A stretch of 64,000 nucleotides of DNA. Source: Lachnospiraceae bacterium MD308. GTDB taxonomy: Bacteria > Bacillota > Clostridia > Lachnospirales > Lachnospiraceae. Of the stretch, positions 1-64,000 are shown in pieces. The translations under genes were made by a program, and so were the position numbers. The first letter of the stretch is position 1. Each line of letters opens with the position of its first letter. The stretch lies in the NCBI GenBank assembly GCA_000403475.2, contig KE159796.1:529736-593735 (forward strand). Direction: 5' to 3'. The notes below the pieces were generated by a model, which was not told the origin of the DNA, did not search any database, and saw nothing but the letters and a program-made list of their open reading frames with translations.

Positions 1-145
1 TACTGTCTTAGAAGTCCGCGTAGCTGAGTCAGATATGGGAAAAGTTATCGGGAAGCAGGGTCGCATTGCGAAAGCAATCCGTTCAGTTGTGAAAGCTGCT
101 GCTGCAAAGGAAGATAAAAAAGTCGTTGTAGACATTATGGATTAA
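1..145 (+). CDS. khpA: KH-domain RNA-binding protein KhpA (3' part only)
   Basis: Only the last 47 codons are inside the window, in the frame beginning at base 2, ending with TAA at 143-145. The visible part has the KH-domain GxxG loop (GKQG) followed by [14 protein letters not shown], which matches the C-terminal half of the small (about 76 aa) KhpA/YlqC protein. In Firmicutes KhpA pairs with KhpB and binds RNA, affecting cell elongation and envelope synthesis. It normally sits between rpsP and rimM, exactly the position here, so rpsP is expected just left of the window. Confidence 0.9.
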
Positions 146-162
146 TAGGTTGATGATAATTG

Positions 163-192
163 GAGACAGGCCAGGACAATACGGCCTGTCTC
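163..192 (+). other. Perfect 10-bp hairpin between khpA and rimM
   Basis: GAGACAGGCC (163-172) and GGCCTGTCTC (183-192) form a perfect 10-bp stem with a 10-nt loop, 17 bases after the khpA stop. No U-run follows, so it is not a standard terminator. It may be an mRNA processing or stability element inside the operon. The stem ends 19 nt before the rimM ribosome site. Confidence 0.6.
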
Positions 193-230
193 TCGTTCAT
201 CAGCGAAAAATAAGGAGACGTAATATAGCT

Positions 231-740
231 ATGGAAGATATGCTGCAAGTGGGGGTGATTACCTCTACGCATGGAGTGCGGGGAGAAGTAAAGGTGTTTC
301 CTACGACAGATGATCCGGCACGCTTTCAGAAGGCGCAGAAATTGACGCTTGATACGGGTAAGGAAAAATTGCTCCTGACAGTTCAGAATGTGAAGTTTTT
401 TAAACAGTTTGTCATTCTGAAATTCGAGGGGATTGATAATATAAATGATATTGAAAAATACAAAAGATGTCCGTTGCTTGTGAGCCGGGAGGATGCGGTT
501 TCTCTTGGGGAGGACGAATATTTTATTGCCGATCTGATTGGGCTTACGGTAGTGACAGAGGACGGAGAAGCGTTTGGAACACTGACAGATGTGATAGAGA
601 CAGGTGCCAATGATGTTTATGTGATTGACAGCATGAAACATGGTGAAGTGCTTGTCCCGGCGATTAAAGAATGTATTCTGTCGGTGGATATCGGTGCGGG
701 CAGGATAATGGTTCATCTGATGGACGGACTTATCTCTTAA
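231..740 (+). CDS. rimM: 16S rRNA processing protein RimM
   Basis: 169-aa ribosome maturation factor that assists assembly of the 30S head around ribosomal protein S19. The N-terminal RimM domain shows [20 protein letters not shown], followed by DDPARF; the C-terminal PRC-barrel domain contains [12 protein letters not shown] and the segment GANDVYVI. Length is normal for the family. The start ATG at 231 lies downstream of AAGGAG at 212-217; a second in-frame ATG at 240 is possible but family N-termini favour 231. An upstream in-frame extension to 150 has no homologous content. It is followed 32 nt later by trmD. Confidence 0.95.
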
Positions 741-772
741 ATATAAAAACAGATTTTGGATGGGTGGAGTAC

Positions 773-1573
773 ATGAAGTTTTATATTATGACTTTATTTC
801 CGGACATGGTTATGGACGGGCTGAACACCAGTATTATAGGGCGGGCTGTCGATAAAGGGCTTTTGTCTGTCGAGGCGGTTAATATTCGGGATTATGCGTT
901 TAACAAACATAATAGTGTGGACGATTATCCTTATGGGGGCGGCGCAGGGATGCTGATGCAGGCAGAGCCGGTTTATCAGTGTTATAAGGCTGTGGAAGAG
1001 AAGATATGCCCTGGACAGAATAAGACGGAGCAGGAGAAGGGTGAGGAGGACAAAAAACGAAAGCAGGCGAGGGTTGTCTACCTCTCTCCCCAGGGGCGGA
1101 CTTTTTGCCAGTCTATGGCGGAGGAATTCGCCAAAGAGGAGGAGTTAATCTTGCTTTGCGGACATTATGAAGGAATTGATGAGCGTGTCCTTGAAGAGAT
1201 TGTTACGGATTATGTATCTATTGGGGATTTCGTATTGACAGGGGGAGAACTTCCGGCGATGATGATGGTGGATGCAATCGCAAGGCTGGTGCCTGGAGTG
1301 CTTCACAACGATGTGTCGGCGGAATTTGAAAGTTTTCAGGATTATCTGTTAGAGTATCCGCAGTATTCAAGGCCAGAAGTATGGCATGAAAAGAAAGTGC
1401 CGGGAATATTGCTTTCCGGGCATCATGCCAATGTAGAAAAATGGCGGCGTGAGCAGTCTGTCATCCGCACCGCAAAGAATCGGCCGGATCTTCTTGAGAA
1501 GGCGGCTCTTACAGATGCGGAACGGAGATTGGCAGAAAGTGTGATGGACGAGGAGAAAAAGGACTGGAGGTGA
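773..1573 (+). CDS. trmD: tRNA (guanine-N1)-methyltransferase TrmD
   Basis: 266-aa SPOUT methyltransferase that makes m1G37 in tRNAs reading CUN, CCN and CGG codons, preventing +1 frameshifting. The start MKFYIMTLFP, the AdoMet-binding deep knot (LLCGHYEGIDERV and SIGDFVLTGGELP) and the C-terminal YSRPEVW segment are all present. Start ATG 773 is preceded by GGTGGAG at 763-769. A highly charged, Lys/Glu-rich insertion of about 20 residues (near residues 83-105) precedes the YLSPQGRTF motif; it makes the protein longer than E. coli TrmD. The gene ends two bases before the next start codon, so the following kinase is probably translationally coupled. Confidence 0.95.
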   Translation: MKFYIMTLFPDMVMDGLNTSIIGRAVDKGLLSVEAVNIRDYAFNKHNSVDDYPYGGGAGMLMQAEPVYQCYKAVEEKICPGQNKTEQEKGEEDKKRKQARVVYLSPQGRTFCQSMAEEFAKEEELILLCGHYEGIDERVLEEIVTDYVSIGDFVLTGGELPAMMMVDAIARLVPGVLHNDVSAEFESFQDYLLEYPQYSRPEVWHEKKVPGILLSGHHANVEKWRREQSVIRTAKNRPDLLEKAALTDAERRLAESVMDEEKKDWR

Positions 1574-1574
1574 C

Positions 1575-4484
1575 GTGGTGGACAGGAAAGAACACGGAGG
1601 AAAGACAAATGCAGTATCGGCTTCTTATGCACAGGCAATCAGCAGTACTTACCATAAGATTATGCGTGTAGACCTTGCCAGGGACCGCTATGAAGTAGTG
1701 AAGATGAAGCCGGAGGACAGAATATTCGGCTATGGCACTGACAGCTTCGCCAGCTGGCTGGGGCAGTTTATCTACAACGGGGGTATTCATCCGGATGATA
1801 TGAACAATTTTATATCGTTCACCCGGTCGAACCATTTAAAAAGTGCTTTAGAGCCGGGAGGAAAGACGCTTAGCTGCTGCTATAGGAGACGTTCCGGAAA
1901 TGATTACCGCTGGAATTTGATGGAAGTGGTGCCGGATACCGCAGAGGATAGTCCCTACATATTTTTGTATATAAAGGATATCCACGATATTTTACACGAG
2001 AGTCTGGAGCTGGATGATGCGAGTATTCGTGTGCAGGAAGTAATCCGTACATTGGGAGAACAGAATTTTGGAGTGTACGGTGTTGACCTTGACACAGGAG
2101 AAGCGAATCTTGTGAGGGAAAACGGACATACCCACACAGGCTGGAAGTCATGGACGCTTCAATGGGATGAGATTGTGAATTCCCGCCTGATGAAGCAGAT
2201 ACACCCGGCGGACAGAGATAAGTTTTATGACAGATTTTCGCTTGAAGGACTGCGGCGGACGAAGAATTCGGATATACAGAAGACGGATATGCTCTGTCAG
2301 TGGCGGGGGGAAGAGGACCATGAGTACCGTTACTTGGCAGTGATTGCCTATTACGGGCAGAAACATGGTGCGAAAAATTATACGATCATTGCGCTCCAGA
2401 ATGTGGATAAGCGTGTGCGGCAGGAGCATACTCTTTCTCTGAGGGACATGCAGCTTGCGGCAATTTTAAAATCACGATACAGCGTTATGACTACGGTTTA
2501 TCTGGAAAATGGACAGTGTGACCGAATTTGGATTAATGAAACCAGTCAGATGGGCAGCGTTCTTTCGGGAAATTATAACCAGTATTTTCATCAGGCACTG
2601 GAAAATACGGTTCACCCGGATGATGCTGAAGAATTTAAGAGAGTTATGAGTCCGGAGCATTTGTATCAGAAAGCTGCCGGTACGCGGGATTATTCGGAAG
2701 AAATTTGTCAGTATCGTATGACAGGAAGTTCTCTTAAGTGGTTAGAGCAGCATGTGATCTATTCCAGACAGGGAACCAGGATGTCGGTGAATATTCTCGG
2801 ACGGGACATTACGCGGAAGAAGTTAGAAGAGGAACTTAAGCTCAAGGAAGAGCAAGAACAGGCAGATATTATCCGCACACTTGGAGGAATGTTCTTTGCC
2901 ACTTACTATGCGGACCTGGAACAGGATTCTTTCCGCAGCGTGACACAGTTTCAGGAAGTGGAGAAGGAACTGGAGGGAAAAGTAGATTATGCGACAGGTC
3001 TTAAGGCATATGCTGAGAATTTCGTCCATCCGGATGATCGGGAGGAATATTTAAACGTCTTAAGCATTGCGAATCTCAAAAAGACGCTGAGTAAAAAACA
3101 GCCTTATGTGACATTTGCTTACCGAAAGCTTCCGGATAACCCGGAGATGAAACCAGAGGAGTATGGATGGATACGAAGTACTGCGATTATGTCCCAGTCC
3201 GATCCGGACGGGAGCGCGCGTTCTATTGTCTACGCAGCTCAGGATGTGACAGAGAGCAAACGCAAAGAGATGCGGGAGCAGCTTGCGCTGCAGGCAGCAT
3301 GCGAAGCAGCTGATTACGCCAATGCATCGAAACAAGAGTTTTTATCCTGTATGAGCCATAATATACGTACTCCTATGAATGGCATCATGGGGATGATAAA
3401 AATCGCGGCAGACAATGTGGATAATCAGGAGAAGGTGAAAAACTGCCTGGATAAAGCATCGCTGTCAAGCCTGCAGCTTCTGTCTACGCTGAATGAAGTG
3501 TTGGATATCAGCCAGATTAAATCCGGAGGATTTCATTTGGATACGGAGGATTTCAATCTGTCTGAGCTGATGCAGGATATCGTTGCTTCGATACTTCCCA
3601 GTATTAAAGAAAAAGGGCTTCATCTTGAGGTGTATCCGATGCAGGTAGAGCATGGGGATGTCTGCGGCGATTGGCAGAGGCTTCAGCAGATGTTTATGAA
3701 TATACTGGGGAATTCCGTGAAATACACACCCACTGGCGGTACGCTGGAAATATCGGTTGTTGAACGGGAGTCCAGAGAGCGGGGATGCCGTTCTTATGAC
3801 TTTGTTTTCAGTGATAACGGTATCGGGATGGAGGAAGAGTTTGTCCATCATATTTTTGAGCCCTTCAGCCGGGCGGAAGATTCCAAAGTCAGTCAGATTG
3901 ACGGCATTGGCCTGGGGATGTCTATTGCTCAGAACATTGCACGTATGATGGGCGGAGCGATCAGTGTGGAAAGTGAGCCCGGGCGTGGGACGAAGTTTAT
4001 CGTGACACTTATTTTAAGGCTTCAGAATCCGGTTGAGTATTCGGACAGTCTGGCAGAATGCAGGCATGAGGAGCTTTCGGATGTTTCGTTCCAGGGATGC
4101 AGGATTCTTCTTGTAGAGGATAATAAGTTAAATCAGGAAATTGCCATGGAGCTTATTGGTGAGATTGGAGCGCTGGTAGAGTGTGCTTCAGATGGCCGTA
4201 AAGGACTTCAACGGTTTGCAGAGATGCCGGAAGGGTATTATGATATGATTCTTATGGATATTCAGATGCCAGTTATGAATGGATTTGAGGCTACACGTGC
4301 GATTCGTAAGCTGCCGCGCGCGGATGCGTCAGTGATTCCGATTATCGCACTGTCTGCGAATGTTGCGCCGGAGGATATTGCAATGAGCCGGGAGTCGGGG
4401 ATGAATGAACATATTGCGAAGCCCCTTGATATTCCTCAGTTAATGGAGCGTATGGACTACTGGTTGAACGGCAGAAAGAACTAA
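1575..4484 (+). CDS. Cytoplasmic PAS-domain hybrid histidine kinase
   Basis: 969-aa hybrid sensor kinase without membrane segments. The first ~550 residues hold about four PAS-like repeats (recurrent HPDD motifs such as IHPDDMNNF, VHPDDAEEF, VHPDDREEY are typical PAS helix signatures). Then come a HisKA domain with phosphoacceptor His595 (MSHNIRTPMNG; Asn replaces the usual Asp after the His), HATPase (NILGNSVKY, DNGIGM, GIGLGMSI), and a C-terminal receiver with Asp895 (LMDIQMPVMNG) and the AKPLDI lysine. Start is GTG 1575 or GTG 1578, after GGAGG at 1566-1570. It has no partner regulator or HPt domain nearby. Its position between trmD and rplS interrupts a usually tight ribosomal cluster. 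Ligand unknown. Confidence 0.85.
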   Translation: MVDRKEHGGKTNAVSASYAQAISSTYHKIMRVDLARDRYEVVKMKPEDRIFGYGTDSFASWLGQFIYNGGIHPDDMNNFISFTRSNHLKSALEPGGKTLSCCYRRRSGNDYRWNLMEVVPDTAEDSPYIFLYIKDIHDILHESLELDDASIRVQEVIRTLGEQNFGVYGVDLDTGEANLVRENGHTHTGWKSWTLQWDEIVNSRLMKQIHPADRDKFYDRFSLEGLRRTKNSDIQKTDMLCQWRGEEDHEYRYLAVIAYYGQKHGAKNYTIIALQNVDKRVRQEHTLSLRDMQLAAILKSRYSVMTTVYLENGQCDRIWINETSQMGSVLSGNYNQYFHQALENTVHPDDAEEFKRVMSPEHLYQKAAGTRDYSEEICQYRMTGSSLKWLEQHVIYSRQGTRMSVNILGRDITRKKLEEELKLKEEQEQADIIRTLGGMFFATYYADLEQDSFRSVTQFQEVEKELEGKVDYATGLKAYAENFVHPDDREEYLNVLSIANLKKTLSKKQPYVTFAYRKLPDNPEMKPEEYGWIRSTAIMSQSDPDGSARSIVYAAQDVTESKRKEMREQLALQAACEAADYANASKQEFLSCMSHNIRTPMNGIMGMIKIAADNVDNQEKVKNCLDKASLSSLQLLSTLNEVLDISQIKSGGFHLDTEDFNLSELMQDIVASILPSIKEKGLHLEVYPMQVEHGDVCGDWQRLQQMFMNILGNSVKYTPTGGTLEISVVERESRERGCRSYDFVFSDNGIGMEEEFVHHIFEPFSRAEDSKVSQIDGIGLGMSIAQNIARMMGGAISVESEPGRGTKFIVTLILRLQNPVEYSDSLAECRHEELSDVSFQGCRILLVEDNKLNQEIAMELIGEIGALVECASDGRKGLQRFAEMPEGYYDMILMDIQMPVMNGFEATRAIRKLPRADASVIPIIALSANVAPEDIAMSRESGMNEHIAKPLDIPQLMERMDYWLNGRKN

Positions 4485-4504
4485 AATATTTTTGTCGAAA
4501 AACC

Positions 4505-4533
4505 TTGCCATTACATTCTAAGTATGATAAACT
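4505..4533 (+). promoter_or_regulatory. Putative rplS promoter and leader
   Basis: TTGCCA (4505-4510), 17 bp, TAAACT (4528-4533) is a passable SigA-type promoter in the 130-bp gap before rplS. It would give rplS its own transcript and a leader of about 75 nt (to 4614), separating it from the kinase gene inserted upstream. The leader is where an L19 autoregulatory RNA could lie, but I could not establish a convincing fold. Confidence 0.35.
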
Positions 4534-4614
4534 ATAGCATGTTGTGAAGAAATGGATGGTCCTCTGGTATGGTTATATATTAAGAACATCTGAAAAATAA
4601 GGAGGTCACACATA

Positions 4615-4959
4615 ATGAATGATATTATTAAGAATATTGAAGCTGAGCAGTTGAAAGAGGTATCAGCATTCAATGTAGGAGATACCGTGAAGGTATACGG
4701 AAAGATTAAAGAGGGTAACCGTGAGAGAATTCAGGTATTTGAGGGAACGGTTATTAAGAAGCAGGGCGGCAGCACAAGAGCTACGTTCACTGTCAGAAAG
4801 AATTCTAACGGTGTCGGCGTTGAGAAGACATGGCCGCTGCACTCACCGAATGTTGAGAGGGTTGAAGTAGTCAGAAGAGGTAAAGTAAGAAGAGCGAAAC
4901 TGTTCTACTTGAGAGAACGTGTAGGTAAGAGAGCAAAAGTAAAAGAATTAGTAAAATAA
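4615..4959 (+). CDS. rplS: 50S ribosomal protein L19
   Basis: 114-aa protein of the 50S subunit at the 30S-50S interface. Motifs are typical: [31 protein letters not shown], the [20 protein letters not shown] block, and the basic C-terminus [20 protein letters not shown]. Ribosome site AAGGAGGT at 4601-4608, 6 nt before ATG 4615. A strong terminator follows directly, so this is the end of a transcription unit. Confidence 0.98.
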
Positions 4960-4969
4960 GAAATCAGAT

Positions 4970-5003
4970 AAAAGGACAACTACATATCGTAATTGTCCTT
5001 TTT
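4970..5003 (+). terminator. Rho-independent terminator after rplS
   Basis: AAAAGGACAA (4970-4979) pairs with TTGTCCTTTT (4993-5002), a perfect 10-bp stem with a 13-nt loop running into five T residues. Confidence 0.85.
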
Positions 5004-5025
5004 GTGATTATATGTGGAGATTTAT

Positions 5026-5709
5026 ATGAGGAGAAGAGGGGGAACTGCCGGCAGGAGGCGGGGGGCGGCGAGCCGAAGGAATTATGATATCGAAAAGAAA
5101 CGCCGCAAGATAGAACGGAAGCTCAGACGGCAGGAGATGAAGGAGGACGGTACTATTAAAGAGGCGGTGCAGGTAATCCTTGAGGCTCTTCCCTATGTGG
5201 GCGGATGGATCTTGAAGATTGGGCTTGTCTGTATGTTCGCGTTTGTATATGTCTGGTTTTTTGGACAGAAGGTGAGCATGGTGGGCGATTCCATGAAGCC
5301 TGTTATAAGCAATGGAGATATGGTATTAGTTAATCGGCTTGTCTACAATGCAATGACGCCAAGGCGCGGGGATGTGGTTGTGTTTAAGCCCAGAGGAGAT
5401 AAAAATTCCCACTATTATATCAAGCGTATTGTCGGGCTTCCCGGTGAATCTGTCGAGATTATTGAGAATAGTATATTCATTGACGGCGAGAGGCTGGAGG
5501 AAGATTACGACACAAGCGACATTACAGATGTGGGCGTTGCTGCGGATAAAGTAGAGCTTGGTGAAAATGAGTATTTTGTGCTGGGCGATGACAGGGAGAA
5601 CAGCAAAGACAGCCGCAGCGCAGACGTGGGTAATGTAAGGCGGATTGACATATACGGTAAGGCGTGGTTTGTGTCATCTCCGTTAAAACGTGCCGGATTT
5701 ATTAGATAG
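5026..5709 (+). CDS. lepB: Signal peptidase I, form with basic N-terminal tail
   Basis: 227-aa type I signal peptidase (S26) that cleaves signal peptides at the outer membrane face. A cytoplasmic N-terminal tail of about 45 residues is extremely rich in Arg/Lys (many RRR and KKRR clusters), then one transmembrane helix (about residues 64-84, ILKIGLVCMFAFVYVWFF), the catalytic-serine box MVGDSMKP, the catalytic lysine in YYIKRIVG, and the LGDDRENSKDSR box. Start ATG 5026 is chosen because GGAG at 5016-5019 is well spaced; a GTG at 5014 would overlap it. It is the first of two signal peptidase genes flanking rbgA. The basic tail is longer than in the second copy. Confidence 0.9.
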   Translation: MRRRGGTAGRRRGAASRRNYDIEKKRRKIERKLRRQEMKEDGTIKEAVQVILEALPYVGGWILKIGLVCMFAFVYVWFFGQKVSMVGDSMKPVISNGDMVLVNRLVYNAMTPRRGDVVVFKPRGDKNSHYYIKRIVGLPGESVEIIENSIFIDGERLEEDYDTSDITDVGVAADKVELGENEYFVLGDDRENSKDSRSADVGNVRRIDIYGKAWFVSSPLKRAGFIR

Positions 5710-5720
5710 AGAGGTAGATT

Positions 5721-6575
5721 ATGCATTTTCAATGGTATCCCGGTCATATGACAAAAGCGAAGCGTATGATGCAGGAGAATATAAAGCTGGTTGACCTGGT
5801 TGTTGAGCTTGTAGATGCGAGAATTCCGCTCAGCAGCCGGAATCCGGACATTGACGAACTGGGGAAGAATAAAGCGAGAGTTGTCCTGTTGAATAAAGCA
5901 GACTTGGCAGAGGAGTGCTGGAATGAGGCATGGATTAAGTGGTTTGAGGAACAGGGGTTTTTGGCTGTAAAGGTGAACTCGAAAAAAGGCAGCGGCATGA
6001 AAGCGATTCAGTCTGTGATCGGGGAGGCGTGCAAGGAGAAAATTGAGCGGGACAGGAGACGAGGGATCCTGAACCGTCCGGTGCGTGCTATGGTGGTCGG
6101 AATCCCCAACGTGGGAAAATCTACATTTATCAATGCCCTGGCAGGCAAGGCCTGTGCAAAGACCGGCAATAAGCCGGGAGTGACGAAAGGAAAGCAGTGG
6201 ATACGCTTAAATAAACAGGTAGAACTTTTAGATACACCGGGAATTCTGTGGCCGAAATTTGAAGATCAGAAAGTAGGGCTTAAGCTTGCGTTTATCGGGT
6301 CGATCAAGGATGAGATTCTGAATACAGAGGAGCTGGCGTGTGAGTTCATACAGTATATGAAGCAGGAGTACGGCGGAGTGCTGAATGAAAAGTACCATAC
6401 AGACGAATCTGATGACAGCTATCAGATACTGATGGGTATAGCAAGGAGCAGACATTGCCTTGTGAGAGGAAATGAGCTTGACACTGAAAAAGCGGCGGCG
6501 CTGCTTTTAGATGATTTCAGAAACGGAAGGCTTGGAAGAATTACACTGGAAAAATGTTTAAATAAAGATAGTTAA
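5721..6575 (+). CDS. rbgA: Ribosome biogenesis GTPase RbgA (YlqF)
   Basis: 284-aa circularly permuted GTPase needed for late assembly of the 50S subunit. Order of GTPase motifs is permuted as expected: G4 NKAD near residue 60, then G1 GIPNVGKSTF near residue 130, and G3 DTPG near 174. The N-terminus MHFQWYPGHMTKAKRMM is diagnostic, and the C-terminal ANTAR-like domain follows. The gene begins 11 nt after the first signal peptidase gene, with GAGAGG as ribosome site. Its association with rplS and signal peptidase genes is conserved in Firmicutes. Confidence 0.95.
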   Translation: MHFQWYPGHMTKAKRMMQENIKLVDLVVELVDARIPLSSRNPDIDELGKNKARVVLLNKADLAEECWNEAWIKWFEEQGFLAVKVNSKKGSGMKAIQSVIGEACKEKIERDRRRGILNRPVRAMVVGIPNVGKSTFINALAGKACAKTGNKPGVTKGKQWIRLNKQVELLDTPGILWPKFEDQKVGLKLAFIGSIKDEILNTEELACEFIQYMKQEYGGVLNEKYHTDESDDSYQILMGIARSRHCLVRGNELDTEKAAALLLDDFRNGRLGRITLEKCLNKDS

Positions 6576-6586
6576 GGGGCATGGAT

Positions 6587-7156
6587 ATGACGAAACACGA
6601 AGAAGAAAAAGAGGCGGAAAAAAATATTTTTAAAGAGCTTTTTGGGTGGATTATATATATTCTGATTGTTGTCGGGCTCACGTACCTGATACTGACCTAT
6701 GTAGGGCAGCGGACAAGGGTGAGCGGACATTCTATGGAGACGACGTTAAGCAATGGTGATAATCTGATTGTTGATAAGCTGTCATATCGATTCCGTGATC
6801 CAAAGCGTTTTGATATCATTGTATTTCCGTATAAATATGAAGAAAATACATATTATATCAAGCGCATTATCGGGCTGCCGGGCGAGACTGTTCAGGTGGC
6901 AGACGGATGTGCATATATAGATGGGGAGCTTTTGGAATCAGATATTTACGGTTCGGAGACTATGGACGACGCAGGTATTGCGGATACGCCGATTACATTG
7001 GGGGAAGAGGAATATTTTGTACTTGGCGATAATCGAAATCACAGTTCAGACAGCCGTGACCCGAGCGTGGGCATCCTTACAAGAGACGATTTACTTGGAA
7101 AGGCGTGGATAAGAATCTATCCATTTGACCATATGGGAGTAATCAAACATGAATAA
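6587..7156 (+). CDS. lepB: Signal peptidase I (second copy)
   Basis: 189-aa type I signal peptidase with an acidic/basic N-terminal leader, one transmembrane helix (about 21-41), the serine box VSGHSMETTL, the lysine box YYIKRIIG and the LGDNRNHSSDSR box. Start ATG 6587 has AAGGGG at 6574-6579 with 7-nt spacing; the in-frame ATG at 6581 is only one base from that site and is less likely. The gene overlaps rnhB by 8 nt. Two paralogous signal peptidases in tandem around rbgA suggest divided substrate sets. Confidence 0.9.
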   Translation: MTKHEEEKEAEKNIFKELFGWIIYILIVVGLTYLILTYVGQRTRVSGHSMETTLSNGDNLIVDKLSYRFRDPKRFDIIVFPYKYEENTYYIKRIIGLPGETVQVADGCAYIDGELLESDIYGSETMDDAGIADTPITLGEEEYFVLGDNRNHSSDSRDPSVGILTRDDLLGKAWIRIYPFDHMGVIKHE

Positions 7157-7808
7157 GCGGGAAGAGCAAAGGCTTTTGAAGGAGAAGGAGAGGCTTTTAA
7201 AGGAGCGGCTGCGCTTAAAGGAGATGCGTATATATGAAGAAGAGTATGGGATGTATCAGAATATATGCGGTATCGACGAGGCAGGCAGAGGTCCCCTTGC
7301 GGGCCCGGTTGTGGCTGGAGCGGTGATTCTTGGGGAAGATACAGAGGTTCTCTATCTGAATGATTCGAAAAAACTTTCAGCAAAAAAGAGGGAGGAACTG
7401 TATGATGAGATTATGGAAAAGGCTGTCTCGGTTGGGGTTGGCATTGTAAGTCCGGAGAGAATTGATGAGATCAATATTCTTCAGGCGACTTATGAGGCGA
7501 TGCGGGAGGCAGTCGGGAAGCTGAAAGCGAAGCCGGATATTCTTCTGAATGATGCAGTTGTGGTGCCGGGGATAGATATTAAGCAGGTTCCGATCGTGAA
7601 GGGGGACGCAAAAAGTGTGTCTGTTGCAGCGGCAAGTATTGTTGCAAAGGTCACGAGGGACCGAATGATGGCGGAGTACGAGGGTACTTATGCAGGATAC
7701 GGCTTTGCAAAGCACAAAGGATACGGGACAAAGGAGCATATTGAGAGCCTTAAGAGACTGGGACCGTGTCCGATTCACCGGAGGACATTTATTAAGAAAT
7801 TTGTGTGA
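7149..7808 (+). CDS. rnhB: Ribonuclease HII
   Basis: 219-aa endonuclease that cuts the RNA strand of RNA-DNA hybrids and removes misincorporated ribonucleotides. A Lys/Glu/Arg-rich N-terminal helix of about 30 residues precedes the catalytic domain. Catalytic carboxylates are visible in CGIDEAGRGPLAGPVVAGAV (Asp and Glu), in LNDAVVVPG, and in the later AKVTRDRMM segment; LNDSKKLS is also conserved. ATG 7149 overlaps the end of lepB; GGGAG at 7135-7139 serves as ribosome site. Confidence 0.95.
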   Translation: MNKREEQRLLKEKERLLKERLRLKEMRIYEEEYGMYQNICGIDEAGRGPLAGPVVAGAVILGEDTEVLYLNDSKKLSAKKREELYDEIMEKAVSVGVGIVSPERIDEINILQATYEAMREAVGKLKAKPDILLNDAVVVPGIDIKQVPIVKGDAKSVSVAAASIVAKVTRDRMMAEYEGTYAGYGFAKHKGYGTKEHIESLKRLGPCPIHRRTFIKKFV

Positions 7809-7832
7809 GTGGGGTCTGGAATCGTAAAATAT

Positions 7833-8201
7833 ATGGGAAAACAAAAATACAACAAGCGCCGGGTGGGCGCTGAGTATGAAAAGGTGGCGGGCGAATATCT
7901 GAAGTCATGCGGCTATGAGATTTTAGAGTATAATTTCCGATGCCGCGCCGGTGAGGTCGATATCATCGCGAGGGACAGGGAGTATCTGGTGTTCTGTGAG
8001 GTGAAATACCGCAGTAAAGCGGTGATGGGCCATCCATTAGAAGCAGTCGGGTTTCATAAGCAGCAGGTGATTTCAAGATGTGCGCTGTGGTATCTGACAT
8101 TGAGGCAGCTTACAGGAGCTTTGTGCAGGTTTGATGTGGTCAGCATAGAGGGCAGAGACATTATTTTGATTAAAAATGCATTTGAATATGCGGGGAGATA
8201 G
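7833..8201 (+). CDS. yraN: YraN family endonuclease-like protein (UPF0102)
   Basis: 122-aa protein of the YraN/UPF0102 family, which has a PD-(D/E)XK-like fold and is predicted to process nucleic acids; its exact role is not settled. Visible signature: GAEYEKVAGEYL, NFRCRAGEVDIIARD and FCEVKYRS (the E-x-K end of the nuclease motif). ATG 7833 is preferred over GTG 7809, which abuts the rnhB stop and has no ribosome site. The rnhB-yraN order is common in bacteria. Confidence 0.9.
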   Translation: MGKQKYNKRRVGAEYEKVAGEYLKSCGYEILEYNFRCRAGEVDIIARDREYLVFCEVKYRSKAVMGHPLEAVGFHKQQVISRCALWYLTLRQLTGALCRFDVVSIEGRDIILIKNAFEYAGR

Positions 8202-8204
8202 AGG

Positions 8205-9038
8205 ATGCTTGGATTAAAATATAAAAATCAGGACAGAATCTTTGATGAAAAGGAAGAAGGCGGCGTACCTTATCTTTCTTTTCCGATATTTGAAAACTTA
8301 AAAATCGTAAATCATGGTTTTTCTACGCGGCTTGGGGGAGTGAGCAAAGGGTGCTGTGCGTCTATGAATATCAGTACAACCAGAGGGGATGATCCGGCCG
8401 CAATAAAAGAGAATACCCGCAGGATTGCGCAGGCAATCGGGGTGGAGGCAGAGCGTATGGTCTATACACATCAGACACATACGGTGAATGTTGCGGTTGT
8501 AAGAGAGGGAGATGAGGGGAAGCGATTTATGGAGACGGACGGCATGGTTACGAACGTGCCGGGAATCTGTCTTGTGACTTTCTATGCCGACTGTGTCCCT
8601 TTATATTTTGTGGACCCTGTGAAAAGAGTAATTGGGCTGAGTCATTCCGGGTGGCGCGGTACGGTGCGCAGGATGGGGAAGGTTACGGTAGAGAAGATGC
8701 AGGAGACTTATGGCAGCAACCCGGAAGATATTATTGCGGCAATCGGACCTTCTATATGTCAGGAGTGTTATGAGGTAAGTGAGGACGTGGCCTGCGAATT
8801 CCGAAAGGAATTTAAAGAGGAGGTACAGCCGGAACTATTTTACAGGAAAGAAAACGGGAAGTATCAGTTAAATCTTTGGAGGGCGAATGAGGAAGTTCTT
8901 TTAGAGGCGGGTATAACAAAGGAACATATAGCAGTAACTAATGTATGTACACATTGTAATCCTGAGATTTTATTTTCCCACAGGACGACGGGGGATAAGC
9001 GCGGCAATTTGAGTGCATTTCTTTCACTTAAAGAATAA
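8205..9038 (+). CDS. pgeF: Peptidoglycan editing factor PgeF / laccase-domain protein (YfiH family)
   Basis: 277-aa YfiH-family protein. Members bind a metal through His and Cys residues, have purine nucleoside phosphorylase or deaminase activity in vitro, and are linked to quality control of peptidoglycan precursors. The metal-site motifs are here: YTHQTHT, TFYADCVPLYF, LSHSGWRGT, GPSICQECYEV and TNVCTHCNPEILFSHR. Ribosome site near 8199 (GATAGAGG) leads ATG 8205. It sits 3 nt after yraN, so it is probably in the same transcript. Confidence 0.9.
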   Translation: MLGLKYKNQDRIFDEKEEGGVPYLSFPIFENLKIVNHGFSTRLGGVSKGCCASMNISTTRGDDPAAIKENTRRIAQAIGVEAERMVYTHQTHTVNVAVVREGDEGKRFMETDGMVTNVPGICLVTFYADCVPLYFVDPVKRVIGLSHSGWRGTVRRMGKVTVEKMQETYGSNPEDIIAAIGPSICQECYEVSEDVACEFRKEFKEEVQPELFYRKENGKYQLNLWRANEEVLLEAGITKEHIAVTNVCTHCNPEILFSHRTTGDKRGNLSAFLSLKE

Positions 9039-9052
9039 GCAGGGAGGCAGTT

Positions 9053-9970
9053 ATGGAAGAAGAGACGATGAATGAGGTCGCTCAGACGGCACAGGATACG
9101 GTAGAAGAGGTTGCCCAGACAACACAAAATACAGTAGACGAAGTGGGAAGACTGACTTCGTACATTCAGGAAAATATACCGGTGTTTATTTCTTTCGGGC
9201 TGAAAGTATTATTTGCGATACTGATTTTTTGTGTTGGACGTATATTGATTAAGTGGATTCGGAAAATTGTCGGCAAATCTTTAGAACGCTCCAATGTAGA
9301 TAAAGGCGTAGAACAGTTCGTGGATTCTATGTTGAAGTTTTCTCTTTATTTTGTGCTCATTTTTATGATTGCAACGAAATTCGGAGTTGACGCGGCGTCA
9401 GTGGCAGCCGTGATCGCATCGGCGGGCGTGGCGCTTGGCCTTGCGCTTCAGGGAAGTCTTTCGAATTTTGCGGGCGGTGTCCTGATTCTTATCTTAAAGC
9501 CGTTTAAAGTGGGAGATTATATTATTGAGGACACGAATAAGAATGAGGGGACGGTTAAAGAGATCCAGATCTTTTATACGAAGCTTACGACTGTTGATAA
9601 CAGAACTATCGTTATCCCCAATGGTATGCTGACAAACAACAGCCTTACAAATGTGACGGAGAAAGATGAAAGACAGCTTGACCTCAGGATTGGCATTGCT
9701 TACCATGCAGACCTTCGGAAAGCGAAAGGGATATTAGAAAAGCTCCTCAGAGAAGATGCAGCGGTGCTAAAGGATGACCAGATGAATGTGTTTGTGGCGG
9801 AGCTTTCGGATTCTGCGGTTGTGCTTGGAGTACGTGCTTGGGTGAAAAACAGCGAATTCTGGCCTGCGAAATGGCGGATGTTAGAGAATATCAAGTTAGA
9901 ATTAGAGGACAATGGAATTGAAATTCCATATCCCCAGATGACCGTCCATATGGCAGGAGAAAAAAAGTGA
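9053..9970 (+). CDS. mscS: Small-conductance mechanosensitive channel (MscS family)
   Basis: 305-aa MscS-type channel that opens under membrane tension and releases solutes on osmotic downshift. A soluble N-terminal leader of about 40 residues contains two imperfect copies of an EVAQT-x-Q-x-TV-(E/D)EV repeat. Transmembrane helices follow at about 42-64 and 85-108, then the Gly/Ala-rich pore helix (AAVIASAGVALGLALQGSL) and the beta-domain start GGVLILILKPFKVGDYI. AGGGAGG at 9041-9047 precedes ATG 9053. The last gene of this housekeeping run; no terminator was seen before the tRNA promoter. Confidence 0.92.
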   Translation: MEEETMNEVAQTAQDTVEEVAQTTQNTVDEVGRLTSYIQENIPVFISFGLKVLFAILIFCVGRILIKWIRKIVGKSLERSNVDKGVEQFVDSMLKFSLYFVLIFMIATKFGVDAASVAAVIASAGVALGLALQGSLSNFAGGVLILILKPFKVGDYIIEDTNKNEGTVKEIQIFYTKLTTVDNRTIVIPNGMLTNNSLTNVTEKDERQLDLRIGIAYHADLRKAKGILEKLLREDAAVLKDDQMNVFVAELSDSAVVLGVRAWVKNSEFWPAKWRMLENIKLELEDNGIEIPYPQMTVHMAGEKK

Positions 9971-9990
9971 TAAGATTTTGAAAAAAATCC

Positions 9991-10018
9991 TTGCAAATGT
10001 TGCGAATTTCGTTATAAT
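9991..10018 (+). promoter_or_regulatory. Promoter of the tRNA-Thr gene
   Basis: TTGCAA (9991-9996), 16-bp spacer, TATAAT (10013-10018). It lies 46 bp before the tRNA 5' end and 20 bp after the mscS stop. Confidence 0.8.
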
Positions 10019-10064
10019 AGTATTTGTGATTGTACTTGCGGTGCATTTACAGTTATCACACAGT

Positions 10065-10137
10065 GCTGGAATAGCTCAGTCGGTAGAGCACTTCACTCGT
10101 AATGAAGGGGTCGTCGGTTCAAGTCCGATTTCCAGCT
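10065..10137 (+). tRNA. tRNA-Thr (anticodon CGT)
   Basis: A 73-nt cloverleaf. Acceptor stem GCTGGAA (10065-10071) pairs with TTCCAGC (10130-10136), discriminator T. The D arm holds GCTC/GAGC, the anticodon arm is CTTCA-CTCGTAA-TGAAG with anticodon CGT reading ACG (Thr), and the T arm has the TTCAAGT loop. No CCA is encoded, so it needs the CCA-adding enzyme. Confidence 0.95.
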
Positions 10138-10146
10138 TTTAATTAG

Positions 10147-10187
10147 ATGCTGCAGGCTTGGATTGTGCCAGGATTGCGGCATTTTTT
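10147..10187 (+). terminator. Terminator after tRNA-Thr
   Basis: ATGCTGCA (10147-10154) pairs with TGCGGCAT (10175-10182) with one G-T pair, inner GGC/GCC pairs add support, and six T residues follow (10182-10187). Confidence 0.75.
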
Positions 10188-10575
10188 ACTAGATGAAAGC
10201 TTTTTTTCTGGCATCAGTTTGATTCCAGGAGGTATAAATTTGTCAATAATTTGAAAAAAGAAATAAAAATGACTTATTTATATGTTATATATGCCGATAA
10301 TAGTATAAAAGAGGGTTTCTGATAAGGGGAATTCTGATGATTTATAAATTCAGAAGACAGGAGGATGAGGAACGAGTATGATTATGAATTTATTTCAGGC
10401 AGGCCCATAAAGGGAAGTGCAGGACTGTTTGTGGTATGTCATTCAGACAGGACAAGATGTGGGTGCAGCTTGAAAAAAAGGCTGTGGAAATAATCAGTGA
10501 TGCCGCCCAGCCGGTATGCATAGGATGTATATCATAGAAAACAGGCATTAATACATACAAAGAGAGGATAATAGT
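10188..10575 (+). other. 388-bp leader region before the chemoreceptor gene, with candidate mini-ORFs
   Basis: No established gene. The stretch contains a SigD-like -10 element (10293-10300, listed separately). It also has a 10-codon ORF at 10378-10410 (MIMNLFQAGP) with GAGG 7 nt upstream, and a 33-codon ORF at 10436-10537 (MSFRQDKMWVQLEKKAVEII then SDAAQPVCIGCIS) without a good ribosome site. If transcription starts near 10307 the chemoreceptor mRNA has a leader of about 270 nt. I found no known riboswitch consensus in it. Confidence 0.35.
10293..10300 (+). promoter_or_regulatory. SigD (sigma-28)-like -10 element
   Basis: GCCGATAA matches seven of eight positions of the sigma-28 -10 consensus GCCGATAT. 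The -35 (consensus TAAA, 14-16 bp upstream) is poor here (TTAT or TATT). Chemoreceptor genes are classic members of this regulon, which raises the prior. Confidence 0.45.
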
Positions 10576-12378
10576 ATGAAAAATTTAAACATGAAGAAAA
10601 AGATTATAGTTGCTTTTGTTGCTGTAATCATCTGCTTCATTATTGCCCTCGTATTTACAATCCTGGGTATGAGAAACACGGCTTCCAAGTATACAACGTT
10701 TTATTCTATGCGGTATGAGAGCACGATGCGTGCAAGAAATATTCGTATAAATCTGCAGAGCGCGACTAAGAACCTCCTTCTTGCTATGGTTGAGAATGAT
10801 CAGGCAGGCATTGATTCTTATATTGCGGCATCTGATGAGAATATGACAGAGATCGCTTCTGAGCTTGAATGGTTTGCATCAGATTTCGAAGGTGATTTAA
10901 GTTTGATCCAAGGTTTCCAGACAGAGTTGACGGTTTTGAACGATATACGTACTAAGGTCATAGATCTTCTGGAAAAGAATGATGATGCGTCGAATAGAGA
11001 AGCAGAGACGATAATGGTAGATGAGTATACTCCGGAATGTGCGAAAGCAGAGGATAGTATTAAATCATTTACAGACAAGCAGAGAGAGATTTCTACCGAG
11101 AATTATGAGGGCGCTATGAAGAGCCAGAAGATACAGATGGTAATCGCTGTTGCTCTTTCTGTTTTAGCTGTATTGCTGGCACTGACACAGGCGTTGAAGC
11201 TTGTTAAAGCGATTATTGTTCCTGTAAAAGAGATGCAGGAGGCGATGAAGAATATCGGAGAAGGACACCTTGATGTAACAGTAGAGTACGAGGCGAATGA
11301 TGAGTTTGGTGAGTTCGCAGACGGTATGCGTCATACTCTGAAGTGTCTGAAGGAAATTATCGGCGATATGAATTATCTGATGCTTGAATTGAGTAAGGGT
11401 AACTTTGTAGTTCGCAGCAGTATGCGCGAGAGTTATATCGGTGATTACGCATCCATGCTGGCATCTATCCGTAAGTTAAAAGATAACCTTAACAGCACGT
11501 TGAATCAGATTAATGAGACGGCAGATCAGGTTGCTTCCGGTTCCGATCAGGTATCTTCCGGAGCACAGGCTCTTTCTCAGGGCGCAACAGAGCAGGCATC
11601 TTCTGTTGAAGAGCTTGCAGCTACAATTAATGAGATTTCTAACCATATTGGAGACAATGCTCAGAATGCAAAATCAGCAAGTACGAAGTCAGAGAATGTA
11701 AAAGAGCAGGCGGGCGAGAGCAGTATGCGTATGCAGGAGATGCTTTCTGCTATGCAGGATATTAGCAATAAGTCCGGTGAGATTGGAAAGATTATTAAGA
11801 CGATTGAGGATATCGCATTCCAGACAAATATCTTAGCGCTGAATGCGGCTGTAGAGGCAGCAAGAGCAGGTACGGCAGGTAAAGGATTCGCAGTAGTTGC
11901 CGACGAAGTACGTAATCTGGCTGCTAAATCGGCAGAAGCTTCCCAGAATACTGCTACTCTGATTGAGAGTACGCTTCATGCAGTTGAGAAAGGAACTTCA
12001 ATTGCCAATGAGACAGCACAGTCCTTGAGCAATGTTGTTATGGGAGTTGATGATATTACTGTTACAATCGAGAGCATTTCTAATGCCAGCGAGGAGCAGG
12101 CAGATGCCGTAAAACAGGTAACATTAGGTATCGATCAGATTTCCAGTGTCGTACAGACGAACTCTGCTACGGCTGAACAGAGCGCGGCAGCAAGTGAAGA
12201 GCTGGCAGGTCAGTCACAGATGCTTAAGAGCCTGACAAGTAGATTCCAGATTGACGGAGCTGTAAAAAATGTTGCAGTTACCGCGCCGGTAGAACAACCG
12301 GCACCGGCAGTGTCCCGTGAATCTTCTTACAGCAGCCAGTCATCCTATGCACCGATGATGGATAACAGTAAGTATTAG
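10576..12378 (+). CDS. Methyl-accepting chemotaxis protein
   Basis: 600-aa chemoreceptor. Layout: transmembrane helix at about 8-31, a four-helix-bundle type extracellular sensor domain (about 32-185), second transmembrane helix (about 186-207), HAMP, a second HAMP-like helical stretch, and a methyl-accepting coiled coil with the invariant hairpin [18 protein letters not shown] and [20 protein letters not shown]. The tail is Ser/Tyr-rich without the NWETF pentapeptide. It signals to CheA through CheW; no che genes are in the window. ATG 10576 has AGAGAGGATAATAGT upstream. A terminator follows at 12405. Confidence 0.92.
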
Positions 12379-12404
12379 AATCGTATACTGAGATAATTAG
12401 CAGG

Positions 12405-12440
12405 AGATGTATAGAATGTTCTATGCATCTTCTGTTTTGT
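12405..12440 (+). terminator. Terminator after the chemoreceptor gene
   Basis: AGATGTATAG (12405-12414) pairs with CTATGCATCT (12421-12430) with one G-T pair and extra inner AA/TT pairing; a T-rich tract follows. Confidence 0.65.
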
Positions 12441-12472
12441 TGTGTACTTTTCAATGATATTCGGTAAAGGAT

Positions 12473-12501
12473 TTGCATCATTATGACAGATATAGTATGA
12501 T
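12473..12501 (+). promoter_or_regulatory. Promoter of the secreted Lys-rich protein gene
   Basis: TTGCAT (12473-12478), 17 bp, TATGAT (12496-12501), 47 bp before the start codon. Confidence 0.65.
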
Positions 12502-12548
12502 GGAACATAGATACTTAAGACATATTAAAATGAAAAGGAGAGGGTACA

Positions 12549-13004
12549 ATGAAAAAAACGATGAGGCATATGCTTATTTTGGTATTAATACTGACAATTC
12601 TTCCGGTATATCCGGTTCAGGCGGCAGTAAAATATCCGGGAACGTATGCTAAGACCACAAAACTGAAAGCAAAGCTGGATGTTCATCCCACTTATAGTGT
12701 TACTATCAATAAAGTGAAAAATAATAAGATAAAATTCCAGGTTACATATGTGGGCATTAATGCATCACCGCTTTATGAAACGAAAGTTATTACTGCAAAA
12801 CTGAAGAAGAAAACGGCATCTTTTAAATGGGAAGATAGTTGGGGGAATTCCGGGACGGGCAAGATAAAGCTCTATAAAGGATACATTAAAATAAAGATGA
12901 AGCAGACAAAGACATCTAGTTGGAATCGTGCTACTCTGGATACAGAAGGAAAATATAAAAAATTAAAGAAAAAAAGTAATAATAAAAAAGTATTTCCGTG
13001 GTAA
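12549..13004 (+). CDS. Small secreted lysine-rich protein, function unknown
   Basis: 151 aa. The N-terminus MKKTMRHMLILVLILTILP with following VYPVQAA is a clear Sec signal peptide with an AxA-type cleavage site near residue 26. The mature part is very basic (many KKK runs) and rich in beta-forming residues: Thr, Val, Ile, Tyr alternate with Lys (KLKAKLDVHPTYSVTINKVK). No catalytic motif is recognised. AAAGGAGAGGG precedes ATG 12549. It has its own promoter and faces, convergently, another secreted protein with which it shares a hairpin terminator. Not recognised as a named family. Confidence 0.75.
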   Translation: MKKTMRHMLILVLILTILPVYPVQAAVKYPGTYAKTTKLKAKLDVHPTYSVTINKVKNNKIKFQVTYVGINASPLYETKVITAKLKKKTASFKWEDSWGNSGTGKIKLYKGYIKIKMKQTKTSSWNRATLDTEGKYKKLKKKSNNKKVFPW

Positions 13005-13030
13005 GGAACAGGCTATCTGGGGAAAATGAT

Positions 13031-13066
13031 GAAACGAGTTATCGGTATAGGCCGGTAACTCGTTTC
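13031..13066. terminator. Hairpin between convergent genes
   Basis: GAAACGAGTTA (13031-13041) pairs perfectly with TAACTCGTTTC (13056-13066), and the inner TCGG/CCGG extends it to about 15 bp. T tracts on either side are short, but its place between two convergent genes supports a bidirectional terminator. Confidence 0.65.
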
Positions 13067-13082
13067 GATTTAACCAATAGTT

Positions 13083-13697
13083 TTAGCGGCATTTTTTCTT
13101 TCTGTTGGTTGGGGTATTCGTATAAAATTTGGCAGAAGTCTTTTTTCTGGAGCCAACTAACTTTTTAAGCTGTTTATTAAAAGCGCTTTTAGATATTTCT
13201 TTTCTGTTGGAGTTGTAATATCTTGTCTTGTTGTCAAATACTTCTTTTCCCTTCTGAAGTTTATGGACGATCTTCCCTTTTGTTATTTTACGGTAATTGT
13301 CAAAAACGCCTCCGTTTGCGTAACAAGATATGAAAACACCTTTCTTTTTGTAGTAATAGAATTTGCCGCTGTCCATATCGGCGCTTCCCACGCGTGTTAC
13401 TTTCCCGCTCTTATATGTGAAGATTCTGCAATATCCTCCCATATGCGGGACTGAAGTGTTGTATAAAACTAATTCCGGAATTTTGTCGTTGTTAATATAG
13501 ACAATGGAAAATTTGCAGTCTTTGGCCGGAACTTCCCAGTTCGCATCCCATGGGATTTTGTCATTGGCAAGAAATTCCTTATACGCCTGTACTGCTTTCT
13601 TCTTTGCAGGAGCTGCCTTTGCCTGTACACACGGAACAGTCAGGTATATGGAAAATATACATAACAATACGAGCCACACTTTTTTTCTTTTTAACAT
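13083..13697 (-). CDS. Secreted basic protein, function unknown
   Basis: 204 aa from ATG 13697. A Met three codons upstream (13706) touches the AAAGGA site at 13707-13712 directly, so the second Met with 9-nt spacing is favoured. A Sec signal peptide (KVWLVLLCIFSIYLTVPC then VQAKAA) is followed by a mature domain containing SIVYINNDKIPELVLYN, reminiscent of the aspartate-rich 'DxNxDxxPEL' blocks found in many clostridial secreted proteins. C-terminus very basic. No enzyme signature seen. Minus-strand promoter at 13742-13771. Confidence 0.7.
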   Translation of the reverse strand: MLKRKKVWLVLLCIFSIYLTVPCVQAKAAPAKKKAVQAYKEFLANDKIPWDANWEVPAKDCKFSIVYINNDKIPELVLYNTSVPHMGGYCRIFTYKSGKVTRVGSADMDSGKFYYYKKKGVFISCYANGGVFDNYRKITKGKIVHKLQKGKEVFDNKTRYYNSNRKEISKSAFNKQLKKLVGSRKKTSAKFYTNTPTNRKKKCR

Positions 13698-13741
13698 TTT
13701 TTTCATTCCTTTCTTTTCGAACTACGATAAACTACTGTTAT

Positions 13742-13771
13742 ATTGTAACACATGACAGACAAGCTTCGCAA
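13742..13771 (-). promoter_or_regulatory. Promoter of the minus-strand secreted protein gene
   Basis: Read on the minus strand: TTGCGA (13771-13766), 18 bp, TACAAT (13747-13742) preceded by TGT, an extended -10. Confidence 0.55.
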
Positions 13772-13931
13772 CCAGATGAAAGGAGCAGCGGCGGTGCGTT
13801 TTCCGGATAAATAATTGATTAACTTTTATGATTGTAGTATGATAGAAATCAGAAAAACTAGAGAGTTCTATGCATCTCCTTTTGCTTTCCGCAGGAATAA
13901 AATCTGTGGAAGTTTCTATGAGTTTACCGAA

Positions 13932-14041
13932 TCAATAGTGGCGCAGGCACCATTTTTCCAGAAGATTAATGAGGGCGTATAGAATCATTGCCATAATGCA
14001 GAGGATAACGATGGACATAAGGAGCCAATCCATCTTAAATA
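13932..14041 (-). pseudogene. 3' fragment of the split ABC permease gene (C-terminal 34 codons)
   Basis: Downstream half of the permease gene whose upstream half is at 32214-32901. The frame reads KMDWLLMSIVILCIMAMILY and then ALINLLEKWCLRHY before TGA, which is the last transmembrane helix and the basic tail typical of SsuC/TauC-type permeases. It has no start of its own matching the family; the only Met near the front is inside the native sequence. Joining 32901-32214, one 6-bp core and 14035-13932 gives 798 nt, exactly 266 codons including stop. The fragment is therefore host DNA left of the island, not a separate gene. Confidence 0.88.
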
Positions 14042-14062
14042 GCTGAGGGGGCATTCTGATAC
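14014..14062. other. attL attachment site
   Basis: Core TAAATA at 14036-14041 with central dinucleotide AA on the plus strand (TT on the other). The island arm 14040-14062 includes GGGGGCATTCTG and is the inverted counterpart of the arm at 32187-32209 (two mismatches in 23). The host arm is permease coding sequence. The stop codon of the flavodoxin gene lies within the core. Confidence 0.85.
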
Positions 14063-14589
14063 AACATACCAAGATAATCCAATAAAGGCAGTAGATATTT
14101 TTTATCTGTCCAGTCACAATCTTGTCCTACCGCACACATAAGAGCTTTCATCCACGGTTCGTATGTATTTGGGTCTTTTTTGGCTACAGATTTTTGTAAC
14201 ATTTTGCATAAAGTTCTGTCCATAAATTTCATTTTACTTTCGTTCCATGCACCTCGCCCATAAAAAAGTGGAATATCTCTTAAATCACCCGTCAAATTAT
14301 GTTCTTTAATTGCTGCAAATGCGCCCTCATCATAAGGAGAAGCACCTACACATAATATAACCAGTTTTTTGCTTTTCAGCTTATCTATATTCTTTTTCAA
14401 AAACGATAATCCAGATATTCCAGAAGCATATATGCCACCGCATAATATGATTGTTTCGTACTGTACTACTTCATTTACCGTTATTTTTGATGTTTCTACA
14501 CAATGATAATCCGTCATTGCTTGAAGCCATTCGGCATATTTTTTTGTTGCCCCATATTTTGACTGGTAAACAATAATTCCTTTTGTCAT
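14035..14589 (-). CDS. Flavodoxin-domain protein
   Basis: 184-aa flavodoxin-like protein (HemG/Flavodoxin_5 type). The FMN phosphate loop is at the N-terminus (IIVYQSKYGATKKYAEWL), and the CGGIYASGISGL segment matches the second flavin loop. ATG 14589 is chosen with AAAGGA about 8 nt upstream; an 8-codon longer frame lacks support. It is the last gene of a three-gene remnant operon (TetR, FMN-binding, flavodoxin) driven from 15375-15403. The final codons Gln-Asn-Ala-Pro-Ser-Ala-Ile and the stop are encoded by the attL arm and core: TAA in the integrated state, TAG in the predicted excised circle. Electron partner unknown. Confidence 0.82.
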   Translation of the reverse strand: MTKGIIVYQSKYGATKKYAEWLQAMTDYHCVETSKITVNEVVQYETIILCGGIYASGISGLSFLKKNIDKLKSKKLVILCVGASPYDEGAFAAIKEHNLTGDLRDIPLFYGRGAWNESKMKFMDRTLCKMLQKSVAKKDPNTYEPWMKALMCAVGQDCDWTDKKYLLPLLDYLGMLYQNAPSAI

Positions 14590-14620
14590 TATGATTTCCT
14601 TTCCGTGTAACACTTATATT

Positions 14621-14945
14621 TTATTTGCTCCCATATTGCAATGCGTTCTCAATAGCTTTTATGATACATTTACTACTCACGGTAACTCCAGATGCCGCAT
14701 CCACTTTTAATGATTGCCTGCTGATTACATCATCGACAATTTTTTCAGCTTTACTACCTAACCCGTTTTCATGTTCGATAATTTTTATACTGGTTATCTT
14801 ATGTTTTGTTACCGATACTTCTGCTTTGACATAAACAGGCGTAACAGAATATTCTCCTACATATATCCCATCTGCATTAACTTACACCTATCAGAATAAA
14901 TAGTATAATACATAATAGTATTATGATTATTCTATTTTTCTTCAT
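14621..14945 (-). pseudogene. FMN-binding domain protein, frameshifted
   Basis: Minus strand. ATG 14945 opens MKKNRIIIILLCIILFILIG then VS and a stop, a lipoprotein-like or membrane-anchor start. About 10 bp on, another frame reads VNADGIYVGEYSVTPVYVKA and continues to KVDAASGVTVSSKCIIKAIE and a stop at 14621. That is an FMN_bind domain with the flavinylation motif (Ser-Gly-x-Thr-x-Ser-Ser). The second frame has no start and an in-frame stop directly before it, so the gene is broken by a frameshift, probably with a short deletion. In intact form it would be an extracytoplasmic flavoprotein modified by ApbE. The ATG follows the TetR stop by two bases. Confidence 0.78.
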
Positions 14946-14947
14946 CG

Positions 14948-15403
14948 TCACTTCTCATTTTCCAGTGCCTGTTTTAAAAACGCTTCATATGCAACTTCCT
15001 GTTGTGTATATATTTCATCCGTTGAAATCCCCGGCGTTGTTACTGAAAAAATAGTACCAATACCAATCGTATAAATCAGCATATTCAAATGTAACTGTTT
15101 TGCCCGCTCTACACTAATGTTTAATTCCTTAGCAATAATTTCAGCAGTATGCGGATTGGCTTCCGATTGATATAAATCATTCAGCGAAGAAATTCCCTCT
15201 CGTTGATGTAAAATAAAAATCCTAAATAAATGAGGTTCTTCTTGTGCTAATTGAATATAAGATTTGCCCGTACTGCGAAACAGGTCATCTTTGTTTATAT
15301 GGCTCACTACATACTTTTGTATAAAGCGATTGACCTGTTCGATTACATTTTGTATAAATGCTTTATATAACTTGATTGTAAGGAGGGCAATAAGGTTTGT
15401 CAA
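14948..15403 (-). pseudogene. TetR-family regulator lacking its DNA-binding domain
   Basis: The frame (151 codons from a TTG at 15403) matches only the C-terminal ligand-binding half of a TetR repressor: EQVNRFIQKYVVSHINKDDL, SYIQLAQEEPHLFRIFI and AKQLHLNMLIYTIGIG. The N-terminal helix-turn-helix of about 45 residues is absent. The nominal TTG start is itself the -35 of a promoter (15375-15403), so a transcript from it could not include that start. A terminator and a TnpV relic occupy the place where the missing 5' end should be, indicating deletion by a transposon event. Probably non-functional as a DNA-binding regulator. Confidence 0.75.
15375..15403 (-). promoter_or_regulatory. Consensus promoter inside the TetR fragment
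   Basis: Minus strand: TTGACA (15403-15398), 17 bp, TACAAT (15380-15375). One mismatch to the SigA consensus. It would transcribe the TetR fragment, FMN-binding pseudogene and flavodoxin gene. Confidence 0.65.
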
Positions 15404-15414
15404 TTACTATAATG

Positions 15415-15445
15415 AAAAATGCGGCAAAGGTTTCTCCCTGCCGCA
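15415..15445 (-). terminator. Terminator downstream of the TnpV relic
   Basis: Minus strand: TGCCGCA and TGCGGCA arms (15439-15445 with 15420-15426) form a 7-bp stem closed by a 12-nt loop and followed by five T (15419-15415). Confidence 0.65.
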
Positions 15446-15451
15446 AATTTG

Positions 15452-15627
15452 CTATGCGTAAATGATTTCCTCATTTACAATCTCTCTCGCACACGCCCTT
15501 ATGTTATTGAGCCTCTCCCCACACGCCTATCGGCTGTTCTTTCTTGTCGGGTAAGGTAAGGAATATAATAATCTCCTTGCAGTTCATATTACAGACCATT
15601 TTTATCATCGTAAATATACTTGTCCAT
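15452..15627 (-). pseudogene. tnpV: TnpV transposon-protein relic
   Basis: Three frames on the minus strand reconstruct a degraded TnpV, a small protein carried by clostridial Tn4451-like elements. From ATG 15627 (GGAGG at 15636-15640): MDKYIYDDKNGL, a stop codon in place of Trp, then YELQGDYYIPYL. Next, shifted by one base, comes LPDKKEQPIGVWGE. After an internal deletion of roughly 60 codons, a third frame gives RLNNIRACAREIVNEEIIYA and TAG at 15452. All three blocks follow the order of intact TnpV proteins. At least three lesions show it is dead. It marks past transposon activity on the island. Confidence 0.82.
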
Positions 15628-15787
15628 TTTGAAATCCTCCAGTATAATATATTCGTACATACATTACAGTTCTCCGACTGCCACACTTTGTTATATCTTG
15701 TTATGAGATTTTCTTGCCCTTGATTTTGCCCTTATGAGCAATCAAATAAGCACCTATAAAATTGTGAGTTTACAATCGCAATTTGTG
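15628..15787 (-). other. Gap with a possible gene tail upstream of the TnpV relic
   Basis: On the minus strand a short open stretch ends FIGAYLIAHKGKIKGKKIS and stop (about 15695-15753). It looks like the tail of a truncated coding sequence, but I cannot assign it to a family. No other content is recognised up to the promoter at 15788. Confidence 0.3.
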
Positions 15788-15816
15788 TGGACGTGCTGGA
15801 GGGGATATGGTATCAT
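15788..15816 (+). promoter_or_regulatory. Promoter of the island kinase pair
   Basis: TGGACG (15788-15793), 17 bp, TATCAT (15811-15816) with an extended TGG. It gives a leader of about 125 nt that contains a small GAGG/CCTC hairpin at about 15889-15901. Confidence 0.5.
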
Positions 15817-15947
15817 AGCACAAGTGCTGTCTTTTTTGCAGTACAGCAATCGGAATTAAAGAAAAACGAAGTCAGAGTTTTCAGGGGAGGGGTCTCCTCT
15901 GTGCCGAAATTTACGAATGAAATGCTTATGGCTGGAAAGAGGTCTAT

Positions 15948-18548
15948 ATGAAGAGCAAGAGTAAGGATTATACAAGGGAGTTTTTAGAGCAGGATAGCCG
16001 CCAGGATGGAAGGGCGGCTAGAAACCATGAGCGGTCCGGTGATATGAGAAGTGTTCAGAGCATGGCAGGCGTCATTAATGAGGGACTTCGCGTTGCTTTG
16101 TTAGAGGAGACGCCGGATCAATCTCTTGAGGTACTGCTTGCGCATCTGGGAAGAGCTTTGGACGGGGAACGTACATATATATTTGAGAAGAATAATGAAG
16201 GCGGTGACGACAATACTTATGAGTGGGTGGCCGATGGGGTGGAGCCGGAAAAGGACAAACTTCAAAATGTTCCGCCTGAGGTATGTGAGAACTGGTATCG
16301 GAATTTTGGTGTCGGCAGGCATATCGCTATTGAGAACCTGGAGGAAATCCGGGAAGATGCCCCTATTCAGTACAGTATATTGAAGCAGCAAAACATCCGC
16401 TCTCTTGTGGTGGTTCCCCTCTATGACAGGAAAAAGATTATCGGCTTTTACGGCGTTGACAATCCGCCGGCAAAGTCATTGGAATATGCGTCGAATATGC
16501 TTCAGACGGCGGCATATTTTATTGTGTCGTCTATAAAACGGAGGAATCTGGTTCGTGAACTGCAAAAGAGGAGCCATAATGTACTGCAGGCGCTCAGTGT
16601 GGATTATCTGGGAATCTACCAGGTGAACTTCGATACAGGAAAATGTGAAATATACCGGGACGGCGAATGGATGAGCATGGAGCGGGGCGCCGGCTTTGAG
16701 GACGGCTATCAGACGGCTATGGAGCGGTATATATCACGGTATGTGGTTCCGACAGACCAGGAACGTATACGTGTGGTGACGCAGAAAGACTACGTGCTTG
16801 CCCAGCTCAGGGAAAAGAAGAAGTTCTATGTCCGTCACCAGGTGAAAGACAGTTCCGACGAACTGAAACATCTGGAGATACATTTTTCTGCCACGGAGAA
16901 GACGGCGGAAGAGAATTGCGTGATTTTTGCCCTGCGGGATGTCAATGCTGTGGTGGAGCAGGAAGAGGAGTATAAGCAGCAGGCAAGGAAGAGCCTGGAA
17001 GACACTCTGGAAGGGGCCAGAACCGGAATCTGGACGATTGAGCTGGAGGAAGGATGTCAGCCGAGGATGTATACGGACCGCACCATGCGTTACCTTCTTG
17101 GGGTATCGGATGATATTGAGCCGGAAGAGTGTTACCGGCACTGGTTTGAAAACATTGAACCAGACTATGTGGAGATGGTTCAGGAGGCAGTGCGGGAGAT
17201 ATTGGAAAACGGACGCTCTGAAGTGATCTACCCTTGGAGACATCCCGAGCTTGGGAAAATCTATGTCCGATGCGGCGGCGTACCAGACAAAACATATAAA
17301 AAACCAGGGGTCAGCCTGAATGGATACCATCAGGATATTACGGAGACTATGGTTACAAGGAGAAAGCAGGAGCAGGCCATCATGGAGCTGCTCGAGAAGG
17401 TCAGACGGGCCAATTCGGCAAAAAGCGAATTCCTTTCCCGTATGTCTCATGATCTGCGTACACCTATCAACGGGATTCTGGGAATGCTTGCCATTATAGA
17501 GAAAAGTCAGGATGATCCAAAGCAGCAGAGGGAATGCCAGAAGAAGATCCGCGTATCGGCAGAGCACCTTTTGTCTCTGGTGAACCATGTCCTTCAGGTC
17601 AGCAAGCTGGAGAGCGGAAGGCCGGCAGCGGTGGAGGAGCCTTTTGACCTTCACGATGTTTTGGAAAGCTGCATCGCGGTTATGTCAGCCCAGGCAGAGG
17701 AGATGAGAATCCGGCTGGAACTTAAGGGGGCCGACTTGCAGCATAGCAGGCTGATTGGAAATCCTCTTGATTTGAAGCAGGTATTAATGAATGTCATAGA
17801 CAATGCCCTTAAATATAACCTTCCTTACGGTTCGGTATTTGTTCGTGTAAAAGAGACGGGCTTTCAAGACGGCACCGCATATTACCGATTTGTGATTGAA
17901 GACACAGGAATCGGCATTGGGGAAGACTTTAAGAAGCATATTTTTGAGGCGTTCACTCAGGAGAATCAAGGTGCAAGGACTAACTATGCCGGCGTTGGGC
18001 TTGGCATGTCTATTGTTAAAAAGCTGGTAGACCAGATGGATGGAACCGTGGAAGTAGAAAGCCGGATTGGTGAAGGGAGTGTGGTTCAGATTGACTTGCC
18101 GATTCGGGTCGATGGAGAGTGGCATGTTAAGTCTGTGGATGAGGAGCGGAATTTGCGGAGCAATGTTGCCGGGATGCGTGTACTTCTGGTGGAGGACAAC
18201 GAGATCAACCGTGAAATCGTGGAGTTTATGCTTAAGGACGCGGGCGTTGGTGTCGTGTCAGCTAACGACGGAAGGGCTGCCGTGGATGCGTTTGCGGCAT
18301 CTGAGACGGGAACGTTTGACTGTGTGCTCATGGATTTGATGATGCCTGTTATGAGCGGATACGAGGCGGCCCGTGTGATTCGCGGTCTGGACCGGACTGA
18401 CGCAAAAGACGTGCCTATCATAGCGCTTTCAGCCAACGCGTTTGAAGAGGATGTTGCAATGGCGAAGGCTGCCGGAATGAATGAGCATCTGGCGAAACCG
18501 GTGGATATTAAAAAAATGTTTGAAGTTATGAGCTGCCTGAGGCGATGA
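15948..18548 (+). CDS. GAF/PAS hybrid histidine kinase (island)
   Basis: 866-aa soluble hybrid kinase. An N-terminal GAF domain (about 45-200, ending in SLVVVPLYDRKKIIGFYGVD) is followed by two PAS-like domains (about 210-345 and 355-465). HisKA carries phosphoacceptor His501 (RMSHDLRTPINGILGM), HATPase has NVIDNALKYN, DTGIGI and GVGLGMSI, and the receiver has Asp796 (LMDLMMPVMSG) with Lys in LAKPVDI. ATG 15948 has AAAGAGG upstream. The next kinase gene begins 42 nt later, so both are likely cotranscribed. No HPt protein or separate response regulator lies on the island, so the output target is unknown. Confidence 0.87.
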   Translation: MKSKSKDYTREFLEQDSRQDGRAARNHERSGDMRSVQSMAGVINEGLRVALLEETPDQSLEVLLAHLGRALDGERTYIFEKNNEGGDDNTYEWVADGVEPEKDKLQNVPPEVCENWYRNFGVGRHIAIENLEEIREDAPIQYSILKQQNIRSLVVVPLYDRKKIIGFYGVDNPPAKSLEYASNMLQTAAYFIVSSIKRRNLVRELQKRSHNVLQALSVDYLGIYQVNFDTGKCEIYRDGEWMSMERGAGFEDGYQTAMERYISRYVVPTDQERIRVVTQKDYVLAQLREKKKFYVRHQVKDSSDELKHLEIHFSATEKTAEENCVIFALRDVNAVVEQEEEYKQQARKSLEDTLEGARTGIWTIELEEGCQPRMYTDRTMRYLLGVSDDIEPEECYRHWFENIEPDYVEMVQEAVREILENGRSEVIYPWRHPELGKIYVRCGGVPDKTYKKPGVSLNGYHQDITETMVTRRKQEQAIMELLEKVRRANSAKSEFLSRMSHDLRTPINGILGMLAIIEKSQDDPKQQRECQKKIRVSAEHLLSLVNHVLQVSKLESGRPAAVEEPFDLHDVLESCIAVMSAQAEEMRIRLELKGADLQHSRLIGNPLDLKQVLMNVIDNALKYNLPYGSVFVRVKETGFQDGTAYYRFVIEDTGIGIGEDFKKHIFEAFTQENQGARTNYAGVGLGMSIVKKLVDQMDGTVEVESRIGEGSVVQIDLPIRVDGEWHVKSVDEERNLRSNVAGMRVLLVEDNEINREIVEFMLKDAGVGVVSANDGRAAVDAFAASETGTFDCVLMDLMMPVMSGYEAARVIRGLDRTDAKDVPIIALSANAFEEDVAMAKAAGMNEHLAKPVDIKKMFEVMSCLRR

Positions 18549-18589
18549 CAGGAGCATAAAGAAAATCAGAGAATGGAGATTGAAAAAGC

Positions 18590-21175
18590 ATGAAGAATAT
18601 AGCTTTGCCGCGTTTTTTAAAGATTAGCACAGCAGTAATCGTCTGCTTAAATATTTGCATTTTTTTGTTTTTGGGGATATCTATAAACAAAATGAGCGGG
18701 AATACGATTAAGAATATAGGGACTGCTTATATGTCCGGGATGAGTAAGCAGGTATCCTTGCACTTTGAAACGATTATTGCTCTTCGCCTTACAATGGCAG
18801 AATCTATTGCGCACATTGCGGCAGACGAAGAAAATTTAAGCTATGGCTCGAGGGAAGAGATAGAATACGGTGCAAAGGCAAGGCACTTTCTCTGTGCCGG
18901 CTTATATTCACCTGACGGAAAAGTCGAAATGATTTACGGAGATTCTGTGAAGCCGAATCACCCGGATACTTTTTTGGGTAGTTTGAAAAATGGGGAACGA
19001 AAAATGGCCTCCGCTGTAGACAGCAGCGGAAACAATATAATTATGTTTGGAGTTCCCTGTAAGTACCCCATGTCTGACGGAAGTGACAGTCTGGCTATTG
19101 TTGTAGGGCTTTCTTCTAAGTATATGGGCGAGGTGCTCTTCCTTGAGGCGGACAGTTCGCTGGCTTACTCTTACGTCATACGCAAGGATGGAAGTTATGT
19201 GATCCGGGATCAAGATGGCAGCAATGAGAACTATTTTGACAGGCTTTATCGTATCTTTGACGGACAGAAAGAAGAATCGGATTACTATATTGGCCAGATG
19301 ACGGCAGCAATGAACGCTGATGAAGATTATTCTGTCATATTGAAAAGCGGCGGGTCGCGCCGTCACCTGTATTGTACCAATCTTCCGTACTGTGAATGGT
19401 ATCTTGTGACAGTTCTTCCTTTTGACACATTGGATGAAGAAATTTCCAATATGAGCAGCCAGTGGCTTATTATTGTCTATGCGGCTTCTTTTGTTGTAAT
19501 TGCTATGCTTTTGTATATATTCTTTCAGTATTTAAGAGTATTAAAAAAGCAGGTGGCCGAATTAAAGCGTGTGAACGCGGAAATGGACACCGCGCGTAAA
19601 GCTGCCGAAGATGCGCAGAAAGAAGCGGAGTACGCCAATGCTGCAAAACAGGACTTTTTGTCCAGCATGAGCCATGATATACGAACTCCAATGAATGCCA
19701 TCATCGGTATGACGTCGATTGCTATGACTAATATACATAATCAGGAGCAGGTCCAGGAATGCCTGCGAAAAATAGAATTATCCAGCAACCACCTTCTGGG
19801 CCTTATTAATGACGTGCTTGATATGTCTAAGATTGAAAGCGGTAAGATGACGTTGAACATTGCGCCGGTTTCTTTAAGGGAAGTGATGGACAACATTGTG
19901 AATATTGTGCAGCCGCAGGTAAAAGGAAAAAATCTGCAGTTTAACGCGGCAGCATATGAAATCCTTGCGGAAGATGTGTGCTGTGACAGTGTGAGGCTTA
20001 ATCAGGTGTTGATTAACCTGCTTGGGAATGCGGTCAAATTTACGCCGGATAGCGGAACGGTACAGGTATCTGTGTACCAGGAAAAGCTGCCGGGAGATAC
20101 TTCCCGTGTCCGCACGCATTTTTTGGTGACAGATACGGGCATCGGCATGTCAAAGGAATATCAGGAAAAGTTGTTTGACTCCTTTAGCAGAGAGGACAAC
20201 GCCCATGTGCAGAAAACGGAAGGCTCCGGGCTTGGAATGGCAATTACCAAGTGTATTGTAGATGCTATGGGCGGTACGATTTCTGTCCAAAGCGAGTTGG
20301 GCAAAGGAAGTAAATTTCATGTGGTTTTTGATTTTGAAAGAGCAGAGGAGCGGAAGCCCGATTCCTCTCTTCCTGACTGGAATATGCTTGTAGTCGATGA
20401 GGATGAGCGGTTGTGTATAAATGCAGTCCATTCGCTAAAGCAGCTCGGTATTCACGGGGAATGGTGTCTGAGCGCAGAGCGTGCAGCGGAAATGATTGCA
20501 GAGCGTGCCCGCCAGAATGATAATTATCATCTGGTTCTTTTGGGACAGCAATTACCGGATATGAAAGGGATTGAGATTGCCCGCGTGATTCGTTTGAAAT
20601 ATGGGGACGATTGCCCGGTTTTACTGATTTCATCCTGTGGTTGGAGCGAGATGGAAGAAGAAGCCAGGGCAATGGGGATTTCCGGGTTTATTGCCAAACC
20701 TCTGTTTAAGTCTGCTTTGTTTGATGCTCTTAAGATATTTGCAGGAATATCCGGTGAAGAGGATGTGGAATCGGAGCAAGAGACGGATAAAGAGTTAAGA
20801 GGAAAGCATATCTTACTTGCGGAGGACAATGAGCTTAACTGGGAAGTTGCAAAAGAGCTGTTCTCTATACTTGAGATAAAATTGGACTGGGCTGAAAATG
20901 GAGAAATATGTGTTGCGGAATTTGAGAAATCTCCTGTCGGATATTATGATGCAATTATCATGGATGTCAGAATGCCTGTGATGGACGGATATGAAGCTTC
21001 TCAGGCAATTCGAAGGCTGGAGCGTGACGATTCGGATATTCCTATTATTGCGATGACGGCCGATGCTTTTTCGGAGGACATTCAAAGGTGTCTGGAGTGC
21101 GGTATGAACGACCATCTGGCAAAACCGATTGATCTTGAAATTGTCGCCCGGAAATTAAAAAAATATTTAAAATAA
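18590..21175 (+). CDS. Membrane hybrid histidine kinase with degenerate first receiver (island)
   Basis: 861-aa membrane kinase. First transmembrane helix about 11-30, extracellular sensor of about 250 residues with Cache-like spacing, second transmembrane helix about 290-313, a coiled linker, HisKA with His362 (SMSHDIRTPMNAIIGM), and HATPase (NLLGNAVKFT, DTGIGM, GSGLGMAI). Two receivers follow. In the first (about 600-715) the phosphoacceptor position is Gly652 (VLLGQQLPDMKG), so it cannot be phosphorylated in the normal way. The second has Asp792 (IIMDVRMPVMDG) and Lys in LAKPIDL. It lies downstream of the soluble kinase and directly ahead of a very strong terminator, and is followed by the sugar-type operon, whose substrate it might sense. 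Confidence 0.87.
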   Translation: MKNIALPRFLKISTAVIVCLNICIFLFLGISINKMSGNTIKNIGTAYMSGMSKQVSLHFETIIALRLTMAESIAHIAADEENLSYGSREEIEYGAKARHFLCAGLYSPDGKVEMIYGDSVKPNHPDTFLGSLKNGERKMASAVDSSGNNIIMFGVPCKYPMSDGSDSLAIVVGLSSKYMGEVLFLEADSSLAYSYVIRKDGSYVIRDQDGSNENYFDRLYRIFDGQKEESDYYIGQMTAAMNADEDYSVILKSGGSRRHLYCTNLPYCEWYLVTVLPFDTLDEEISNMSSQWLIIVYAASFVVIAMLLYIFFQYLRVLKKQVAELKRVNAEMDTARKAAEDAQKEAEYANAAKQDFLSSMSHDIRTPMNAIIGMTSIAMTNIHNQEQVQECLRKIELSSNHLLGLINDVLDMSKIESGKMTLNIAPVSLREVMDNIVNIVQPQVKGKNLQFNAAAYEILAEDVCCDSVRLNQVLINLLGNAVKFTPDSGTVQVSVYQEKLPGDTSRVRTHFLVTDTGIGMSKEYQEKLFDSFSREDNAHVQKTEGSGLGMAITKCIVDAMGGTISVQSELGKGSKFHVVFDFERAEERKPDSSLPDWNMLVVDEDERLCINAVHSLKQLGIHGEWCLSAERAAEMIAERARQNDNYHLVLLGQQLPDMKGIEIARVIRLKYGDDCPVLLISSCGWSEMEEEARAMGISGFIAKPLFKSALFDALKIFAGISGEEDVESEQETDKELRGKHILLAEDNELNWEVAKELFSILEIKLDWAENGEICVAEFEKSPVGYYDAIIMDVRMPVMDGYEASQAIRRLERDDSDIPIIAMTADAFSEDIQRCLECGMNDHLAKPIDLEIVARKLKKYLK

Positions 21176-21230
21176 CAAACAAACGCCAGTATCATTGAGA
21201 TTTTGATACTGGCGTTTGTTTGTGTTTTTT
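21176..21230 (+). terminator. Strong terminator after the kinase pair
   Basis: A perfect 19-bp stem (arms 21176-21194 and 21204-21222, each containing AACGCCAGTATCA or its complement) with a 9-nt loop, followed by TGTTTTTT. It begins on the base after the kinase stop codon. Confidence 0.92.
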
Positions 21231-21276
21231 GGCATGATTCCTGGATAAAATATAGTTCGTAAATTATGCACAAAAA

Positions 21277-21290
21277 AGTAAATGATTACA
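21277..21290. promoter_or_regulatory. Upstream LacI-type operator candidate
   Basis: AGTAAATGATTACA; its complement TGTAATCATTTACT differs from the downstream operator at 21407 in only two of 14 positions. Centre-to-centre distance is 130 bp, a length compatible with DNA looping. Confidence 0.5.
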
Positions 21291-21372
21291 AATCAAAAAC
21301 AGCTAAAATAGTGGTAAAAAAGTATGATATATAGAAAAAATAGCCAAAAATATTCAGAATAAAAAGAATATA

Positions 21373-21401
21373 TTGACAAAAAGTTATTTTATTTGTATCA
21401 T
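21373..21401 (+). promoter_or_regulatory. Promoter of the island transport/catabolic operon
   Basis: TTGACA (21373-21378), 17 bp, TATCAT (21396-21401). Near consensus. The predicted start falls in the operator at 21407-21420. Confidence 0.8.
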
Positions 21402-21406
21402 GAAAA

Positions 21407-21420
21407 TGTAATCAATTACA
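21407..21420. promoter_or_regulatory. LacI-family operator overlapping the transcription start
   Basis: TGTAATCAATTACA: two 6-bp inverted arms around CA. The form TGTAAnCGnTTACA is characteristic of LacI-family sites. It begins five bases after the -10 box, so binding would block the polymerase. The LacI gene at 27070 in the same operon is the likely ligand. Confidence 0.65.
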
Positions 21421-21461
21421 TAATGTGTAATGCGCGTACACAAAGAAGAAGGAGGAGAAAT

Positions 21462-22562
21462 ATGAAAGGTAATAAGAAAAGTATATTATTGACGGCGATG
21501 CTGACAATCATGTTGATTCTTTCGGCATGCAGTCAGGGAGGGAATGGAAAAGCAGATAAAAATCCAGAGGAGGAGAAAAAGGAGGGAATCAATATCGCTC
21601 TTTTGGATTCTTCAAACGGAAATGCCTGGCGTGCACAGATGGAAGCGGAAATGGATGAGGCTGCTGCTCAATATAAGAAAGAGGGCATTATTCAAAACTA
21701 TACTGTTTATTCTGCAAATGATGATGCGACTCAGCAGTCTTCACAGCTTAGCCAGATTATAACCGAGGGGAAGACGGATGTTGTTATTATCAATCCGGTA
21801 TCCGCTACTTCTCTTAATCCAGTTATCGATAAAGCGGTAAAAGCGGGAATCAAGGTTATTGGTGTCGATTCTGTCATTGCCCATCCAGATGTTGTGACAA
21901 TTGCTACGGATCAGTATAAGTGGGCGCAGATACAGGCAGAATTCCTGGTTGAGAAGCTGGGAGGAAAAGGGGATATTATTATCTATAATGCAATGGCAGG
22001 AGTACCGGCAAGTGACACAAGAGAGAAAGCATTTGACGACGTGGTGGCGAAGCATCCGGATATTAAAGTATTAAAGAAAGTATATCATGGATGGGATGAA
22101 GGAGAAGCGAAGCAGTTGACGGCTACGATGATTTCTACTTATTCCAACATTGACGGTATTCTCAATCAGGATTGTTCACCGGGAATCATGCAGGGCTTTA
22201 AAGAGGCGGGAAAGGACATGCCTAAAGTAATCACCAGCGATGGTTCGATTACTTATCTGAATATGTGGAATGATTACAATCTGAAGAATCCGGATAAAGC
22301 ATTTGAAGGGATTATCGTGGCAAATCCTCCTGGAATGGGAGTTGATGCCATTAAAATTGCAATCAGGCTTATGCACGGGGCGGAATTTAAGGATGATGCA
22401 CTTAAGGATTCAGATGGAGGAAAAGCAGTTCTTCTTGATCCTGATCCGGTTATTACAAACGAAAACCGTGAGGAATGGGTGGAGAAGGTAAAGTCAATGG
22501 ACGCTTCCTACACATTTTCAACAGTGCTTTCCGATGAGCAGATTGACGGGCTGTTCAAATAA
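21462..22562 (+). CDS. Sugar-type ABC substrate-binding lipoprotein
   Basis: 366-aa lipoprotein of the ribose/galactose-binding (Peripla_BP_4) class. The signal peptide ends in the lipobox LSAC (Cys about 26). Typical elements: INIALLDSSNGNAWRAQMEA at the first strand, VVIINPVSATSLNPVIDKAV, GIKVIGVDSV and the hinge-side DGILNQDCSPGIMQGF. Ribosome site AAGGAGGAG, ATG 21462; an upstream in-frame ATG at 21393 overlaps the promoter and is excluded. First gene of the LacI-controlled operon, followed by an ATPase and two permeases. The ligand cannot be read from sequence; neighbours suggest a sugar, polyol or glycoside. Confidence 0.88.
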   Translation: MKGNKKSILLTAMLTIMLILSACSQGGNGKADKNPEEEKKEGINIALLDSSNGNAWRAQMEAEMDEAAAQYKKEGIIQNYTVYSANDDATQQSSQLSQIITEGKTDVVIINPVSATSLNPVIDKAVKAGIKVIGVDSVIAHPDVVTIATDQYKWAQIQAEFLVEKLGGKGDIIIYNAMAGVPASDTREKAFDDVVAKHPDIKVLKKVYHGWDEGEAKQLTATMISTYSNIDGILNQDCSPGIMQGFKEAGKDMPKVITSDGSITYLNMWNDYNLKNPDKAFEGIIVANPPGMGVDAIKIAIRLMHGAEFKDDALKDSDGGKAVLLDPDPVITNENREEWVEKVKSMDASYTFSTVLSDEQIDGLFK

Positions 22563-22585
22563 TGTATGGCAGGGGGTAACGCATT

Positions 22586-24091
22586 GTGCTTCGTATTATA
22601 GATTTGGAAAAGAATTTCGGCGCGGTGAAGGCACTGAGTAACGCCTCCCTGGAAATGGAAAGAGGGGAGATTCGGGCACTACTTGGAGCGAATGGTTCGG
22701 GAAAGAGTACCTTGGTAAAGGTTCTGTCCGGATTGAATAAAAAAGACGGCGGCAGGATATGGCTGAATCAGGAAGAAATTGAGATTAATTCGCCCGTTTC
22801 CAGTAAAAAGTATGGAATTGCCATGGCATACCAGGACATGAGCCTGATCCCGGAGCTTTCTCTTGAGGAGAATCTGGTCTTAGGTAACGAACCGAAAGAA
22901 AAAACGGCTGCCATGTCCCAAGGAAGAATCCGGGAATACGCAGAGAAGATGATTAGGGAGCTTGGGATACAGGCGGCGCCGGATACAAGAGTAAAAGATA
23001 TGGATCTCTCGAACCAAGGGTTAGTTGAGGTGGCTAAAGCGATGTATACAGAGCCGATACTTTTAATCCTGGATGAGATTACGGCATCTATGCATCGTGA
23101 CCAGGTAGAGCTGCTTTTTGCTTTTCTTAAGAGGGAAAGTCAAAAAGGACTGTCTATACTGTTTGTGTCACATCGATTTGAGGAGGTTTATGAGCTGTGC
23201 CAGAGCGCGACTATACTGCGCGGCGGAGTAAGTATTCAGGATGTACAGCTTGCACAGACGCCCGTTAACAGGCTTATCTACTATATGACCGGTGAGGAAA
23301 TGAAAGGAGAACATGACAGGGCGCAGAGTGAAGGGCGCAGCCATTCCCGAATTTTGATGGAAATAGAGAATCTGACAGTAGAAGGACAAGTGAAACAAAT
23401 ATCTATGACGGTGAGGGAAGGCGAGATTATCGGGATTGCCGGACTGCAGGGACAGGGGCAGAGTGAATTTTTGCGGGCGCTCTATGGAGCGTGTCCTTAT
23501 CAGGAAGGCCGTATCCGCATTGACAATGCAGATATAAAGATCAAAACGCCGAAAGATGCGGTAAAAGCGGGAATCGGTTTCATCTCTGGGGACAGGGAGA
23601 AAGAACAAATAATGTCTGTAAGAAGTGTTGAGGAAAATCTTCTGGTGGTAGAGCACGCAGTCAGCCGGCCAGGCAGTATTTGTTTTCCCGGAAGAGAGAA
23701 GAAAGTGGCGGAAGAGCTGGTAAACAGGTTAAATATAATCACAGCGGGGACGGATGTTTTGGCGGACAGTCTTTCAGGAGGGAATCAGCAGAAGCTTGCA
23801 GTGGGGAGATGGCTGGGCCAGGAGCTTAAGATATTACTTTTGGATGATCCGACGAAAGGGGTGGATGTAAAAGCGCGAAGTGAGATCAACAAGTTGTTTT
23901 GCAATATGACGAAAAGAGGGACAGCTATCCTGTACTCGTCCAGTGACAATGAGGAGCTTTTAGAAATTGCAGAAAAGATCTGTGTGTTTTATGAAGGCAG
24001 AATGATTAAAGTATTGTCCAAAGGGGAGATGAACGGAGAGGTACTTGCGCGGGCGATGTTAGGGGTGGCAGAAGAAGGAGGCCATGTATGA
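22586..24091 (+). CDS. Sugar ABC transporter ATPase with two nucleotide-binding domains
   Basis: 501-aa RbsA/MglA-type tandem ATPase. The first domain has Walker A GANGSGKST (about 34-42) and Walker B LLILDEITAS; its signature is degenerate (LSNQGLVEVAKAM). The second has the reduced P-loop GLQGQGQSEFLRAL that is usual in this class, a good signature LSGGNQQKLAVGRWL, and LLLDDPTKGVD. Start is GTG 22586 after AGGGGGTAACGCATT. It overlaps the first permease gene by four bases (ATGA). It powers import of the substrate delivered by the upstream lipoprotein. Confidence 0.9.
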   Translation: MLRIIDLEKNFGAVKALSNASLEMERGEIRALLGANGSGKSTLVKVLSGLNKKDGGRIWLNQEEIEINSPVSSKKYGIAMAYQDMSLIPELSLEENLVLGNEPKEKTAAMSQGRIREYAEKMIRELGIQAAPDTRVKDMDLSNQGLVEVAKAMYTEPILLILDEITASMHRDQVELLFAFLKRESQKGLSILFVSHRFEEVYELCQSATILRGGVSIQDVQLAQTPVNRLIYYMTGEEMKGEHDRAQSEGRSHSRILMEIENLTVEGQVKQISMTVREGEIIGIAGLQGQGQSEFLRALYGACPYQEGRIRIDNADIKIKTPKDAVKAGIGFISGDREKEQIMSVRSVEENLLVVEHAVSRPGSICFPGREKKVAEELVNRLNIITAGTDVLADSLSGGNQQKLAVGRWLGQELKILLLDDPTKGVDVKARSEINKLFCNMTKRGTAILYSSSDNEELLEIAEKICVFYEGRMIKVLSKGEMNGEVLARAMLGVAEEGGHV

Positions 24092-25062
24092 AATGGTTAG
24101 AAGGGAAATTGGGATATGTTCTTCTGGCAGGAGCATTAGTGATAAATATCTGTTTACAGGGAATCGGATTTTTTACCGCAGACAGTATCGGAGCGTTGTT
24201 TGGCTCAAATCTTCCGTTGCTTTTAGCTGCACTTGCCCAGACAGTAATTATGGCGGCAGGAGGGATTGATATATCAATCGGAAATACAATTGCGCTGGCA
24301 AATGGAATAATCATTGTGTGCTTAAATGCTTACGGTATGTCATTTTCGGGAAGCTCTCTTGCAGCGATAGCGGCGGGGACAGGTGTAGGCTTAGTTAATG
24401 GTATTATTATCGCCTGTTTTCGGGTGCCTCCACTTCTGGTGACTTTTGCCATGTCAACGTTTATCAAAGGATTGGCACTTATGATCCTGCCCAAACCCGG
24501 AGGGAATGTTCCGACGGAAGTGTACAGGACATACGGGGGCACGATTTTTATGATACCAACTGCGCTGGTAATCCTGATTGTTGTGGTAGTATTTCTCGTC
24601 TTGGCTGGGAGATTCCGGATTACCAATCATATGACAGCGATTGGCTCTAATGAAAGAAATGCCTATGTATCTGGAGTCCGTGTGGAACTGGTTAAGGTGA
24701 CGGCGTATGCGGCAGGGGGAGCAATTGCAGCGTTATCAGGGGTTTGTCTTACAGCACTGACTGCAACAGGAGATGTAAGAAACGGGGAAAGCTTTGCTTT
24801 ACAGTCCATCGCGGCAGTGATTATAGGAGGAATGCTTGGGAGCGGTAAGTGGAAGAACTATATACTGGGAGCAGTCAGCGGAGCGTTATTTTTGGCTGTG
24901 ATAAATAATATTGTGTTTTATGCTTTTAGTTATGTCTCAGTAAACTATCCAGAAATGCAGATTTCTACTTATTATCAGCAGCTATTCTCTAACTTTATTA
25001 TTATATTTGGGCTTATGAGCGCGGCGTTGGCAGAACGAAGGAACAGGAGGAGGGGAAGGTGA
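24088..25062 (+). CDS. Sugar ABC transporter permease 1 (RbsC-like)
   Basis: 324-aa BPD_transp_2 family permease with about nine or ten hydrophobic segments. Family motifs include VIMAAGGIDISIGNTIALAN (the conserved GGIDLS-type block near residue 50) and GGAIAALSGVCLTA later on. The C-terminus is basic. ATG 24088 overlaps the ATPase stop, and its own stop overlaps the next permease, so translation is coupled through the set. Two different permeases in one operon imply a heterodimeric channel, as in the AI-2 (LsrCD) and YtfT/YjfF transporters. Confidence 0.88.
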   Translation: MKWLEGKLGYVLLAGALVINICLQGIGFFTADSIGALFGSNLPLLLAALAQTVIMAAGGIDISIGNTIALANGIIIVCLNAYGMSFSGSSLAAIAAGTGVGLVNGIIIACFRVPPLLVTFAMSTFIKGLALMILPKPGGNVPTEVYRTYGGTIFMIPTALVILIVVVVFLVLAGRFRITNHMTAIGSNERNAYVSGVRVELVKVTAYAAGGAIAALSGVCLTALTATGDVRNGESFALQSIAAVIIGGMLGSGKWKNYILGAVSGALFLAVINNIVFYAFSYVSVNYPEMQISTYYQQLFSNFIIIFGLMSAALAERRNRRRGR

Positions 25063-26015
25063 GCAAGATGCGAAATAAAATACAAAGCCAGAAGTTTATT
25101 CTCGTCGGGATTACGATAGTGCTCCTGTTTACCGGGTGTATGATCAATGGGCAGTTTTTAAGACCGGCCAACGTTGCAAACATCTTGATTACGGCATCTC
25201 TTCTTGGATTTGTAGCCAGCGGCCAGACGTTGGTAGTACTCTCTGGGAATGACGGGCTTGACCTGTCGGTTGGCGGAGTTATGTCACTTGGGGCAGTGGT
25301 TGCTTATATCATCATGGACGGAAGCGACGGGAAGCTTCTAAAGGCATTTTTCATCGTCCTGTTTGTGGGAGCTGTTGTAGGACTATTCAATGCAGTAGGA
25401 GTCGTGTTTGCAGAGATACCGGCACTTGTGATGACACTGGCGGTGTCCAATGCGCTGACTAGTGTGCAGCAGTTGATTACCGGAGGCAATCCGACGGGTG
25501 CTCCCTCCCCGGCAGCAAGCAGGATTGCTACTTCGAAGGTGGCAGCATTTCTACCTTGGCTTACGGTAATCTGGATTGCATTGACTTTTGCTATGTATCT
25601 GCTGCTTACCAGGAGTACATATGGAAAGCGGCTGTATGCTGTGGGAAGCAATGAGAGAGCGGCAGTATTATCAGGAATACAATCGGGCAGGATTCGGATA
25701 TACACGTATATGATCTGCGGGGTGCTCAGTGCATTTGCCGGATTCTGGCTCTGCGCGTACAACGAAGTTATTTATGTAAATGCAGGCGCCTCTTATGTAA
25801 TGCCGTCTGTGGCAGCAGTTGTAATCGGCGGGACATCCATAGCCGGTGGGAGAGGAAGCTATATGGGTACGGCGGCGGGAACGGTCATCTTAACAGTAAT
25901 AAGCAGCCTTCTTGTTATGATGGATACGAATGAAGCCGGGAAATATATGATGAATGGAGTTATTTTGTTGGTGCTTTTAGTTATCTATACGAGGCATCCT
26001 AAGATAAGACAATAA
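25059..26015 (+). CDS. Sugar ABC transporter permease 2 (RbsC-like)
   Basis: 318-aa second permease of the same family, with the block VLSGNDGLDLSVGGVMSLGA and the C-terminal VIGGTSIAGGRGSYMGT motif. About nine membrane segments. GTG 25059 overlaps the upstream stop; ATG 25068 with GGGGAAGG upstream is an equally plausible start. It differs enough from permease 1 that a recent duplication is unlikely. Confidence 0.88.
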   Translation: MSKMRNKIQSQKFILVGITIVLLFTGCMINGQFLRPANVANILITASLLGFVASGQTLVVLSGNDGLDLSVGGVMSLGAVVAYIIMDGSDGKLLKAFFIVLFVGAVVGLFNAVGVVFAEIPALVMTLAVSNALTSVQQLITGGNPTGAPSPAASRIATSKVAAFLPWLTVIWIALTFAMYLLLTRSTYGKRLYAVGSNERAAVLSGIQSGRIRIYTYMICGVLSAFAGFWLCAYNEVIYVNAGASYVMPSVAAVVIGGTSIAGGRGSYMGTAAGTVILTVISSLLVMMDTNEAGKYMMNGVILLVLLVIYTRHPKIRQ

Positions 26016-26037
26016 AAATAAATGGAGGAGTAAAATT

Positions 26038-27000
26038 ATGTATAAAATCAAACAGAGCATGGACGCGGTGAATTACGGAGGATATTTTCATGAGGGAGGT
26101 CCGCTGACAATGGAGCAGATTATCGATAAGGCAGCCGAATTCGGATATGATGCCGTGGATATCTGGCCTCATAAACCTCTGATGTATCCGGGAGACTGGA
26201 GTAAGGAGAGGAGAAGAGAGCTGCTTGCTTACGCGAAGAAGAAAGGAATCAAGTTCGCGGCGGTGGACGCATGTACAAATTTCATGCGGTCTAAGCATGC
26301 GCTGGTGCCTGATGTGGAAAAGGAGCTGCCATACCTGAAAGAGTGCTGTGAGCTGGCAGAGGATATGGAATGTGGAACAGTAAGAATTATGCCGGCATTT
26401 ATCGGTTATTTCTGGAGCGAATATTCGAACCAGGGATACTGTCAGACAGCACTTACGACACGGTCTATGGAAGTATCAAAGCAGGAGGATTACTATCAGG
26501 AATGGATACATGTAAGGGAGGGGATTAGAGAGGCAGCGAAGATGGCAGAGAGTTATCCGGTTGTTCTGGCGCTTCAGGGGCATCCGCCAGTGGTAAATTG
26601 TGTGCAGGACTTGTTTGATATGGTAGAGGAAGTAGGGATGGCTAATGTAAAGATCGGTCTGGATTTACCTCTTTTTGATCATCAGACGGAAGCGTTCATC
26701 TATGAAACAGTAAGACGTGCAGGCAAGGATATGGCGCATTCCCATACGCTTGGGGTTGGAATCAAATATGGACCGAGTGACAGTATTTACGCGACAGAAG
26801 AGGTGGTGCCGGGTGACGGTATCGAAAACTGGGTTCCGTTTTTCAAAGCATGTAAGGAGATTGGCTATGAGGGATATTTTGCATATGAGCAGTGCGCACC
26901 GTTTTTTGTTAAGGGGCACAGAAAGCCTGATGTAGCCGATGTTGATGAACGCCAGAAGAAGGGATTTGCGTTTATTAAATCTCTTGAGGAGAAGATTTAG
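26038..27000 (+). CDS. TIM-barrel sugar isomerase/epimerase-like protein (AP-endonuclease-2 fold)
   Basis: 320-aa xylose-isomerase-like TIM barrel. Strand-end residues that normally bind a divalent metal are visible as IGLDLPLFDH (Asp, His), AHSHTLGVG (His) and FAYEQCAP (Glu). At the usual first metal-binding glutamate the sequence is VVLALQGHPP, with Gln. That replacement could change or weaken metal binding, or define a subfamily. AATGGAGGAG precedes ATG 26038. With a second TIM-barrel protein and a Gfo/Idh oxidoreductase in the same operon, a 3-keto-sugar or inositol-like route is suggested. The reaction is not known. Confidence 0.78.
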   Translation: MYKIKQSMDAVNYGGYFHEGGPLTMEQIIDKAAEFGYDAVDIWPHKPLMYPGDWSKERRRELLAYAKKKGIKFAAVDACTNFMRSKHALVPDVEKELPYLKECCELAEDMECGTVRIMPAFIGYFWSEYSNQGYCQTALTTRSMEVSKQEDYYQEWIHVREGIREAAKMAESYPVVLALQGHPPVVNCVQDLFDMVEEVGMANVKIGLDLPLFDHQTEAFIYETVRRAGKDMAHSHTLGVGIKYGPSDSIYATEEVVPGDGIENWVPFFKACKEIGYEGYFAYEQCAPFFVKGHRKPDVADVDERQKKGFAFIKSLEEKI

Positions 27001-27021
27001 GATGTTAAATATTTCCATAGA

Positions 27022-27030
27022 TGGTATAAT
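27022..27030 (+). promoter_or_regulatory. Extended -10 promoter before lacI-type gene
   Basis: TGGTATAAT: consensus -10 with the TGn extension, 40 bp before ATG 27070. The -35 region is poor (TTAAAT at 15 bp). It could give a low internal level of repressor. Confidence 0.45.
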
Positions 27031-27069
27031 ATAGGAAGCAAAAAAAGATAAAGGCGAGTGGGCGGACAT

Positions 27070-28053
27070 ATGACAAATATTCAAAAAGTAGCTGAGAAGG
27101 CCGGTGTATCGGTCGCTACAGTATCAAGGGTGATCAATGGTTCAGGAAAGGTAACTGAAAAGACGCGCAAGCGGGTAGAAGATGTGATAGCTGAGATGAA
27201 TTATGTGCCGAATATGCTGGCACGTAACTTTAGGACATCAAAAAGTAAGACAATCCTGATCATACTAACGAATATTTCGAATTTATTTTATATGGAAATC
27301 GTACATGGAATCAGCGAATATGCCAATGAGAAGGGGTATGATATTTTGCTGAGCGAGACAGACGGAGAGTTAAAACGGCAGGTTGAATGTCTGCAGAAAG
27401 TAAAGAACCGGATTGCTGACGGGGCGGTGTTTTTGGAGACGACGATTCAGGACGAGGTGCTGTTTTCACTTGAAAAGGAGTATCCGGTTGTTCAGTGCTG
27501 TACTTATAATGATGAGATATCCCTGCCCTATGTGATCGCGAACAATGAAAGAGGCGGGTACATAGCTGGAAACGAGCTGATTAAAGCGGGAAGAAGAAAG
27601 CTGGCCTTTATCGGAACAAATGATAAGTCGAGATATAATAAAGAGCGGCGGACAGGATTTTTCAGGGCTGCGCAGAAAGCGGGAATCCGGACAGAGGAGA
27701 TCTGTACGATGAATATAGAGCTTAGCTTTGACGGGGGACGAAGCGCAGCCGAGATTTTAATGAAAGAAAAGGTTGACGGATGTTTTTTTGTTTCGGACAT
27801 GCAGGCAATAGGTGCGATCAACAGATTCACGGAGTCCGGAGTATGTGTTCCGAAGGATATTTCGGTTATCGGTTATGATAATTTGGAAATCTGCAATTTT
27901 ATTGTGCCGTCTTTGACATCCATCGGCCAGCCTGCCAGAAAGATGGGGCAGGAGACAGCAAAGATGCTGATTGATAAAATAGAAAAAGAAGACACGTCCG
28001 GCATGAGAAATATTATATTTGAACCAGAATTGATTCGCCGGGAATCGGTGTAG
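27070..28053 (+). CDS. LacI-family transcriptional regulator
   Basis: 327 aa. N-terminal helix-turn-helix TNIQKVAEKAGVSVATVSRV with the hinge-helix region YVPNMLARNFRTSKS, then a periplasmic-binding-like ligand domain (IILTNISNLFYMEIVHGISE, DGCFFVSDMQAIGAI, DISVIGYDNLEICNFIVPSL, TSIGQPARKMG). Start ATG 27070; an in-frame GTG at 27058 adds four residues. It sits inside the operon, with a possible promoter of its own, and is the likely repressor acting at 21407 and 21277. Ligand domains of this class usually bind the transported sugar or a derivative. Confidence 0.9.
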   Translation: MTNIQKVAEKAGVSVATVSRVINGSGKVTEKTRKRVEDVIAEMNYVPNMLARNFRTSKSKTILIILTNISNLFYMEIVHGISEYANEKGYDILLSETDGELKRQVECLQKVKNRIADGAVFLETTIQDEVLFSLEKEYPVVQCCTYNDEISLPYVIANNERGGYIAGNELIKAGRRKLAFIGTNDKSRYNKERRTGFFRAAQKAGIRTEEICTMNIELSFDGGRSAAEILMKEKVDGCFFVSDMQAIGAINRFTESGVCVPKDISVIGYDNLEICNFIVPSLTSIGQPARKMGQETAKMLIDKIEKEDTSGMRNIIFEPELIRRESV

Positions 28054-28095
28054 AATGGAAGAGCGTAAGCTTCATTTTAGACAGAAGGAGAGATT

Positions 28096-29115
28096 ATGTA
28101 TAGAGCAGGAATCATTGGCTGCGGCAAGATTGCACAGCTTCGTCATATTCCGGAGTATGCTGTGCGGACAGACGTGCAGCTTGCAGGATTTTATGATAAG
28201 AATACAGTCAGAGCAAAAGAACTGGCAGAGAGATACGGAGCACAAAATTACAGTTCCTATGAAGAGATGCTGAACGATCCAGAGATTGATGTCGTTAGCG
28301 TCTGTACGGCAAATCATTCACATGCGGAAATTGCTATAGCTGCGCTGCACGCCGGCAAGCATGTGCTTTGTGAAAAGCCCATGGCGGTTACTTTAAAAGA
28401 GTGTGAAAGGATGGAAGAAGAAGCACAAAAAAGTGGAAAATATCTGATGATCGGACATAACCAGCGGTTGTTGCGCACGCATCAGGAGGCAAAAAGGCTG
28501 CTGGCTTCGGGTGAGATCGGGAAACTGATTTTCTTCCAGACTAATTTTACCCATGCAGGGCCGGAGACATGGAGTATAGACGCGGGAAAGAACGTATGGT
28601 TTTTTGATAAGAGTAAGGCGGCTTTTGGGGCCATGGCGGATCTTGGGATTCATAAAACGGATTTGATACGTTATCTGACGGGAGACGAGATTGTGTCCGC
28701 ACATGCGGTTCTTGCTACTTTGGATAAAAAAGACAGTGAGGGGATGAAAATTCCGGTGGATGATTATGCCGCCTGCATATATCGTCTGAAAAACGGGGCA
28801 GCCGGTACGATGACGGTAGGATGGAGCAACTATGGTCAGGAAGATAACTCGACGATTTTATATGGCGAAAAGGGCGTAATGAAAATATACTGTGACAGGA
28901 AGTACTCGTTGCTCATAGAAAAAAGAGACGGCAGCAGTGTGCGGTATGAGCTTGATCAGATTCAGACCAATGACGGGCAGTCAAAGTCAGGAGTGATTGA
29001 TGAATTTATAGACTGTATCAGGGAAAAGAGGGAGTCTGTTATCGGAAGTAAAGAAGCACTTAAGTCCATGCGGGCAGTATTTTCCGGGATTGAAGGGACG
29101 TACGCCGGCAATTGA
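28096..29115 (+). CDS. Gfo/Idh/MocA-family NAD(P)-dependent oxidoreductase
   Basis: 339 aa. The N-terminal Rossmann fold begins YRAGIIGCGKIAQLRHIPEY (GxGxxA/G-type nucleotide loop), followed by the family block HAGKHVLCEKPMAVTLKECE with the catalytic EKP lysine. The C-terminal alpha/beta domain has DLGIHKTDLIRYLTGDE, containing the conserved (D)xxxH pair. AGAAGGAGAGATT precedes ATG 28096. Members oxidise a hydroxyl of sugars, inositols or glycosides, often at C3. In this operon it would produce the keto intermediate used by the two TIM-barrel proteins. Confidence 0.88.
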   Translation: MYRAGIIGCGKIAQLRHIPEYAVRTDVQLAGFYDKNTVRAKELAERYGAQNYSSYEEMLNDPEIDVVSVCTANHSHAEIAIAALHAGKHVLCEKPMAVTLKECERMEEEAQKSGKYLMIGHNQRLLRTHQEAKRLLASGEIGKLIFFQTNFTHAGPETWSIDAGKNVWFFDKSKAAFGAMADLGIHKTDLIRYLTGDEIVSAHAVLATLDKKDSEGMKIPVDDYAACIYRLKNGAAGTMTVGWSNYGQEDNSTILYGEKGVMKIYCDRKYSLLIEKRDGSSVRYELDQIQTNDGQSKSGVIDEFIDCIREKRESVIGSKEALKSMRAVFSGIEGTYAGN

Positions 29116-29141
29116 GCAAAGGGATGAAAAGGAGGAAGCTG

Positions 29142-30056
29142 ATGAAATTAGGGTTGGTCAGTGCGATTTTGGGAGATGAGACTTTTGAGCACATGATAGA
29201 TATCATTGGTGAGATGGGATTTTCTTGTGTAGAAGCGGCATGCTGGCCGTCAGGGAAAGCGGAGCGCAGATATGCAGGAGTTACACATATTGATGTTTGG
29301 AATCTGGATGAGAAGAAGAAAGAGTATATTCTGCGGTATTGTGAGGAAAGAGGAGTCAAACTGTCTGCACTCGCATTTTATCCGAATACCATGGATTCTG
29401 ACTTTGAGAGAAAAGCGGCAAATATCGAACATCTAAAGAAAGTAATCCAGGCTTCCAGATTGCTTGAGGTAGGAATGGTCACTACGTTTATCGGGCGGGA
29501 TCAGACAAAGACGGTGGAGGAAAATCTGGAGCTTTTTGCGGAGACATGGGGGGATATATTAGCGTGTGCAGAAGAGAATAAAGTTAAGATTGCTATTGAA
29601 AACTGTCCGATGCTGTTTGGGAGAGAGCAGTGGCCGGGTGGACAAAATCTGGCGGTGAGCCCGGATATATGGCGGAGGATGTTTGAGATATTTCCAAGTG
29701 AATATTTTGGGCTGAATTATGATCCAAGTCATTTTGTATGGCAGCAGATGGATTATATCAAGCCGGTATATGAGTTCAGGGATAAAATATTCCATGTACA
29801 TTTTAAAGATATCAAGGTATATCAAAGTAAGCTTGACGACGTAGGGACTCTGGCATATCCTCTTGAGTATATGGCACCGAAACTTCCGGGCTTGGGCGAT
29901 GTAAAGTGGGATCGGTTTGTGAGTGCGCTTACGGATATAGGGTATGATGGATATGCGTGTATAGAGGTGGAAGACCGAAGCTTTGAAGGGAATACGGAGG
30001 ACGTAAGGCGAAGCCTGATGCTCAGTAAAAAGTATATGGAACAGTTTGTGATATAA
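29142..30056 (+). CDS. TIM-barrel sugar isomerase/epimerase (complete metal site)
   Basis: 304 aa, xylose-isomerase-like. All expected metal ligands can be seen: Glu in KIAIENCPMLF, Asp and His in GLNYDPSHFVW, His in FHVHFKDIK and Glu in ACIEVEDRS. ATG 29142 follows AAAGGAGGAAGCTG; a GTG/TTG-type start at 29112 overlapping the previous stop is less likely. It is related to, but clearly different from, the 26038 protein. Last gene of the catabolic operon. Candidate roles are epimerisation, isomerisation or lyase cleavage of a keto-sugar derivative. Confidence 0.85.
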   Translation: MKLGLVSAILGDETFEHMIDIIGEMGFSCVEAACWPSGKAERRYAGVTHIDVWNLDEKKKEYILRYCEERGVKLSALAFYPNTMDSDFERKAANIEHLKKVIQASRLLEVGMVTTFIGRDQTKTVEENLELFAETWGDILACAEENKVKIAIENCPMLFGREQWPGGQNLAVSPDIWRRMFEIFPSEYFGLNYDPSHFVWQQMDYIKPVYEFRDKIFHVHFKDIKVYQSKLDDVGTLAYPLEYMAPKLPGLGDVKWDRFVSALTDIGYDGYACIEVEDRSFEGNTEDVRRSLMLSKKYMEQFVI

Positions 30057-30091
30057 AGAAATCGGGTCATATGGTGAATATGTGTTGGCGT

Positions 30092-30122
30092 CCGCAGGGC
30101 AGGTATAAAATCTGTCCTGCGG
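30092..30122 (+). other. Hairpin after the catabolic operon
   Basis: CCGCAGGGCAG (30092-30102) pairs with CTGTCCTGCGG (30112-30122), one G-T pair, 9-nt loop. No T run follows, so termination here may be weak or factor-dependent. Confidence 0.5.
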
Positions 30123-30155
30123 AATATGTTATAAAAAACGAAAGCGTTAGAGATT

Positions 30156-30323
30156 ATGCCGACCCATTTTTCACAAGCTCAAATTAATGAAAGAAGCAGC
30201 CTGGCGCCTAAAGATGCAAAGATTATGCTCAGGCTGGCAGAAATATTAATGAAGGATAATTTAATAAGCCCGGAAGAAAAGCTTCGCTTGACCGAGCGAA
30301 TCCGGAAAGAAGACGCTCTATGA
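30156..30323 (+). CDS. 55-aa protein translationally coupled to the recombinase
   Basis: MPTHFSQAQINERSSLAPKD, then a helical, charged part with ILMKDNLISPEEKLRLTERI. It ends CTATGA, so its stop overlaps the recombinase ATG by four bases, a classic coupling arrangement. Ribosome site is weak (AGAG). Size, charge and placement resemble accessory factors of serine integrases, such as recombination directionality factors, but no family was recognised; the SPEEKLRL segment also resembles short SHOCT-like helices. The reading frame is open throughout and its last codons cannot be a shadow of the recombinase, which starts after it. Confidence 0.6.
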   Translation: MPTHFSQAQINERSSLAPKDAKIMLRLAEILMKDNLISPEEKLRLTERIRKEDAL

Positions 30324-32155
30324 TTTTACGCGCTGTAATCTATGCCCGCTGCAGTACGGAGGAGGAAAGCCAGAAGGATGCTTTAAAAAAGCAGGTGGAA
30401 GAGGGGAAAATATGTGTCCGTGAAAAGGGCTGGATACTTAAGGATATTTACGTGGAAAGCCGTTCAGGGACGACGACAAAGGGAAGAAGTGAGTATAACC
30501 GTCTTTACAATGATCTGCAAAGGGATAGGTTTGATATTATTGTTATTAAATCCCAGGACAGACTGATGCGGAATACAAAGGACTGGTATCTTTTTGTAGA
30601 CCGTTTATTGACCGGTCAGAAGAAGCTTTACATATATATTGAAAGGAAGTTTTATACGACAGATGATGCACTGATTACCGGAATCAAGGCGATACTGGCG
30701 GAGGAATACAGCCGGGAGCTAAGTAAGAAGATTAATAATGCACACAAAAACCGCCAGAAACAGGGTGGCCCGGTAGTCCTGACATCTAATACATATGGAT
30801 ATCGTAAACTGCCGGATAAGAGTGTGGTAATTGTGGAGGATGAGGCGAAGGTAAAGCGGCGCATGTACGAACTGTGCGCTGCAGGATTCGGAAGCAGGAG
30901 TATATCTGCAATCTTAAAGAATGAGGGTATCGTCGGCAGGAATGGAAAACCTTTTACAGATTCTGCAATTCTCCGTATGATACATAATCCTTTGAATAAG
31001 GGGACGGCAGTGATGAACAGGCTGCATTATGATTTTGAGTCGAAGAGGACGATGAGAGTGCCGAGAGAAGAACAGTATGTGCATGAAAATAAAGTGCCGG
31101 CGATTGTGTCAGAGGAACTCTGGGAGGCTGCAAATGAGGAGATTGCAAAGCGCGCGGAGACGGCGGGATTGGCAGGGGAGAGGAAAAGGGGAAGAAATCC
31201 CGGAAAATCCCCGTTGAGCGGGAAATTGGTCTGCGGATTATGCGGAAGTCCTTATTATAGAAGAACAAGGAGACGCTATAAAGACAAAGATATCATTTAT
31301 GAATGGAAATGCAAGAGATATCTGGAGTTAGGAAGAAATGAGGGGAAGGCGGACAGACCGCAGTTAAAACAGGTAAGATGCCTTGAAGTAAACGGATGTG
31401 ACAACGTTCATCTTGAAGAGAGGAAGCTGTACGGATTGCTGGAACAGGTCTGCAATCAAAGGTACAGGACGGATAAAGCAAAGATTATCGGCTATATGGT
31501 AGATTTGCTGAAAGTCGTGCTGAAAGAAGAGGACTGCCAGCTGGAGTTTGACAGAGAAATTCAGAAAAAGGAGAAACTTTTAAAGCAGATGGATATGCTG
31601 GTGGAAAAGCTTTTAGATGAAATCATCTCGAATGAAGTTTATCAAAGAAAACAAAAAAGATTAGAAGAGCAGCTTTCAGGCGTGCAAAATAGGATTAATG
31701 AATTAGAACGCCAAGAGGCGAAGGGCAGTGTGCTGCAAGAGAGATTTTCTTATATTGAAAAGGAGCTGCGGACGGGGAAAGCCGTGGAGAGAGCTGCAGT
31801 CATGCAGATGCTTGAGGAGACTGATAAAATTCTTGTATTTCCGGAATTTATGGAGATTGTGTTCGGCTTGTCTGAGGCGATGAGAACAGAGTGTGGGGAT
31901 ATCCCGCCAATGGAGTGTGAGAGCAGTATAAAAATAGAATACGGCAATCTGTTCAGCTATAGAGAGCAAAAGAAAGAGGAGCGGGAGATTATCGTGGATA
32001 TGATGAGGGAAAATCCACGGATAACTGCCGGAATGATTGCGAAAGAACTGCGCATCAGCCTGTCGGGGGCTAATTACCGGATAAGGGCACTGAAAAAAGA
32101 GGGAAGGATTCGGTTTAATGGAAGCGGAGGAAAAGGTGAGTGGGAAATATTGTGA
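30320..32155 (+). CDS. Large serine recombinase (site-specific integrase) with C-terminal winged helix
   Basis: 611 aa. Resolvase domain 1-150 with catalytic Ser12 (IYARCSTEEES) and the arginine-bearing IKSQDRLMRN helix. A Recombinase domain (about 155-290) contains TYGYRKLP, SRSISAILKNEGI and FTDSAILRMIHNPLNKG. The zinc ribbon has Cys305 and Cys308 (LVCGLCGSPYYRR) plus downstream CKRY/VRC cysteines. A long coiled coil (about 400-490) follows. The C-terminus (about 560-611) is a winged-helix-like module (NPRITAGMIAKELRISLSGA), an addition most serine integrases lack. It lies 52 bp from the island's right end, as expected for the enzyme that cuts there. The reading frame is intact. Confidence 0.92.
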   Translation: MILRAVIYARCSTEEESQKDALKKQVEEGKICVREKGWILKDIYVESRSGTTTKGRSEYNRLYNDLQRDRFDIIVIKSQDRLMRNTKDWYLFVDRLLTGQKKLYIYIERKFYTTDDALITGIKAILAEEYSRELSKKINNAHKNRQKQGGPVVLTSNTYGYRKLPDKSVVIVEDEAKVKRRMYELCAAGFGSRSISAILKNEGIVGRNGKPFTDSAILRMIHNPLNKGTAVMNRLHYDFESKRTMRVPREEQYVHENKVPAIVSEELWEAANEEIAKRAETAGLAGERKRGRNPGKSPLSGKLVCGLCGSPYYRRTRRRYKDKDIIYEWKCKRYLELGRNEGKADRPQLKQVRCLEVNGCDNVHLEERKLYGLLEQVCNQRYRTDKAKIIGYMVDLLKVVLKEEDCQLEFDREIQKKEKLLKQMDMLVEKLLDEIISNEVYQRKQKRLEEQLSGVQNRINELERQEAKGSVLQERFSYIEKELRTGKAVERAAVMQMLEETDKILVFPEFMEIVFGLSEAMRTECGDIPPMECESSIKIEYGNLFSYREQKKEEREIIVDMMRENPRITAGMIAKELRISLSGANYRIRALKKEGRIRFNGSGGKGEWEIL

Positions 32156-32181
32156 TAATGTTGTGTTTTCTGGAACGATAG

Positions 32182-32901
32182 TCAAAGTAACAGAATGCCC
32201 CCGCAGCTAAATACTTGGCTGGAATAGATGATAAGATATCCAAGTCCGTTTCTTGCCGCCAGAAATTCCCCGATGATAACTCCCACGAGACACAGCCCGA
32301 TATTCACCTTCATATTACTGATGATTGACGGCAGCGAGTGAGGAAGCACAACTTTAATGAGTGCTTGCAGCCTGCTGCCTTGCAATGTGTAGATTAACTT
32401 AATCTTCCCAGGGTCTACTGTGACAAAACTGCTGTATAGGCTTAAGATACTGCCGAAGATGGCAACGGACATCCCGGCAGTGATAATGGTTAGTTTGTTG
32501 GCTCCAAGCCACACAATGAGCAGGGGCGCAAGTGCTGACTTCGGGAGGCTGTTTAACACAACTAAGTAAGGGTCTAATATTTCCGACAGCTTTTTGCTGA
32601 ACCACAGGCATACAGCTATGAAAATACTGACTATAATTACGAGAACAAAACTTATAATTGTTTCATAAAGAGTTACTCCTATATGGAGAAAGATGCTTTT
32701 GTCTAGAACCATGCCCCAAAAACAAAGGGCAATCTTTGAAGGACTGCAAAAGATAAAGGAGTCTATCCATCCTACATTTGCAGAAAATTCCCAGAGGAAC
32801 AGGAAACTTAGCAGAATGAGGATTCTGGAAATCTTAACAATCCGCTGTTGTTTTTTTTGTTCTTTCAGGAATAAAAGCTGTTCTTTGGAAAATTCACTCA
32901 T
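32182..32901 (-). CDS. NitT/TauT-type ABC permease, truncated by the island
   Basis: 239-codon open frame. Residues 1-231 are a BPD_transp_1 permease: first membrane helix near 27-45, then the EAA-type loop GSRLQALIKVVLPHSLPSII and IGEFLAARNGLGYLI. The last eight codons (Ser-Cys-Gly-Gly-Ile-Leu-Leu-Leu) come from the island arm, replacing the native final helix found at 13932-14041. It is therefore missing its last transmembrane segment and is probably inactive while the island is in place. ATG 32901 overlaps the ATPase stop by 8 nt, with GGAAGGAG upstream. Substrate likely a sulfonate, nitrate-like anion or thiamine precursor, by family only. Confidence 0.87.
   Translation of the reverse strand: MSEFSKEQLLFLKEQKKQQRIVKISRILILLSFLFLWEFSANVGWIDSFIFCSPSKIALCFWGMVLDKSIFLHIGVTLYETIISFVLVIIVSIFIAVCLWFSKKLSEILDPYLVVLNSLPKSALAPLLIVWLGANKLTIITAGMSVAIFGSILSLYSSFVTVDPGKIKLIYTLQGSRLQALIKVVLPHSLPSIISNMKVNIGLCLVGVIIGEFLAARNGLGYLIIYSSQVFSCGGILLL
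32187..32234. other. attR attachment site
   Basis: Core TAAATA at 32208-32213. The island arm 32187-32209 holds CAGAATGCCCCC and is inverted relative to the attL arm. The right side is permease coding sequence (CTTGGCTGGAAT on the plus strand). Confidence 0.85.
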
Positions 32902-33661
32902 CGCTGTTTAGCTCCTTCCATATCAGATTAAAATAATTTTTAAATTCCAGGGAGTTCCGTCTGGCCAGAGGGGTATCTTGCTCAAGGTCAAAGATAAGAG
33001 GGATTGTCTGGCGTATGGTTGCCGGCCGGCCGGAAAGGATGATGACGCGGTCAGCCAGGGAGACTGCTTCTGAGAGGTCGTGTGTCACAAGAAGGGCAGC
33101 CTTTTCCTCCCGGCGGATAATCTGTCCGATATCATCTCCGACATTTAGACGGGTCTGATAATCCAGGGCGGAGAATGGCTCATCAAGGAGCAGGATATCC
33201 GGTTCTAAGACAAGAGTGCGGATAAGGGCCGCCCGCTGGCGCATGCCGCCGGACAGTTCCGATGGGTGGGAGTTTTCGAAGTTTTTAAGTCCGTAGATAT
33301 CTAAAAGTTCATGGGCTCTTGCCTTTGTCTTTGCGGAGAGCATGTGTTGGATTTCGAGGCCCAGCAGTACGTTGTGGTAGATGGTCCTCCACTCGAAAAG
33401 TTCATCGTGCTGCAGCATATATCCGATGTTTGTGGTGCTTTCTCTCAAGTATTTTCCATTGATTTTTATCAGTCCTTTTTCTGGCACTATAAGCCCGGCA
33501 ATCAGTGACAGGAGCGTTGATTTGCCGCATCCGGACGGCCCGACGATGGCGACGAACTCTCCTTTGTTCAGTGAAAAAGAGATGTCTGTGAGGGCGGGAG
33601 TCTCCCCGTCCAGCGTATGATAAGTATAGTGGATGTTTTTAAGTTCCAGTACTTGGTCCAT
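32894..33661 (-). CDS. NitT/TauT-type ABC transporter ATPase
   Basis: 255 aa from ATG 33661, chosen because GGGAGG lies 6 nt upstream; the longer frame from 33700 runs through a hairpin. Walker A GPSGCGKST, Q-loop GYMLQHDELFEW, signature ELSGGMRQRAALIRT, Walker B ILLLDEPFSALD and the switch histidine in LLVTHDLSEAV are all intact. It pairs with the permease next to it. No substrate-binding protein gene is found beside either half of the permease, so that component must lie elsewhere or be missing. Confidence 0.9.
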   Translation of the reverse strand: MDQVLELKNIHYTYHTLDGETPALTDISFSLNKGEFVAIVGPSGCGKSTLLSLIAGLIVPEKGLIKINGKYLRESTTNIGYMLQHDELFEWRTIYHNVLLGLEIQHMLSAKTKARAHELLDIYGLKNFENSHPSELSGGMRQRAALIRTLVLEPDILLLDEPFSALDYQTRLNVGDDIGQIIRREEKAALLVTHDLSEAVSLADRVIILSGRPATIRQTIPLIFDLEQDTPLARRNSLEFKNYFNLIWKELNSDE

Positions 33662-33703
33662 AGATACCTCCCAGATGGGGGAATGGAATGAGTTCCCCAT
33701 GAA

Positions 33704-33733
33704 TATATATTAGTTTATTCAAAATACTGTAAA
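33704..33733 (-). promoter_or_regulatory. Promoter of the ABC ATPase/permease operon
   Basis: Minus strand TTTACA (33733-33728), 18 bp, TATATA (33709-33704). A hairpin (GGGGGAA/TTCCCC, 33677-33700) lies in the leader just upstream of the ribosome site. Confidence 0.45.
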
Positions 33734-33773
33734 TAAGTGCGGAAAATATCATGGCATATTATAGAAGTGGCAG

Positions 33774-33802
33774 TTGTATTTAATTCGTTCGGCAGATATA
33801 AT
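33774..33802 (+). promoter_or_regulatory. Promoter of queH
   Basis: TTGTAT (33774-33779), 17 bp, TATAAT (33797-33802), 37 bp before the start codon. Confidence 0.7.
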
Positions 33803-33839
33803 AGAGACAGTCAATAAGAGATTAACAGGAGAGACATGA

Positions 33840-34451
33840 ATGAATTACCAGAAAGAATTAGATAAGCTAATTAAGTGCCTTGAGGAAGAGAAAAGAGTGC
33901 CAAGACTTCTCCTGCATAGCTGCTGTGCGCCGTGCAGCAGTTACGTGCTGGAATACTTGAGCAGCTATTTTTCGATCACGGTCTTTTACTACAACCCCAA
34001 TATTTCTCCGGAGAGCGAGTATACGAAGCGTTTTTTTGAGCAGCAGATGCTAATTGACCGGCTGCCGGCAAAGCATCCGGTGGCTTTTGCGGCGGGGCCT
34101 TATGACAGCAAACATTTTTTTCAGATGGCGAAAGGGCTTGAGCAAGTGAAAGAAGGGGGAGAGAGATGCTTTCGCTGTTATGAGATGCGGCTTCGGGAGA
34201 CGGCGAAGATGGCAAAAAATGCAGAGTTTGATTATTTTACCACCACTCTCAGCATAAGTCCGCTGAAAAAAGCGGATAAGCTTAATGAGATTGGCGCCAG
34301 GCTGGGGGAGGAGTATGGAGTGCCGTATCTTTTGTCTGATTTTAAGAAGAAGAACGGGTATAAGCGTTCGATAGAACTTTCGAAAGAGTATGGACTCTAC
34401 CGGCAGGATTATTGCGGATGTGTGTTTTCCAAGGATTTTTCCGGGAAATAG
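33840..34451 (+). CDS. queH: Epoxyqueuosine reductase QueH
   Basis: 203-aa DUF208/QueH protein. It reduces epoxyqueuosine to queuosine in tRNA wobble positions, a non-orthologous replacement for QueG. The N-terminal cysteine pair in LLLHSCCAPCSS and the later RCFRCYEMRL and DYCGCVFS cysteines match the metal- and cluster-binding residues of the family. The FTTTLSISPLKKADKLNEIG segment is also typical. AGGAG lies 8 nt before ATG 33840. Monocistronic by context, with its own promoter. Confidence 0.93.
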   Translation: MNYQKELDKLIKCLEEEKRVPRLLLHSCCAPCSSYVLEYLSSYFSITVFYYNPNISPESEYTKRFFEQQMLIDRLPAKHPVAFAAGPYDSKHFFQMAKGLEQVKEGGERCFRCYEMRLRETAKMAKNAEFDYFTTTLSISPLKKADKLNEIGARLGEEYGVPYLLSDFKKKNGYKRSIELSKEYGLYRQDYCGCVFSKDFSGK

Positions 34452-34460
34452 TTTTAAAGA

Positions 34461-34488
34461 TTGATTTTATACGGAAATGTGGTAAAAT
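34461..34488 (+). promoter_or_regulatory. Promoter of asd
   Basis: TTGATT (34461-34466), 16 bp, TAAAAT (34483-34488) with a TGG extension, 53 bp before ATG 34542. Confidence 0.55.
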
Positions 34489-34541
34489 TTGATGAACGGA
34501 TAGTTAGAAAGAATAAATATTGAAGGAATAGGAGAAGAGAT

Positions 34542-35627
34542 ATGAATCAGAAATTAAGAGTAGGAATATTGGGAGCCACGGGCATGGTAGGACAGAGATT
34601 TATCTCGTTGTTAGAGAACCATCCATGGTTTGAGGTTGTGACGGTGGCGGCAAGCCCCCGGTCTGCGGGAAAGACTTACGAGGAGGCAGTGGGCGGACGC
34701 TGGAAGATGAAGACACCGATGCCGGAAGCGGTAAAGAAGCTGGTGGTTGCCAATGTGAATGAAGTTGAAAAGGTTGCGGCGGGAGTTGATTTTGTATTCA
34801 GCGCCGTCGATATGACAAAAGATGAGATCAGGGCCATTGAGGAGGAGTACGCGAAGACGGAGACTCCGGTAGTATCCAATAACAGCGCTCACCGCTGGAC
34901 GCCGGACGTGCCGATGGCTGTGCCGGAGATTAATGCAGAGCATTTTGAAGTGATTGCGGCGCAGAAGGAGCGTCTTGGGACAAAGCGGGGATTTATCGCG
35001 GTGAAACCGAACTGCTCGATTCAAAGCTATGTGCCTTGTCTTGCAGCGTGGAATGAATTTGGCCCGAAGGAGGTTGTAGTGACAACTTACCAGGCGATTT
35101 CCGGGGCAGGAAAGACATTTAAGGACTGGCCGGAGATGGAAGCGAATATTATCCCCTACATCGGCGGCGAGGAAGAAAAGAGTGAGCAGGAGCCGCTGCG
35201 GGTGCTCGGCGAGGTGAAGGACGGACAGATTGTGAAAGCTGCTCTGCCTAAGATTACCTGTCAGTGTATCCGTGTGCCGGTGCTTGACGGACATACGGCA
35301 GCAGTGTTTATCAATTTTGAGAAGAAACCGACGAAGGAGCAGCTTATTGAGAAGCTGGTGAACTTCAAGGGATTTCCGCAGGAGGCAGAGCTGCCTAGTG
35401 CGCCGAAGCAGTTTATCCAGTATCTTGAGGAGGACAACCGTCCCCAGGTGGCTCTTGACGTTGACTACGAGAAGGGCATGGGCGTATCCATCGGGCGTCT
35501 GAGAGAGGATACTATGTTCGATTATAAATTCGTGGGTCTTTCCCACAATACGCTGCGCGGGGCAGCAGGCGGCGCGGTGCTCTGTGCGGAGGCATTGACG
35601 AAAAAAGGCTATATTCAGGCGAAATAG
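34542..35627 (+). CDS. asd: Aspartate-semialdehyde dehydrogenase
   Basis: 361 aa. Converts aspartyl phosphate to aspartate semialdehyde with NADPH, feeding lysine/diaminopimelate, threonine and methionine synthesis. The nucleotide loop GILGATGMVGQRF opens the protein. The active-site cysteine is in VKPNCSIQSYVP, and the catalytic histidine region GHTAAVFINF follows. The ending SHNTLRGAAGGAVLCAE is typical of the archaeal/fungal-like class of Asd also used by many Clostridia. TAGGAGAAGAGAT precedes ATG 34542. Confidence 0.95.
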   Translation: MNQKLRVGILGATGMVGQRFISLLENHPWFEVVTVAASPRSAGKTYEEAVGGRWKMKTPMPEAVKKLVVANVNEVEKVAAGVDFVFSAVDMTKDEIRAIEEEYAKTETPVVSNNSAHRWTPDVPMAVPEINAEHFEVIAAQKERLGTKRGFIAVKPNCSIQSYVPCLAAWNEFGPKEVVVTTYQAISGAGKTFKDWPEMEANIIPYIGGEEEKSEQEPLRVLGEVKDGQIVKAALPKITCQCIRVPVLDGHTAAVFINFEKKPTKEQLIEKLVNFKGFPQEAELPSAPKQFIQYLEEDNRPQVALDVDYEKGMGVSIGRLREDTMFDYKFVGLSHNTLRGAAGGAVLCAEALTKKGYIQAK

Positions 35628-35677
35628 TAATAAACGGCATGATAAAAAACAAGGATTAAAAGAGAGGGACAAAGCTT

Positions 35678-37801
35678 ATGGAAAATGATATTTTAAATTA
35701 TTCGCAGAACCGGGAATTGTCGTGGCTTAAGTTTAACCAGAGGGTACTGCAGGAGGCACAGGATATCACGGTCCCTCTCTTGGAGCGGATGAAGTTTGTG
35801 GCGATTTTTTCAAGCAATCTTGATGAATTTTTTATGATTCGCGTGGGAAGTTTGTTTGACATGGCACATGCGGACGCAAAGGCGAAGGACAGCCGTTCGG
35901 GGCTAACACCGGACGGTCAGCTTGAGAAGATCTTTGAGGCGGTGGCTCCTCTTTGTAAGGAGCGGGACAAGACCTATTCAGATATTCAAAAGCTCCTTCA
36001 TCCTTACGGGGTGTGCGGACTCAGTTACAAGGAGCTTGAGCAGCAGGAGAAGAAGTATGTAAAAAAATATTTTAAAGATCAGATACTTCCTATCCTTTCC
36101 CCGCAGATTGTGGATGCGAACCACCCGTTTCCGCATCTCTTGAATAAGGAGATTTACGTGACGGCGAACTTGAAGGATAAGGATAAGACAATGCAGGGAA
36201 TTGTGCCGGTTCCCCAGTTTATTTCCAATATCCTGTATCTGCCGGGACACGATATCCGGTATATTCGTATGGAGAAGATTATCGTGGAACACTTAAATCT
36301 TGTGTTCCCGAAATATACGGTGACAGACCCCAACTATATCTGTGTAACCCGCAGTGCGGACATTAACCCGGAGGATGAGGCGCTGGAGGTCAATGATGAT
36401 TTCCGGCATCTGATGAAGAAGACCCTTCACAAGCGCCGCAGGATGTCGGTGGTAAGGCTCGAGGTGGCGGAGAAGCTGAGTGCGGAGACGGAAAAGTATT
36501 TCTGCGATAAGTTTAAGATTAAGCCTGTGCAGATTTTCAGGACAAAGATGCCGATGAAGCTTGACTATATCTTCGCTATCAGCGGGAATCTGCCGGAGCC
36601 AATGAAAAAGTCTCTGACTTACCCGGCATTTGCGCCTCAGAGTTGTGCGCGTGTCCAGGATGGAAGCATCATGCGCCAGATTAAGAAGAAGGATTTGCTT
36701 TTGTTCTTCCCTTATGAGAGTATGGACCCCTTCCTTAAGCTGATTAAGGAGGCGGCTTACGATCCGAATGTGATGACGATTAAGATTACAATCTACCGTC
36801 TTGCGAAGAAGGCAAGGCTTGTAGAGTATCTTTGCGCCGCTGCGGAGAATGGAAAAGAGGTGACGGCGCTCATTGAGCTTCGGGCAAGGTTCGACGAGCA
36901 GAATAATATCGACTGGTCCGAGCGGATGGAGGATGCCGGATGCCGGGTGATCTACGGTTTTGAGGATTACAAGGTGCACTCGAAGATCTGTCTGATCACT
37001 TACCGCAACAGGGGCGAGATTCAGTATATCACCCAGATCGGGACGGGCAATTACAACGAAAAGACGGCGGGGATGTACACGGATCTTTCGCTGATGACAG
37101 CCAATCAGGCGATCGGGCAGGATGCGTCGGAATTTTTCAAAAATATGGCCATCAGCAATCTGGAGGGCGTATATAATCATCTGATCGTCTCGCCGACCAG
37201 TTTGAAGCAGACGGTGCTTAAGCTGATGGATGAGGAGATTTTAAAGGGAAATAATGGCCGTATTATCATGAAGATGAACTCGGTGACGGATACGGATTAT
37301 ATCGAGAAGGTGTCGGAGGCTTCGAGGGCCGGGGTGAGGATTGACCTTATCGTGCGCGGAATCTGCTGCGTGCTTCCGGGAGTGCCGGGCTATACGGACA
37401 ATTTGCGGGTGATGAGCGTGGTAGGGCGCTATTTGGAGCATCCGCGGATTTTTAGCTTTGGTACGGGAGAGAGCCAGAAGATTTATATCGGCTCTGCGGA
37501 TATGATGACCCGCAATACGGAAAAGCGAGTGGAAGTAGCGTGCCCGATTCTGGACGGAGATATTAAAAAACAGATTAATCACTATCTGAAAGTTATGCTC
37601 AGCGACAACATAAAGGGAAGAGTGCTGAGAAGTGACGGAACATACTGCAAAAGGGAACTTGCAGAGCCTTATGTGGACTCTCAGGCAACGTTTATGGAGG
37701 AGGCTTTAAATGCCCATCGCCAGAAACCGGTGCAAAAGGAACGGTCATTCTTCGACAAGGTGAAGAGCATATTCGGAAACAGAGTGAACAAAAGGAGTTA
37801 G
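35678..37801 (+). CDS. ppk1: Polyphosphate kinase 1
   Basis: 707 aa. Reversibly transfers the ATP gamma-phosphate onto polyphosphate. N-terminal domain starts NRELSWLKFNQRVLQEA; the catalytic domain holds ELRARFDEQNNI, the first catalytic His region GFEDYKVHSKICLI and the second, YIGSADMMTRNTEKRVE. Length is normal for PPK1. ATG 35678 follows GAGAGGGACAAAGCTT. Ten bases separate its stop from topB, so the two are likely cotranscribed. Confidence 0.95.
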   Translation: MENDILNYSQNRELSWLKFNQRVLQEAQDITVPLLERMKFVAIFSSNLDEFFMIRVGSLFDMAHADAKAKDSRSGLTPDGQLEKIFEAVAPLCKERDKTYSDIQKLLHPYGVCGLSYKELEQQEKKYVKKYFKDQILPILSPQIVDANHPFPHLLNKEIYVTANLKDKDKTMQGIVPVPQFISNILYLPGHDIRYIRMEKIIVEHLNLVFPKYTVTDPNYICVTRSADINPEDEALEVNDDFRHLMKKTLHKRRRMSVVRLEVAEKLSAETEKYFCDKFKIKPVQIFRTKMPMKLDYIFAISGNLPEPMKKSLTYPAFAPQSCARVQDGSIMRQIKKKDLLLFFPYESMDPFLKLIKEAAYDPNVMTIKITIYRLAKKARLVEYLCAAAENGKEVTALIELRARFDEQNNIDWSERMEDAGCRVIYGFEDYKVHSKICLITYRNRGEIQYITQIGTGNYNEKTAGMYTDLSLMTANQAIGQDASEFFKNMAISNLEGVYNHLIVSPTSLKQTVLKLMDEEILKGNNGRIIMKMNSVTDTDYIEKVSEASRAGVRIDLIVRGICCVLPGVPGYTDNLRVMSVVGRYLEHPRIFSFGTGESQKIYIGSADMMTRNTEKRVEVACPILDGDIKKQINHYLKVMLSDNIKGRVLRSDGTYCKRELAEPYVDSQATFMEEALNAHRQKPVQKERSFFDKVKSIFGNRVNKRS

Positions 37802-37809
37802 GGAAATCT

Positions 37810-39873
37810 ATGGGGAAAGCGCTTTATATTGCTGAGAAACCCAGTGTTGCGCAGGAGTTTGCCAAGGCACTGAAACTGACAACAAAACGAAAGGACGGTT
37901 ATCTGGAATCAGAGGAGGCTATCGTGACCTGGTGTGTAGGACATCTGGTAACTATGAGTTATCCGGAGGAATATGATCCGTCATTAAAAAGGTGGAGTTT
38001 AACGACTCTGCCTTTTATACCTGAGGAGTTTAAGTATGAGGTAATCCCAGGGGTGGCTAAACAGTTTCGAATTGTGTCGGAGCTTTTAAACCGCGGCGAC
38101 GTAGAGACAATCTATGTCTGTACGGACTCCGGGCGAGAGGGAGAGTACATCTATCGTCTGGTAGAGCAGCAGGCGGGTGTGCGCGGTAAAGTAAGGCGCC
38201 GGGTGTGGATTGATTCTCAGACGGAGGAGGAGATTCTAAGAGGGATCAAGGAGGCAAAGGATCTGAAGGAGTATGATAATCTGTCCGCGTCAGCGTATCT
38301 TCGGGCGAAGGAGGATTATTTGATGGGGATTAATTTTTCCAGGCTCCTGACGCTTAAGTATGGCAACAGTATTTCCAATTATTTAAAGACGAAATATTCC
38401 GTCGTGTCTGTGGGGCGTGTCATGACTTGTGTGTTGGGGATGGTCGTCCGCAGGGAACGGGAGATACGGGAATTTGTTGAGACGCCGTTTTACCGGGTTA
38501 TGGCATCTTTCGGTGAGGAAGGCCGGAACTTCGAGGGAGAATGGCGGGCTGTGAAGGGCTCTAAGTGGTTTGAATCCTTTGATCTTTATAAGGAAAATGG
38601 ATTTAAGGAGGAGAAGAAAGCGCAGGAGCTTATTGATTACCTGAAAGAACCTTCACCAGTCAGTGGACAGATTGCCAGCATAGAGAAAAAGAAGGAGAAG
38701 AAAAATCCGCCTCTTCTTTTCAATCTTGCGGAGCTGCAGAATGAATGTTCGAAGCGGTTTAAGATCAGTCCTGACGAGACTCTCCGAGTTGTGCAGGAGA
38801 TGTATGAGCGAAAGCTTGTGACTTATCCCCGTACAGACGCCAGGGTGCTGTCTACAGCAGTGGCGAAGGAGATACATAAGAACTTAAACGGATTGATGAA
38901 GTACGAACCGGCGGTTTCTTATCTCCAGGAGATTGTGGGATTTAAGAGCCATAAGGGGCTTGAGAAGACACGATATGTCAATGATAAGCAGATTACGGAC
39001 CACTATGCCATCATCCCGACGGGACAAGGATTAAATACCCTCCATTCGCTGTCCGAAACGTCGCAGAAGGTCTATGATGTGATTGTTCGCCGTTTTTTGA
39101 GTATCTTCTATCCTCCGGCAGTCTATCAGAGGATAGCTATCGTCACAAAGATTAAGGAGGAGTCGTTCTTTTCCAGCTTTAAAGTGCTTGCAGAAGAAGG
39201 GTATCTGAAGGTGGCAGGAGTTCCTGGAAGAAAGGGCGGCACAGACAAGGAGCGCCCGGAGAAAGCAGCAGAGGCTGAAAGAGAAAACGGAGGTTCCCAG
39301 GACGGCGGGAGAGAGGATAGCGGACAGGAGGCGGACAGCATTATTTTTGAGTGGCTTAAAGGTCTGAGGAAGGGAAAAATCCTTCCGGTACAGTCTCTTG
39401 ACATTAAAGAGGGAAAGACTTCGCCTCCGAAACGGTATAATTCCGGCTCCCTTATCCTAGCCATGGAAAATGCCGGGCAGCTTATTGAGGACGAGGAGCT
39501 TCGCGCTCAGATTAAGGGAAGCGGAATCGGGACCAGCGCTACGAGAGGCGAGATTTTGAAAAAGCTGTTTAACAATGGATATATGGCGTTAAATAAAAAG
39601 ACGCAGATTGTCACGCCAACCTTGCAGGGGGAGATGATCTATGACGTAGTGGACCATTCCATCCGGCCGCTTTTAAACCCGGAGCTTACGGCGAGCTGGG
39701 AGAAAGGGCTTACGCTTGTAGCAGACGGGGAGATCACGCCTGATGAATATATGGGAAAACTAAAGAACTTTATCGTGAGACGGACCCAGGGGGTTAAGGG
39801 GCTTAACAACCAGAGTGAGCTGCAGGGATTTTATAACCGGGCGGCTTCATTTTATCGGAAAGGCGGAAAGTGA
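37810..39873 (+). CDS. topB: DNA topoisomerase III
   Basis: 687-aa type IA topoisomerase. Toprim domain begins KALYIAEKPSVAQEFAKAL; the metal-binding acidic pair is in VCTDSGREGEYIYR. The active-site tyrosine is in ERKLVTYPRTDARVLS. The LPVQSLDIKEGKTSPPKRYN motif and GSGIGTSATRGEI follow. A Gly/Glu-rich acidic linker (about 478-515) is inserted ahead of this last block. No C-terminal zinc fingers, as usual for TopB. It may resolve recombination intermediates or decatenate DNA. GTTAGGGAAATCT precedes ATG 37810. Confidence 0.94.
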   Translation: MGKALYIAEKPSVAQEFAKALKLTTKRKDGYLESEEAIVTWCVGHLVTMSYPEEYDPSLKRWSLTTLPFIPEEFKYEVIPGVAKQFRIVSELLNRGDVETIYVCTDSGREGEYIYRLVEQQAGVRGKVRRRVWIDSQTEEEILRGIKEAKDLKEYDNLSASAYLRAKEDYLMGINFSRLLTLKYGNSISNYLKTKYSVVSVGRVMTCVLGMVVRREREIREFVETPFYRVMASFGEEGRNFEGEWRAVKGSKWFESFDLYKENGFKEEKKAQELIDYLKEPSPVSGQIASIEKKKEKKNPPLLFNLAELQNECSKRFKISPDETLRVVQEMYERKLVTYPRTDARVLSTAVAKEIHKNLNGLMKYEPAVSYLQEIVGFKSHKGLEKTRYVNDKQITDHYAIIPTGQGLNTLHSLSETSQKVYDVIVRRFLSIFYPPAVYQRIAIVTKIKEESFFSSFKVLAEEGYLKVAGVPGRKGGTDKERPEKAAEAERENGGSQDGGREDSGQEADSIIFEWLKGLRKGKILPVQSLDIKEGKTSPPKRYNSGSLILAMENAGQLIEDEELRAQIKGSGIGTSATRGEILKKLFNNGYMALNKKTQIVTPTLQGEMIYDVVDHSIRPLLNPELTASWEKGLTLVADGEITPDEYMGKLKNFIVRRTQGVKGLNNQSELQGFYNRAASFYRKGGK

Positions 39874-39951
39874 GATTGCCGTTACTGGAGCACCATAGGG
39901 TGTGAACAGTAACAGATTGCTGCTTGAAAGGGAAATGAGGTACGTCATGTT

Positions 39952-39980
39952 TTGACTTTGGGGAGGAAAAGTGGTATTCT
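39952..39980 (+). promoter_or_regulatory. Promoter of the hexapeptide-repeat gene
   Basis: TTGACT (39952-39957), 17 bp, TATTCT (39975-39980) with TGG extension. A GTTACTG/CAGTAAC hairpin (39881-39913) lies between it and topB. Confidence 0.6.
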
Positions 39981-40012
39981 GTTTTAAATTGAATTAGGAA
40001 GGAGTTTTTTGG

Positions 40013-40681
40013 ATGAAGGAATTAACAGTAGAAGAGCTGTATACGCTGGACGAGACGATTGCAAAGGATATTTTTGAGGGAGTTACATACCCGTGGGAGG
40101 TGCTGCCGAAGATCGGCGCGTTTATTCTGGAGCTTGGAGAGACGCTTCCCGCGGAGGAATATGACAAGATAGGTGAGGATGTGTGGATCGCCAAATCCGC
40201 GAAAGTGTTCGAGTCTGCCTACATTCACGGGCCTGCAATTATCGGGAAAGATGCAGAAGTGAGGCAGTGCGCGTTTATTCGGGGCAATGCTATCGTAGGC
40301 GAGGGAGCTGTTGTGGGCAATTCCACAGAACTTAAGAATGTGATACTGTTTAATAAAGTGCAGGTGCCCCACTACAATTATGTAGGGGATTCGATTCTTG
40401 GGTACAAGGCGCATATGGGCGCGGGCTCTATCACATCCAATGTGAAGTCGGATAAAAAGCTGGTTGTAGTGAAGACGCCGGAGGGCAATATCGAGACGGG
40501 GATTAAGAAGTTCGGCGCGATGCTGGGAGACGAGGTGGAGGTCGGCTGTGGTACGGTGCTGAATCCGGGCAGCGTCGTGGGAAGCCATACGAATATTTAC
40601 CCGTTGTCTTCTGTGAGAGGATTTGTGCCGGCAGGAAGTATCTACAAAAAGCAGGGAGAAGTTGTGGAAAAATATGAGTAA
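40013..40681 (+). CDS. Left-handed beta-helix (hexapeptide repeat) protein, GlmU-like
   Basis: 222 aa. A short helical N-terminus is followed by hexapeptide repeats (IAKSAKVFESAYIHGPAIIG, then VRQCAFIRGNAIVGEGAVVG) like the acetyltransferase half of GlmU. It is commonly labelled a UDP-GlcNAc pyrophosphorylase-like protein, but the nucleotidyltransferase domain is absent, so it should be treated as a sugar-nucleotide acyltransferase-type protein of unknown substrate. AGGAAGGAG precedes ATG 40013. The next gene starts 28 nt after its stop. Confidence 0.8.
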   Translation: MKELTVEELYTLDETIAKDIFEGVTYPWEVLPKIGAFILELGETLPAEEYDKIGEDVWIAKSAKVFESAYIHGPAIIGKDAEVRQCAFIRGNAIVGEGAVVGNSTELKNVILFNKVQVPHYNYVGDSILGYKAHMGAGSITSNVKSDKKLVVVKTPEGNIETGIKKFGAMLGDEVEVGCGTVLNPGSVVGSHTNIYPLSSVRGFVPAGSIYKKQGEVVEKYE

Positions 40682-40709
40682 GCCCTGCGGGGAGAAGGAG
40701 GAGTGCAGG

Positions 40710-41594
40710 ATGAAGACAATAGGTTTTATCGGTGTGGGGATCATGGGGAAATCCATGGTGAGAAACCTGATGAAAGCGGGATATGAGGTGCATATCTTTG
40801 CCCGGACCAGAGGAAAGGCAGAGGATGTGATCGCGGAAGGTGCGGTGTTCCATGATTCTATCGCGGATTGCGTGAAGGAGCGCGACGCGGTGATTACCAT
40901 TGTGGGATTCCCGAAGGATGTGGAAGAGGTATATTTTGATGGGGGAAATATACTGGACAGCGCGAAGTCGGGGGCATACCTTATCGATATGACCACCACA
41001 AGCCCGATGATCGCAGAGGAGATTTATAAGGAAGGGACGCAGAGGGGATTCCATGTGCTGGACGCGCCGGTGACGGGCGGAGATACAGGGGCGAAGGCCG
41101 GGACGCTTTCTATTCTCGTGGGCGGCGAGAAGGCGGACTTTGAGGCTTGCATGCCGCTGTTTGAGGCTATGGGAACGAATATCAATTACCAGGGAAAGGC
41201 CGGGTGCGGGCAGCATGCAAAGCTTGCCAACCAGATTATGATCGCGGGAACGCTCTCCGGCGTGTGCGAGGCGCTCACCTACGCAAAGGCCAAGGGGCTT
41301 GACCTTGAGACGGTGGTGAAGTCTGTGGCGACGGGAGCGGCGGGGAGCAGGCAGCTTGACTTGTTCGCGCCGAAGATTATGGCCGGGGATTTCGCGCCGG
41401 GATTTTTTATGAAACATTTTATCAAGGATATGACGCTGGCGCTTAATGAGGCGAACCGGAGCGGACTGAGCCTGGAGGTGCTGAGCCAGGTGCTTGCAAG
41501 CTATGAGGAACTGCAGGCGGCAGGGCATGGAGAGCTTGGAACACAGGCGCTCATCAAATACTATGAGGAAGGATGTGCAGAGGATGATGAATGA
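40710..41594 (+). CDS. 3-hydroxyisobutyrate-dehydrogenase-family oxidoreductase
   Basis: 294 aa. Rossmann start KTIGFIGVGIMGKSMVRNLM with the GxGxMG loop; substrate block LDAPVTGGDTGAKAGTLSIL with the catalytic Lys in GCGQHAKLANQIMIAG. These fit 3-hydroxyisobutyrate dehydrogenase, tartronate semialdehyde reductase or glyoxylate/succinic-semialdehyde reductase; sequence alone does not decide. GGAGAAGGAGGAG precedes ATG 40710. It overlaps mgsA by 11 nt, so aldehyde detoxification around methylglyoxal is a reasonable context hypothesis. Confidence 0.88.
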   Translation: MKTIGFIGVGIMGKSMVRNLMKAGYEVHIFARTRGKAEDVIAEGAVFHDSIADCVKERDAVITIVGFPKDVEEVYFDGGNILDSAKSGAYLIDMTTTSPMIAEEIYKEGTQRGFHVLDAPVTGGDTGAKAGTLSILVGGEKADFEACMPLFEAMGTNINYQGKAGCGQHAKLANQIMIAGTLSGVCEALTYAKAKGLDLETVVKSVATGAAGSRQLDLFAPKIMAGDFAPGFFMKHFIKDMTLALNEANRSGLSLEVLSQVLASYEELQAAGHGELGTQALIKYYEEGCAEDDE

Positions 41595-42060
41595 TAACTT
41601 TGTGACACTGGAGATTGGCAAGACGAAACATATCGCGCTGGTTGCCCATGACGGGAAGAAGAAAGCGCTGGTAGAGTGGTGTGATAAGAACAAAGAGATT
41701 TTAAAGGGACATTTCCTGTGCGGGACCGGCACGACAGCGCGGCTTATCGCGGAGAAGACGGGCCTTCCGGTGAAGGGCTATAACAGCGGCCCGCTGGGCG
41801 GAGACCAGCAGATCGGGGCGAAGATTGTGGAGGGGCAGATCGACTTTATGGTCTTTTTGTGGGACCCTCTTGAGGCGCAGCCTCACGACCCGGATGTGAA
41901 GGCGCTCCTTCGTATCGCGGTAGTCTATGACATTCCGGTTGCGAACAATCTTGCCACGGCTGATTTTATGCTCCGCTCGGAGTATATGGACGGCACTTAT
42001 GAGAGGAAAGTTGAGAACTTTAATAAGACGGTTCAGGATCGGGTGAACCAGATGAAATAA
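41584..42060 (+). CDS. mgsA: Methylglyoxal synthase
   Basis: 158 aa. Converts dihydroxyacetone phosphate to methylglyoxal and phosphate, bypassing lower glycolysis when phosphate is limiting. Family motifs: IALVAHDGKK, GTTARLIAEKTGL, the phosphate and catalytic Asp block YNSGPLGGDQQIGAKI, and FLWDPLEAQPHDPDVKALLR. Start codon ATG 41584 or 41587 (adjacent); both overlap the preceding gene. A terminator follows at 42075. Confidence 0.95.
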   Translation: MMNDNFVTLEIGKTKHIALVAHDGKKKALVEWCDKNKEILKGHFLCGTGTTARLIAEKTGLPVKGYNSGPLGGDQQIGAKIVEGQIDFMVFLWDPLEAQPHDPDVKALLRIAVVYDIPVANNLATADFMLRSEYMDGTYERKVENFNKTVQDRVNQMK

Positions 42061-42074
42061 TAGGAGAAAAGGAG

Positions 42075-42133
42075 AACGGACCTTTGCGGGCGGCAAAATA
42101 TTCAGTTTTGCTGTCTGTGAAGGCCCGTTTTTT
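42075..42133 (+). terminator. Terminator after mgsA
   Basis: AACGGACCTT (42075-42084) pairs with GAAGGCCCGTT around one A/C mismatch, with further GCAAAA/TTTTGC pairing inside, then TTTTTT ending at 42133. Confidence 0.75.
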
Positions 42134-42256
42134 GTTAATTCATTAATGGCCGTAAAAAATCACATAATATTTACAATAGATGAGAAAATAAAACTGAACA
42201 GTTAAAGAAGACGGCAGGATGTGGAAAATCTCCGGAGTAATATAAATATTTTAATA

Positions 42257-42286
42257 TTGACGCAATGGTAGGGGGGGGGGTATAAT
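42257..42286 (+). promoter_or_regulatory. Promoter with a ten-G tract in the spacer (phase-variation candidate)
   Basis: TTGACG (42257-42262) and TATAAT (42281-42286) are separated by 18 bp, of which 42271-42280 are ten consecutive G. Slippage by one G would change the spacing to 17 or 19 bp and so alter promoter strength. It drives the SGNH/MBOAT pair. Confidence 0.72.
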
Positions 42287-42339
42287 AGGTGGGATGGCAT
42301 ATTTACAAAAAATAATGATTAGAATTTGGAGAAAGTAAG

Positions 42340-43380
42340 ATGAGGAAGACAAGCCAATGGATAAGCTCGATTATCATATTTCTTTTGATTGGCACAATAT
42401 TATTTTTAAATATTTCTGAAATCCTTCGAAAAAAATCAGGCGGGGAATCCGATATGATTCATTCTTTTTATCAGATAGAGGAAGATACGCTGGATGTGCT
42501 CTGCCTTGGGAGCAGTCATGGTTATTCTGCCATTCAGCCGAATACCCTGTGGAAAGAATTCGGTCTGACGTCTTATGTGATGTGCAGCCAGAAGCAAAGT
42601 ATAGGAAGTTCCTATTATCTGCTGAAGGAAGCTTTAAACTATCAGAAGCCAAAGGTTGTCCTGCTGGAATCGTACTATTTCTATTTTGACCGGAAATATA
42701 CGGAAGAAGCTTCTTTGCGGATGGGCTTTGACGGGATGCGGATGGGTCGGGTAAAGTGGGAGATGGTTCAGGATTTTTTGGGAGAGCTTCCGGTAAAAGA
42801 TAAACTGACATATTATCTGCCGTTCTTAGAGTACCATAGCAGATGGGACTCTTTGGAAGATTTGGATTTTCATCCGAAAAATTATCTAAAAGGCGGTATT
42901 TTAGATTTAACTGTATATCCCATGGAGGAACCAGAGCTTCCGGATGAGGGATGCGAGCTTCCGGATATTTCGCAAGAATACTTTGAAAAGATTATATCAC
43001 TTTGCAGGGAACATGACATACAGCTTATTCTATATGCAGCGCCTTATGGATATGAGAATGAAGGGGGCTATGAAAGATATGTGAACAGGCAGAAGATAAA
43101 TATCACATTGGAAGCTTATCTTGAAAAAAAGGATATACCATTTATCTATTATCAGAAGAACAATACGGCGGCTCTGGATTATCAGACGGATTTCAGGGAC
43201 TATGTCCATCTGAATATGAATGGTTCGGTAAAGCTGACAAGAAATCTGGGGGACTATATGAAGGAGAATTATACCCTCCCGGATCATCGCCGGGAAGATA
43301 AGTACCAGTCGTGGTGGGCGGATTATGACAGATTTGAAGAGGACATGGCAGAGGCCGAAAAGAATATTCAGAAAAAATAG
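42340..43380 (+). CDS. Membrane-anchored SGNH-hydrolase-like protein, partner of MBOAT
   Basis: 346 aa. One N-terminal transmembrane helix (about 9-25) anchors an extracytoplasmic SGNH-like domain: nucleophile in LDVLCLGSSHGYSAI (Ser in GSSH), oxyanion-type KPKVVLLESYYFYFD, and a C-terminal Asp-His pair in FRDYVHLNMNGSVKL. This arrangement resembles DltD/AlgX-type acyl-transfer partners. GGAGAAAGTAAG precedes ATG 42340. It precedes an MBOAT gene by 36 nt; together they would carry acyl (probably acetyl) groups from the cytoplasm to an extracellular polymer. Confidence 0.82.
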   Translation: MRKTSQWISSIIIFLLIGTILFLNISEILRKKSGGESDMIHSFYQIEEDTLDVLCLGSSHGYSAIQPNTLWKEFGLTSYVMCSQKQSIGSSYYLLKEALNYQKPKVVLLESYYFYFDRKYTEEASLRMGFDGMRMGRVKWEMVQDFLGELPVKDKLTYYLPFLEYHSRWDSLEDLDFHPKNYLKGGILDLTVYPMEEPELPDEGCELPDISQEYFEKIISLCREHDIQLILYAAPYGYENEGGYERYVNRQKINITLEAYLEKKDIPFIYYQKNNTAALDYQTDFRDYVHLNMNGSVKLTRNLGDYMKENYTLPDHRREDKYQSWWADYDRFEEDMAEAEKNIQKK

Positions 43381-43416
43381 TACAGTCGATTCATAGGATC
43401 ACGGAGGAAATAAGAT

Positions 43417-44910
43417 ATGTTGTTTAATTCCCTGGAGTTTTTATTATCTTTCCCGCTGGTTTGTCTGGGTTATTATGTGATACCGCACCGGGCGAGGTAT
43501 CTGTTCTTGCTTGCATTCAGCTATTTCTTTTATATGTGTTGGAATCCCAGGTATGCGCTTTTGATGTTTACGTCTACAGCGATTACATTTGTATCGGGAT
43601 TACTTATAGAATCAGCGAACAAAGTGGAGGATGGAAAGGAAAGGGTACGCAGGAAAAATATATATGTAGCGCTTTCGTTTATCAGTAACCTGGCAATATT
43701 ATTTTTCTTCAAATATTTTGATTTTGCGGCAGCTACGTTTATCAGGATTCTAGCTGTGGCAGGAATTCAGGCACAGTCTCCCACATTTGATATTATACTT
43801 CCGGTAGGTATTTCGTTTTATACCTTCCAGGCATTGAGCTATACGATGGATGTATATAGAAAAGATATCTATGCGGAACACAATTTTTTAAAGTATGCAT
43901 TGTTTGTGTCATTTTTTCCGCAGCTTGTTGCAGGACCTATCGAACGGTCGAAAAATCTGCTTATTCAGATTAACGAGAAGCATGAGTTTGATTTTGCGCG
44001 TGTCCGGAGCGGGCTATTATTAATGTTGTACGGATATTTTCAGAAAGTAGTGCTGGCAGAATATCTTGCAATTGTCGTTGACAGTGTGTATAACACTTAT
44101 ACGGAACGGACAGGCTTCCAATTGCTGATTGCTACAATCTGCTTTGCTTTCCAGATTTATTGTGATTTTGGCAGCTACTCGAATATCGCTGTCGGCTCCG
44201 CGAGGGTTATGGGCTTCCGGCTTATGGAAAACTTTAATACACCGTATTTTGCTGTATCGGTGTCAGATTTTTGGAGAAGATGGCATATCTCGCTTTCTAC
44301 ATGGTTTCGCGATTACCTGTATATTCCTCTTGGAGGGAACCGGAAAGGGAAGGTTCGTAAGTGGATGAATCTGATGGTCGTATTTCTTGTCAGCGGGCTG
44401 TGGCATGGCGCAAGCTGGCATTTTGTTATATGGGGCGGGATGAACGGCGCTTATCAGGTGATTGGCGAGTGGATGCGGCCGTATAAAGAAAAGGTGGTAA
44501 AAGCGCTGGGGACAGATCCGGCGGCATCCAGCCACAGGTTGTTAAAGATGCTGGTTACGTTTGGGCTTGTGGATATTAGTTGGGTGTTTTTCCGCGCATC
44601 ATTTAGGCAGGGACTTTCCATACTGAAAACAATAGCAGGATTCAGGGAGGATTACTGGTTTACCTGGGGAAATAATCTTCAGGCAATGGGATTGACACTG
44701 GCTACGAGAAATATACTTATTGTGGCGCTGCTTATTTTGCTTGTGGCAGATGTATGTAAGTATCGCGGGATGAATACAATAGAGTGGGTATGCAGACAGG
44801 GGATATGGCTGCGCTGGCTTATATATTTTTTCGGAATTTTTGGGATTATCATTTTCGGCGTATACGGTCCCAGGTTTGATGCAAGTCAGTTTATTTATTT
44901 TCAATTTTAG
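43417..44910 (+). CDS. MBOAT-family membrane O-acyltransferase
   Basis: 497 aa, about 10-12 transmembrane helices. Family blocks: ILPVGISFYTFQALSYTMDV, FFPQLVAGPIERS, FWRRWHISLSTWFRDYLYIP and the catalytic histidine in VSGLWHGASWHFVIWGGMNG. These match the AlgI/DltB branch that passes acyl groups across the membrane. CACGGAGGAAATAAG precedes ATG 43417. The acceptor is not determined; no polysaccharide or dlt genes are adjacent. Confidence 0.92.
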   Translation: MLFNSLEFLLSFPLVCLGYYVIPHRARYLFLLAFSYFFYMCWNPRYALLMFTSTAITFVSGLLIESANKVEDGKERVRRKNIYVALSFISNLAILFFFKYFDFAAATFIRILAVAGIQAQSPTFDIILPVGISFYTFQALSYTMDVYRKDIYAEHNFLKYALFVSFFPQLVAGPIERSKNLLIQINEKHEFDFARVRSGLLLMLYGYFQKVVLAEYLAIVVDSVYNTYTERTGFQLLIATICFAFQIYCDFGSYSNIAVGSARVMGFRLMENFNTPYFAVSVSDFWRRWHISLSTWFRDYLYIPLGGNRKGKVRKWMNLMVVFLVSGLWHGASWHFVIWGGMNGAYQVIGEWMRPYKEKVVKALGTDPAASSHRLLKMLVTFGLVDISWVFFRASFRQGLSILKTIAGFREDYWFTWGNNLQAMGLTLATRNILIVALLILLVADVCKYRGMNTIEWVCRQGIWLRWLIYFFGIFGIIIFGVYGPRFDASQFIYFQF

Positions 44911-45023
44911 TCGAGGAAGATTGCGAAGTGTTTTGAAGAAGTTTTTCTGTAGAAATTGAATTTTATATTTGGGAAAATATAAAAAGAAAGGGTAAATTTT
45001 TTGGCGGATTTCAGCTGAAATAA

Positions 45024-45052
45024 TTGACATTGTTTTTTTGCTGTGGTATGAT
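45024..45052 (+). promoter_or_regulatory. Promoter of the symporter gene
   Basis: TTGACA (45024-45029), 17 bp, TATGAT (45047-45052). Near consensus; start predicted near 45059. Confidence 0.78.
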
Positions 45053-45069
45053 TTCATGGTACTTTATTA

Positions 45070-45092
45070 CTTTAAAGCGTTACGCTTTAAAG
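45070..45092. promoter_or_regulatory. 23-bp perfect inverted repeat downstream of the symporter promoter
   Basis: CTTTAAAGCGT and ACGCTTTAAAG are perfect 11-bp inverted arms separated by one T. Located about 11 bp after the predicted transcription start, it could be a repressor operator or, in RNA, a tight hairpin in the 5' leader. No T run follows. Confidence 0.6.
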
Positions 45093-45125
45093 TGGAATTG
45101 AGTAAGGAAAGATGAGGAATTTACT

Positions 45126-46652
45126 ATGGCAGTCAAATTATTTTTACTTGTGATTTTCTTTGCGGTGATGGTCTCGGTGGGGCTGTACAGCAGGAGGCAT
45201 GCCACCAGCGTGGACGGGTTCGTGCTGGGCGGGCGTTCGGTAGGGCCGTGGCTTACGGCGTTTGCCTACGGTACGTCCTACTTTTCGGCGGTTGTGTTCG
45301 TGGGGTACGCAGGGCAGTTCGGCTGGAAATACGGGATGGCGTCCACCTGGATCGGGCTTGGCAACGCGGTGATCGGAAGTCTTCTGGCATGGGTAGTCTT
45401 AGGGCGGCGCACGAAGGTCATGACCCAGAAATTAAACTCTAAGACAATGCCGGATTTTTTCGGGGAGAGGTATGGGAGCAAGGCGTTAAAGATTGCGGCA
45501 TCGGTGATCGTGTTTGTGTTCCTGATTCCGTATACGGCATCGGTGTACAACGGCCTGTCAAGGCTTTTCGGAATGGCGTTCAACATTCCCTATACATACT
45601 GCGTTATCGGTATGGCGGTGTTTACCGGGGTGTATGTGATCCTGGGCGGCTATATGGCGACAGCCATCAATGACTTTATCCAGGGGATCATTATGCTGAT
45701 CGGGATCTGCGCGGTCATCGGGGCTGTGCTTTCCGGCAAGGGAGGGCTTATCGAGGCGATCAGGAAGATGGCGGAGATGCCAAGCGATGTTCCGGTTACT
45801 ATGGGGCAGCCGGGGGCGTTCACTTCATTTTTGGGGCCTGACCCTTTAAACCTTCTTGGGGTCGTAATCCTGACTTCTCTTGGAACATGGGGCCTTCCTC
45901 AGATGGTGGGCAAGTTCTATGCCATCAAGGATGAAAAATCTATCAATACAGGAACGGTCATCTCTACGATCTTTGCGGTGATCATCTCCGGCGGATGCTA
46001 TTTTCTCGGCGGATTCGGGCGATTGTTTGACAATGAGGCGATTTATGATGAGACGGGAGCAGTGGTCTTTGACGGGATTATCCCCTTTATGCTCTCTACG
46101 CTGCCGGATATTCTGATTGGCGTGGTGGTCGTGCTTGTATTGTCGGCATCTATGTCTACGCTGGCGTCGCTGGTGCTGACGTCAAGCTCTACGCTGACCC
46201 TTGACCTTTTAAAGGACAATGTGATGAAGGACATGGATGAGAAGAGGCAAGTGCGTACCATGCAGGTGCTGGTGGTGTTCTTTATCGTGCTGTCTGTGGT
46301 GATCGCACTTGACCCGCCTACTTTTATCGCGCAGCTTATGGGGATTTCTTGGGGCGCTCTTGCAGGGGCGTTTCTGGCGCCGTTCATGTACGGGCTGTAC
46401 TGGAAGGGCGTTACCAGGGCGGCTGTGTGGGCAAGCTTTGCGGCCGGCGTGGGAATCACGGTTTCCAATATGTATTTCCATTATATAGCGTCTCCTATCA
46501 ATGCGGGGGCAGCGGCGATGATCGCGGGGCTTATTGTCGTGCCGGCGGTGAGTGTTGTGACGCCGAAACCGGATAAGGCGAAGATGGATGAAATCTTTAT
46601 GTGCTATGAAGAGAAAGTGACCATATCAAAGAAACGGTCGTTAGAGGAGTAA
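45126..46652 (+). CDS. Sodium:solute symporter (SSS family)
   Basis: 508 aa, 13 or so membrane helices. Family features: the DGFVLGGRSVGPWLTAFAYG start of helix 1-2, GNAVIGSLLAWVVLG, and the IYDETG loop; the C-terminal helices read ISWGALAGAFLAPFMYGLYW. Closest in character to PutP/PanF-like transporters, but substrate is not evident. GAGTAAGGAAAGATGAGGAA precedes ATG 45126. A response regulator starts 9 nt after its stop, so transport and signalling genes may be cotranscribed. Confidence 0.88.
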   Translation: MAVKLFLLVIFFAVMVSVGLYSRRHATSVDGFVLGGRSVGPWLTAFAYGTSYFSAVVFVGYAGQFGWKYGMASTWIGLGNAVIGSLLAWVVLGRRTKVMTQKLNSKTMPDFFGERYGSKALKIAASVIVFVFLIPYTASVYNGLSRLFGMAFNIPYTYCVIGMAVFTGVYVILGGYMATAINDFIQGIIMLIGICAVIGAVLSGKGGLIEAIRKMAEMPSDVPVTMGQPGAFTSFLGPDPLNLLGVVILTSLGTWGLPQMVGKFYAIKDEKSINTGTVISTIFAVIISGGCYFLGGFGRLFDNEAIYDETGAVVFDGIIPFMLSTLPDILIGVVVVLVLSASMSTLASLVLTSSSTLTLDLLKDNVMKDMDEKRQVRTMQVLVVFFIVLSVVIALDPPTFIAQLMGISWGALAGAFLAPFMYGLYWKGVTRAAVWASFAAGVGITVSNMYFHYIASPINAGAAAMIAGLIVVPAVSVVTPKPDKAKMDEIFMCYEEKVTISKKRSLEE

Positions 46653-46661
46653 GAAAGTTAT

Positions 46662-47336
46662 ATGAAACAGATCTTTTTAGTAGAGGACGATGGTGCGATT
46701 GCAAGAAACCTTTCCCTGCTGCTTTGTGCGGAGGGATTTGGCGTCACCAGTGCATCCACACAGAGCGAGGCAATTGCCTGCCTTGCGGCGCATAGATTCG
46801 ACCTGGCGTTAGTGGATATCTCCCTGCCGGACGGCAACGGTTTTGTGGTCTGTACGGAGATTAAGGCGCAGCAGAATATCCCGGTAATCTTTCTCACGGC
46901 GTCGGGGGAAGAGTCCAGCGTAGTTACAGGACTTAATATGGGCGCGGATGATTACATCACCAAACCGTTTCGCCCCCGTGAGCTGGTGGCCCGCATAAGG
47001 GCGGCGCTTAGGAAGAGCGGGAAAGATTCTTCGGCTTTTGAGATTGGGGGACTTTCTGTAGATACGGCGAGCGGGATTGTGAGAAAGAATGGCGAAGAAG
47101 TGTTTCTCTCCGCGCTGGAGTACCGCCTTTTGCTTATGTTTGTAAATAATCCGAGGAGAATTATAACGAGAGACAGACTTTTAAGTGAACTCTGGGACGC
47201 GTCGGGAGAGTTTGTGACTGATAATGCGTTGACTGTATACATTAAACGTTTGCGGGAAAAGATAGAAGATGACCCGGCATCTCCCCGGATTATCCAGACT
47301 GTCCGTGGAACGGGGTATCGTCTGGGGGAGGGATAA
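46662..47336 (+). CDS. OmpR-family response regulator
   Basis: 224 aa. Receiver domain with acidic pair LVEDDG, phosphoacceptor Asp in LALVDISLPDGNG, Thr in IFLTASG and Lys in ITKPFRPRE. The C-terminal winged helix contains LSALEYRLLLMFVNNPRRII and VRGTGYRLG. GGAGTAAGAAAGTT precedes ATG 46662. It is followed 4 nt later by its sensor kinase, and then by an ABC exporter that it most likely controls. Confidence 0.92.
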   Translation: MKQIFLVEDDGAIARNLSLLLCAEGFGVTSASTQSEAIACLAAHRFDLALVDISLPDGNGFVVCTEIKAQQNIPVIFLTASGEESSVVTGLNMGADDYITKPFRPRELVARIRAALRKSGKDSSAFEIGGLSVDTASGIVRKNGEEVFLSALEYRLLLMFVNNPRRIITRDRLLSELWDASGEFVTDNALTVYIKRLREKIEDDPASPRIIQTVRGTGYRLGEG

Positions 47337-47340
47337 AGAT

Positions 47341-48330
47341 ATGTTTCGGAATAGAGAAATCAGATGGTTTGCGTGCCTGTTCCTGCTGATTGCGGGAGGG
47401 ACAAGTATCGCGTCATATCAGATCCATTGGGCGGCAGGGATTCTTGCCGCTTTTTCTTCTTGTATGTTTGGATTTCTTTTTTTCATATTTACAAAGGGGA
47501 GATATAGAAAAATCGCGGAGATTTCTGAGGAGATTGACAGGGTGCTGCATGATGCAGACAGAGTGTTTATCGCGGACTGTGAGGAGGGGGAGTTATCCAT
47601 TCTAAAGAGTGAGGTTGGGAAGATGACCGTTCGCATCCGGGAGCAGAACAATGCCCTGAAAAAGGAGAAGGAACATCTGGCGGAGTCTCTGGCGGACATC
47701 TCCCACCAGCTTAGGACACCGCTGACCTCGGCGAACCTGATTTTGTCACTGTTAGAGAATCATCCGAAGAAAGAGGAAAGGGAGGAACTTCTCCGGGAGA
47801 CAGAGGAGCTTTTTGCCCGGATGGACATGCTTCTTACTTCCCTCCTTAAGCTGTCCAGGCTGGATGCGGGGATTATCGTTTTTAAGAAGGAGCGGATAGA
47901 GGTAAAAGATCTTGTGGAGGCTGCCCTGCGTCCTTTGCGGATTCCCATGGAGATTCATGAGGTGGCACTGGATATGTCGGTGCCCGAGGGAGTTTTTATC
48001 GAGGGGGATTTTTCATGGATTGCAGAGGGGCTTGGGAATGTGCTTAAAAATTGCATGGAAAATTCTAAGGAGCGTGGAAAAATCTGCATATCCTGTCAGG
48101 ATACAGTCCTTTATACGCAGATTACAGTGCGTGACAGTGGGAAGGGATTTAAGGAGGGAGAGCTTTTCCGGGTGTTTGACAGGTACTATCGGGGGAAAGA
48201 TTCGCGGACGGCAGGATTTGGAATCGGGCTGGCGCTTTGCCGGACGATTATCACAAGACAGGGCGGAACTATCACCGCGAAGAACCATCCGGAGGGCGGG
48301 GCTGTATTCACAATCCGCTTTCCAAAGTGA
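47341..48330 (+). CDS. Short-loop sensor histidine kinase
   Basis: 329 aa. Two transmembrane helices (about 9-28 and 35-54) separated by only a few residues, so there is almost no extracellular sensor: the layout of intramembrane-sensing kinases that monitor antimicrobial stress through an ABC transporter. HisKA histidine is in LADISHQLRTPLTSANLIL. HATPase has NVLKNCMENSKE, RDSGKGF and GFGIGLALCRTII. ATG 47341 overlaps no upstream gene. Next come the ABC ATPase and permease. Confidence 0.9.
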   Translation: MFRNREIRWFACLFLLIAGGTSIASYQIHWAAGILAAFSSCMFGFLFFIFTKGRYRKIAEISEEIDRVLHDADRVFIADCEEGELSILKSEVGKMTVRIREQNNALKKEKEHLAESLADISHQLRTPLTSANLILSLLENHPKKEEREELLRETEELFARMDMLLTSLLKLSRLDAGIIVFKKERIEVKDLVEAALRPLRIPMEIHEVALDMSVPEGVFIEGDFSWIAEGLGNVLKNCMENSKERGKICISCQDTVLYTQITVRDSGKGFKEGELFRVFDRYYRGKDSRTAGFGIGLALCRTIITRQGGTITAKNHPEGGAVFTIRFPK

Positions 48331-48420
48331 CGAAACTCTCACTTTAAAGTCACGGAAATGTAAGTGAAAGGGTCTATGATAGTCTATGATAAAAGACAGA
48401 ATGAAAGGAAGGCTTATATT

Positions 48421-49107
48421 ATGGAATTTTTGAAGATTCAAGATCTGTGCAAGGTCTATGGCAAAGGTGATAATCAAGTAATCGCCTTAGACCATGTTTC
48501 ACTTGACATTAAAAAGGGAGAGTTTACCGCCATTATCGGTGCTTCCGGCTCCGGGAAATCGACCCTGCTCCATGCCATCGGCTGTGTAGATGTGCCTACG
48601 AGCGGAAAGATATTTTTAAACGGGCAGGATGTCTATGCTCAGAGCAGCGACCGGTTAGCGGTATTCAGAAGGCGGCAGGTGGGGCTTATCTACCAGTTCC
48701 ACAACCTGATTCCTACGCTTAACGTAGTGGAGAATATCACGCTCCCCATCCTCATGGACAAAAGGAAGATAAATGAAAAGCGGTTATATGATCTTTTGCG
48801 GCTTTTAGGACTTGAGGAGCGGCAAAACCATCTGCCAAACCAGCTCTCGGGAGGACAACAGCAGCGCGTCGCGATCGGGCGGGCACTGATGAACGCGCCC
48901 CAGGTGATGCTTGCCGATGAGCCTACCGGAAGCCTTGACAGCAAGAATGGTCACGAGATCATCAAACTGTTGAAACAGAGCAACCGTGTGTACGGGCAGA
49001 CCCTTCTCCTTGTCACCCATGATGAAAATATTGCTTTGCAGGCAGACCGCATTATCGGCATCTCTGACGGGAGAGTTGTGCGGGATGAAAGGGTGGTGCG
49101 CTCATGA
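48421..49107 (+). CDS. ABC transporter ATPase (MacB/BceA-like)
   Basis: 228 aa. Walker [11 protein letters not shown]-loop [16 protein letters not shown], signature [17 protein letters not shown], Walker [14 protein letters not shown] and switch histidine [15 protein letters not shown] 48421 has GAAAGGAAGGC upstream; an in-frame extension to 48364 is unlikely. Its stop overlaps the permease ATG (ATGA). Upstream gap 48331-48420 contains ACTTTAAAGT (48341-48350) and TATGATA elements, a plausible target of the regulator at 46662. Confidence 0.92.
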
Positions 49108-51665
49108 ATATTTTTCATAAAGTTGCGTTTCAAGGGTTAAAGAAAAATAAGACCAGAACCCTTGTGACAATCGCGGGAGTCGTTCTTTCGGCTGCCCTTG
49201 TGACTGCAGGCGTTACTTTCGGGGTGTCTTTGCTGGACTACATGGTACGCGGGGCGCAGGAGAAGGCCGGGAGCTGGCATGTAGGGTTTGAGGAAGTGGA
49301 CGCAGCCTTTGCAGAGGAACGTACAGAGGATAAAGAGGCAGAATCAGCCGTCATAACAGAAAATATCGGTTACGCGAAGCTTGAGGGCAGTAAAAATAAA
49401 AAAAGTCCCTATCTGTTTATCACCGGGTATGACGCGGCGGCTTTTGACGCCCTGCCGGTCGAGTTAGTGTCCGGGCGACTGCCGGAGAATAGCGGCGAGG
49501 TCTTAGTATCCGGCAGTGTGCTCTCTTCCGGAGGAGTGAATGTGAAAGAGGGGGATATTCTAAAGCTTTCCGTGGGCGATCGCTTACGGGAAGGAAAAAA
49601 GCTTGGACAGTCGGAACCTTTTGAAAAGGGCAAAGAAAAGCTTGTGATAAGAGAAAAAAGAAATTATACGGTAGTGGGAATCTGCGCAAGGATTTCCTAC
49701 ACGGATTCCGATGACCCCGGCTATACTTTGGTCACCAAAGCCGAAGAAGGAGAGGAGACGTCAAGCAGCAGTGTATTTCTAAGACTTAAAAATCCCCGGA
49801 GCGCCAGGGCTTATGCGGCCGATAAAGGTGCGGGAGCTGACGTGTCGATGAATGATGACGTGTTGCGGTTCATGGGAGTGTCCGGCAATGAGATATTTAA
49901 TTTTCTTTTGTACACTGTGGGAGGAATCGCGGTCGGAATCATTGTGCTGGGCTCCGTATTTTTAATCCGCAATGCGTTTAGTATCTCTTTGAACGAGCGT
50001 ACCCGGCAGTTTGGCATTCTGATGTCGGTGGGTGCGACGAAAAAGCAGCTTAGAAACTCTGTGCTGTTTGAAGGACTATGTATCGGAGCAGCGGGAATCC
50101 CGGCGGGGGTGATGGTTGGCCTTGCAGGTACGAAGGCGGTGATCTCACTTGTGTCAGAGAATTTTCAGGGCATGTTGTACAGCGGTGTCTCTTTAAAGCT
50201 GGTGTTGTCGCTGCCGGCAATTTTAGCGGCGGTGCTGATCAGTGTTATCACAATCCAGATATCTGCTTATCTTCCGGCAAGGAAGGCAGTAAAAACGCCT
50301 GTGATGGAATGTATCCGCCAGACAAATGAAGTGAAGTTAGAGGGGGAAACGGTAAAGACAGGACGCTTGTCCGGATACTTGTTCGGATTGCCGGGAACCC
50401 TTGCCGTCAAGAATTTTAAGCGCAACAGACATCGCTACAGAAGTATCATCTTTTCCCTTGCTTTGAGCATCATTCTTTTTGTTGCTACCAATAGTTTTGT
50501 GACGGAACTTCAACAGGCATCGGAGGCGGCGGTTGTATTTACCACTTATAATATTGCATTTTCTGCGGCGGAACTGCCGGATGAGAAGCATTTTGAACTT
50601 TGGGGTGAATTCGGGAAGGCGAAAGATGTGACGGAGAGCTTTTATCAGATGAACGTTAACGGGTATACGGCAGTAGAGGTAGAACGTCTGACGGATGAGT
50701 TGAAGGAGGCTATGGAGATTTCTGACGGAAAGAAGGAGATAAAGCTTCAGGTGGGACTTCAGATTGTAGATGACGACAAATATCAAAGACTGCTTCATAG
50801 TGCAGGACTTAAGGAGGATGCAGGAATCTTAGGTATTGCGGCAGTGGCTCATGAGTCTGTGAACCGTGTGCAGGATACGGAGGATTTTGCGGATATGTTC
50901 AAAAATATGTCTGAGGAGCTTACCCTTACATTGCCTGCCAAGAAGCAGGATTATCAGGTTCCGGTTAAGGTAAATTTTGTGAAGATGGTTATGCCGGATA
51001 TTCTTCCTGCCCTTAGCAGTGAGAGTACATCGGAGCAGACACCTTATATATTTAATGTGACGGCACCTTACTCCATGAAGGACCGATTACTTGCACCGGA
51101 TACTCATATTGCCGCTAAGGGACTGTCAATTTGCACAGACAATCCTGCACAGACGGAAAGTGATATGAGAAATATTCTCTCCGGCACAGATGTGGAAGGA
51201 AGCTATCTTTTGATTAACATGAACAAGCTGGCGGAACAGAATAACAATATGATCTTTATCGCCAATGTGTTCTGTTATACGTTTATTGGCATGATTACGC
51301 TGATTGCTGTCGCCAATGTATTTAACACAATATCTACCAACATTAAACTCAGGCGCAGGGAGCTTGCCATGCTTCGCTCCGTAGGCATGTCGGGGCGGGC
51401 ATTCCAGGATATGATGAACTTTGAGTGTATCCTCTACGGGGTGCGGGCGCTTTCGTGGGGCATTCCGCTGTCACTGCTCATTTCCTATGTGATATACAGG
51501 CTGATGCAGTTTGGGGCGGAGAATATTGATTTTGTCATTCCGTGGCCTGCGATTGCCCTCAGTATGCTGGGTGTGTTCTTTATCGTGTTTGTGACGATGC
51601 TCTACTCGGCCCGCAAGATTAAGAAGGAAAATATTATTGATGCACTGCAGGATGATATGGCCTGA
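49104..51665 (+). CDS. FtsX-type ABC transporter permease (two FtsX domains)
   Basis: 853 aa. N-terminal transmembrane helix (about 18-40), a large extracytoplasmic MacB-PCD-like domain (about 45-250), three helices of the first FtsX domain (about 268-400), then a linker and another anchor helix (about 445-462). A second extracytoplasmic domain (about 470-700) precedes the final three helices (about 712-845). The repeated FtsX signature is seen as RTRQFGILMSVGATKKQLRN and RRRELAMLRSVGMSGRAFQD. With the adjacent ATPase and two-component system it looks like an exporter or resistance device for envelope-active compounds; substrate unknown. Confidence 0.9.
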   Translation: MNIFHKVAFQGLKKNKTRTLVTIAGVVLSAALVTAGVTFGVSLLDYMVRGAQEKAGSWHVGFEEVDAAFAEERTEDKEAESAVITENIGYAKLEGSKNKKSPYLFITGYDAAAFDALPVELVSGRLPENSGEVLVSGSVLSSGGVNVKEGDILKLSVGDRLREGKKLGQSEPFEKGKEKLVIREKRNYTVVGICARISYTDSDDPGYTLVTKAEEGEETSSSSVFLRLKNPRSARAYAADKGAGADVSMNDDVLRFMGVSGNEIFNFLLYTVGGIAVGIIVLGSVFLIRNAFSISLNERTRQFGILMSVGATKKQLRNSVLFEGLCIGAAGIPAGVMVGLAGTKAVISLVSENFQGMLYSGVSLKLVLSLPAILAAVLISVITIQISAYLPARKAVKTPVMECIRQTNEVKLEGETVKTGRLSGYLFGLPGTLAVKNFKRNRHRYRSIIFSLALSIILFVATNSFVTELQQASEAAVVFTTYNIAFSAAELPDEKHFELWGEFGKAKDVTESFYQMNVNGYTAVEVERLTDELKEAMEISDGKKEIKLQVGLQIVDDDKYQRLLHSAGLKEDAGILGIAAVAHESVNRVQDTEDFADMFKNMSEELTLTLPAKKQDYQVPVKVNFVKMVMPDILPALSSESTSEQTPYIFNVTAPYSMKDRLLAPDTHIAAKGLSICTDNPAQTESDMRNILSGTDVEGSYLLINMNKLAEQNNNMIFIANVFCYTFIGMITLIAVANVFNTISTNIKLRRRELAMLRSVGMSGRAFQDMMNFECILYGVRALSWGIPLSLLISYVIYRLMQFGAENIDFVIPWPAIALSMLGVFFIVFVTMLYSARKIKKENIIDALQDDMA

Positions 51666-51796
51666 TACGGCAGTATGAGGGATTTTTTGGAAACTTCTGC
51701 CAAAAATCTTTCGTTTTTCTTTCGAATTATAAAACTATTCTCTTAAGAATTATCCGGTATACTTTATTTTAACATGAGAGCAGGAGGATAAAAGGG

Positions 51797-52846
51797 ATGA
51801 AATACTTAACGATTACAATTCCAAGCTATAATTCGGAGCAATATCTGGAGCGTTGCCTTGATTCTCTGATTCTGCCGCGGGGGTGGATGGAGCATATAGA
51901 GATTATCGTGGTCAATGATGGTTCTACGGACCGTACGGGGGAGATTGCCGACGATTATGTCAGGCGTTTCCCCGACACGGTGCGTGTGGTACATAAAGAA
52001 AACGGCGGGCATGGCTCTGGAGTCAATACAGGACTTGCCCTTGCCACGGGAAGATATTTTAAAGTGCTGGATTCAGACGACTGGTTTGACGAGTGCGCTT
52101 ACCGGAAGCTTGTGGAAAATCTGGAGGACTGGTGCCGCAGGGAGAGTGTGGGGGAAGTGGGAGTATGCCCGGACCTTCTTGTATGCAATTACACTTATAA
52201 CCATCTGGATGAGGGTACGAAAAAAACGATGAGATACGGGAATGTGTTCCCGGAAAAAGAGCGGGTAACCTGGGATGATATAGGTACTTTCCGGCCGTCT
52301 CAGTACTTGATCATGCATGCTTTGATTTACCGTACGGAGGTGCTTAGAAGTTCCGGGACAGTTCTGCCGGAGCATACCTTCTATGTGGACAATATCTTCG
52401 CTTATCAGCCGCTTCCCTGGGTGGAGTCTATTTATTACTTGAATCTTGACCTCTATCAGTACTACATTGGCAGGGAAGACCAGTCGGTAAATGAGAGGGT
52501 ATTGATAAGCAGGGTCGAACAGCAGATTAAGGTGACAAAGATTGTGGCGGAGTGCGTGGATTTGAACGAAGTGAGAAAGGTACATCCAAAGCTTGCCGGC
52601 TACATGTGCCGCAATATCTCGATTATGATGGCAATCTCTTCCATACATCTGCTGCTTAGGGGAGATGAGGAGGCCGTGATGCGCCATACAATGCTGTGGG
52701 AGGAGATCAAAGAGCAGAACCCGGGCCTCTACTGGAGATTACGGTTTACAAAACTGTGCGGTCTTACCAACTTGCCTGGAAAACTGGGAAAGAAAGCGAC
52801 GATAGACGGATACAGGCTGGCGAAAAAGATATATAAATTCCAGTAA
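51797..52846 (+). CDS. Family 2 glycosyltransferase
   Basis: 349 aa. GT-A fold start KYLTITIPSYNSEQYLERCL, nucleotide and metal residues in VVNDGSTDRT and the DxD-type motif FKVLDSDDWFDE. The second half is helical and lacks transmembrane segments, so it is a cytosolic or peripheral enzyme rather than a synthase. AGCAGGAGGATAAAAGGG precedes ATG 51797. First gene of a three-gene operon with a permuted papain-like protein and a polytopic membrane protein. Donor and acceptor unknown; a lipid or teichoic-type acceptor fits the context. Confidence 0.88.
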   Translation: MKYLTITIPSYNSEQYLERCLDSLILPRGWMEHIEIIVVNDGSTDRTGEIADDYVRRFPDTVRVVHKENGGHGSGVNTGLALATGRYFKVLDSDDWFDECAYRKLVENLEDWCRRESVGEVGVCPDLLVCNYTYNHLDEGTKKTMRYGNVFPEKERVTWDDIGTFRPSQYLIMHALIYRTEVLRSSGTVLPEHTFYVDNIFAYQPLPWVESIYYLNLDLYQYYIGREDQSVNERVLISRVEQQIKVTKIVAECVDLNEVRKVHPKLAGYMCRNISIMMAISSIHLLLRGDEEAVMRHTMLWEEIKEQNPGLYWRLRFTKLCGLTNLPGKLGKKATIDGYRLAKKIYKFQ

Positions 52847-52867
52847 GAAGTGTGAAAGGATAAAGAC

Positions 52868-53458
52868 ATGACATATATTTACATCGCGTTTGTTGACACG
52901 CCGGGATTTTTTGCAAGGCTGATTCGGATTTTCCTAAAGCAGCGGTATGTCCATGTGGCGTTATCGGCGGATCAATGGCTTTCGGAGTGTTACAGCGTAG
53001 GGAGAAGAAACCCGGCGGTCCCCATCTTCGCCGGGTTTGAAAAAGAAGACAAATACAGTATCTTACATACATTTCCGGGAGCGTACTACCGGGTGTGCAG
53101 ACTCTCCTGTACCGGGGAGCAAAAAAGAAAGATCATGGAAAAATTGCGGGAGGATTATGAGCGGCGGTACAGAATCCACTATGCGGTGCTGGCACTGCCG
53201 TTCCTTGTGTTGAATATCCCCTTTTATGTACGCAATCAGTATACTTGTTCTTCCTATCTGGCAAAAGCTTTAAAGGAGCAGGGAATCAATATCGCAGATA
53301 AGCATTTTTCCCTGGTGACTCCTAAGGATTTTTACGAATATGAGCCGATGGAAGTGGTATTTGAAGGGAAGCTGTCCAGGCTTGTGGCGGACGATGAGGC
53401 AGCGTGGAGAGAAGGGCCTGTAAGTCACTGGCTGGAAGGGGTATCCGTCTATGAGTGA
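52868..53458 (+). CDS. Permuted papain-like (NlpC/P60 superfamily, YiiX-like) protein
   Basis: 196 aa. The putative catalytic His comes first (RYVHVALSADQWLSECYSVG) and the putative nucleophile Cys later (NQYTCSSYLAKALKEQGI). This is the reversed order characteristic of circularly permuted NlpC/P60 proteins such as YiiX. There is no signal peptide; a hydrophobic stretch (LALPFLVLNIPFYV, about 100-115) lies between. Such proteins may be amidases, acyltransferases or lipid-linked enzymes. It overlaps the next gene by 8 nt. Function is inferred only at superfamily level. Confidence 0.7.
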   Translation: MTYIYIAFVDTPGFFARLIRIFLKQRYVHVALSADQWLSECYSVGRRNPAVPIFAGFEKEDKYSILHTFPGAYYRVCRLSCTGEQKRKIMEKLREDYERRYRIHYAVLALPFLVLNIPFYVRNQYTCSSYLAKALKEQGINIADKHFSLVTPKDFYEYEPMEVVFEGKLSRLVADDEAAWREGPVSHWLEGVSVYE

Positions 53459-54482
53459 GAAGGGTACTCGAAAATTTTTATTTAATATTGGCGTTTTTAC
53501 CGCTGTCATGCTGCTGACTTTCTGGTTTGTATTCCGCAGTCAGGACATTTCCCGGACAGTGGAGGCTGTACAAAAGATGTCTTTGGGATATCTGGCGGCA
53601 GCCTTTTTGCTGGCGGTGCTGTTTGTGTCGGCGGAGGGATGTATGATCTGGTACCTGCTTAAAGGAATCGGGGAACAGACACGGTTTACACGGTGCATTG
53701 GCTATTCGTTTATTGGATTTTTCTTTTCCGGTCTGACGCCCTCTGCTACGGGCGGACAGCCTATGCAGCTTTACTATATGAAGAAGGATGGGAACTCTCT
53801 GTCGGCATCGTCGGTGGTGCTTATGAGTGTTGCCGTCGTGTATAAATTGGTACTTGTCTTGATTGGTATCGGAATTGTGCTGTTCTGGAATGCTCCTTTG
53901 AAGGGCTATCTGCAAAAGTACTACGGACTTTACTTTCTCGGACTGTTTTTGAATACAGCGCTGGTGCTGATTCTTTTGCTGGTCATGTTCTCTCCAAGTG
54001 TGATCCGGGGGATTTTCTACCGGGCAGAAAGGATTATAGTGGGGCTTCGGCTCTGGAAGGAATCCGGCGCGCGGAGAGAAAAGATGGAGCAGTTTTTGGC
54101 GGGATATCAAGGAACCGTCTGCTTTCTCAAGGAGAATAAGAAGATGATCTGGGTCATCCTCGGGGGAACATTTTTGCAGCGGTTTACGGTGTTCGTACTG
54201 ACATATGTGGTGTATCGGGGGCTTGGGCTTTCCGGAACGGCATTGCTTGATATTGTCTTTGTGCAGGCGTCGGTCTATATCGCGGTAGATATGCTGCCGG
54301 TTCCCGGGGCGCAGGGGATTACAGAGGCTATGTATATCTGTGTGTTCGGGGGTATCTTTACAGGGCATTATCTGGCGGCATCTATGTGTATCACGAGAGG
54401 CATCAGTTTTTACGCGGTGATGGTGATTGGGGCGGCGGTATTCGCCGCGGTGAATATGAGAAAGAGCAGAAAAAGAGCGTAA
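53451..54482 (+). CDS. Lysylphosphatidylglycerol-synthase-type membrane protein (UPF0104)
   Basis: 343 aa with about eight transmembrane helices. Family motifs include FIGFFFSGLTPSATGGQPMQ and the C-terminal VDMLPVPGAQGITEAMYICV. It corresponds to the flippase domain of MprF/LPG synthase without the aminoacyl-transferase half, so on its own it is a candidate lipid or glycolipid flippase. ATG 53451 overlaps the preceding stop region. With GT2 it could form a glycolipid synthesis and transfer unit. Confidence 0.88.
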   Translation: MSEKGTRKFLFNIGVFTAVMLLTFWFVFRSQDISRTVEAVQKMSLGYLAAAFLLAVLFVSAEGCMIWYLLKGIGEQTRFTRCIGYSFIGFFFSGLTPSATGGQPMQLYYMKKDGNSLSASSVVLMSVAVVYKLVLVLIGIGIVLFWNAPLKGYLQKYYGLYFLGLFLNTALVLILLLVMFSPSVIRGIFYRAERIIVGLRLWKESGARREKMEQFLAGYQGTVCFLKENKKMIWVILGGTFLQRFTVFVLTYVVYRGLGLSGTALLDIVFVQASVYIAVDMLPVPGAQGITEAMYICVFGGIFTGHYLAASMCITRGISFYAVMVIGAAVFAAVNMRKSRKRA

Positions 54483-54499
54483 GATTCTTATCTAAAAAA

Positions 54500-54527
54500 C
54501 GGGTGCGAAGGTTTTCCTCCGCACCCG
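54500..54527 (-). terminator. Terminator for the arcC operon (possibly bidirectional)
   Basis: CGGGTGCG (54500-54507) pairs with CGCACCCG (54520-54527), plus AGG/CCT inside. On the minus strand it is followed by six T (54499-54494), ideal for termination after arcC; the plus side is weaker. Confidence 0.8.
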
Positions 54528-54536
54528 GCAATCATT

Positions 54537-55481
54537 TTATAATCGGAATGTAGTCCCGGTCTTTCCCTGTACTGCATCTCTGGACTTTTCTAGAAGTGTA
54601 ATCAGCGAAGTCCGCCCGAATTTGGAAGCGGCAAAATCCACGGCTGCCTGTACCTTCGGAAGCATAGAACCGGGGGCAAAGTGGCCTTCCTCGATGTATT
54701 GTTTTGCCTCATCGATGGATACGTTCTCAAGCCACTGCTCATCTGGTTTTCCGAAGTTCAGAGCTACCTTTTCTACAGCGGTGAGAATGATCAGATAATC
54801 GGCGTCAAGCTCTTTTGCCAGCAGACAGCTTGCAAAGTCTTTGTCGATTACGGCGCTGGCGCCTTTTAAGTGGCTGCCCTGCCTTATGACAGGGATTCCG
54901 CCGCCGCCGCAGGCGATAACAAGATTGCCGGAGTCTACCATCGTGCGGATTGTGCCAAGCTCGATGATCTCGACAGGCTTCGGGGAGGCCACCACGCGGC
55001 GGCAGCCTCTGCCGGAATCTTCTTTCATGATGTAGCCGAAGTTTTTCTCCATCTGTGCTGCCTGCTTTGCAGAAACGAACTTACCGATAGGTTTTGACGG
55101 ATTTTTAAATGCCGGGTCATTTTCATCTACCCGTACCTGGGTGATCATGGTCGCGACCGGAACATCTGAGATTTTGCGGTTTAACAGCTCTTCTCTGAGC
55201 GCGTTCTGCAGATCGTAGCCGATATATGCCTGGCTCATGGCCACACAGACGGAAAGCGGCGTGTTCGGCTGTTGTGTATCCTCATGGGTCAGCGCGATCA
55301 TGGCATTGTTGACCATGCCTGCCTGGGGGCCGTTGCCGTGGGCCACTACGACCTCGCAGCCTTCTTCGATAAGGTCTACGATTGCCCTGGCAGTGATTTT
55401 TACAGCCTGCATCTGTTCAGGCAAAGTGTTTCCAAGGGCATTGCCGCCAAGGGCAATGACAGCTCTTTTTTTCTTTTTCAT
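54537..55481 (-). CDS. arcC: Carbamate kinase
   Basis: 314 aa. Transfers phosphate from carbamoyl phosphate to ADP, giving ATP, CO2 and ammonia. Motifs: IALGGNALGN start, VVAHGNGPQAGM, and the CGGGGIPVI loop; the ending SAVIDKDFASCLLAKELDAD is conserved. GGGAGGTTTGGC precedes ATG 55481. Last gene of a leftward operon whose upstream members make carbamoyl phosphate-type intermediates, so it is the energy-yielding step of this pathway. Confidence 0.94.
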   Translation of the reverse strand: MKKKKRAVIALGGNALGNTLPEQMQAVKITARAIVDLIEEGCEVVVAHGNGPQAGMVNNAMIALTHEDTQQPNTPLSVCVAMSQAYIGYDLQNALREELLNRKISDVPVATMITQVRVDENDPAFKNPSKPIGKFVSAKQAAQMEKNFGYIMKEDSGRGCRRVVASPKPVEIIELGTIRTMVDSGNLVIACGGGGIPVIRQGSHLKGASAVIDKDFASCLLAKELDADYLIILTAVEKVALNFGKPDEQWLENVSIDEAKQYIEEGHFAPGSMLPKVQAAVDFAASKFGRTSLITLLEKSRDAVQGKTGTTFRL

Positions 55482-55499
55482 GCCAAACCTCCCTTATGA

Positions 55500-56693
55500 T
55501 TACTCAAAAATTCTTGAAGTGTTTTTTTCTTCAAGCTTTTTTAAGATATCTGCCGGGTCGGCGAATTTTGCCAGGAAAATCATGGCTGCAATGATATACG
55601 GCTTAAAGCTTGCTTCTTTGTAAAGAGGGTTGCGGTAGCGGTCGAATACGGAAGCGTCCACCTCGCCCTCCTCGCAGCTTACACCGGTGATGTCTGCCGG
55701 CAGGCAGTGCATATAGAGCGCTTTGCCATTCTTTGTGGTGGCCATAAGCTCCTCGGTACACGCCCAGTCCTTGTGCTCGGCATTCTGCTTAAGCAGCTCT
55801 TTTTCCAGCGCTTTGATGCCTTCGGTGTCGCCGTTGCCGTAAAGTTCTGTACGTTTTTCCATGGCTGCGAAAGGCGCCCAGCTCTTTGGGTATACGATGT
55901 CGGCGTCTTTAAATGCCTCTGCCATGCTGTTTGTCTTTTTGAAGGAGCCGCCGGATTTTTCGGCGTTTTCTGCGGCAACTTTCTCAACGTCCTCGAAGAC
56001 TTCATAGCCTTCCGGGTGAGCTAACACAACGTCCATGCCAAAGCGTGTCATCAGGCCGATGATGCCCTGGGGGACGGACAATGGTTTTCCGTAGGAAGGA
56101 GAGTAAGCCCAGGTCATGGCAAGCTTTTTGCCTTTCAGATTCTCTACGCCGCCGAATTCGTGAATGATGTGAAGCATATCTGCCATGGCCTGCGTAGGAT
56201 GGTCGATATCACACTGGAGATTGACGAGGGTAGGTTTTTGCTCTAAGATACCGTCTTTGTTGCCCTGAGTCACGGCGTCTACAACTTCGTGCATGTATTT
56301 GTTGCCTTTTCCGATGTACATATCGTCGCGGATACCGATGACATCAGCCATGAAGGAGATCATGTTGGCTGTCTCGCGGACAGTCTCGCCGTGGGCTACC
56401 TGGGATTTCCCTTCGTCAAGGTCCTGCACCTTGAGACCGAGGAGGTTGCAGGCGGAAGCGAAGGAGAAGCGGGTGCGGGTGGAATTATCCCGGAACAGGG
56501 AGATGCCAAGGCCGCTTTCGAATACCTTTGTGGAAATGTTGTGCTCCCTCATGTAGCGGAGCGCATCGGCAACGGTGAATACCGCCTCGATTTCGTCATC
56601 GGACTTCTCCCAGGTGAGGAAGAAGTCCCCGTTGTACATTTCTTTGAAATTTAATGCGTTTAATTTGTCTATGTATTTCTGTAATGTTTCCAT
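55500..56693 (-). CDS. ygeW: Knotted carbamoyltransferase YgeW
   Basis: 397 aa, the size of E. coli YgeW. It is an aspartate/ornithine-carbamoyltransferase relative with a trefoil knot. Carbamoyl-phosphate motif SLFRDNSTRTRFSFASA, then DHPTQAMADMLHI, and the C-terminal ALYMHCLPADI. The family acts on a purine-derived ureido compound in gut anaerobes; exact substrate is not certain. AGGAGGATTAAATCAT precedes ATG 56693. Stop lies 18 nt before arcC. Confidence 0.93.
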   Translation of the reverse strand: METLQKYIDKLNALNFKEMYNGDFFLTWEKSDDEIEAVFTVADALRYMREHNISTKVFESGLGISLFRDNSTRTRFSFASACNLLGLKVQDLDEGKSQVAHGETVRETANMISFMADVIGIRDDMYIGKGNKYMHEVVDAVTQGNKDGILEQKPTLVNLQCDIDHPTQAMADMLHIIHEFGGVENLKGKKLAMTWAYSPSYGKPLSVPQGIIGLMTRFGMDVVLAHPEGYEVFEDVEKVAAENAEKSGGSFKKTNSMAEAFKDADIVYPKSWAPFAAMEKRTELYGNGDTEGIKALEKELLKQNAEHKDWACTEELMATTKNGKALYMHCLPADITGVSCEEGEVDASVFDRYRNPLYKEASFKPYIIAAMIFLAKFADPADILKKLEEKNTSRIFE

Positions 56694-56723
56694 ATGATTT
56701 AATCCTCCTGATAATTTGCTTTC

Positions 56724-58037
56724 TTATTTACAATACTGTGTGGGAAGTGCAGCGTACACGGCGGCACAGGTTACCAGATCCTGTTTCCAGGTCTTTTCAT
56801 TGGGCGCGTGGGCCTGGGCTTCCGCACCTGGTCCGAAGCCGATGCAAGGGATGTTATTTCTTCCCATGATGGATACGCCGTTGGTGGAGAAGGTCCATTT
56901 GTCTGTGAGGGGACGTGCCTGACGCATGGCCAGCGTCTCCTCGGCGCCGATACGTTTCTCACCGTAGAGGCCGGTGTAGGCAGCTTCTAAGGCTTTTGTC
57001 ACCTTGTGGTCCTTCGGGATTGCCCATGTGGGGAAGTAGCATTCAATCTCGTAGACACAGCCGGTGTAGGACGGACGGTCGTAATTGTACATGGATACTT
57101 TTACGTCGCCGCCATATTTTTTTACACTGGGGAGTGCGCGGATTTCATCAAGGCAGCTTTCCCAGGTCTCTCCAAAGGTCATACGGCGGTCTAAAGATAC
57201 TGCGCAGGAGTCGGCAACCGCACAGCGGCTCGGGGAGGTGTAAAAGATCTGGGATGCGGTTACGGTTCCGCGTCCTAAGAAGCGGGCCTCTTCCCAGTCT
57301 TTGTTGTATTTCGGGTTCAGCATCTTAACAAGACCTTTAATCTCTGTCTCGTCTTCGTCATCATTTTCATTGAGGGCGCGTACATCCTGAAGGATGTCTG
57401 CCATCTTGTAGATGGCGTTGTCGCCGCGCTCCGGTGCGGAGCCGTGGCAGGAGACGCCCTTAACGTCGATACGAATCTCCATACGGCCGCGCTGTCCGCG
57501 GTAGATGCCGCCGTCAGTAGGCTCTGTGGAAACGACAAATTCCGGGCGTACTTTGTCTTCGTTGATGATATACTGCCAGCAGAGGCCGTCGCAGTCTTCC
57601 TCCTGGACTGTCCCCACAACCATAATCTTAACGCCTTTTGGAATAAGTCCTAAGTCTTTCATGATCTTAGCGCCGTATACGGAAGATACGATGCCGCCGC
57701 ACTGGTCGGACACGCCCCGGCCGCCGATCTCGGTATCATTTTCATAACCCTCATAAGGGTCGAAATTCCAGTTGTCGATGTTGCCGATACCTACCGTGTC
57801 GATATGTGCGTCGTAAGCGATGATTTTGTCGCCGGTTCCCATGTAGCCGATGACATTTCCCTGGGGATCGATGACTACCTCGTCAAAGCCGACTTTTTTC
57901 ATCTCGGCAGCGATGGTGTCAATATGTTCTTTTTCCCCGCAGCTCTCGCCGGGGTTTTTTACGATGGCGCGCAGGAACGCAGTCATATCTTTCTCATAAT
58001 TTTGTGCGGCTTCTTTTACTTTATTAAAATCAAACAT
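56724..58037 (-). CDS. ygeY: YgeY-type M20 hydrolase
   Basis: 437 aa metallopeptidase/deacylase of the M20 family, annotated in homologues as YgeY, a selenium-metabolism-linked hydrolase. Metal ligands: [11 protein letters not shown] (His, Asp), [12 protein letters not shown] (Asp), QEEDCDG (Glu pair), [10 protein letters not shown] (Glu or Asp) and the terminal [17 protein letters not shown] (His). TAGGAGGAATTCACA precedes ATG 58037. In the cluster it would hydrolyse an amide or ureido intermediate between YgeW and DpaL. Confidence 0.93.
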
Positions 58038-58083
58038 TGTGAATTCCTCCTATTATCTATGTATTTGTTCTGTATTCATGATT

Positions 58084-59328
58084 CTATAAATCTGCAAAGG
58101 GTTCTTTGCTGTTTCCGCATAATCCTTCCCAGGCAATCTCGCGGTAACGGTCAGGGTCGGTGTCGCCCTCGGAGGATACGAGAAGAACTTCGGAATGCTC
58201 ATCAAGCTTTAATGCTTCTTTCAGTTCTTTGTATTCCCCTTTTGTCATCAATGCGTGCAGAAGCCCCATAGTTACGGAGCCGGACTCGCCGGATATCACC
58301 TGCTCATCCCCCTTGATCGGTGCGCCGTAGATGCGGGTGCCATTCGCGCTCACCCAGTCCGGGCAGGAGATGAAAGCATCTGCGTGATTTCTCAAGATAT
58401 CCCAGGATACGGTGTTGGCTTCCCCGCAGGCAAGACCGGCCATGATGGTAAGCATATCGCCGGTTACATCTACACGCTTGCCGTCTGCCTGCACGGCAGA
58501 GCGGTAAAGACAATCGGCAGCTTTGGCTTCCACCACCGCCATCACCGGCGGGTTATCTTTAAACCGGTTGGCAAAATATCCGATCACCGCGCCTGCCAGG
58601 GAGCCTACGCCTGCCTGAATAAAGATGTGGGTAGGGCGGCAGCCGTCCTCTTCAAGCTGTCTGTCGGCCTCGGTGGCCAGAGTTCCGTAGCCCTGCATAA
58701 TCCAGGTGGGTATCTCTTCGTAGCCTTCCCAGGCGGTATCTTGTACCATGATTCCCCGGTAAGTGTTTTTCGCTTCTTTGGCTGCCAGCCTTACGCAGTC
58801 GTCGTAGTTTAAGTCCTCAATGGTAACTTCGGCATTCTCTTTTGCGATATTTTGAAGGCGGGTCTGTGTGGTGCCTTTGGGCATCCGGACAACGCATTTT
58901 TGTCCGAGCTTGTTGGCGGCCCAGGCAACTCCTCGGCCGTGGTTTCCGTCGGTGGCAGTAAAGAAGGTGGCCTGCCCGAACTCTTCTCTTAGCTCGTCGG
59001 AAGTAAGGACGTTGTAGGGAACCTCGCTTACTTCCTTTCCCAGTTCTTTTGCGATATGCCTTGCGATGGCGTAGGAGCCTCCAAGTACTTTGAAAGCATT
59101 GAGGCCGAAGCGGTAGGATTCATCCTTCACGTACACTCGTTTAAGTCCCAGATACTCTGCGAGATGAGAGAGCTTTGTCAGCGGAGTGACAGTGTACTGC
59201 GGGAAGCTTCTGTGAAATTCCCCGGCTTTTTGCATCTCCTCAAGAGACATATTCTTAAGCTCCTTATCATCGCTCTTAGCAATATGGTTGAGGGTCCATT
59301 TGATGTCGGCGTCTGTTGTGTTACCCAT
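58084..59328 (-). CDS. dpaL: Diaminopropionate ammonia-lyase
   Basis: 414 aa, PLP-dependent (ygeX in E. coli). Cleaves 2,3-diaminopropionate to pyruvate and two ammonia. PLP lysine in FGLNAFKVLGGSYA; phosphate-binding glycine loop in QAGVGSLAGAVIGYF; FFTATDGNHGRGVAWAANKL is the substrate/PLP asparagine block. AGGAGGATTTTTATT precedes ATG 59328. It is the second gene after the YheO-like regulator and delivers the carbon product (pyruvate) of the pathway. Confidence 0.95.
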   Translation of the reverse strand: MGNTTDADIKWTLNHIAKSDDKELKNMSLEEMQKAGEFHRSFPQYTVTPLTKLSHLAEYLGLKRVYVKDESYRFGLNAFKVLGGSYAIARHIAKELGKEVSEVPYNVLTSDELREEFGQATFFTATDGNHGRGVAWAANKLGQKCVVRMPKGTTQTRLQNIAKENAEVTIEDLNYDDCVRLAAKEAKNTYRGIMVQDTAWEGYEEIPTWIMQGYGTLATEADRQLEEDGCRPTHIFIQAGVGSLAGAVIGYFANRFKDNPPVMAVVEAKAADCLYRSAVQADGKRVDVTGDMLTIMAGLACGEANTVSWDILRNHADAFISCPDWVSANGTRIYGAPIKGDEQVISGESGSVTMGLLHALMTKGEYKELKEALKLDEHSEVLLVSSEGDTDPDRYREIAWEGLCGNSKEPFADL

Positions 59329-59358
59329 AATAAAAATCCTCCTTTAATAGTGAAACAG

Positions 59359-60006
59359 TTATTTGTTAATGTCGATGTAGCTGTAAAGTGTGTATTTGGA
59401 GATGCCAAAATATTTGGCTACTTTATCTCCGGACTTTGTAATAAGAAAGGCCCCTGCGTCGTTCAAAAAGTTGAATGCTTTAATCTTATCTTCTTTCGTC
59501 ATGAGGGCGACAGGGACGCCTACTAATGCTACGGCCTGCTCGATCAACTGATCTAAAAGCTCGTTGACATCGTGGGTGATGATGCGGGGCGAGCCGGTAT
59601 CACTGCCGGACTCCGGTGCGCTGCAGGCAGTGATCGCGTGGATACTGTTCTCCAATGCAAGCAGATTGGTGATGTCGTAGTTGATGGCAAATATGTAGCG
59701 GGGCTTTGAAGATTCGTCATGTATATAGATTGTGCTGGACTTTAGGATTCGTCCATTCTCTGTCTTGGTGAGATACGAAAGCCGGTCGGTCAAGGGGCCG
59801 TCGGAAGCTTTCAAGGCTTCTAAGACAGCCATGGAAGGTCCATCGCCGATATGGCGCCCGGTTACAGAGCCGTTTTCGATATGGACGATGGAGTTGTCCG
59901 TATTGCCGTTATTAAGGTCGTGGATTACAATCTCACAATTTTCTCCGAACTGTGCGGATAGTCCTGCTGCAATCTGTTTTAATGTTTCTAATCTAATGTC
60001 TGTCAT
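59359..60006 (-). CDS. YheO-like PAS/helix-turn-helix regulator
   Basis: 215 aa. N-terminal PAS_6 (YheO) domain (about 8-115: NCEIVIHDLNNGNTDNSIVH, YIFAINYDITNLL) and a C-terminal DNA-binding motif (about 165-212: NDAGAFLITKSGDKVAKYFG, ISKYTLYSYI). Members such as DauR and DpaR-type proteins control nearby amino-acid or ammonia-lyase genes. AGGAGGGATATT precedes ATG 60006. It is divergent to the permease and probably binds in the 230-bp gap between them, where a 16-bp palindrome is found. Confidence 0.9.
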   Translation of the reverse strand: MTDIRLETLKQIAAGLSAQFGENCEIVIHDLNNGNTDNSIVHIENGSVTGRHIGDGPSMAVLEALKASDGPLTDRLSYLTKTENGRILKSSTIYIHDESSKPRYIFAINYDITNLLALENSIHAITACSAPESGSDTGSPRIITHDVNELLDQLIEQAVALVGVPVALMTKEDKIKAFNFLNDAGAFLITKSGDKVAKYFGISKYTLYSYIDINK

Positions 60007-60093
60007 AATATCCCTCCTACTCAGGGCCTTTTTGGTCTCCCTGATTCTATCATAACAGATATTTTCGAAAAATCAACAAAAAATTTTTAGATA

Positions 60094-60109
60094 ACAAAAA
60101 TATTTTTGT
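60094..60109. promoter_or_regulatory. 16-bp perfect palindrome in the divergent purine-cluster promoter region
   Basis: ACAAAAATATTTTTGT is identical to its reverse complement. It lies 85 bp upstream of the regulator start and directly before the -35 of the permease promoter, a suitable place for an operator controlling both directions. AT-rich composition makes chance occurrence less improbable. Confidence 0.5.
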
Positions 60110-60117
60110 AAAAACGA

Positions 60118-60146
60118 TTGCATATTGTAAAGAATGATGGTAATAT
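60118..60146 (+). promoter_or_regulatory. Promoter of the permease-ssnA-ygfK transcript
   Basis: TTGCAT (60118-60123), 17 bp, TAATAT (60141-60146). The leader is then about 80 nt; no purine riboswitch consensus was found in it. Confidence 0.6.
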
Positions 60147-60235
60147 AAAGGCATGGAAAGCGGTATTTGTGAAATATGCACGATATACATATGCGCAGGA
60201 AACACAGAATATTGCCATATTGCAAGGAGGAGAAG

Positions 60236-61576
60236 ATGAACAGAGAAATAAGAAGAAGTGCAGCAGATGAACTATTCAGGGTTGACGGGAAGCCCTCGAT
60301 GGCTCAGGCGCTTCCACTGGCATTGCAGCATGTGGTGGCGATGATCGTAGGGTGTGTGACTCCGGCAATTATTGTGGCAGGGGTGGCAGGCCTCGGAAGC
60401 CATGATTCTATCGTCCTTATTCAGGCGGCGCTTTTGATGTCGGCGTTGACGACGCTGGTGCAGCTTTATCCGGTGATTAAAAAAGGTTCTGTGTCCATCG
60501 GGTCTGGCCTTCCGGTGATTATGGGAATCAGCTTCGCCTATGTGCCGACGATGCAGGCGATAGCAGGAGATTATGATGTGGCGACGATATTGGGCGCGCA
60601 GATAATCGGCGGTGTGGTGGCGATCCTTGTGGGGATTTTCATTAAGCAGATTCGAAAGTTTTTTCCGCCGCTGATTACGGGAACCGTTGTTTTTGCCATC
60701 GGTCTGTCTTTATACCCGACAGCTATCAATTATATGGCGGGCGGGACATCAAGCGAGACCTATGGCTCTTGGCAGAACTGGCTGGTGGCGCTGATTACTC
60801 TTGTGATCGTAACCGGGCTTAACCATTATGGGAAGGGTATCTGGAAATTATCTTCGATATTGATCGGTATTGTCGCAGGATATATTGTGTCGCTTCTTTT
60901 TGGGATGGTCGATTTTTCGGGCGTGTCCTCGGCGGCTTTGTTTCAGTTCCCGGCACCCCTTCACTTTGGGATTAAGTTCGAGCCGTCTTCCTGTGTGGCG
61001 ATTGGCGTGCTTTTTGCCATCAATGCAATCCAGGCAATCGGTGATTTTTCCGCCACAACGACAGGGGGTCTTGATCGTATGCCCACAGACGAGGAGCTAA
61101 ACGGCGGGATTGTGGCGTATGGTCTCAGCAATATTTTCTGTGCATTTTTTGGCGGACTACCAACTGCCACATACAGCCAGAATGTAGGAATCGTGGCTTC
61201 TACGAAGGTAGTTGCAAAGCGGGTGTTTGGGATGGCGGCAGGTATTCTTTTGGTTGCGGGACTGATCCCGAAGTTTTCCTCCATTCTTACGACCATTCCC
61301 TACTGTGTGCTGGGAGGCGCTACCGTGTCGGTGTTTGCCTCAATCGCAATGACCGGTGTGAAGCTTGTGACAGCGGCTCCTATGAACTTTAGGAATACAA
61401 CGATTGTAGGGTTGGCGATTGCTTTGGGTATGGGAATTACCCAGGCGAATGCAGCGCTGGCTACGTTTCCGGCATGGGTGACGACGATTTTCGGGAAATC
61501 TCCGGTAGTGCTTGCCACTATCACGGCGATTATCCTGAACCTGGTGCTGCCAAAGGAAAAAGAGAAGAATTCATAA
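60236..61576 (+). CDS. Xanthine/uracil-type nucleobase permease (NCS2 family)
   Basis: 446 aa, about 12-14 membrane helices. Start ATG 60236 after AAGGAGGAGAAG. The LALQHVVAMIVGCVTPAIIV N-terminus is typical. The NCS2 motif is readable as VALITLVIVTGLNHYGKGIW, and the substrate-binding helix as AIQAIGDFSATTTGGLDRMP, with FGGLPTATYSQNVGIV following. The family imports xanthine, urate or uracil with protons or sodium. Next to ssnA and ygfK, xanthine or urate is the expected cargo. Confidence 0.92.
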   Translation: MNREIRRSAADELFRVDGKPSMAQALPLALQHVVAMIVGCVTPAIIVAGVAGLGSHDSIVLIQAALLMSALTTLVQLYPVIKKGSVSIGSGLPVIMGISFAYVPTMQAIAGDYDVATILGAQIIGGVVAILVGIFIKQIRKFFPPLITGTVVFAIGLSLYPTAINYMAGGTSSETYGSWQNWLVALITLVIVTGLNHYGKGIWKLSSILIGIVAGYIVSLLFGMVDFSGVSSAALFQFPAPLHFGIKFEPSSCVAIGVLFAINAIQAIGDFSATTTGGLDRMPTDEELNGGIVAYGLSNIFCAFFGGLPTATYSQNVGIVASTKVVAKRVFGMAAGILLVAGLIPKFSSILTTIPYCVLGGATVSVFASIAMTGVKLVTAAPMNFRNTTIVGLAIALGMGITQANAALATFPAWVTTIFGKSPVVLATITAIILNLVLPKEKEKNS

Positions 61577-61583
61577 GGAGGCT

Positions 61584-62921
61584 ATGCAGATGTTAGTAGT
61601 AGGAAACGGAAGATTATTTACACGAGATGCGAATCTTCCATATATAGAGGATGGTGCGGTTGCCATTGACGGTACGAAGATTGCGGCGCTGGGAACCACG
61701 GAGGAGATAAAGAGCAAATATAAGGATGCAGAGTTTATTGATGCGAAGGGCGGCGTGATTATGCCGGCATTTATCAACACCCATGAGCACATCTACAGCG
61801 CTATGGCGAGAGGTCTGAGTATAAAGGGGTATCACCCGAAAGGATTTTTAGATGTGCTTGACGGCCAGTGGTGGACCATCGACCGGAAGCTTACGGCAGA
61901 GCAGATTAAGTACAGCGCTATGGATACGATGATTTCCTGCATAAGGAACGGTGTGACGACGATTTTTGACCACCATGCAAGTTTTGGACAGATTAAGGGG
62001 AGCCTGTTTACCATCGCCGCCGCAGCCAAAGAGCTTGGCGTGCGCGCCTGTCTGTGCTATGAGATTTCCGACCGGGACGGTATGGAGAAAGCGAGAGAGG
62101 CGGTGGCGGAGAATGCGGAGTTTATACGCTATGCCATAAAGGACGATACAGATATGTTAGCAGGCATGATGGGGATGCACACTCAGTTTACCCTTTCCGA
62201 TGAGACGATGGAGCTTGCCGCAGCAAGCAAGCCGGACGGGGTGGGTTATCATATCCATGTGGCGGAAGGCATCGAGGATTTGTATGACTGTCTGAAAAAG
62301 TACGGGAAGCGGATTGTTGACAGGCTGTACGATATGGACATATTGGGAGAAAATACGTTGTTAGGGCACTGCATCTACATCAATCCTCATGAGATGGAGC
62401 TGATTAAAAGTACGGATACTATGGTGGTACATAATCCGGAGTCGAATATGGGCAATGCCTGCGGATGCCCGCCGACGATGGAACTGGTAAGGAGAGGAAT
62501 CTTGACGGGCCTTGGCACAGATGGATACACCCACGATATGACAGAGTCTTACAAGGTGGCAAATGTGCTCCACAAGCATCATTTGTGTGATACGAATGCA
62601 GCGTGGGGCGAGGTGCCGAAGATGCTGTTTGAGAACAACGCGGCGATTGCGAACCGTTATTTTAAAGCCCCTCTTGGGGTATTAAAAGAAGGCGCGGCAG
62701 CAGATGTCATCGTGGCAGACTACAATCCGCCGACACCGATGGACGGGAGCAATTTAAACGGACATATTCTGTTCGGCATGACAGGAAGAGATGTGGTAAC
62801 CACTATCGGAAACGGCAGTGTGCTGATGAAAGACAGGGATGTAAAGGTTGCGGATGTAGATGAAGTTATGGCAAAATGCAGGGAAGAATCTGCAAAGCTT
62901 TGGAAGAGTATAAACGGATAA
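61584..62921 (+). CDS. ssnA: Putative aminohydrolase SsnA
   Basis: 445 aa amidohydrolase-superfamily enzyme. First metal site in IMPAFINTHEHIYSAMARGL (His-x-His), further ligands in GYHIHVAEG (His) and LLGHCIYIN (His), and the late Asp in LTGLGTDGYTHDM. Homologues SsnA act with YgfK in selenium- and purine-associated gene clusters and are predicted to hydrolyse a purine or dihydropyrimidine-like ring or amidine. AGGAGGCTATGCAG precedes ATG 61584 (an alternative ATG is at 61590). Confidence 0.93.
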   Translation: MQMLVVGNGRLFTRDANLPYIEDGAVAIDGTKIAALGTTEEIKSKYKDAEFIDAKGGVIMPAFINTHEHIYSAMARGLSIKGYHPKGFLDVLDGQWWTIDRKLTAEQIKYSAMDTMISCIRNGVTTIFDHHASFGQIKGSLFTIAAAAKELGVRACLCYEISDRDGMEKAREAVAENAEFIRYAIKDDTDMLAGMMGMHTQFTLSDETMELAAASKPDGVGYHIHVAEGIEDLYDCLKKYGKRIVDRLYDMDILGENTLLGHCIYINPHEMELIKSTDTMVVHNPESNMGNACGCPPTMELVRRGILTGLGTDGYTHDMTESYKVANVLHKHHLCDTNAAWGEVPKMLFENNAAIANRYFKAPLGVLKEGAAADVIVADYNPPTPMDGSNLNGHILFGMTGRDVVTTIGNGSVLMKDRDVKVADVDEVMAKCREESAKLWKSING

Positions 62922-62940
62922 CCGACGGAGGAAATAAATT

Positions 62941-64000
62941 ATGAGTGATATTATGACATGTATGCCCTTTTCAAAGCTCCTTGACTGGATAAGGACGGAG
63001 CATAAAAAAAGGGGAAGTGTATTTGGGGCGAGATACCCTTACAGAGCAGATGAAAGAAACGCTCAGAAGATCTTCGGGCGAAGCCTCGAGACGCCGATTG
63101 GACCGGCGGCGGGTCCTAACAGCCAGCTTGCCCAGAATATTGCGGCGGCTTACTACGCCGGGAGCCGGTTCTTTGAGCTTAAGACTGTGCAGGTCATGGA
63201 CGGCGCTGAACTTGCGGCCTGTGTAAATAAGCCTTGCATCAAGGCGGATGATGAGTGCTATAACTGCGAGTGGTCCACAGAGCTTTACGTGCCCCAGGCG
63301 CAGGAGGAGTATATTAAGGCGTGGTTTCTTCTCGCATTTATGGCAAAGGAGTATGGTCTTGGCAGTATGACGGGATTCCAGTTCAACATCAGTGTAGGAT
63401 ATGATTTGGCGGGCATCAAGTCGGAAAAGATCGATACCTTTATCGAGAATATGAAAAATGCAGAGCAGACGGATACGTTCAGAAAATGCAGGGAAATACT
63501 TCTTGCCCATGCGGATGAATTCACTCATGTGACGAGAGAGGATATTGAGAGTATTTCTCCGCAGATATGCAATTCCGCGACGATCTCTACGCTTCACGGC
63601 TGCCCGCCGAAGGAGATTGAGAGTATTGCCGACTATCTGTTGAAAGAGAAGAAGATGCATACCTTTATCAAGTGCAACCCGACGCTTCTGGGATATGAGT
63701 TCGCCAGGGAGACTTTGGATAAGATGGGTTATGATTATATTGCATTTGGAAGATTCCATTTTGAAGATGATCTGCAGTATAAGGATGCGGTTCCTATGCT
63801 TGAGCGGCTGATGAAGCTGTCGGGAGAGCTGGGACTTGAGTTCGGCGTTAAGATAACGAATACCTTCCCGGTGGATGTAAAGGCGGGAGAGCTGCCAAGT
63901 GAGGAGATGTATATGTCCGGGAAATCTCTGTATCCATTGTCAATTGCCCTGGCGGCGAAGCTTGCCAGAGAGTTTTCAGGAAAGCTTCGGATTGCGTATT
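62941..64000 (+). CDS. ygfK: YgfK-type selenate reductase-like flavoprotein (5' part)
   Basis: The first 353 codons are in the window; homologues are about 1000 aa, so roughly two thirds are beyond the edge. The visible part is a dihydroorotate-dehydrogenase-like TIM barrel: GPAAGPNSQLAQNIAAAYYA, GSRFFELKTVQVMDG, SATISTLHGCPPKEIESIAD and GVKITNTFPVD. The iron-sulfur and NAD(P)H/FAD modules would follow. GGAGGAAATAAATT precedes ATG 62941. In uric-acid-degrading gut bacteria YgfK belongs to the required cluster, thought to carry out a reductive step on the purine ring. Confidence 0.93.
   Translation, partial: MSDIMTCMPFSKLLDWIRTEHKKRGSVFGARYPYRADERNAQKIFGRSLETPIGPAAGPNSQLAQNIAAAYYAGSRFFELKTVQVMDGAELAACVNKPCIKADDECYNCEWSTELYVPQAQEEYIKAWFLLAFMAKEYGLGSMTGFQFNISVGYDLAGIKSEKIDTFIENMKNAEQTDTFRKCREILLAHADEFTHVTREDIESISPQICNSATISTLHGCPPKEIESIADYLLKEKKMHTFIKCNPTLLGYEFARETLDKMGYDYIAFGRFHFEDDLQYKDAVPMLERLMKLSGELGLEFGVKITNTFPVDVKAGELPSEEMYMSGKSLYPLSIALAAKLAREFSGKLRIAY

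Follow-up and report, generated by a model that had tools for sequence, protein, structure and literature searches.

Several described systems resemble the locus reported here. Cassette chromosomes of the SCC and ECC type are described as inserting at a fixed point, carrying very variable cargo and having inverted repeats in their att sites, and for ECC the large serine recombinases are presented as the sole conserved genes (PMC6222049). The skin element, SP-beta in spsM and gin in gerE are gene-intervening elements (PMC5595907, PMC5025042, PMC4191935); gin is depicted as free of phage genes and uses a directionality factor of 42 aa (PMC5595907). In the account of the dusA islands, one integrase family has one main protein-gene target and the integrase is the sole universal part; these recombinases are tyrosine recombinases of Proteobacteria, and insertion may restore dusA function (PMC4482086). 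Finally, diverse large serine recombinases hit one conserved coding site in a prolyl isomerase gene, and others mainly target one gene of the magnesium chelatase type (PMC10083194). The terms 'ABC transporter', 'permease' and 'Lachnospiraceae' are absent from the main text of PMC10083194, and among the open-licence papers listed in a survey, judged by titles and the beginnings of abstracts, none dealt with integrase islands in the permease considered below.

We analysed a stretch of 64,000 nucleotides (the window) from a gut bacterium, Lachnospiraceae bacterium MD308, which holds a member of an island family that is best described as single-target and cassette-chromosome-like, and that splits its target gene. 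As in SCC and ECC, a large serine recombinase, a fixed site, inverted att repeats and variable cargo occur together, and the recombinase module is the only generally conserved part. In contrast to those cassettes, the window island carries a single recombinase, distant from CcrB (82 bits) and CcrC (58 bits) at a cut-off of 900 and hence not of the CcrA/B/C type. The insertion site of SCC is rlmH/orfX, whereas the target in the window is an ABC permease gene, which is cut in two. As with skin, SP-beta and gin, a serine recombinase lies inside a coding gene whose halves are in frame after joining, the direct repeat is short and precise restoration is possible; unlike them, with their sporulation-related targets and demonstrated excision, the window island sits in a transporter subunit gene and its excision is predicted. 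The family shares with the dusA islands the combination of one integrase family, one protein-gene target and diverse islands, the recombinase class and host phylum being different. Confinement of the integrases to one conserved coding site is also found in the recombinases of PMC10083194, in whose relevant passages cargo and the fate of the target gene, both considered here, are not the subject.

The window island and its target gene

In its boundaries, enzyme and cargo, the region agreed with a preliminary description that had proposed an 18-kb serine-integrase island splitting an ABC permease gene (Table 1). The two permease pieces belong to one gene, as had been claimed, since joining the flanks across one copy of the core produced an open frame of 265 aa. 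The coding sequence on the minus strand is native up to position 32214 plus the shared core, and the first base of K232 (14036) sits inside the core; the orphaned end supplies the last 34 codons, which carry the last hydrophobic helix. The 5' part is SsuC/TauC/SaoP-like, below all the NCBIfam cut-offs displayed, and the target is best explained as the gene of a putative NitT/TauT-type ABC permease, interrupted behind codon 231 of its 265.

TAAATA, which had been reported once per junction, was recovered at both and is the longest exact repeat common to the two junction stretches compared. Rejoining the island ends yielded an attP-like palindrome in which 18 of 19 positions are complementary around a central AA, while 200,000 joins of randomly chosen window segments reached 15 positions at most. 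A serine-integrase element is marked by a short core that is identical at its two ends and by a quasi-palindromic attP that forms when these are joined, and the position of the AA centre was supported across 49 elements of the family. The inverted arms flanking the core were not part of the preliminary description.

The large serine recombinase was found beside the right junction, where it had been placed; its catalytic Resolvase, Recombinase and zinc-ribbon domains lie within one protein, which also has a C-terminal winged helix. The 55-aa ORF in front of it is a new observation. A similar small ORF occurs upstream of the integrase at 57 of 69 loci and, tied to that gene by position, is a candidate directionality factor.

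The Pfam scan of the cargo covered its 12 larger ORFs. It detected neither structural or packaging genes, as a prophage would have, nor, as an ICE or IME would have, a relaxase, be it alone or alongside a secretion system, in line with the cargo having been called neither phage nor a standard conjugative element; it also recovered the two hybrid kinases and the sugar-type catabolic operon mentioned in the same place, the latter with two TIM-barrel enzymes. Kinases 1 and 2 are 86.6% and 87.1% identical in protein sequence to the copies in the island of locus L020. The sugar operon had matches at E<=1e-100 in 4 of the 397 genomes of the family sample and was near-complete in just one genome besides that of the window (G310, from another genus, 81-83% at the DNA level), where it is located away from the permease site. 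The flavodoxin gene with its junction-made stop had previously gone unmentioned. At gathering thresholds, Rfam gave a single match, a tRNA.

Table 1. Features of the island and of the adjoining genes, in window coordinates.
Feature	Position	Strand	Remarks
Orphaned permease 3' end	13932..14035	-	Joined frame open to 265 aa
Flavodoxin-domain cargo gene	14035..14613	-	PF12724, 4.4e-20; TAA stop created by the left junction
Left core TAAATA (attL)	14036..14041	.	Putative AA crossover dinucleotide at 14038-14039
P' arm TAGCTGAGGGGGCATTCTG	14040..14058	.	Inverted partner of 32191-32209, 18/19 complementary
Cargo ORF, 151 aa	14948..15403	-	No Pfam or NCBIfam match
Hybrid histidine kinase 1	15948..18548	+	GAF, HisKA, HATPase, receiver
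Hybrid histidine kinase 2	18590..21175	+	HisKA, HATPase, two receivers
Sugar-type ABC importer	21393..26015	+	Binding protein PF13407, ATPase PF00005, two permeases PF02653 x2
Catabolic genes	26038..30056	+	Sugar epimerase/isomerase-like, LacI, Gfo/Idh/MocA dehydrogenase, IolE-like TIM barrel
Small ORF, 55 aa	30156..30323	+	Candidate directionality factor; overlaps start of the integrase gene
Large serine recombinase, 611 aa	30320..32155	+	PF00239 Resolvase, PF07508 Recombinase, PF13408 zinc-ribbon
Permease 5' part	32182..32901	-	231 native codons, then 8 island-encoded codons up to a stop; PF00528, 3.4e-17
P arm CAGAATGCCCCCGCAGCTA	32191..32209	.	Inverted partner of 14040-14058
Right core TAAATA (attR)	32208..32213	.	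AA at 32210-32211
ATPase gene adjoining permease, outside island	32894..33700	-	PF00005

A family of islands at one codon

The preliminary description had implied a single case; instead, the window island is one member of a fixed-target family. Half of the same permease was present within the fetched DNA at 63 of 68 public loci with integrase relatives (41-86% identity), and in every family locus where it was read the gene is cut at the identical codon. The islands range from 3.3 to about 100 kb and share the integrase, usually the small ORF before it, and inverted arms that are matched to the element. Across 49 elements, the two arms matched at a mean of 12.1 of 18 positions when both came from one element and at 7.4 when they came from different ones, a result that none of 5,000 permutations reached; this match was lost once the centre was moved by one base.

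Most of the cargo differs between islands, some of it being shared by near relatives (the window and L020, L025 and L026, L041 and L063). The integrase tree rejects the permease tree (AU p about 1e-7), with 13 of 52 splits in common; the group of the window, L019, L020 and L028 is present in both trees, with conflict in its inner order. Exclusively vertical inheritance is ruled out by this disagreement. The cargo scans included 103 of 106 non-integrase ORFs of small islands (set A1, of which sets A3 and A4 repeat 64 ORFs) and 182 of 207 from larger islands (sets A2 and A5).

Empty sites and preservation of the orphaned ends

The searches covered one genome per species. An uninterrupted permease with identical flanks had been anticipated in relatives; of the five further genomes from the genus, two indeed had the intact gene, and the flanks proved similar, not identical. 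The empty attB of G001 (locus L003) and that of G002 (L006) each lie in a full permease gene, with 87.5% and 88.7% protein identity to that of the window, respectively. The right flanks are 80-81% alike to the window at the DNA level and the left flank, within an MCP gene, 83% in G001 and 92% in G002; a stretch of about 1.5 kb to the left of the island, including two small genes (12549-13706), has no counterpart in either. Counted by eye, the orphaned end of the window is identical to the intact genes at 23 of 25 residues for L006 and 22 of 25 for L003.

An integrase match at E<=1e-90 was present in 24 of the 397 genomes that make up the family sample. At an integrase identity of at least 43% (21 of the 24), the permease match ended near the junction in 17, and at 34-37% (3 of the 24) the permease was intact in all three. 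In the other four of the 21, the permease was broken at more than one place (G059), ambiguous (G109), without a match (G346) or present as split and intact copies with flanks 88% alike (G117). Similarly, in G440 (L048) an intact gene is 92% alike over 131 bases to the genome's own split 5' half. The idea that these two genomes represent single populations holding both states was rejected, since the copies are only 88% and 92% alike; two organisms per bin, or alleles of distant origin, are more likely.

We found 55 orphaned 3' ends that read without a stop, after leaving out a false match at L033. Their pN/pS was 0.166 (84 split-split pairs), compared with 0.162 in intact genes (254 intact-intact pairs). 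A whole-genome search for 10 loci with the 5' half only retrieved a readable end in four, an intact gene in one and nothing in five, and G407 has three copies of the end, of which one is damaged. Because ends were located by similarity, decayed ones may be missed. The readable ends are as constrained as intact genes, which suggests that the cut is short-lived and occupancy young, or that it is reversible; the good preservation of most orphaned ends does not point to permanent permease loss.

Origin and persistence of the split state

These observations are very probably explained by an integrative island whose large serine recombinase has one site, inside the permease gene, and whose occupancy is short-lived or regularly reversed. 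The recombinase would join the palindromic attP to attB across the central AA, and integration would cut the permease gene and remove its last helix. The reverse reaction, which we infer to take place in living cells, would restore the gene exactly, probably with the small protein encoded just before the recombinase. The module of recombinase, usual small ORF and attP arms occupies this one codon across many Lachnospiraceae, with mostly unrelated cargo, and moves between lineages, presumably by a route of cell-to-cell transfer. For Lachnospiraceae it marks a precise and readable point at which metabolic, regulatory and possibly defence-related genes integrate as cargo, so that islands can be found via a permease cut after codon 231. 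To the gene-interrupting elements the family adds islands that are not phages and that target a transporter gene; the reversibility of such interruptions is testable on the many occupied genes, and the integrase clade, with its matched attP/attB pairs, offers new single-target recombinases to the laboratory.

Preservation of the ends could reflect recent insertion alone. In this narrower form of the explanation, a substantial possibility though short of probable, insertion is frequent, lineages left with a broken permease disappear, no regulated excision takes place, and the orphaned ends look intact because nearly all insertions are young; the frequent difference in cargo among near relatives, the conflict between the two trees and the occupancy of 24 of the 397 genomes in the family sample fit it. 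Against it speak pairs that both trees group together: L041 and L063, for example, which are also alike in cargo sequence and integrase side, have an integrase pS of 0.75, yet pN is 0.077 and pS 0.50 in the orphaned end, and over 12 close pairs the ratio (pN/pS) in the end is 0.11, versus 0.12 in the 5' half; separate re-insertion in each lineage may also fit these pairs. Constraint would be equally expected if the 3' fragment were translated alone and its helix assembled with the truncated permease. The fragment's ATG in the window lies one base past the flavodoxin stop, so coupled re-initiation would be possible, but a start codon with a ribosome-site-like motif was found by a simple scan in only 3 of the 55 ends, that of the window included, and the cargo gene adjoining the end is not a conserved one; we regard such a split but working transporter as very improbable. 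It is somewhat unlikely that the integrase and its small partner act as a family-wide genetic switch that keeps a nutrient transporter split or whole according to conditions. If they did, the cell would alternate between two states, one with imported cargo and one with the transporter, selection would keep the split gene across species, and a skin-like reversible interruption would act on metabolism instead of sporulation.

A chance arrangement of unrelated permease pieces with a coincidental repeat might be imagined from a core of merely six bases; it can be practically dismissed in view of the intact orthologues, and it is ruled out by the palindrome statistics together with the same split at dozens of loci. 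In favour of descent from a prophage or conjugative element whose remaining genes were lost, the 100-kb island of G420 contains relaxase and coupling-protein families and a phage contig (L076/L194) combines a 45% identical integrase with an uninterrupted attP-like palindrome. We nevertheless consider such a descent decidedly unlikely, given the Pfam result for the window island and the small islands, in which phage and conjugation families were absent from all 24 families of one tally and from the commonest 25 of 34 families, 25 of 86 families and 25 of 57 PHROGs. Among the palindromes listed, which cover 12 of 72 loci and were judged by eye, only that of the phage contig L076 was attP-like; the palindrome of L079 also has a TAAATA core, with 13 of 18 positions matching. 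Large serine recombinases from phage records had less than 30% identity in 14 of the 15 listed among 370 matches, and there was one partial match, 62% identical across 276 aa, in an unannotated record of 14 kb.

Island structure and the empty site in relatives

When the flanks of the island were joined over one copy of TAAATA, the longest exact repeat between the junction stretches compared, an open 265-aa frame was obtained in which SSQVF runs into KMDWLLMS at its end, in agreement with the preliminary description, which had proposed a split permease with TAAATA at both junctions. The permease-ATPase region was present in all five other genomes of the genus that were examined. In two of them, G001 (locus L003) and G002 (locus L006), all 265 residues of the permease are encoded without interruption (87.5 and 88.7% identity, respectively), and the gene is adjoined by DNA of both window flanks; for this reason, the empty site predicted to exist in relatives could be recognized in these genomes. 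In G003, G004 and G005 the permease match within the locus extends no further than residue 238, and the contig with the cut permease also carries an integrase with 80, 87 and 83% identity to that of the window. Directly left of the island, we observed two small ORFs without counterpart in L003 and L006; in these two loci, the match on the MCP side breaks off 35 and about 100 bases short of the end of the permease. The ORFs possibly represent a second insertion or a remnant.

Features of the split permease, the island and its left side (window positions)
Feature	Position	Remarks
Permease 5' half, minus strand	32901 to 32208-32213	native frame, up to right core
Permease 3' end, minus strand	14036-14041 to 13932	resumes at left core; stop at 13932
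Integrase	30320-32155	catalytic, recombinase and zinc-ribbon domains, C-terminal winged helix
Small ORF, 55 aa	30156-30323	overlaps integrase start
Flavodoxin gene (cargo)		stop codon created by left junction
151-aa ORF (cargo)		no family assigned
Two hybrid kinases (cargo)		
Sugar-type ABC importer (cargo)		
LacI regulator (cargo)		
Gfo/Idh/MocA dehydrogenase (cargo)		
Two TIM-barrel enzymes (cargo)		
Repeat-like stretch	15437-15511	upstream of kinases
Two small ORFs	12549-13706	directly left of island

The domains listed for the integrase confirm the large serine recombinase that had been assigned to the island; CcrB, XisF and CcrC are only distant relatives of it. A Pfam scan of the window island detected no families of relaxases, secretion or phages, in line with the earlier statement that its cargo is neither phage nor a standard conjugative element. 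The stretch upstream of the kinases recurs over about 60-70 bases in several genomes of the genus (roughly 79-92% identity) and resembles a dispersed repeat; it had no match in Rfam.

Inverted arms lie directly inside both cores. Rejoining the island ends produces CAGAATGCCCCCGCAGCTA-AA-TAGCTGAGGGGGCATTCTG, complementary at 18 of 19 positions; when segments of the window were joined at random 200,000 times, the highest complementarity was 15. Judged by its sequence, this palindrome is the form expected of a serine-integrase attP, with AA as putative central dinucleotide. Both junctions are available for 49 elements. Complementarity between the two arms of an element averages 12.1 of 18 positions in this set, as compared with 7.4 of 18 when the arms come from different elements; the within-element mean was reached in none of 5,000 permutations, and the complementarity was lost once the centre was shifted by one base. 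Arm sequences vary between elements and match inside each, as would be expected if the binding sites of an element keep pace with its integrase. In 57 of 69 loci, a search detected an ORF similar to the 55-aa ORF upstream of the integrase, and in seven of the other 12 (L054, L066, L068, L069, L072, L073 and L079) this place is taken by an ORF of comparable size, with a resemblance seen by eye only. GirX, the 42-aa directionality factor described for the gin element (PMC5595907), shows that such a factor can be this small, and by analogy we infer that the small ORF is a candidate for this role.

A single target across the family

Integrase relatives were searched for in one genome per species, which yielded 73 loci, 68 of them (L019-L087 without L083) with at least 41% integrase identity. 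The fetched DNA of 63 of these 68 contains a half of the same permease, a count from which a false match in L033 was excluded. Outside this count are L021 and L033, short contigs (7.8 and 6.6 kb) with no permease half; L059, whose fetched DNA begins within the 5' half; L045, for which both halves were located elsewhere in the genome; and L076, a phage contig. The junction codon was identical in every locus where it could be read.

Among 397 genomes sampled from the bacterial family, 24 have the integrase at E<=1e-90. Of the 21 with an integrase of at least 43% identity, 17 (the window's genome, G004 and 15 others) showed a permease match stopping near the junction, at residues 232-244 except in G166, where it ends at 256 with an in-frame stop; a separate 3' half was also found for six of these 15. 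G117 carries one split and one intact copy, the permease of G059 is broken at more than one place, its state in G109 is ambiguous, and the search gave no permease match in G346. Since the three genomes with integrases at 34-37% identity have an intact permease, target specificity ends in these samples between about 37 and 41% integrase identity. The module is not confined to one side: in L041, L063 and L066 the integrase adjoins the 3' half rather than the 5' half. In the genome of L079 (G425), the permease 3' end occurs twice and the 5' part is interrupted once more, which suggests that the site has received a tandem or second insertion.

State of the severed 3' end

Orphaned ends were located by similarity, and those missed were then sought by whole-genome searches. 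In 55 occupied genes, that of the window among them, the 25-codon stretch read from the orphaned end was free of stop codons, and none of the 55 5' halves has a stop ahead of the junction; simulated neutral drift to 10% divergence placed a stop in 18% of such stretches. For pairs limited to 75-95% identity in the 5' half, pN/pS was 0.166 when both genes were occupied (84 pairs), 0.162 when both were intact (254 pairs) and 0.172 when one was occupied and the other intact (274 pairs). In 12 close occupied pairs, it was 0.11 for the orphaned end versus 0.12 for the 5' half. Regarding the ten loci with a 5' half only, a readable end was located in four genomes (L028, L044, L050 and L052); the genome of L048 has instead an intact gene, 92% like the split half over 131 bases; and whole-genome searches returned no 3' end for the other five (L043, L056, L068, L072 and L085), where further decay may be hidden. 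In the genome of L050 (G407) the end is present three times, and one of these copies has lost its first residues and stops early, showing that decay exists in a redundant copy. The three copies lie within about 9 kb (L227, G407:C25:48000-62000), on a contig other than that of the 5' half, and look like stacked or successive insertions.

Because orphaned ends mostly show little decay, the split state is mostly young or regularly undone, a reading limited by the five loci without a located end. L041 and L063 have common cargo sequence and integrase side, yet are strongly diverged (integrase pS 0.75), which favours reversal or constant renewal within a lineage; this pattern fits regulated excision and repeated re-insertion alike.

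One-target integrases with diverse islands, as found here, are described for the dusA islands (PMC4482086) and SCC/ECC (PMC6222049), and single-target recombinases were already known (PMC10083194). The serine recombinase and the gene cut in two are shared with gin (PMC5595907), skin and SP-beta, in whose accounts the cut is reversible, a feature of those systems. Among the literature matches listed, no precedent was found for a cassette-like family splitting a transporter gene with the orphaned end under selection; what appears to be new is this combination, with the end mostly under selection.

Cargo exchange and transfer

The two permease halves are 3.3-11.1 kb apart in 21 loci, and whole-genome positions of the halves revealed larger islands of about 14 (G428), 17 (G405), 36 (G401), 40 (G421), 45 (G431) and 100 kb (G420). 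Beside the integrase, islands have little in common, save between some near relatives; families in the other islands include PTS, FecCD, TRAP and ABC transporters, AAA/PD-(D/E)XK proteins, AMP-binding enzymes and DUF3990. The 100-kb island (L174-L178, G420:C13:88000-187999) has many cobalamin-biosynthesis families between the permease halves, and also relaxase, coupling-protein and further recombinase families. The window's two kinases are also present in the related island L020 (87% protein identity), without the sugar operon. Their synonymous distance to L020 (0.58-0.60) is lower than that of the integrase (1.05) and the neighbouring ATPase (1.60), which suggests a more recent exchange of cargo, although genes differ in such rates. 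At E<=1e-100, four of the 397 family genomes matched the sugar operon; the sole other near-complete one, in G310 of another genus (81-83% DNA identity), is on a different contig from the intact permease of that genome.

Trees of the integrase and of the permease half (55 loci) were mutually rejected (AU p about 1e-7 and 1e-94), with 13 of 52 splits in common and 46 strongly conflicting split pairs. Pairwise identities of the two correlate (Mantel r 0.67, 0 of 2,000 permutations). Transfer across genera with a preference for near relatives would account for both the conflict and the correlation. L076, from a metagenome-assembled genome, shares an identical stretch of 21.6 kb with L194, a 99-kb IMG/VR contig in which a scan of 22 proteins identified phage DNA polymerase, primase, helicase, endolysin and tail-fibre families. 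The integrase of this phage contig has 45% identity to the window's, and near it (L076:11601-11638) is an uninterrupted attP-like palindrome, CTGTATGTAGACACAGGTA-AA-TACCTGATACCACATACAG, with the core TAAATA and a left arm resembling the L079 junction arm. Thus, to judge from this contig, a phage bearing this type of site exists; it is possibly the source of the module or its carrier. By analogy with ECC, for which transfer by another route is described (PMC6222049), the islands themselves would need a different transfer route.
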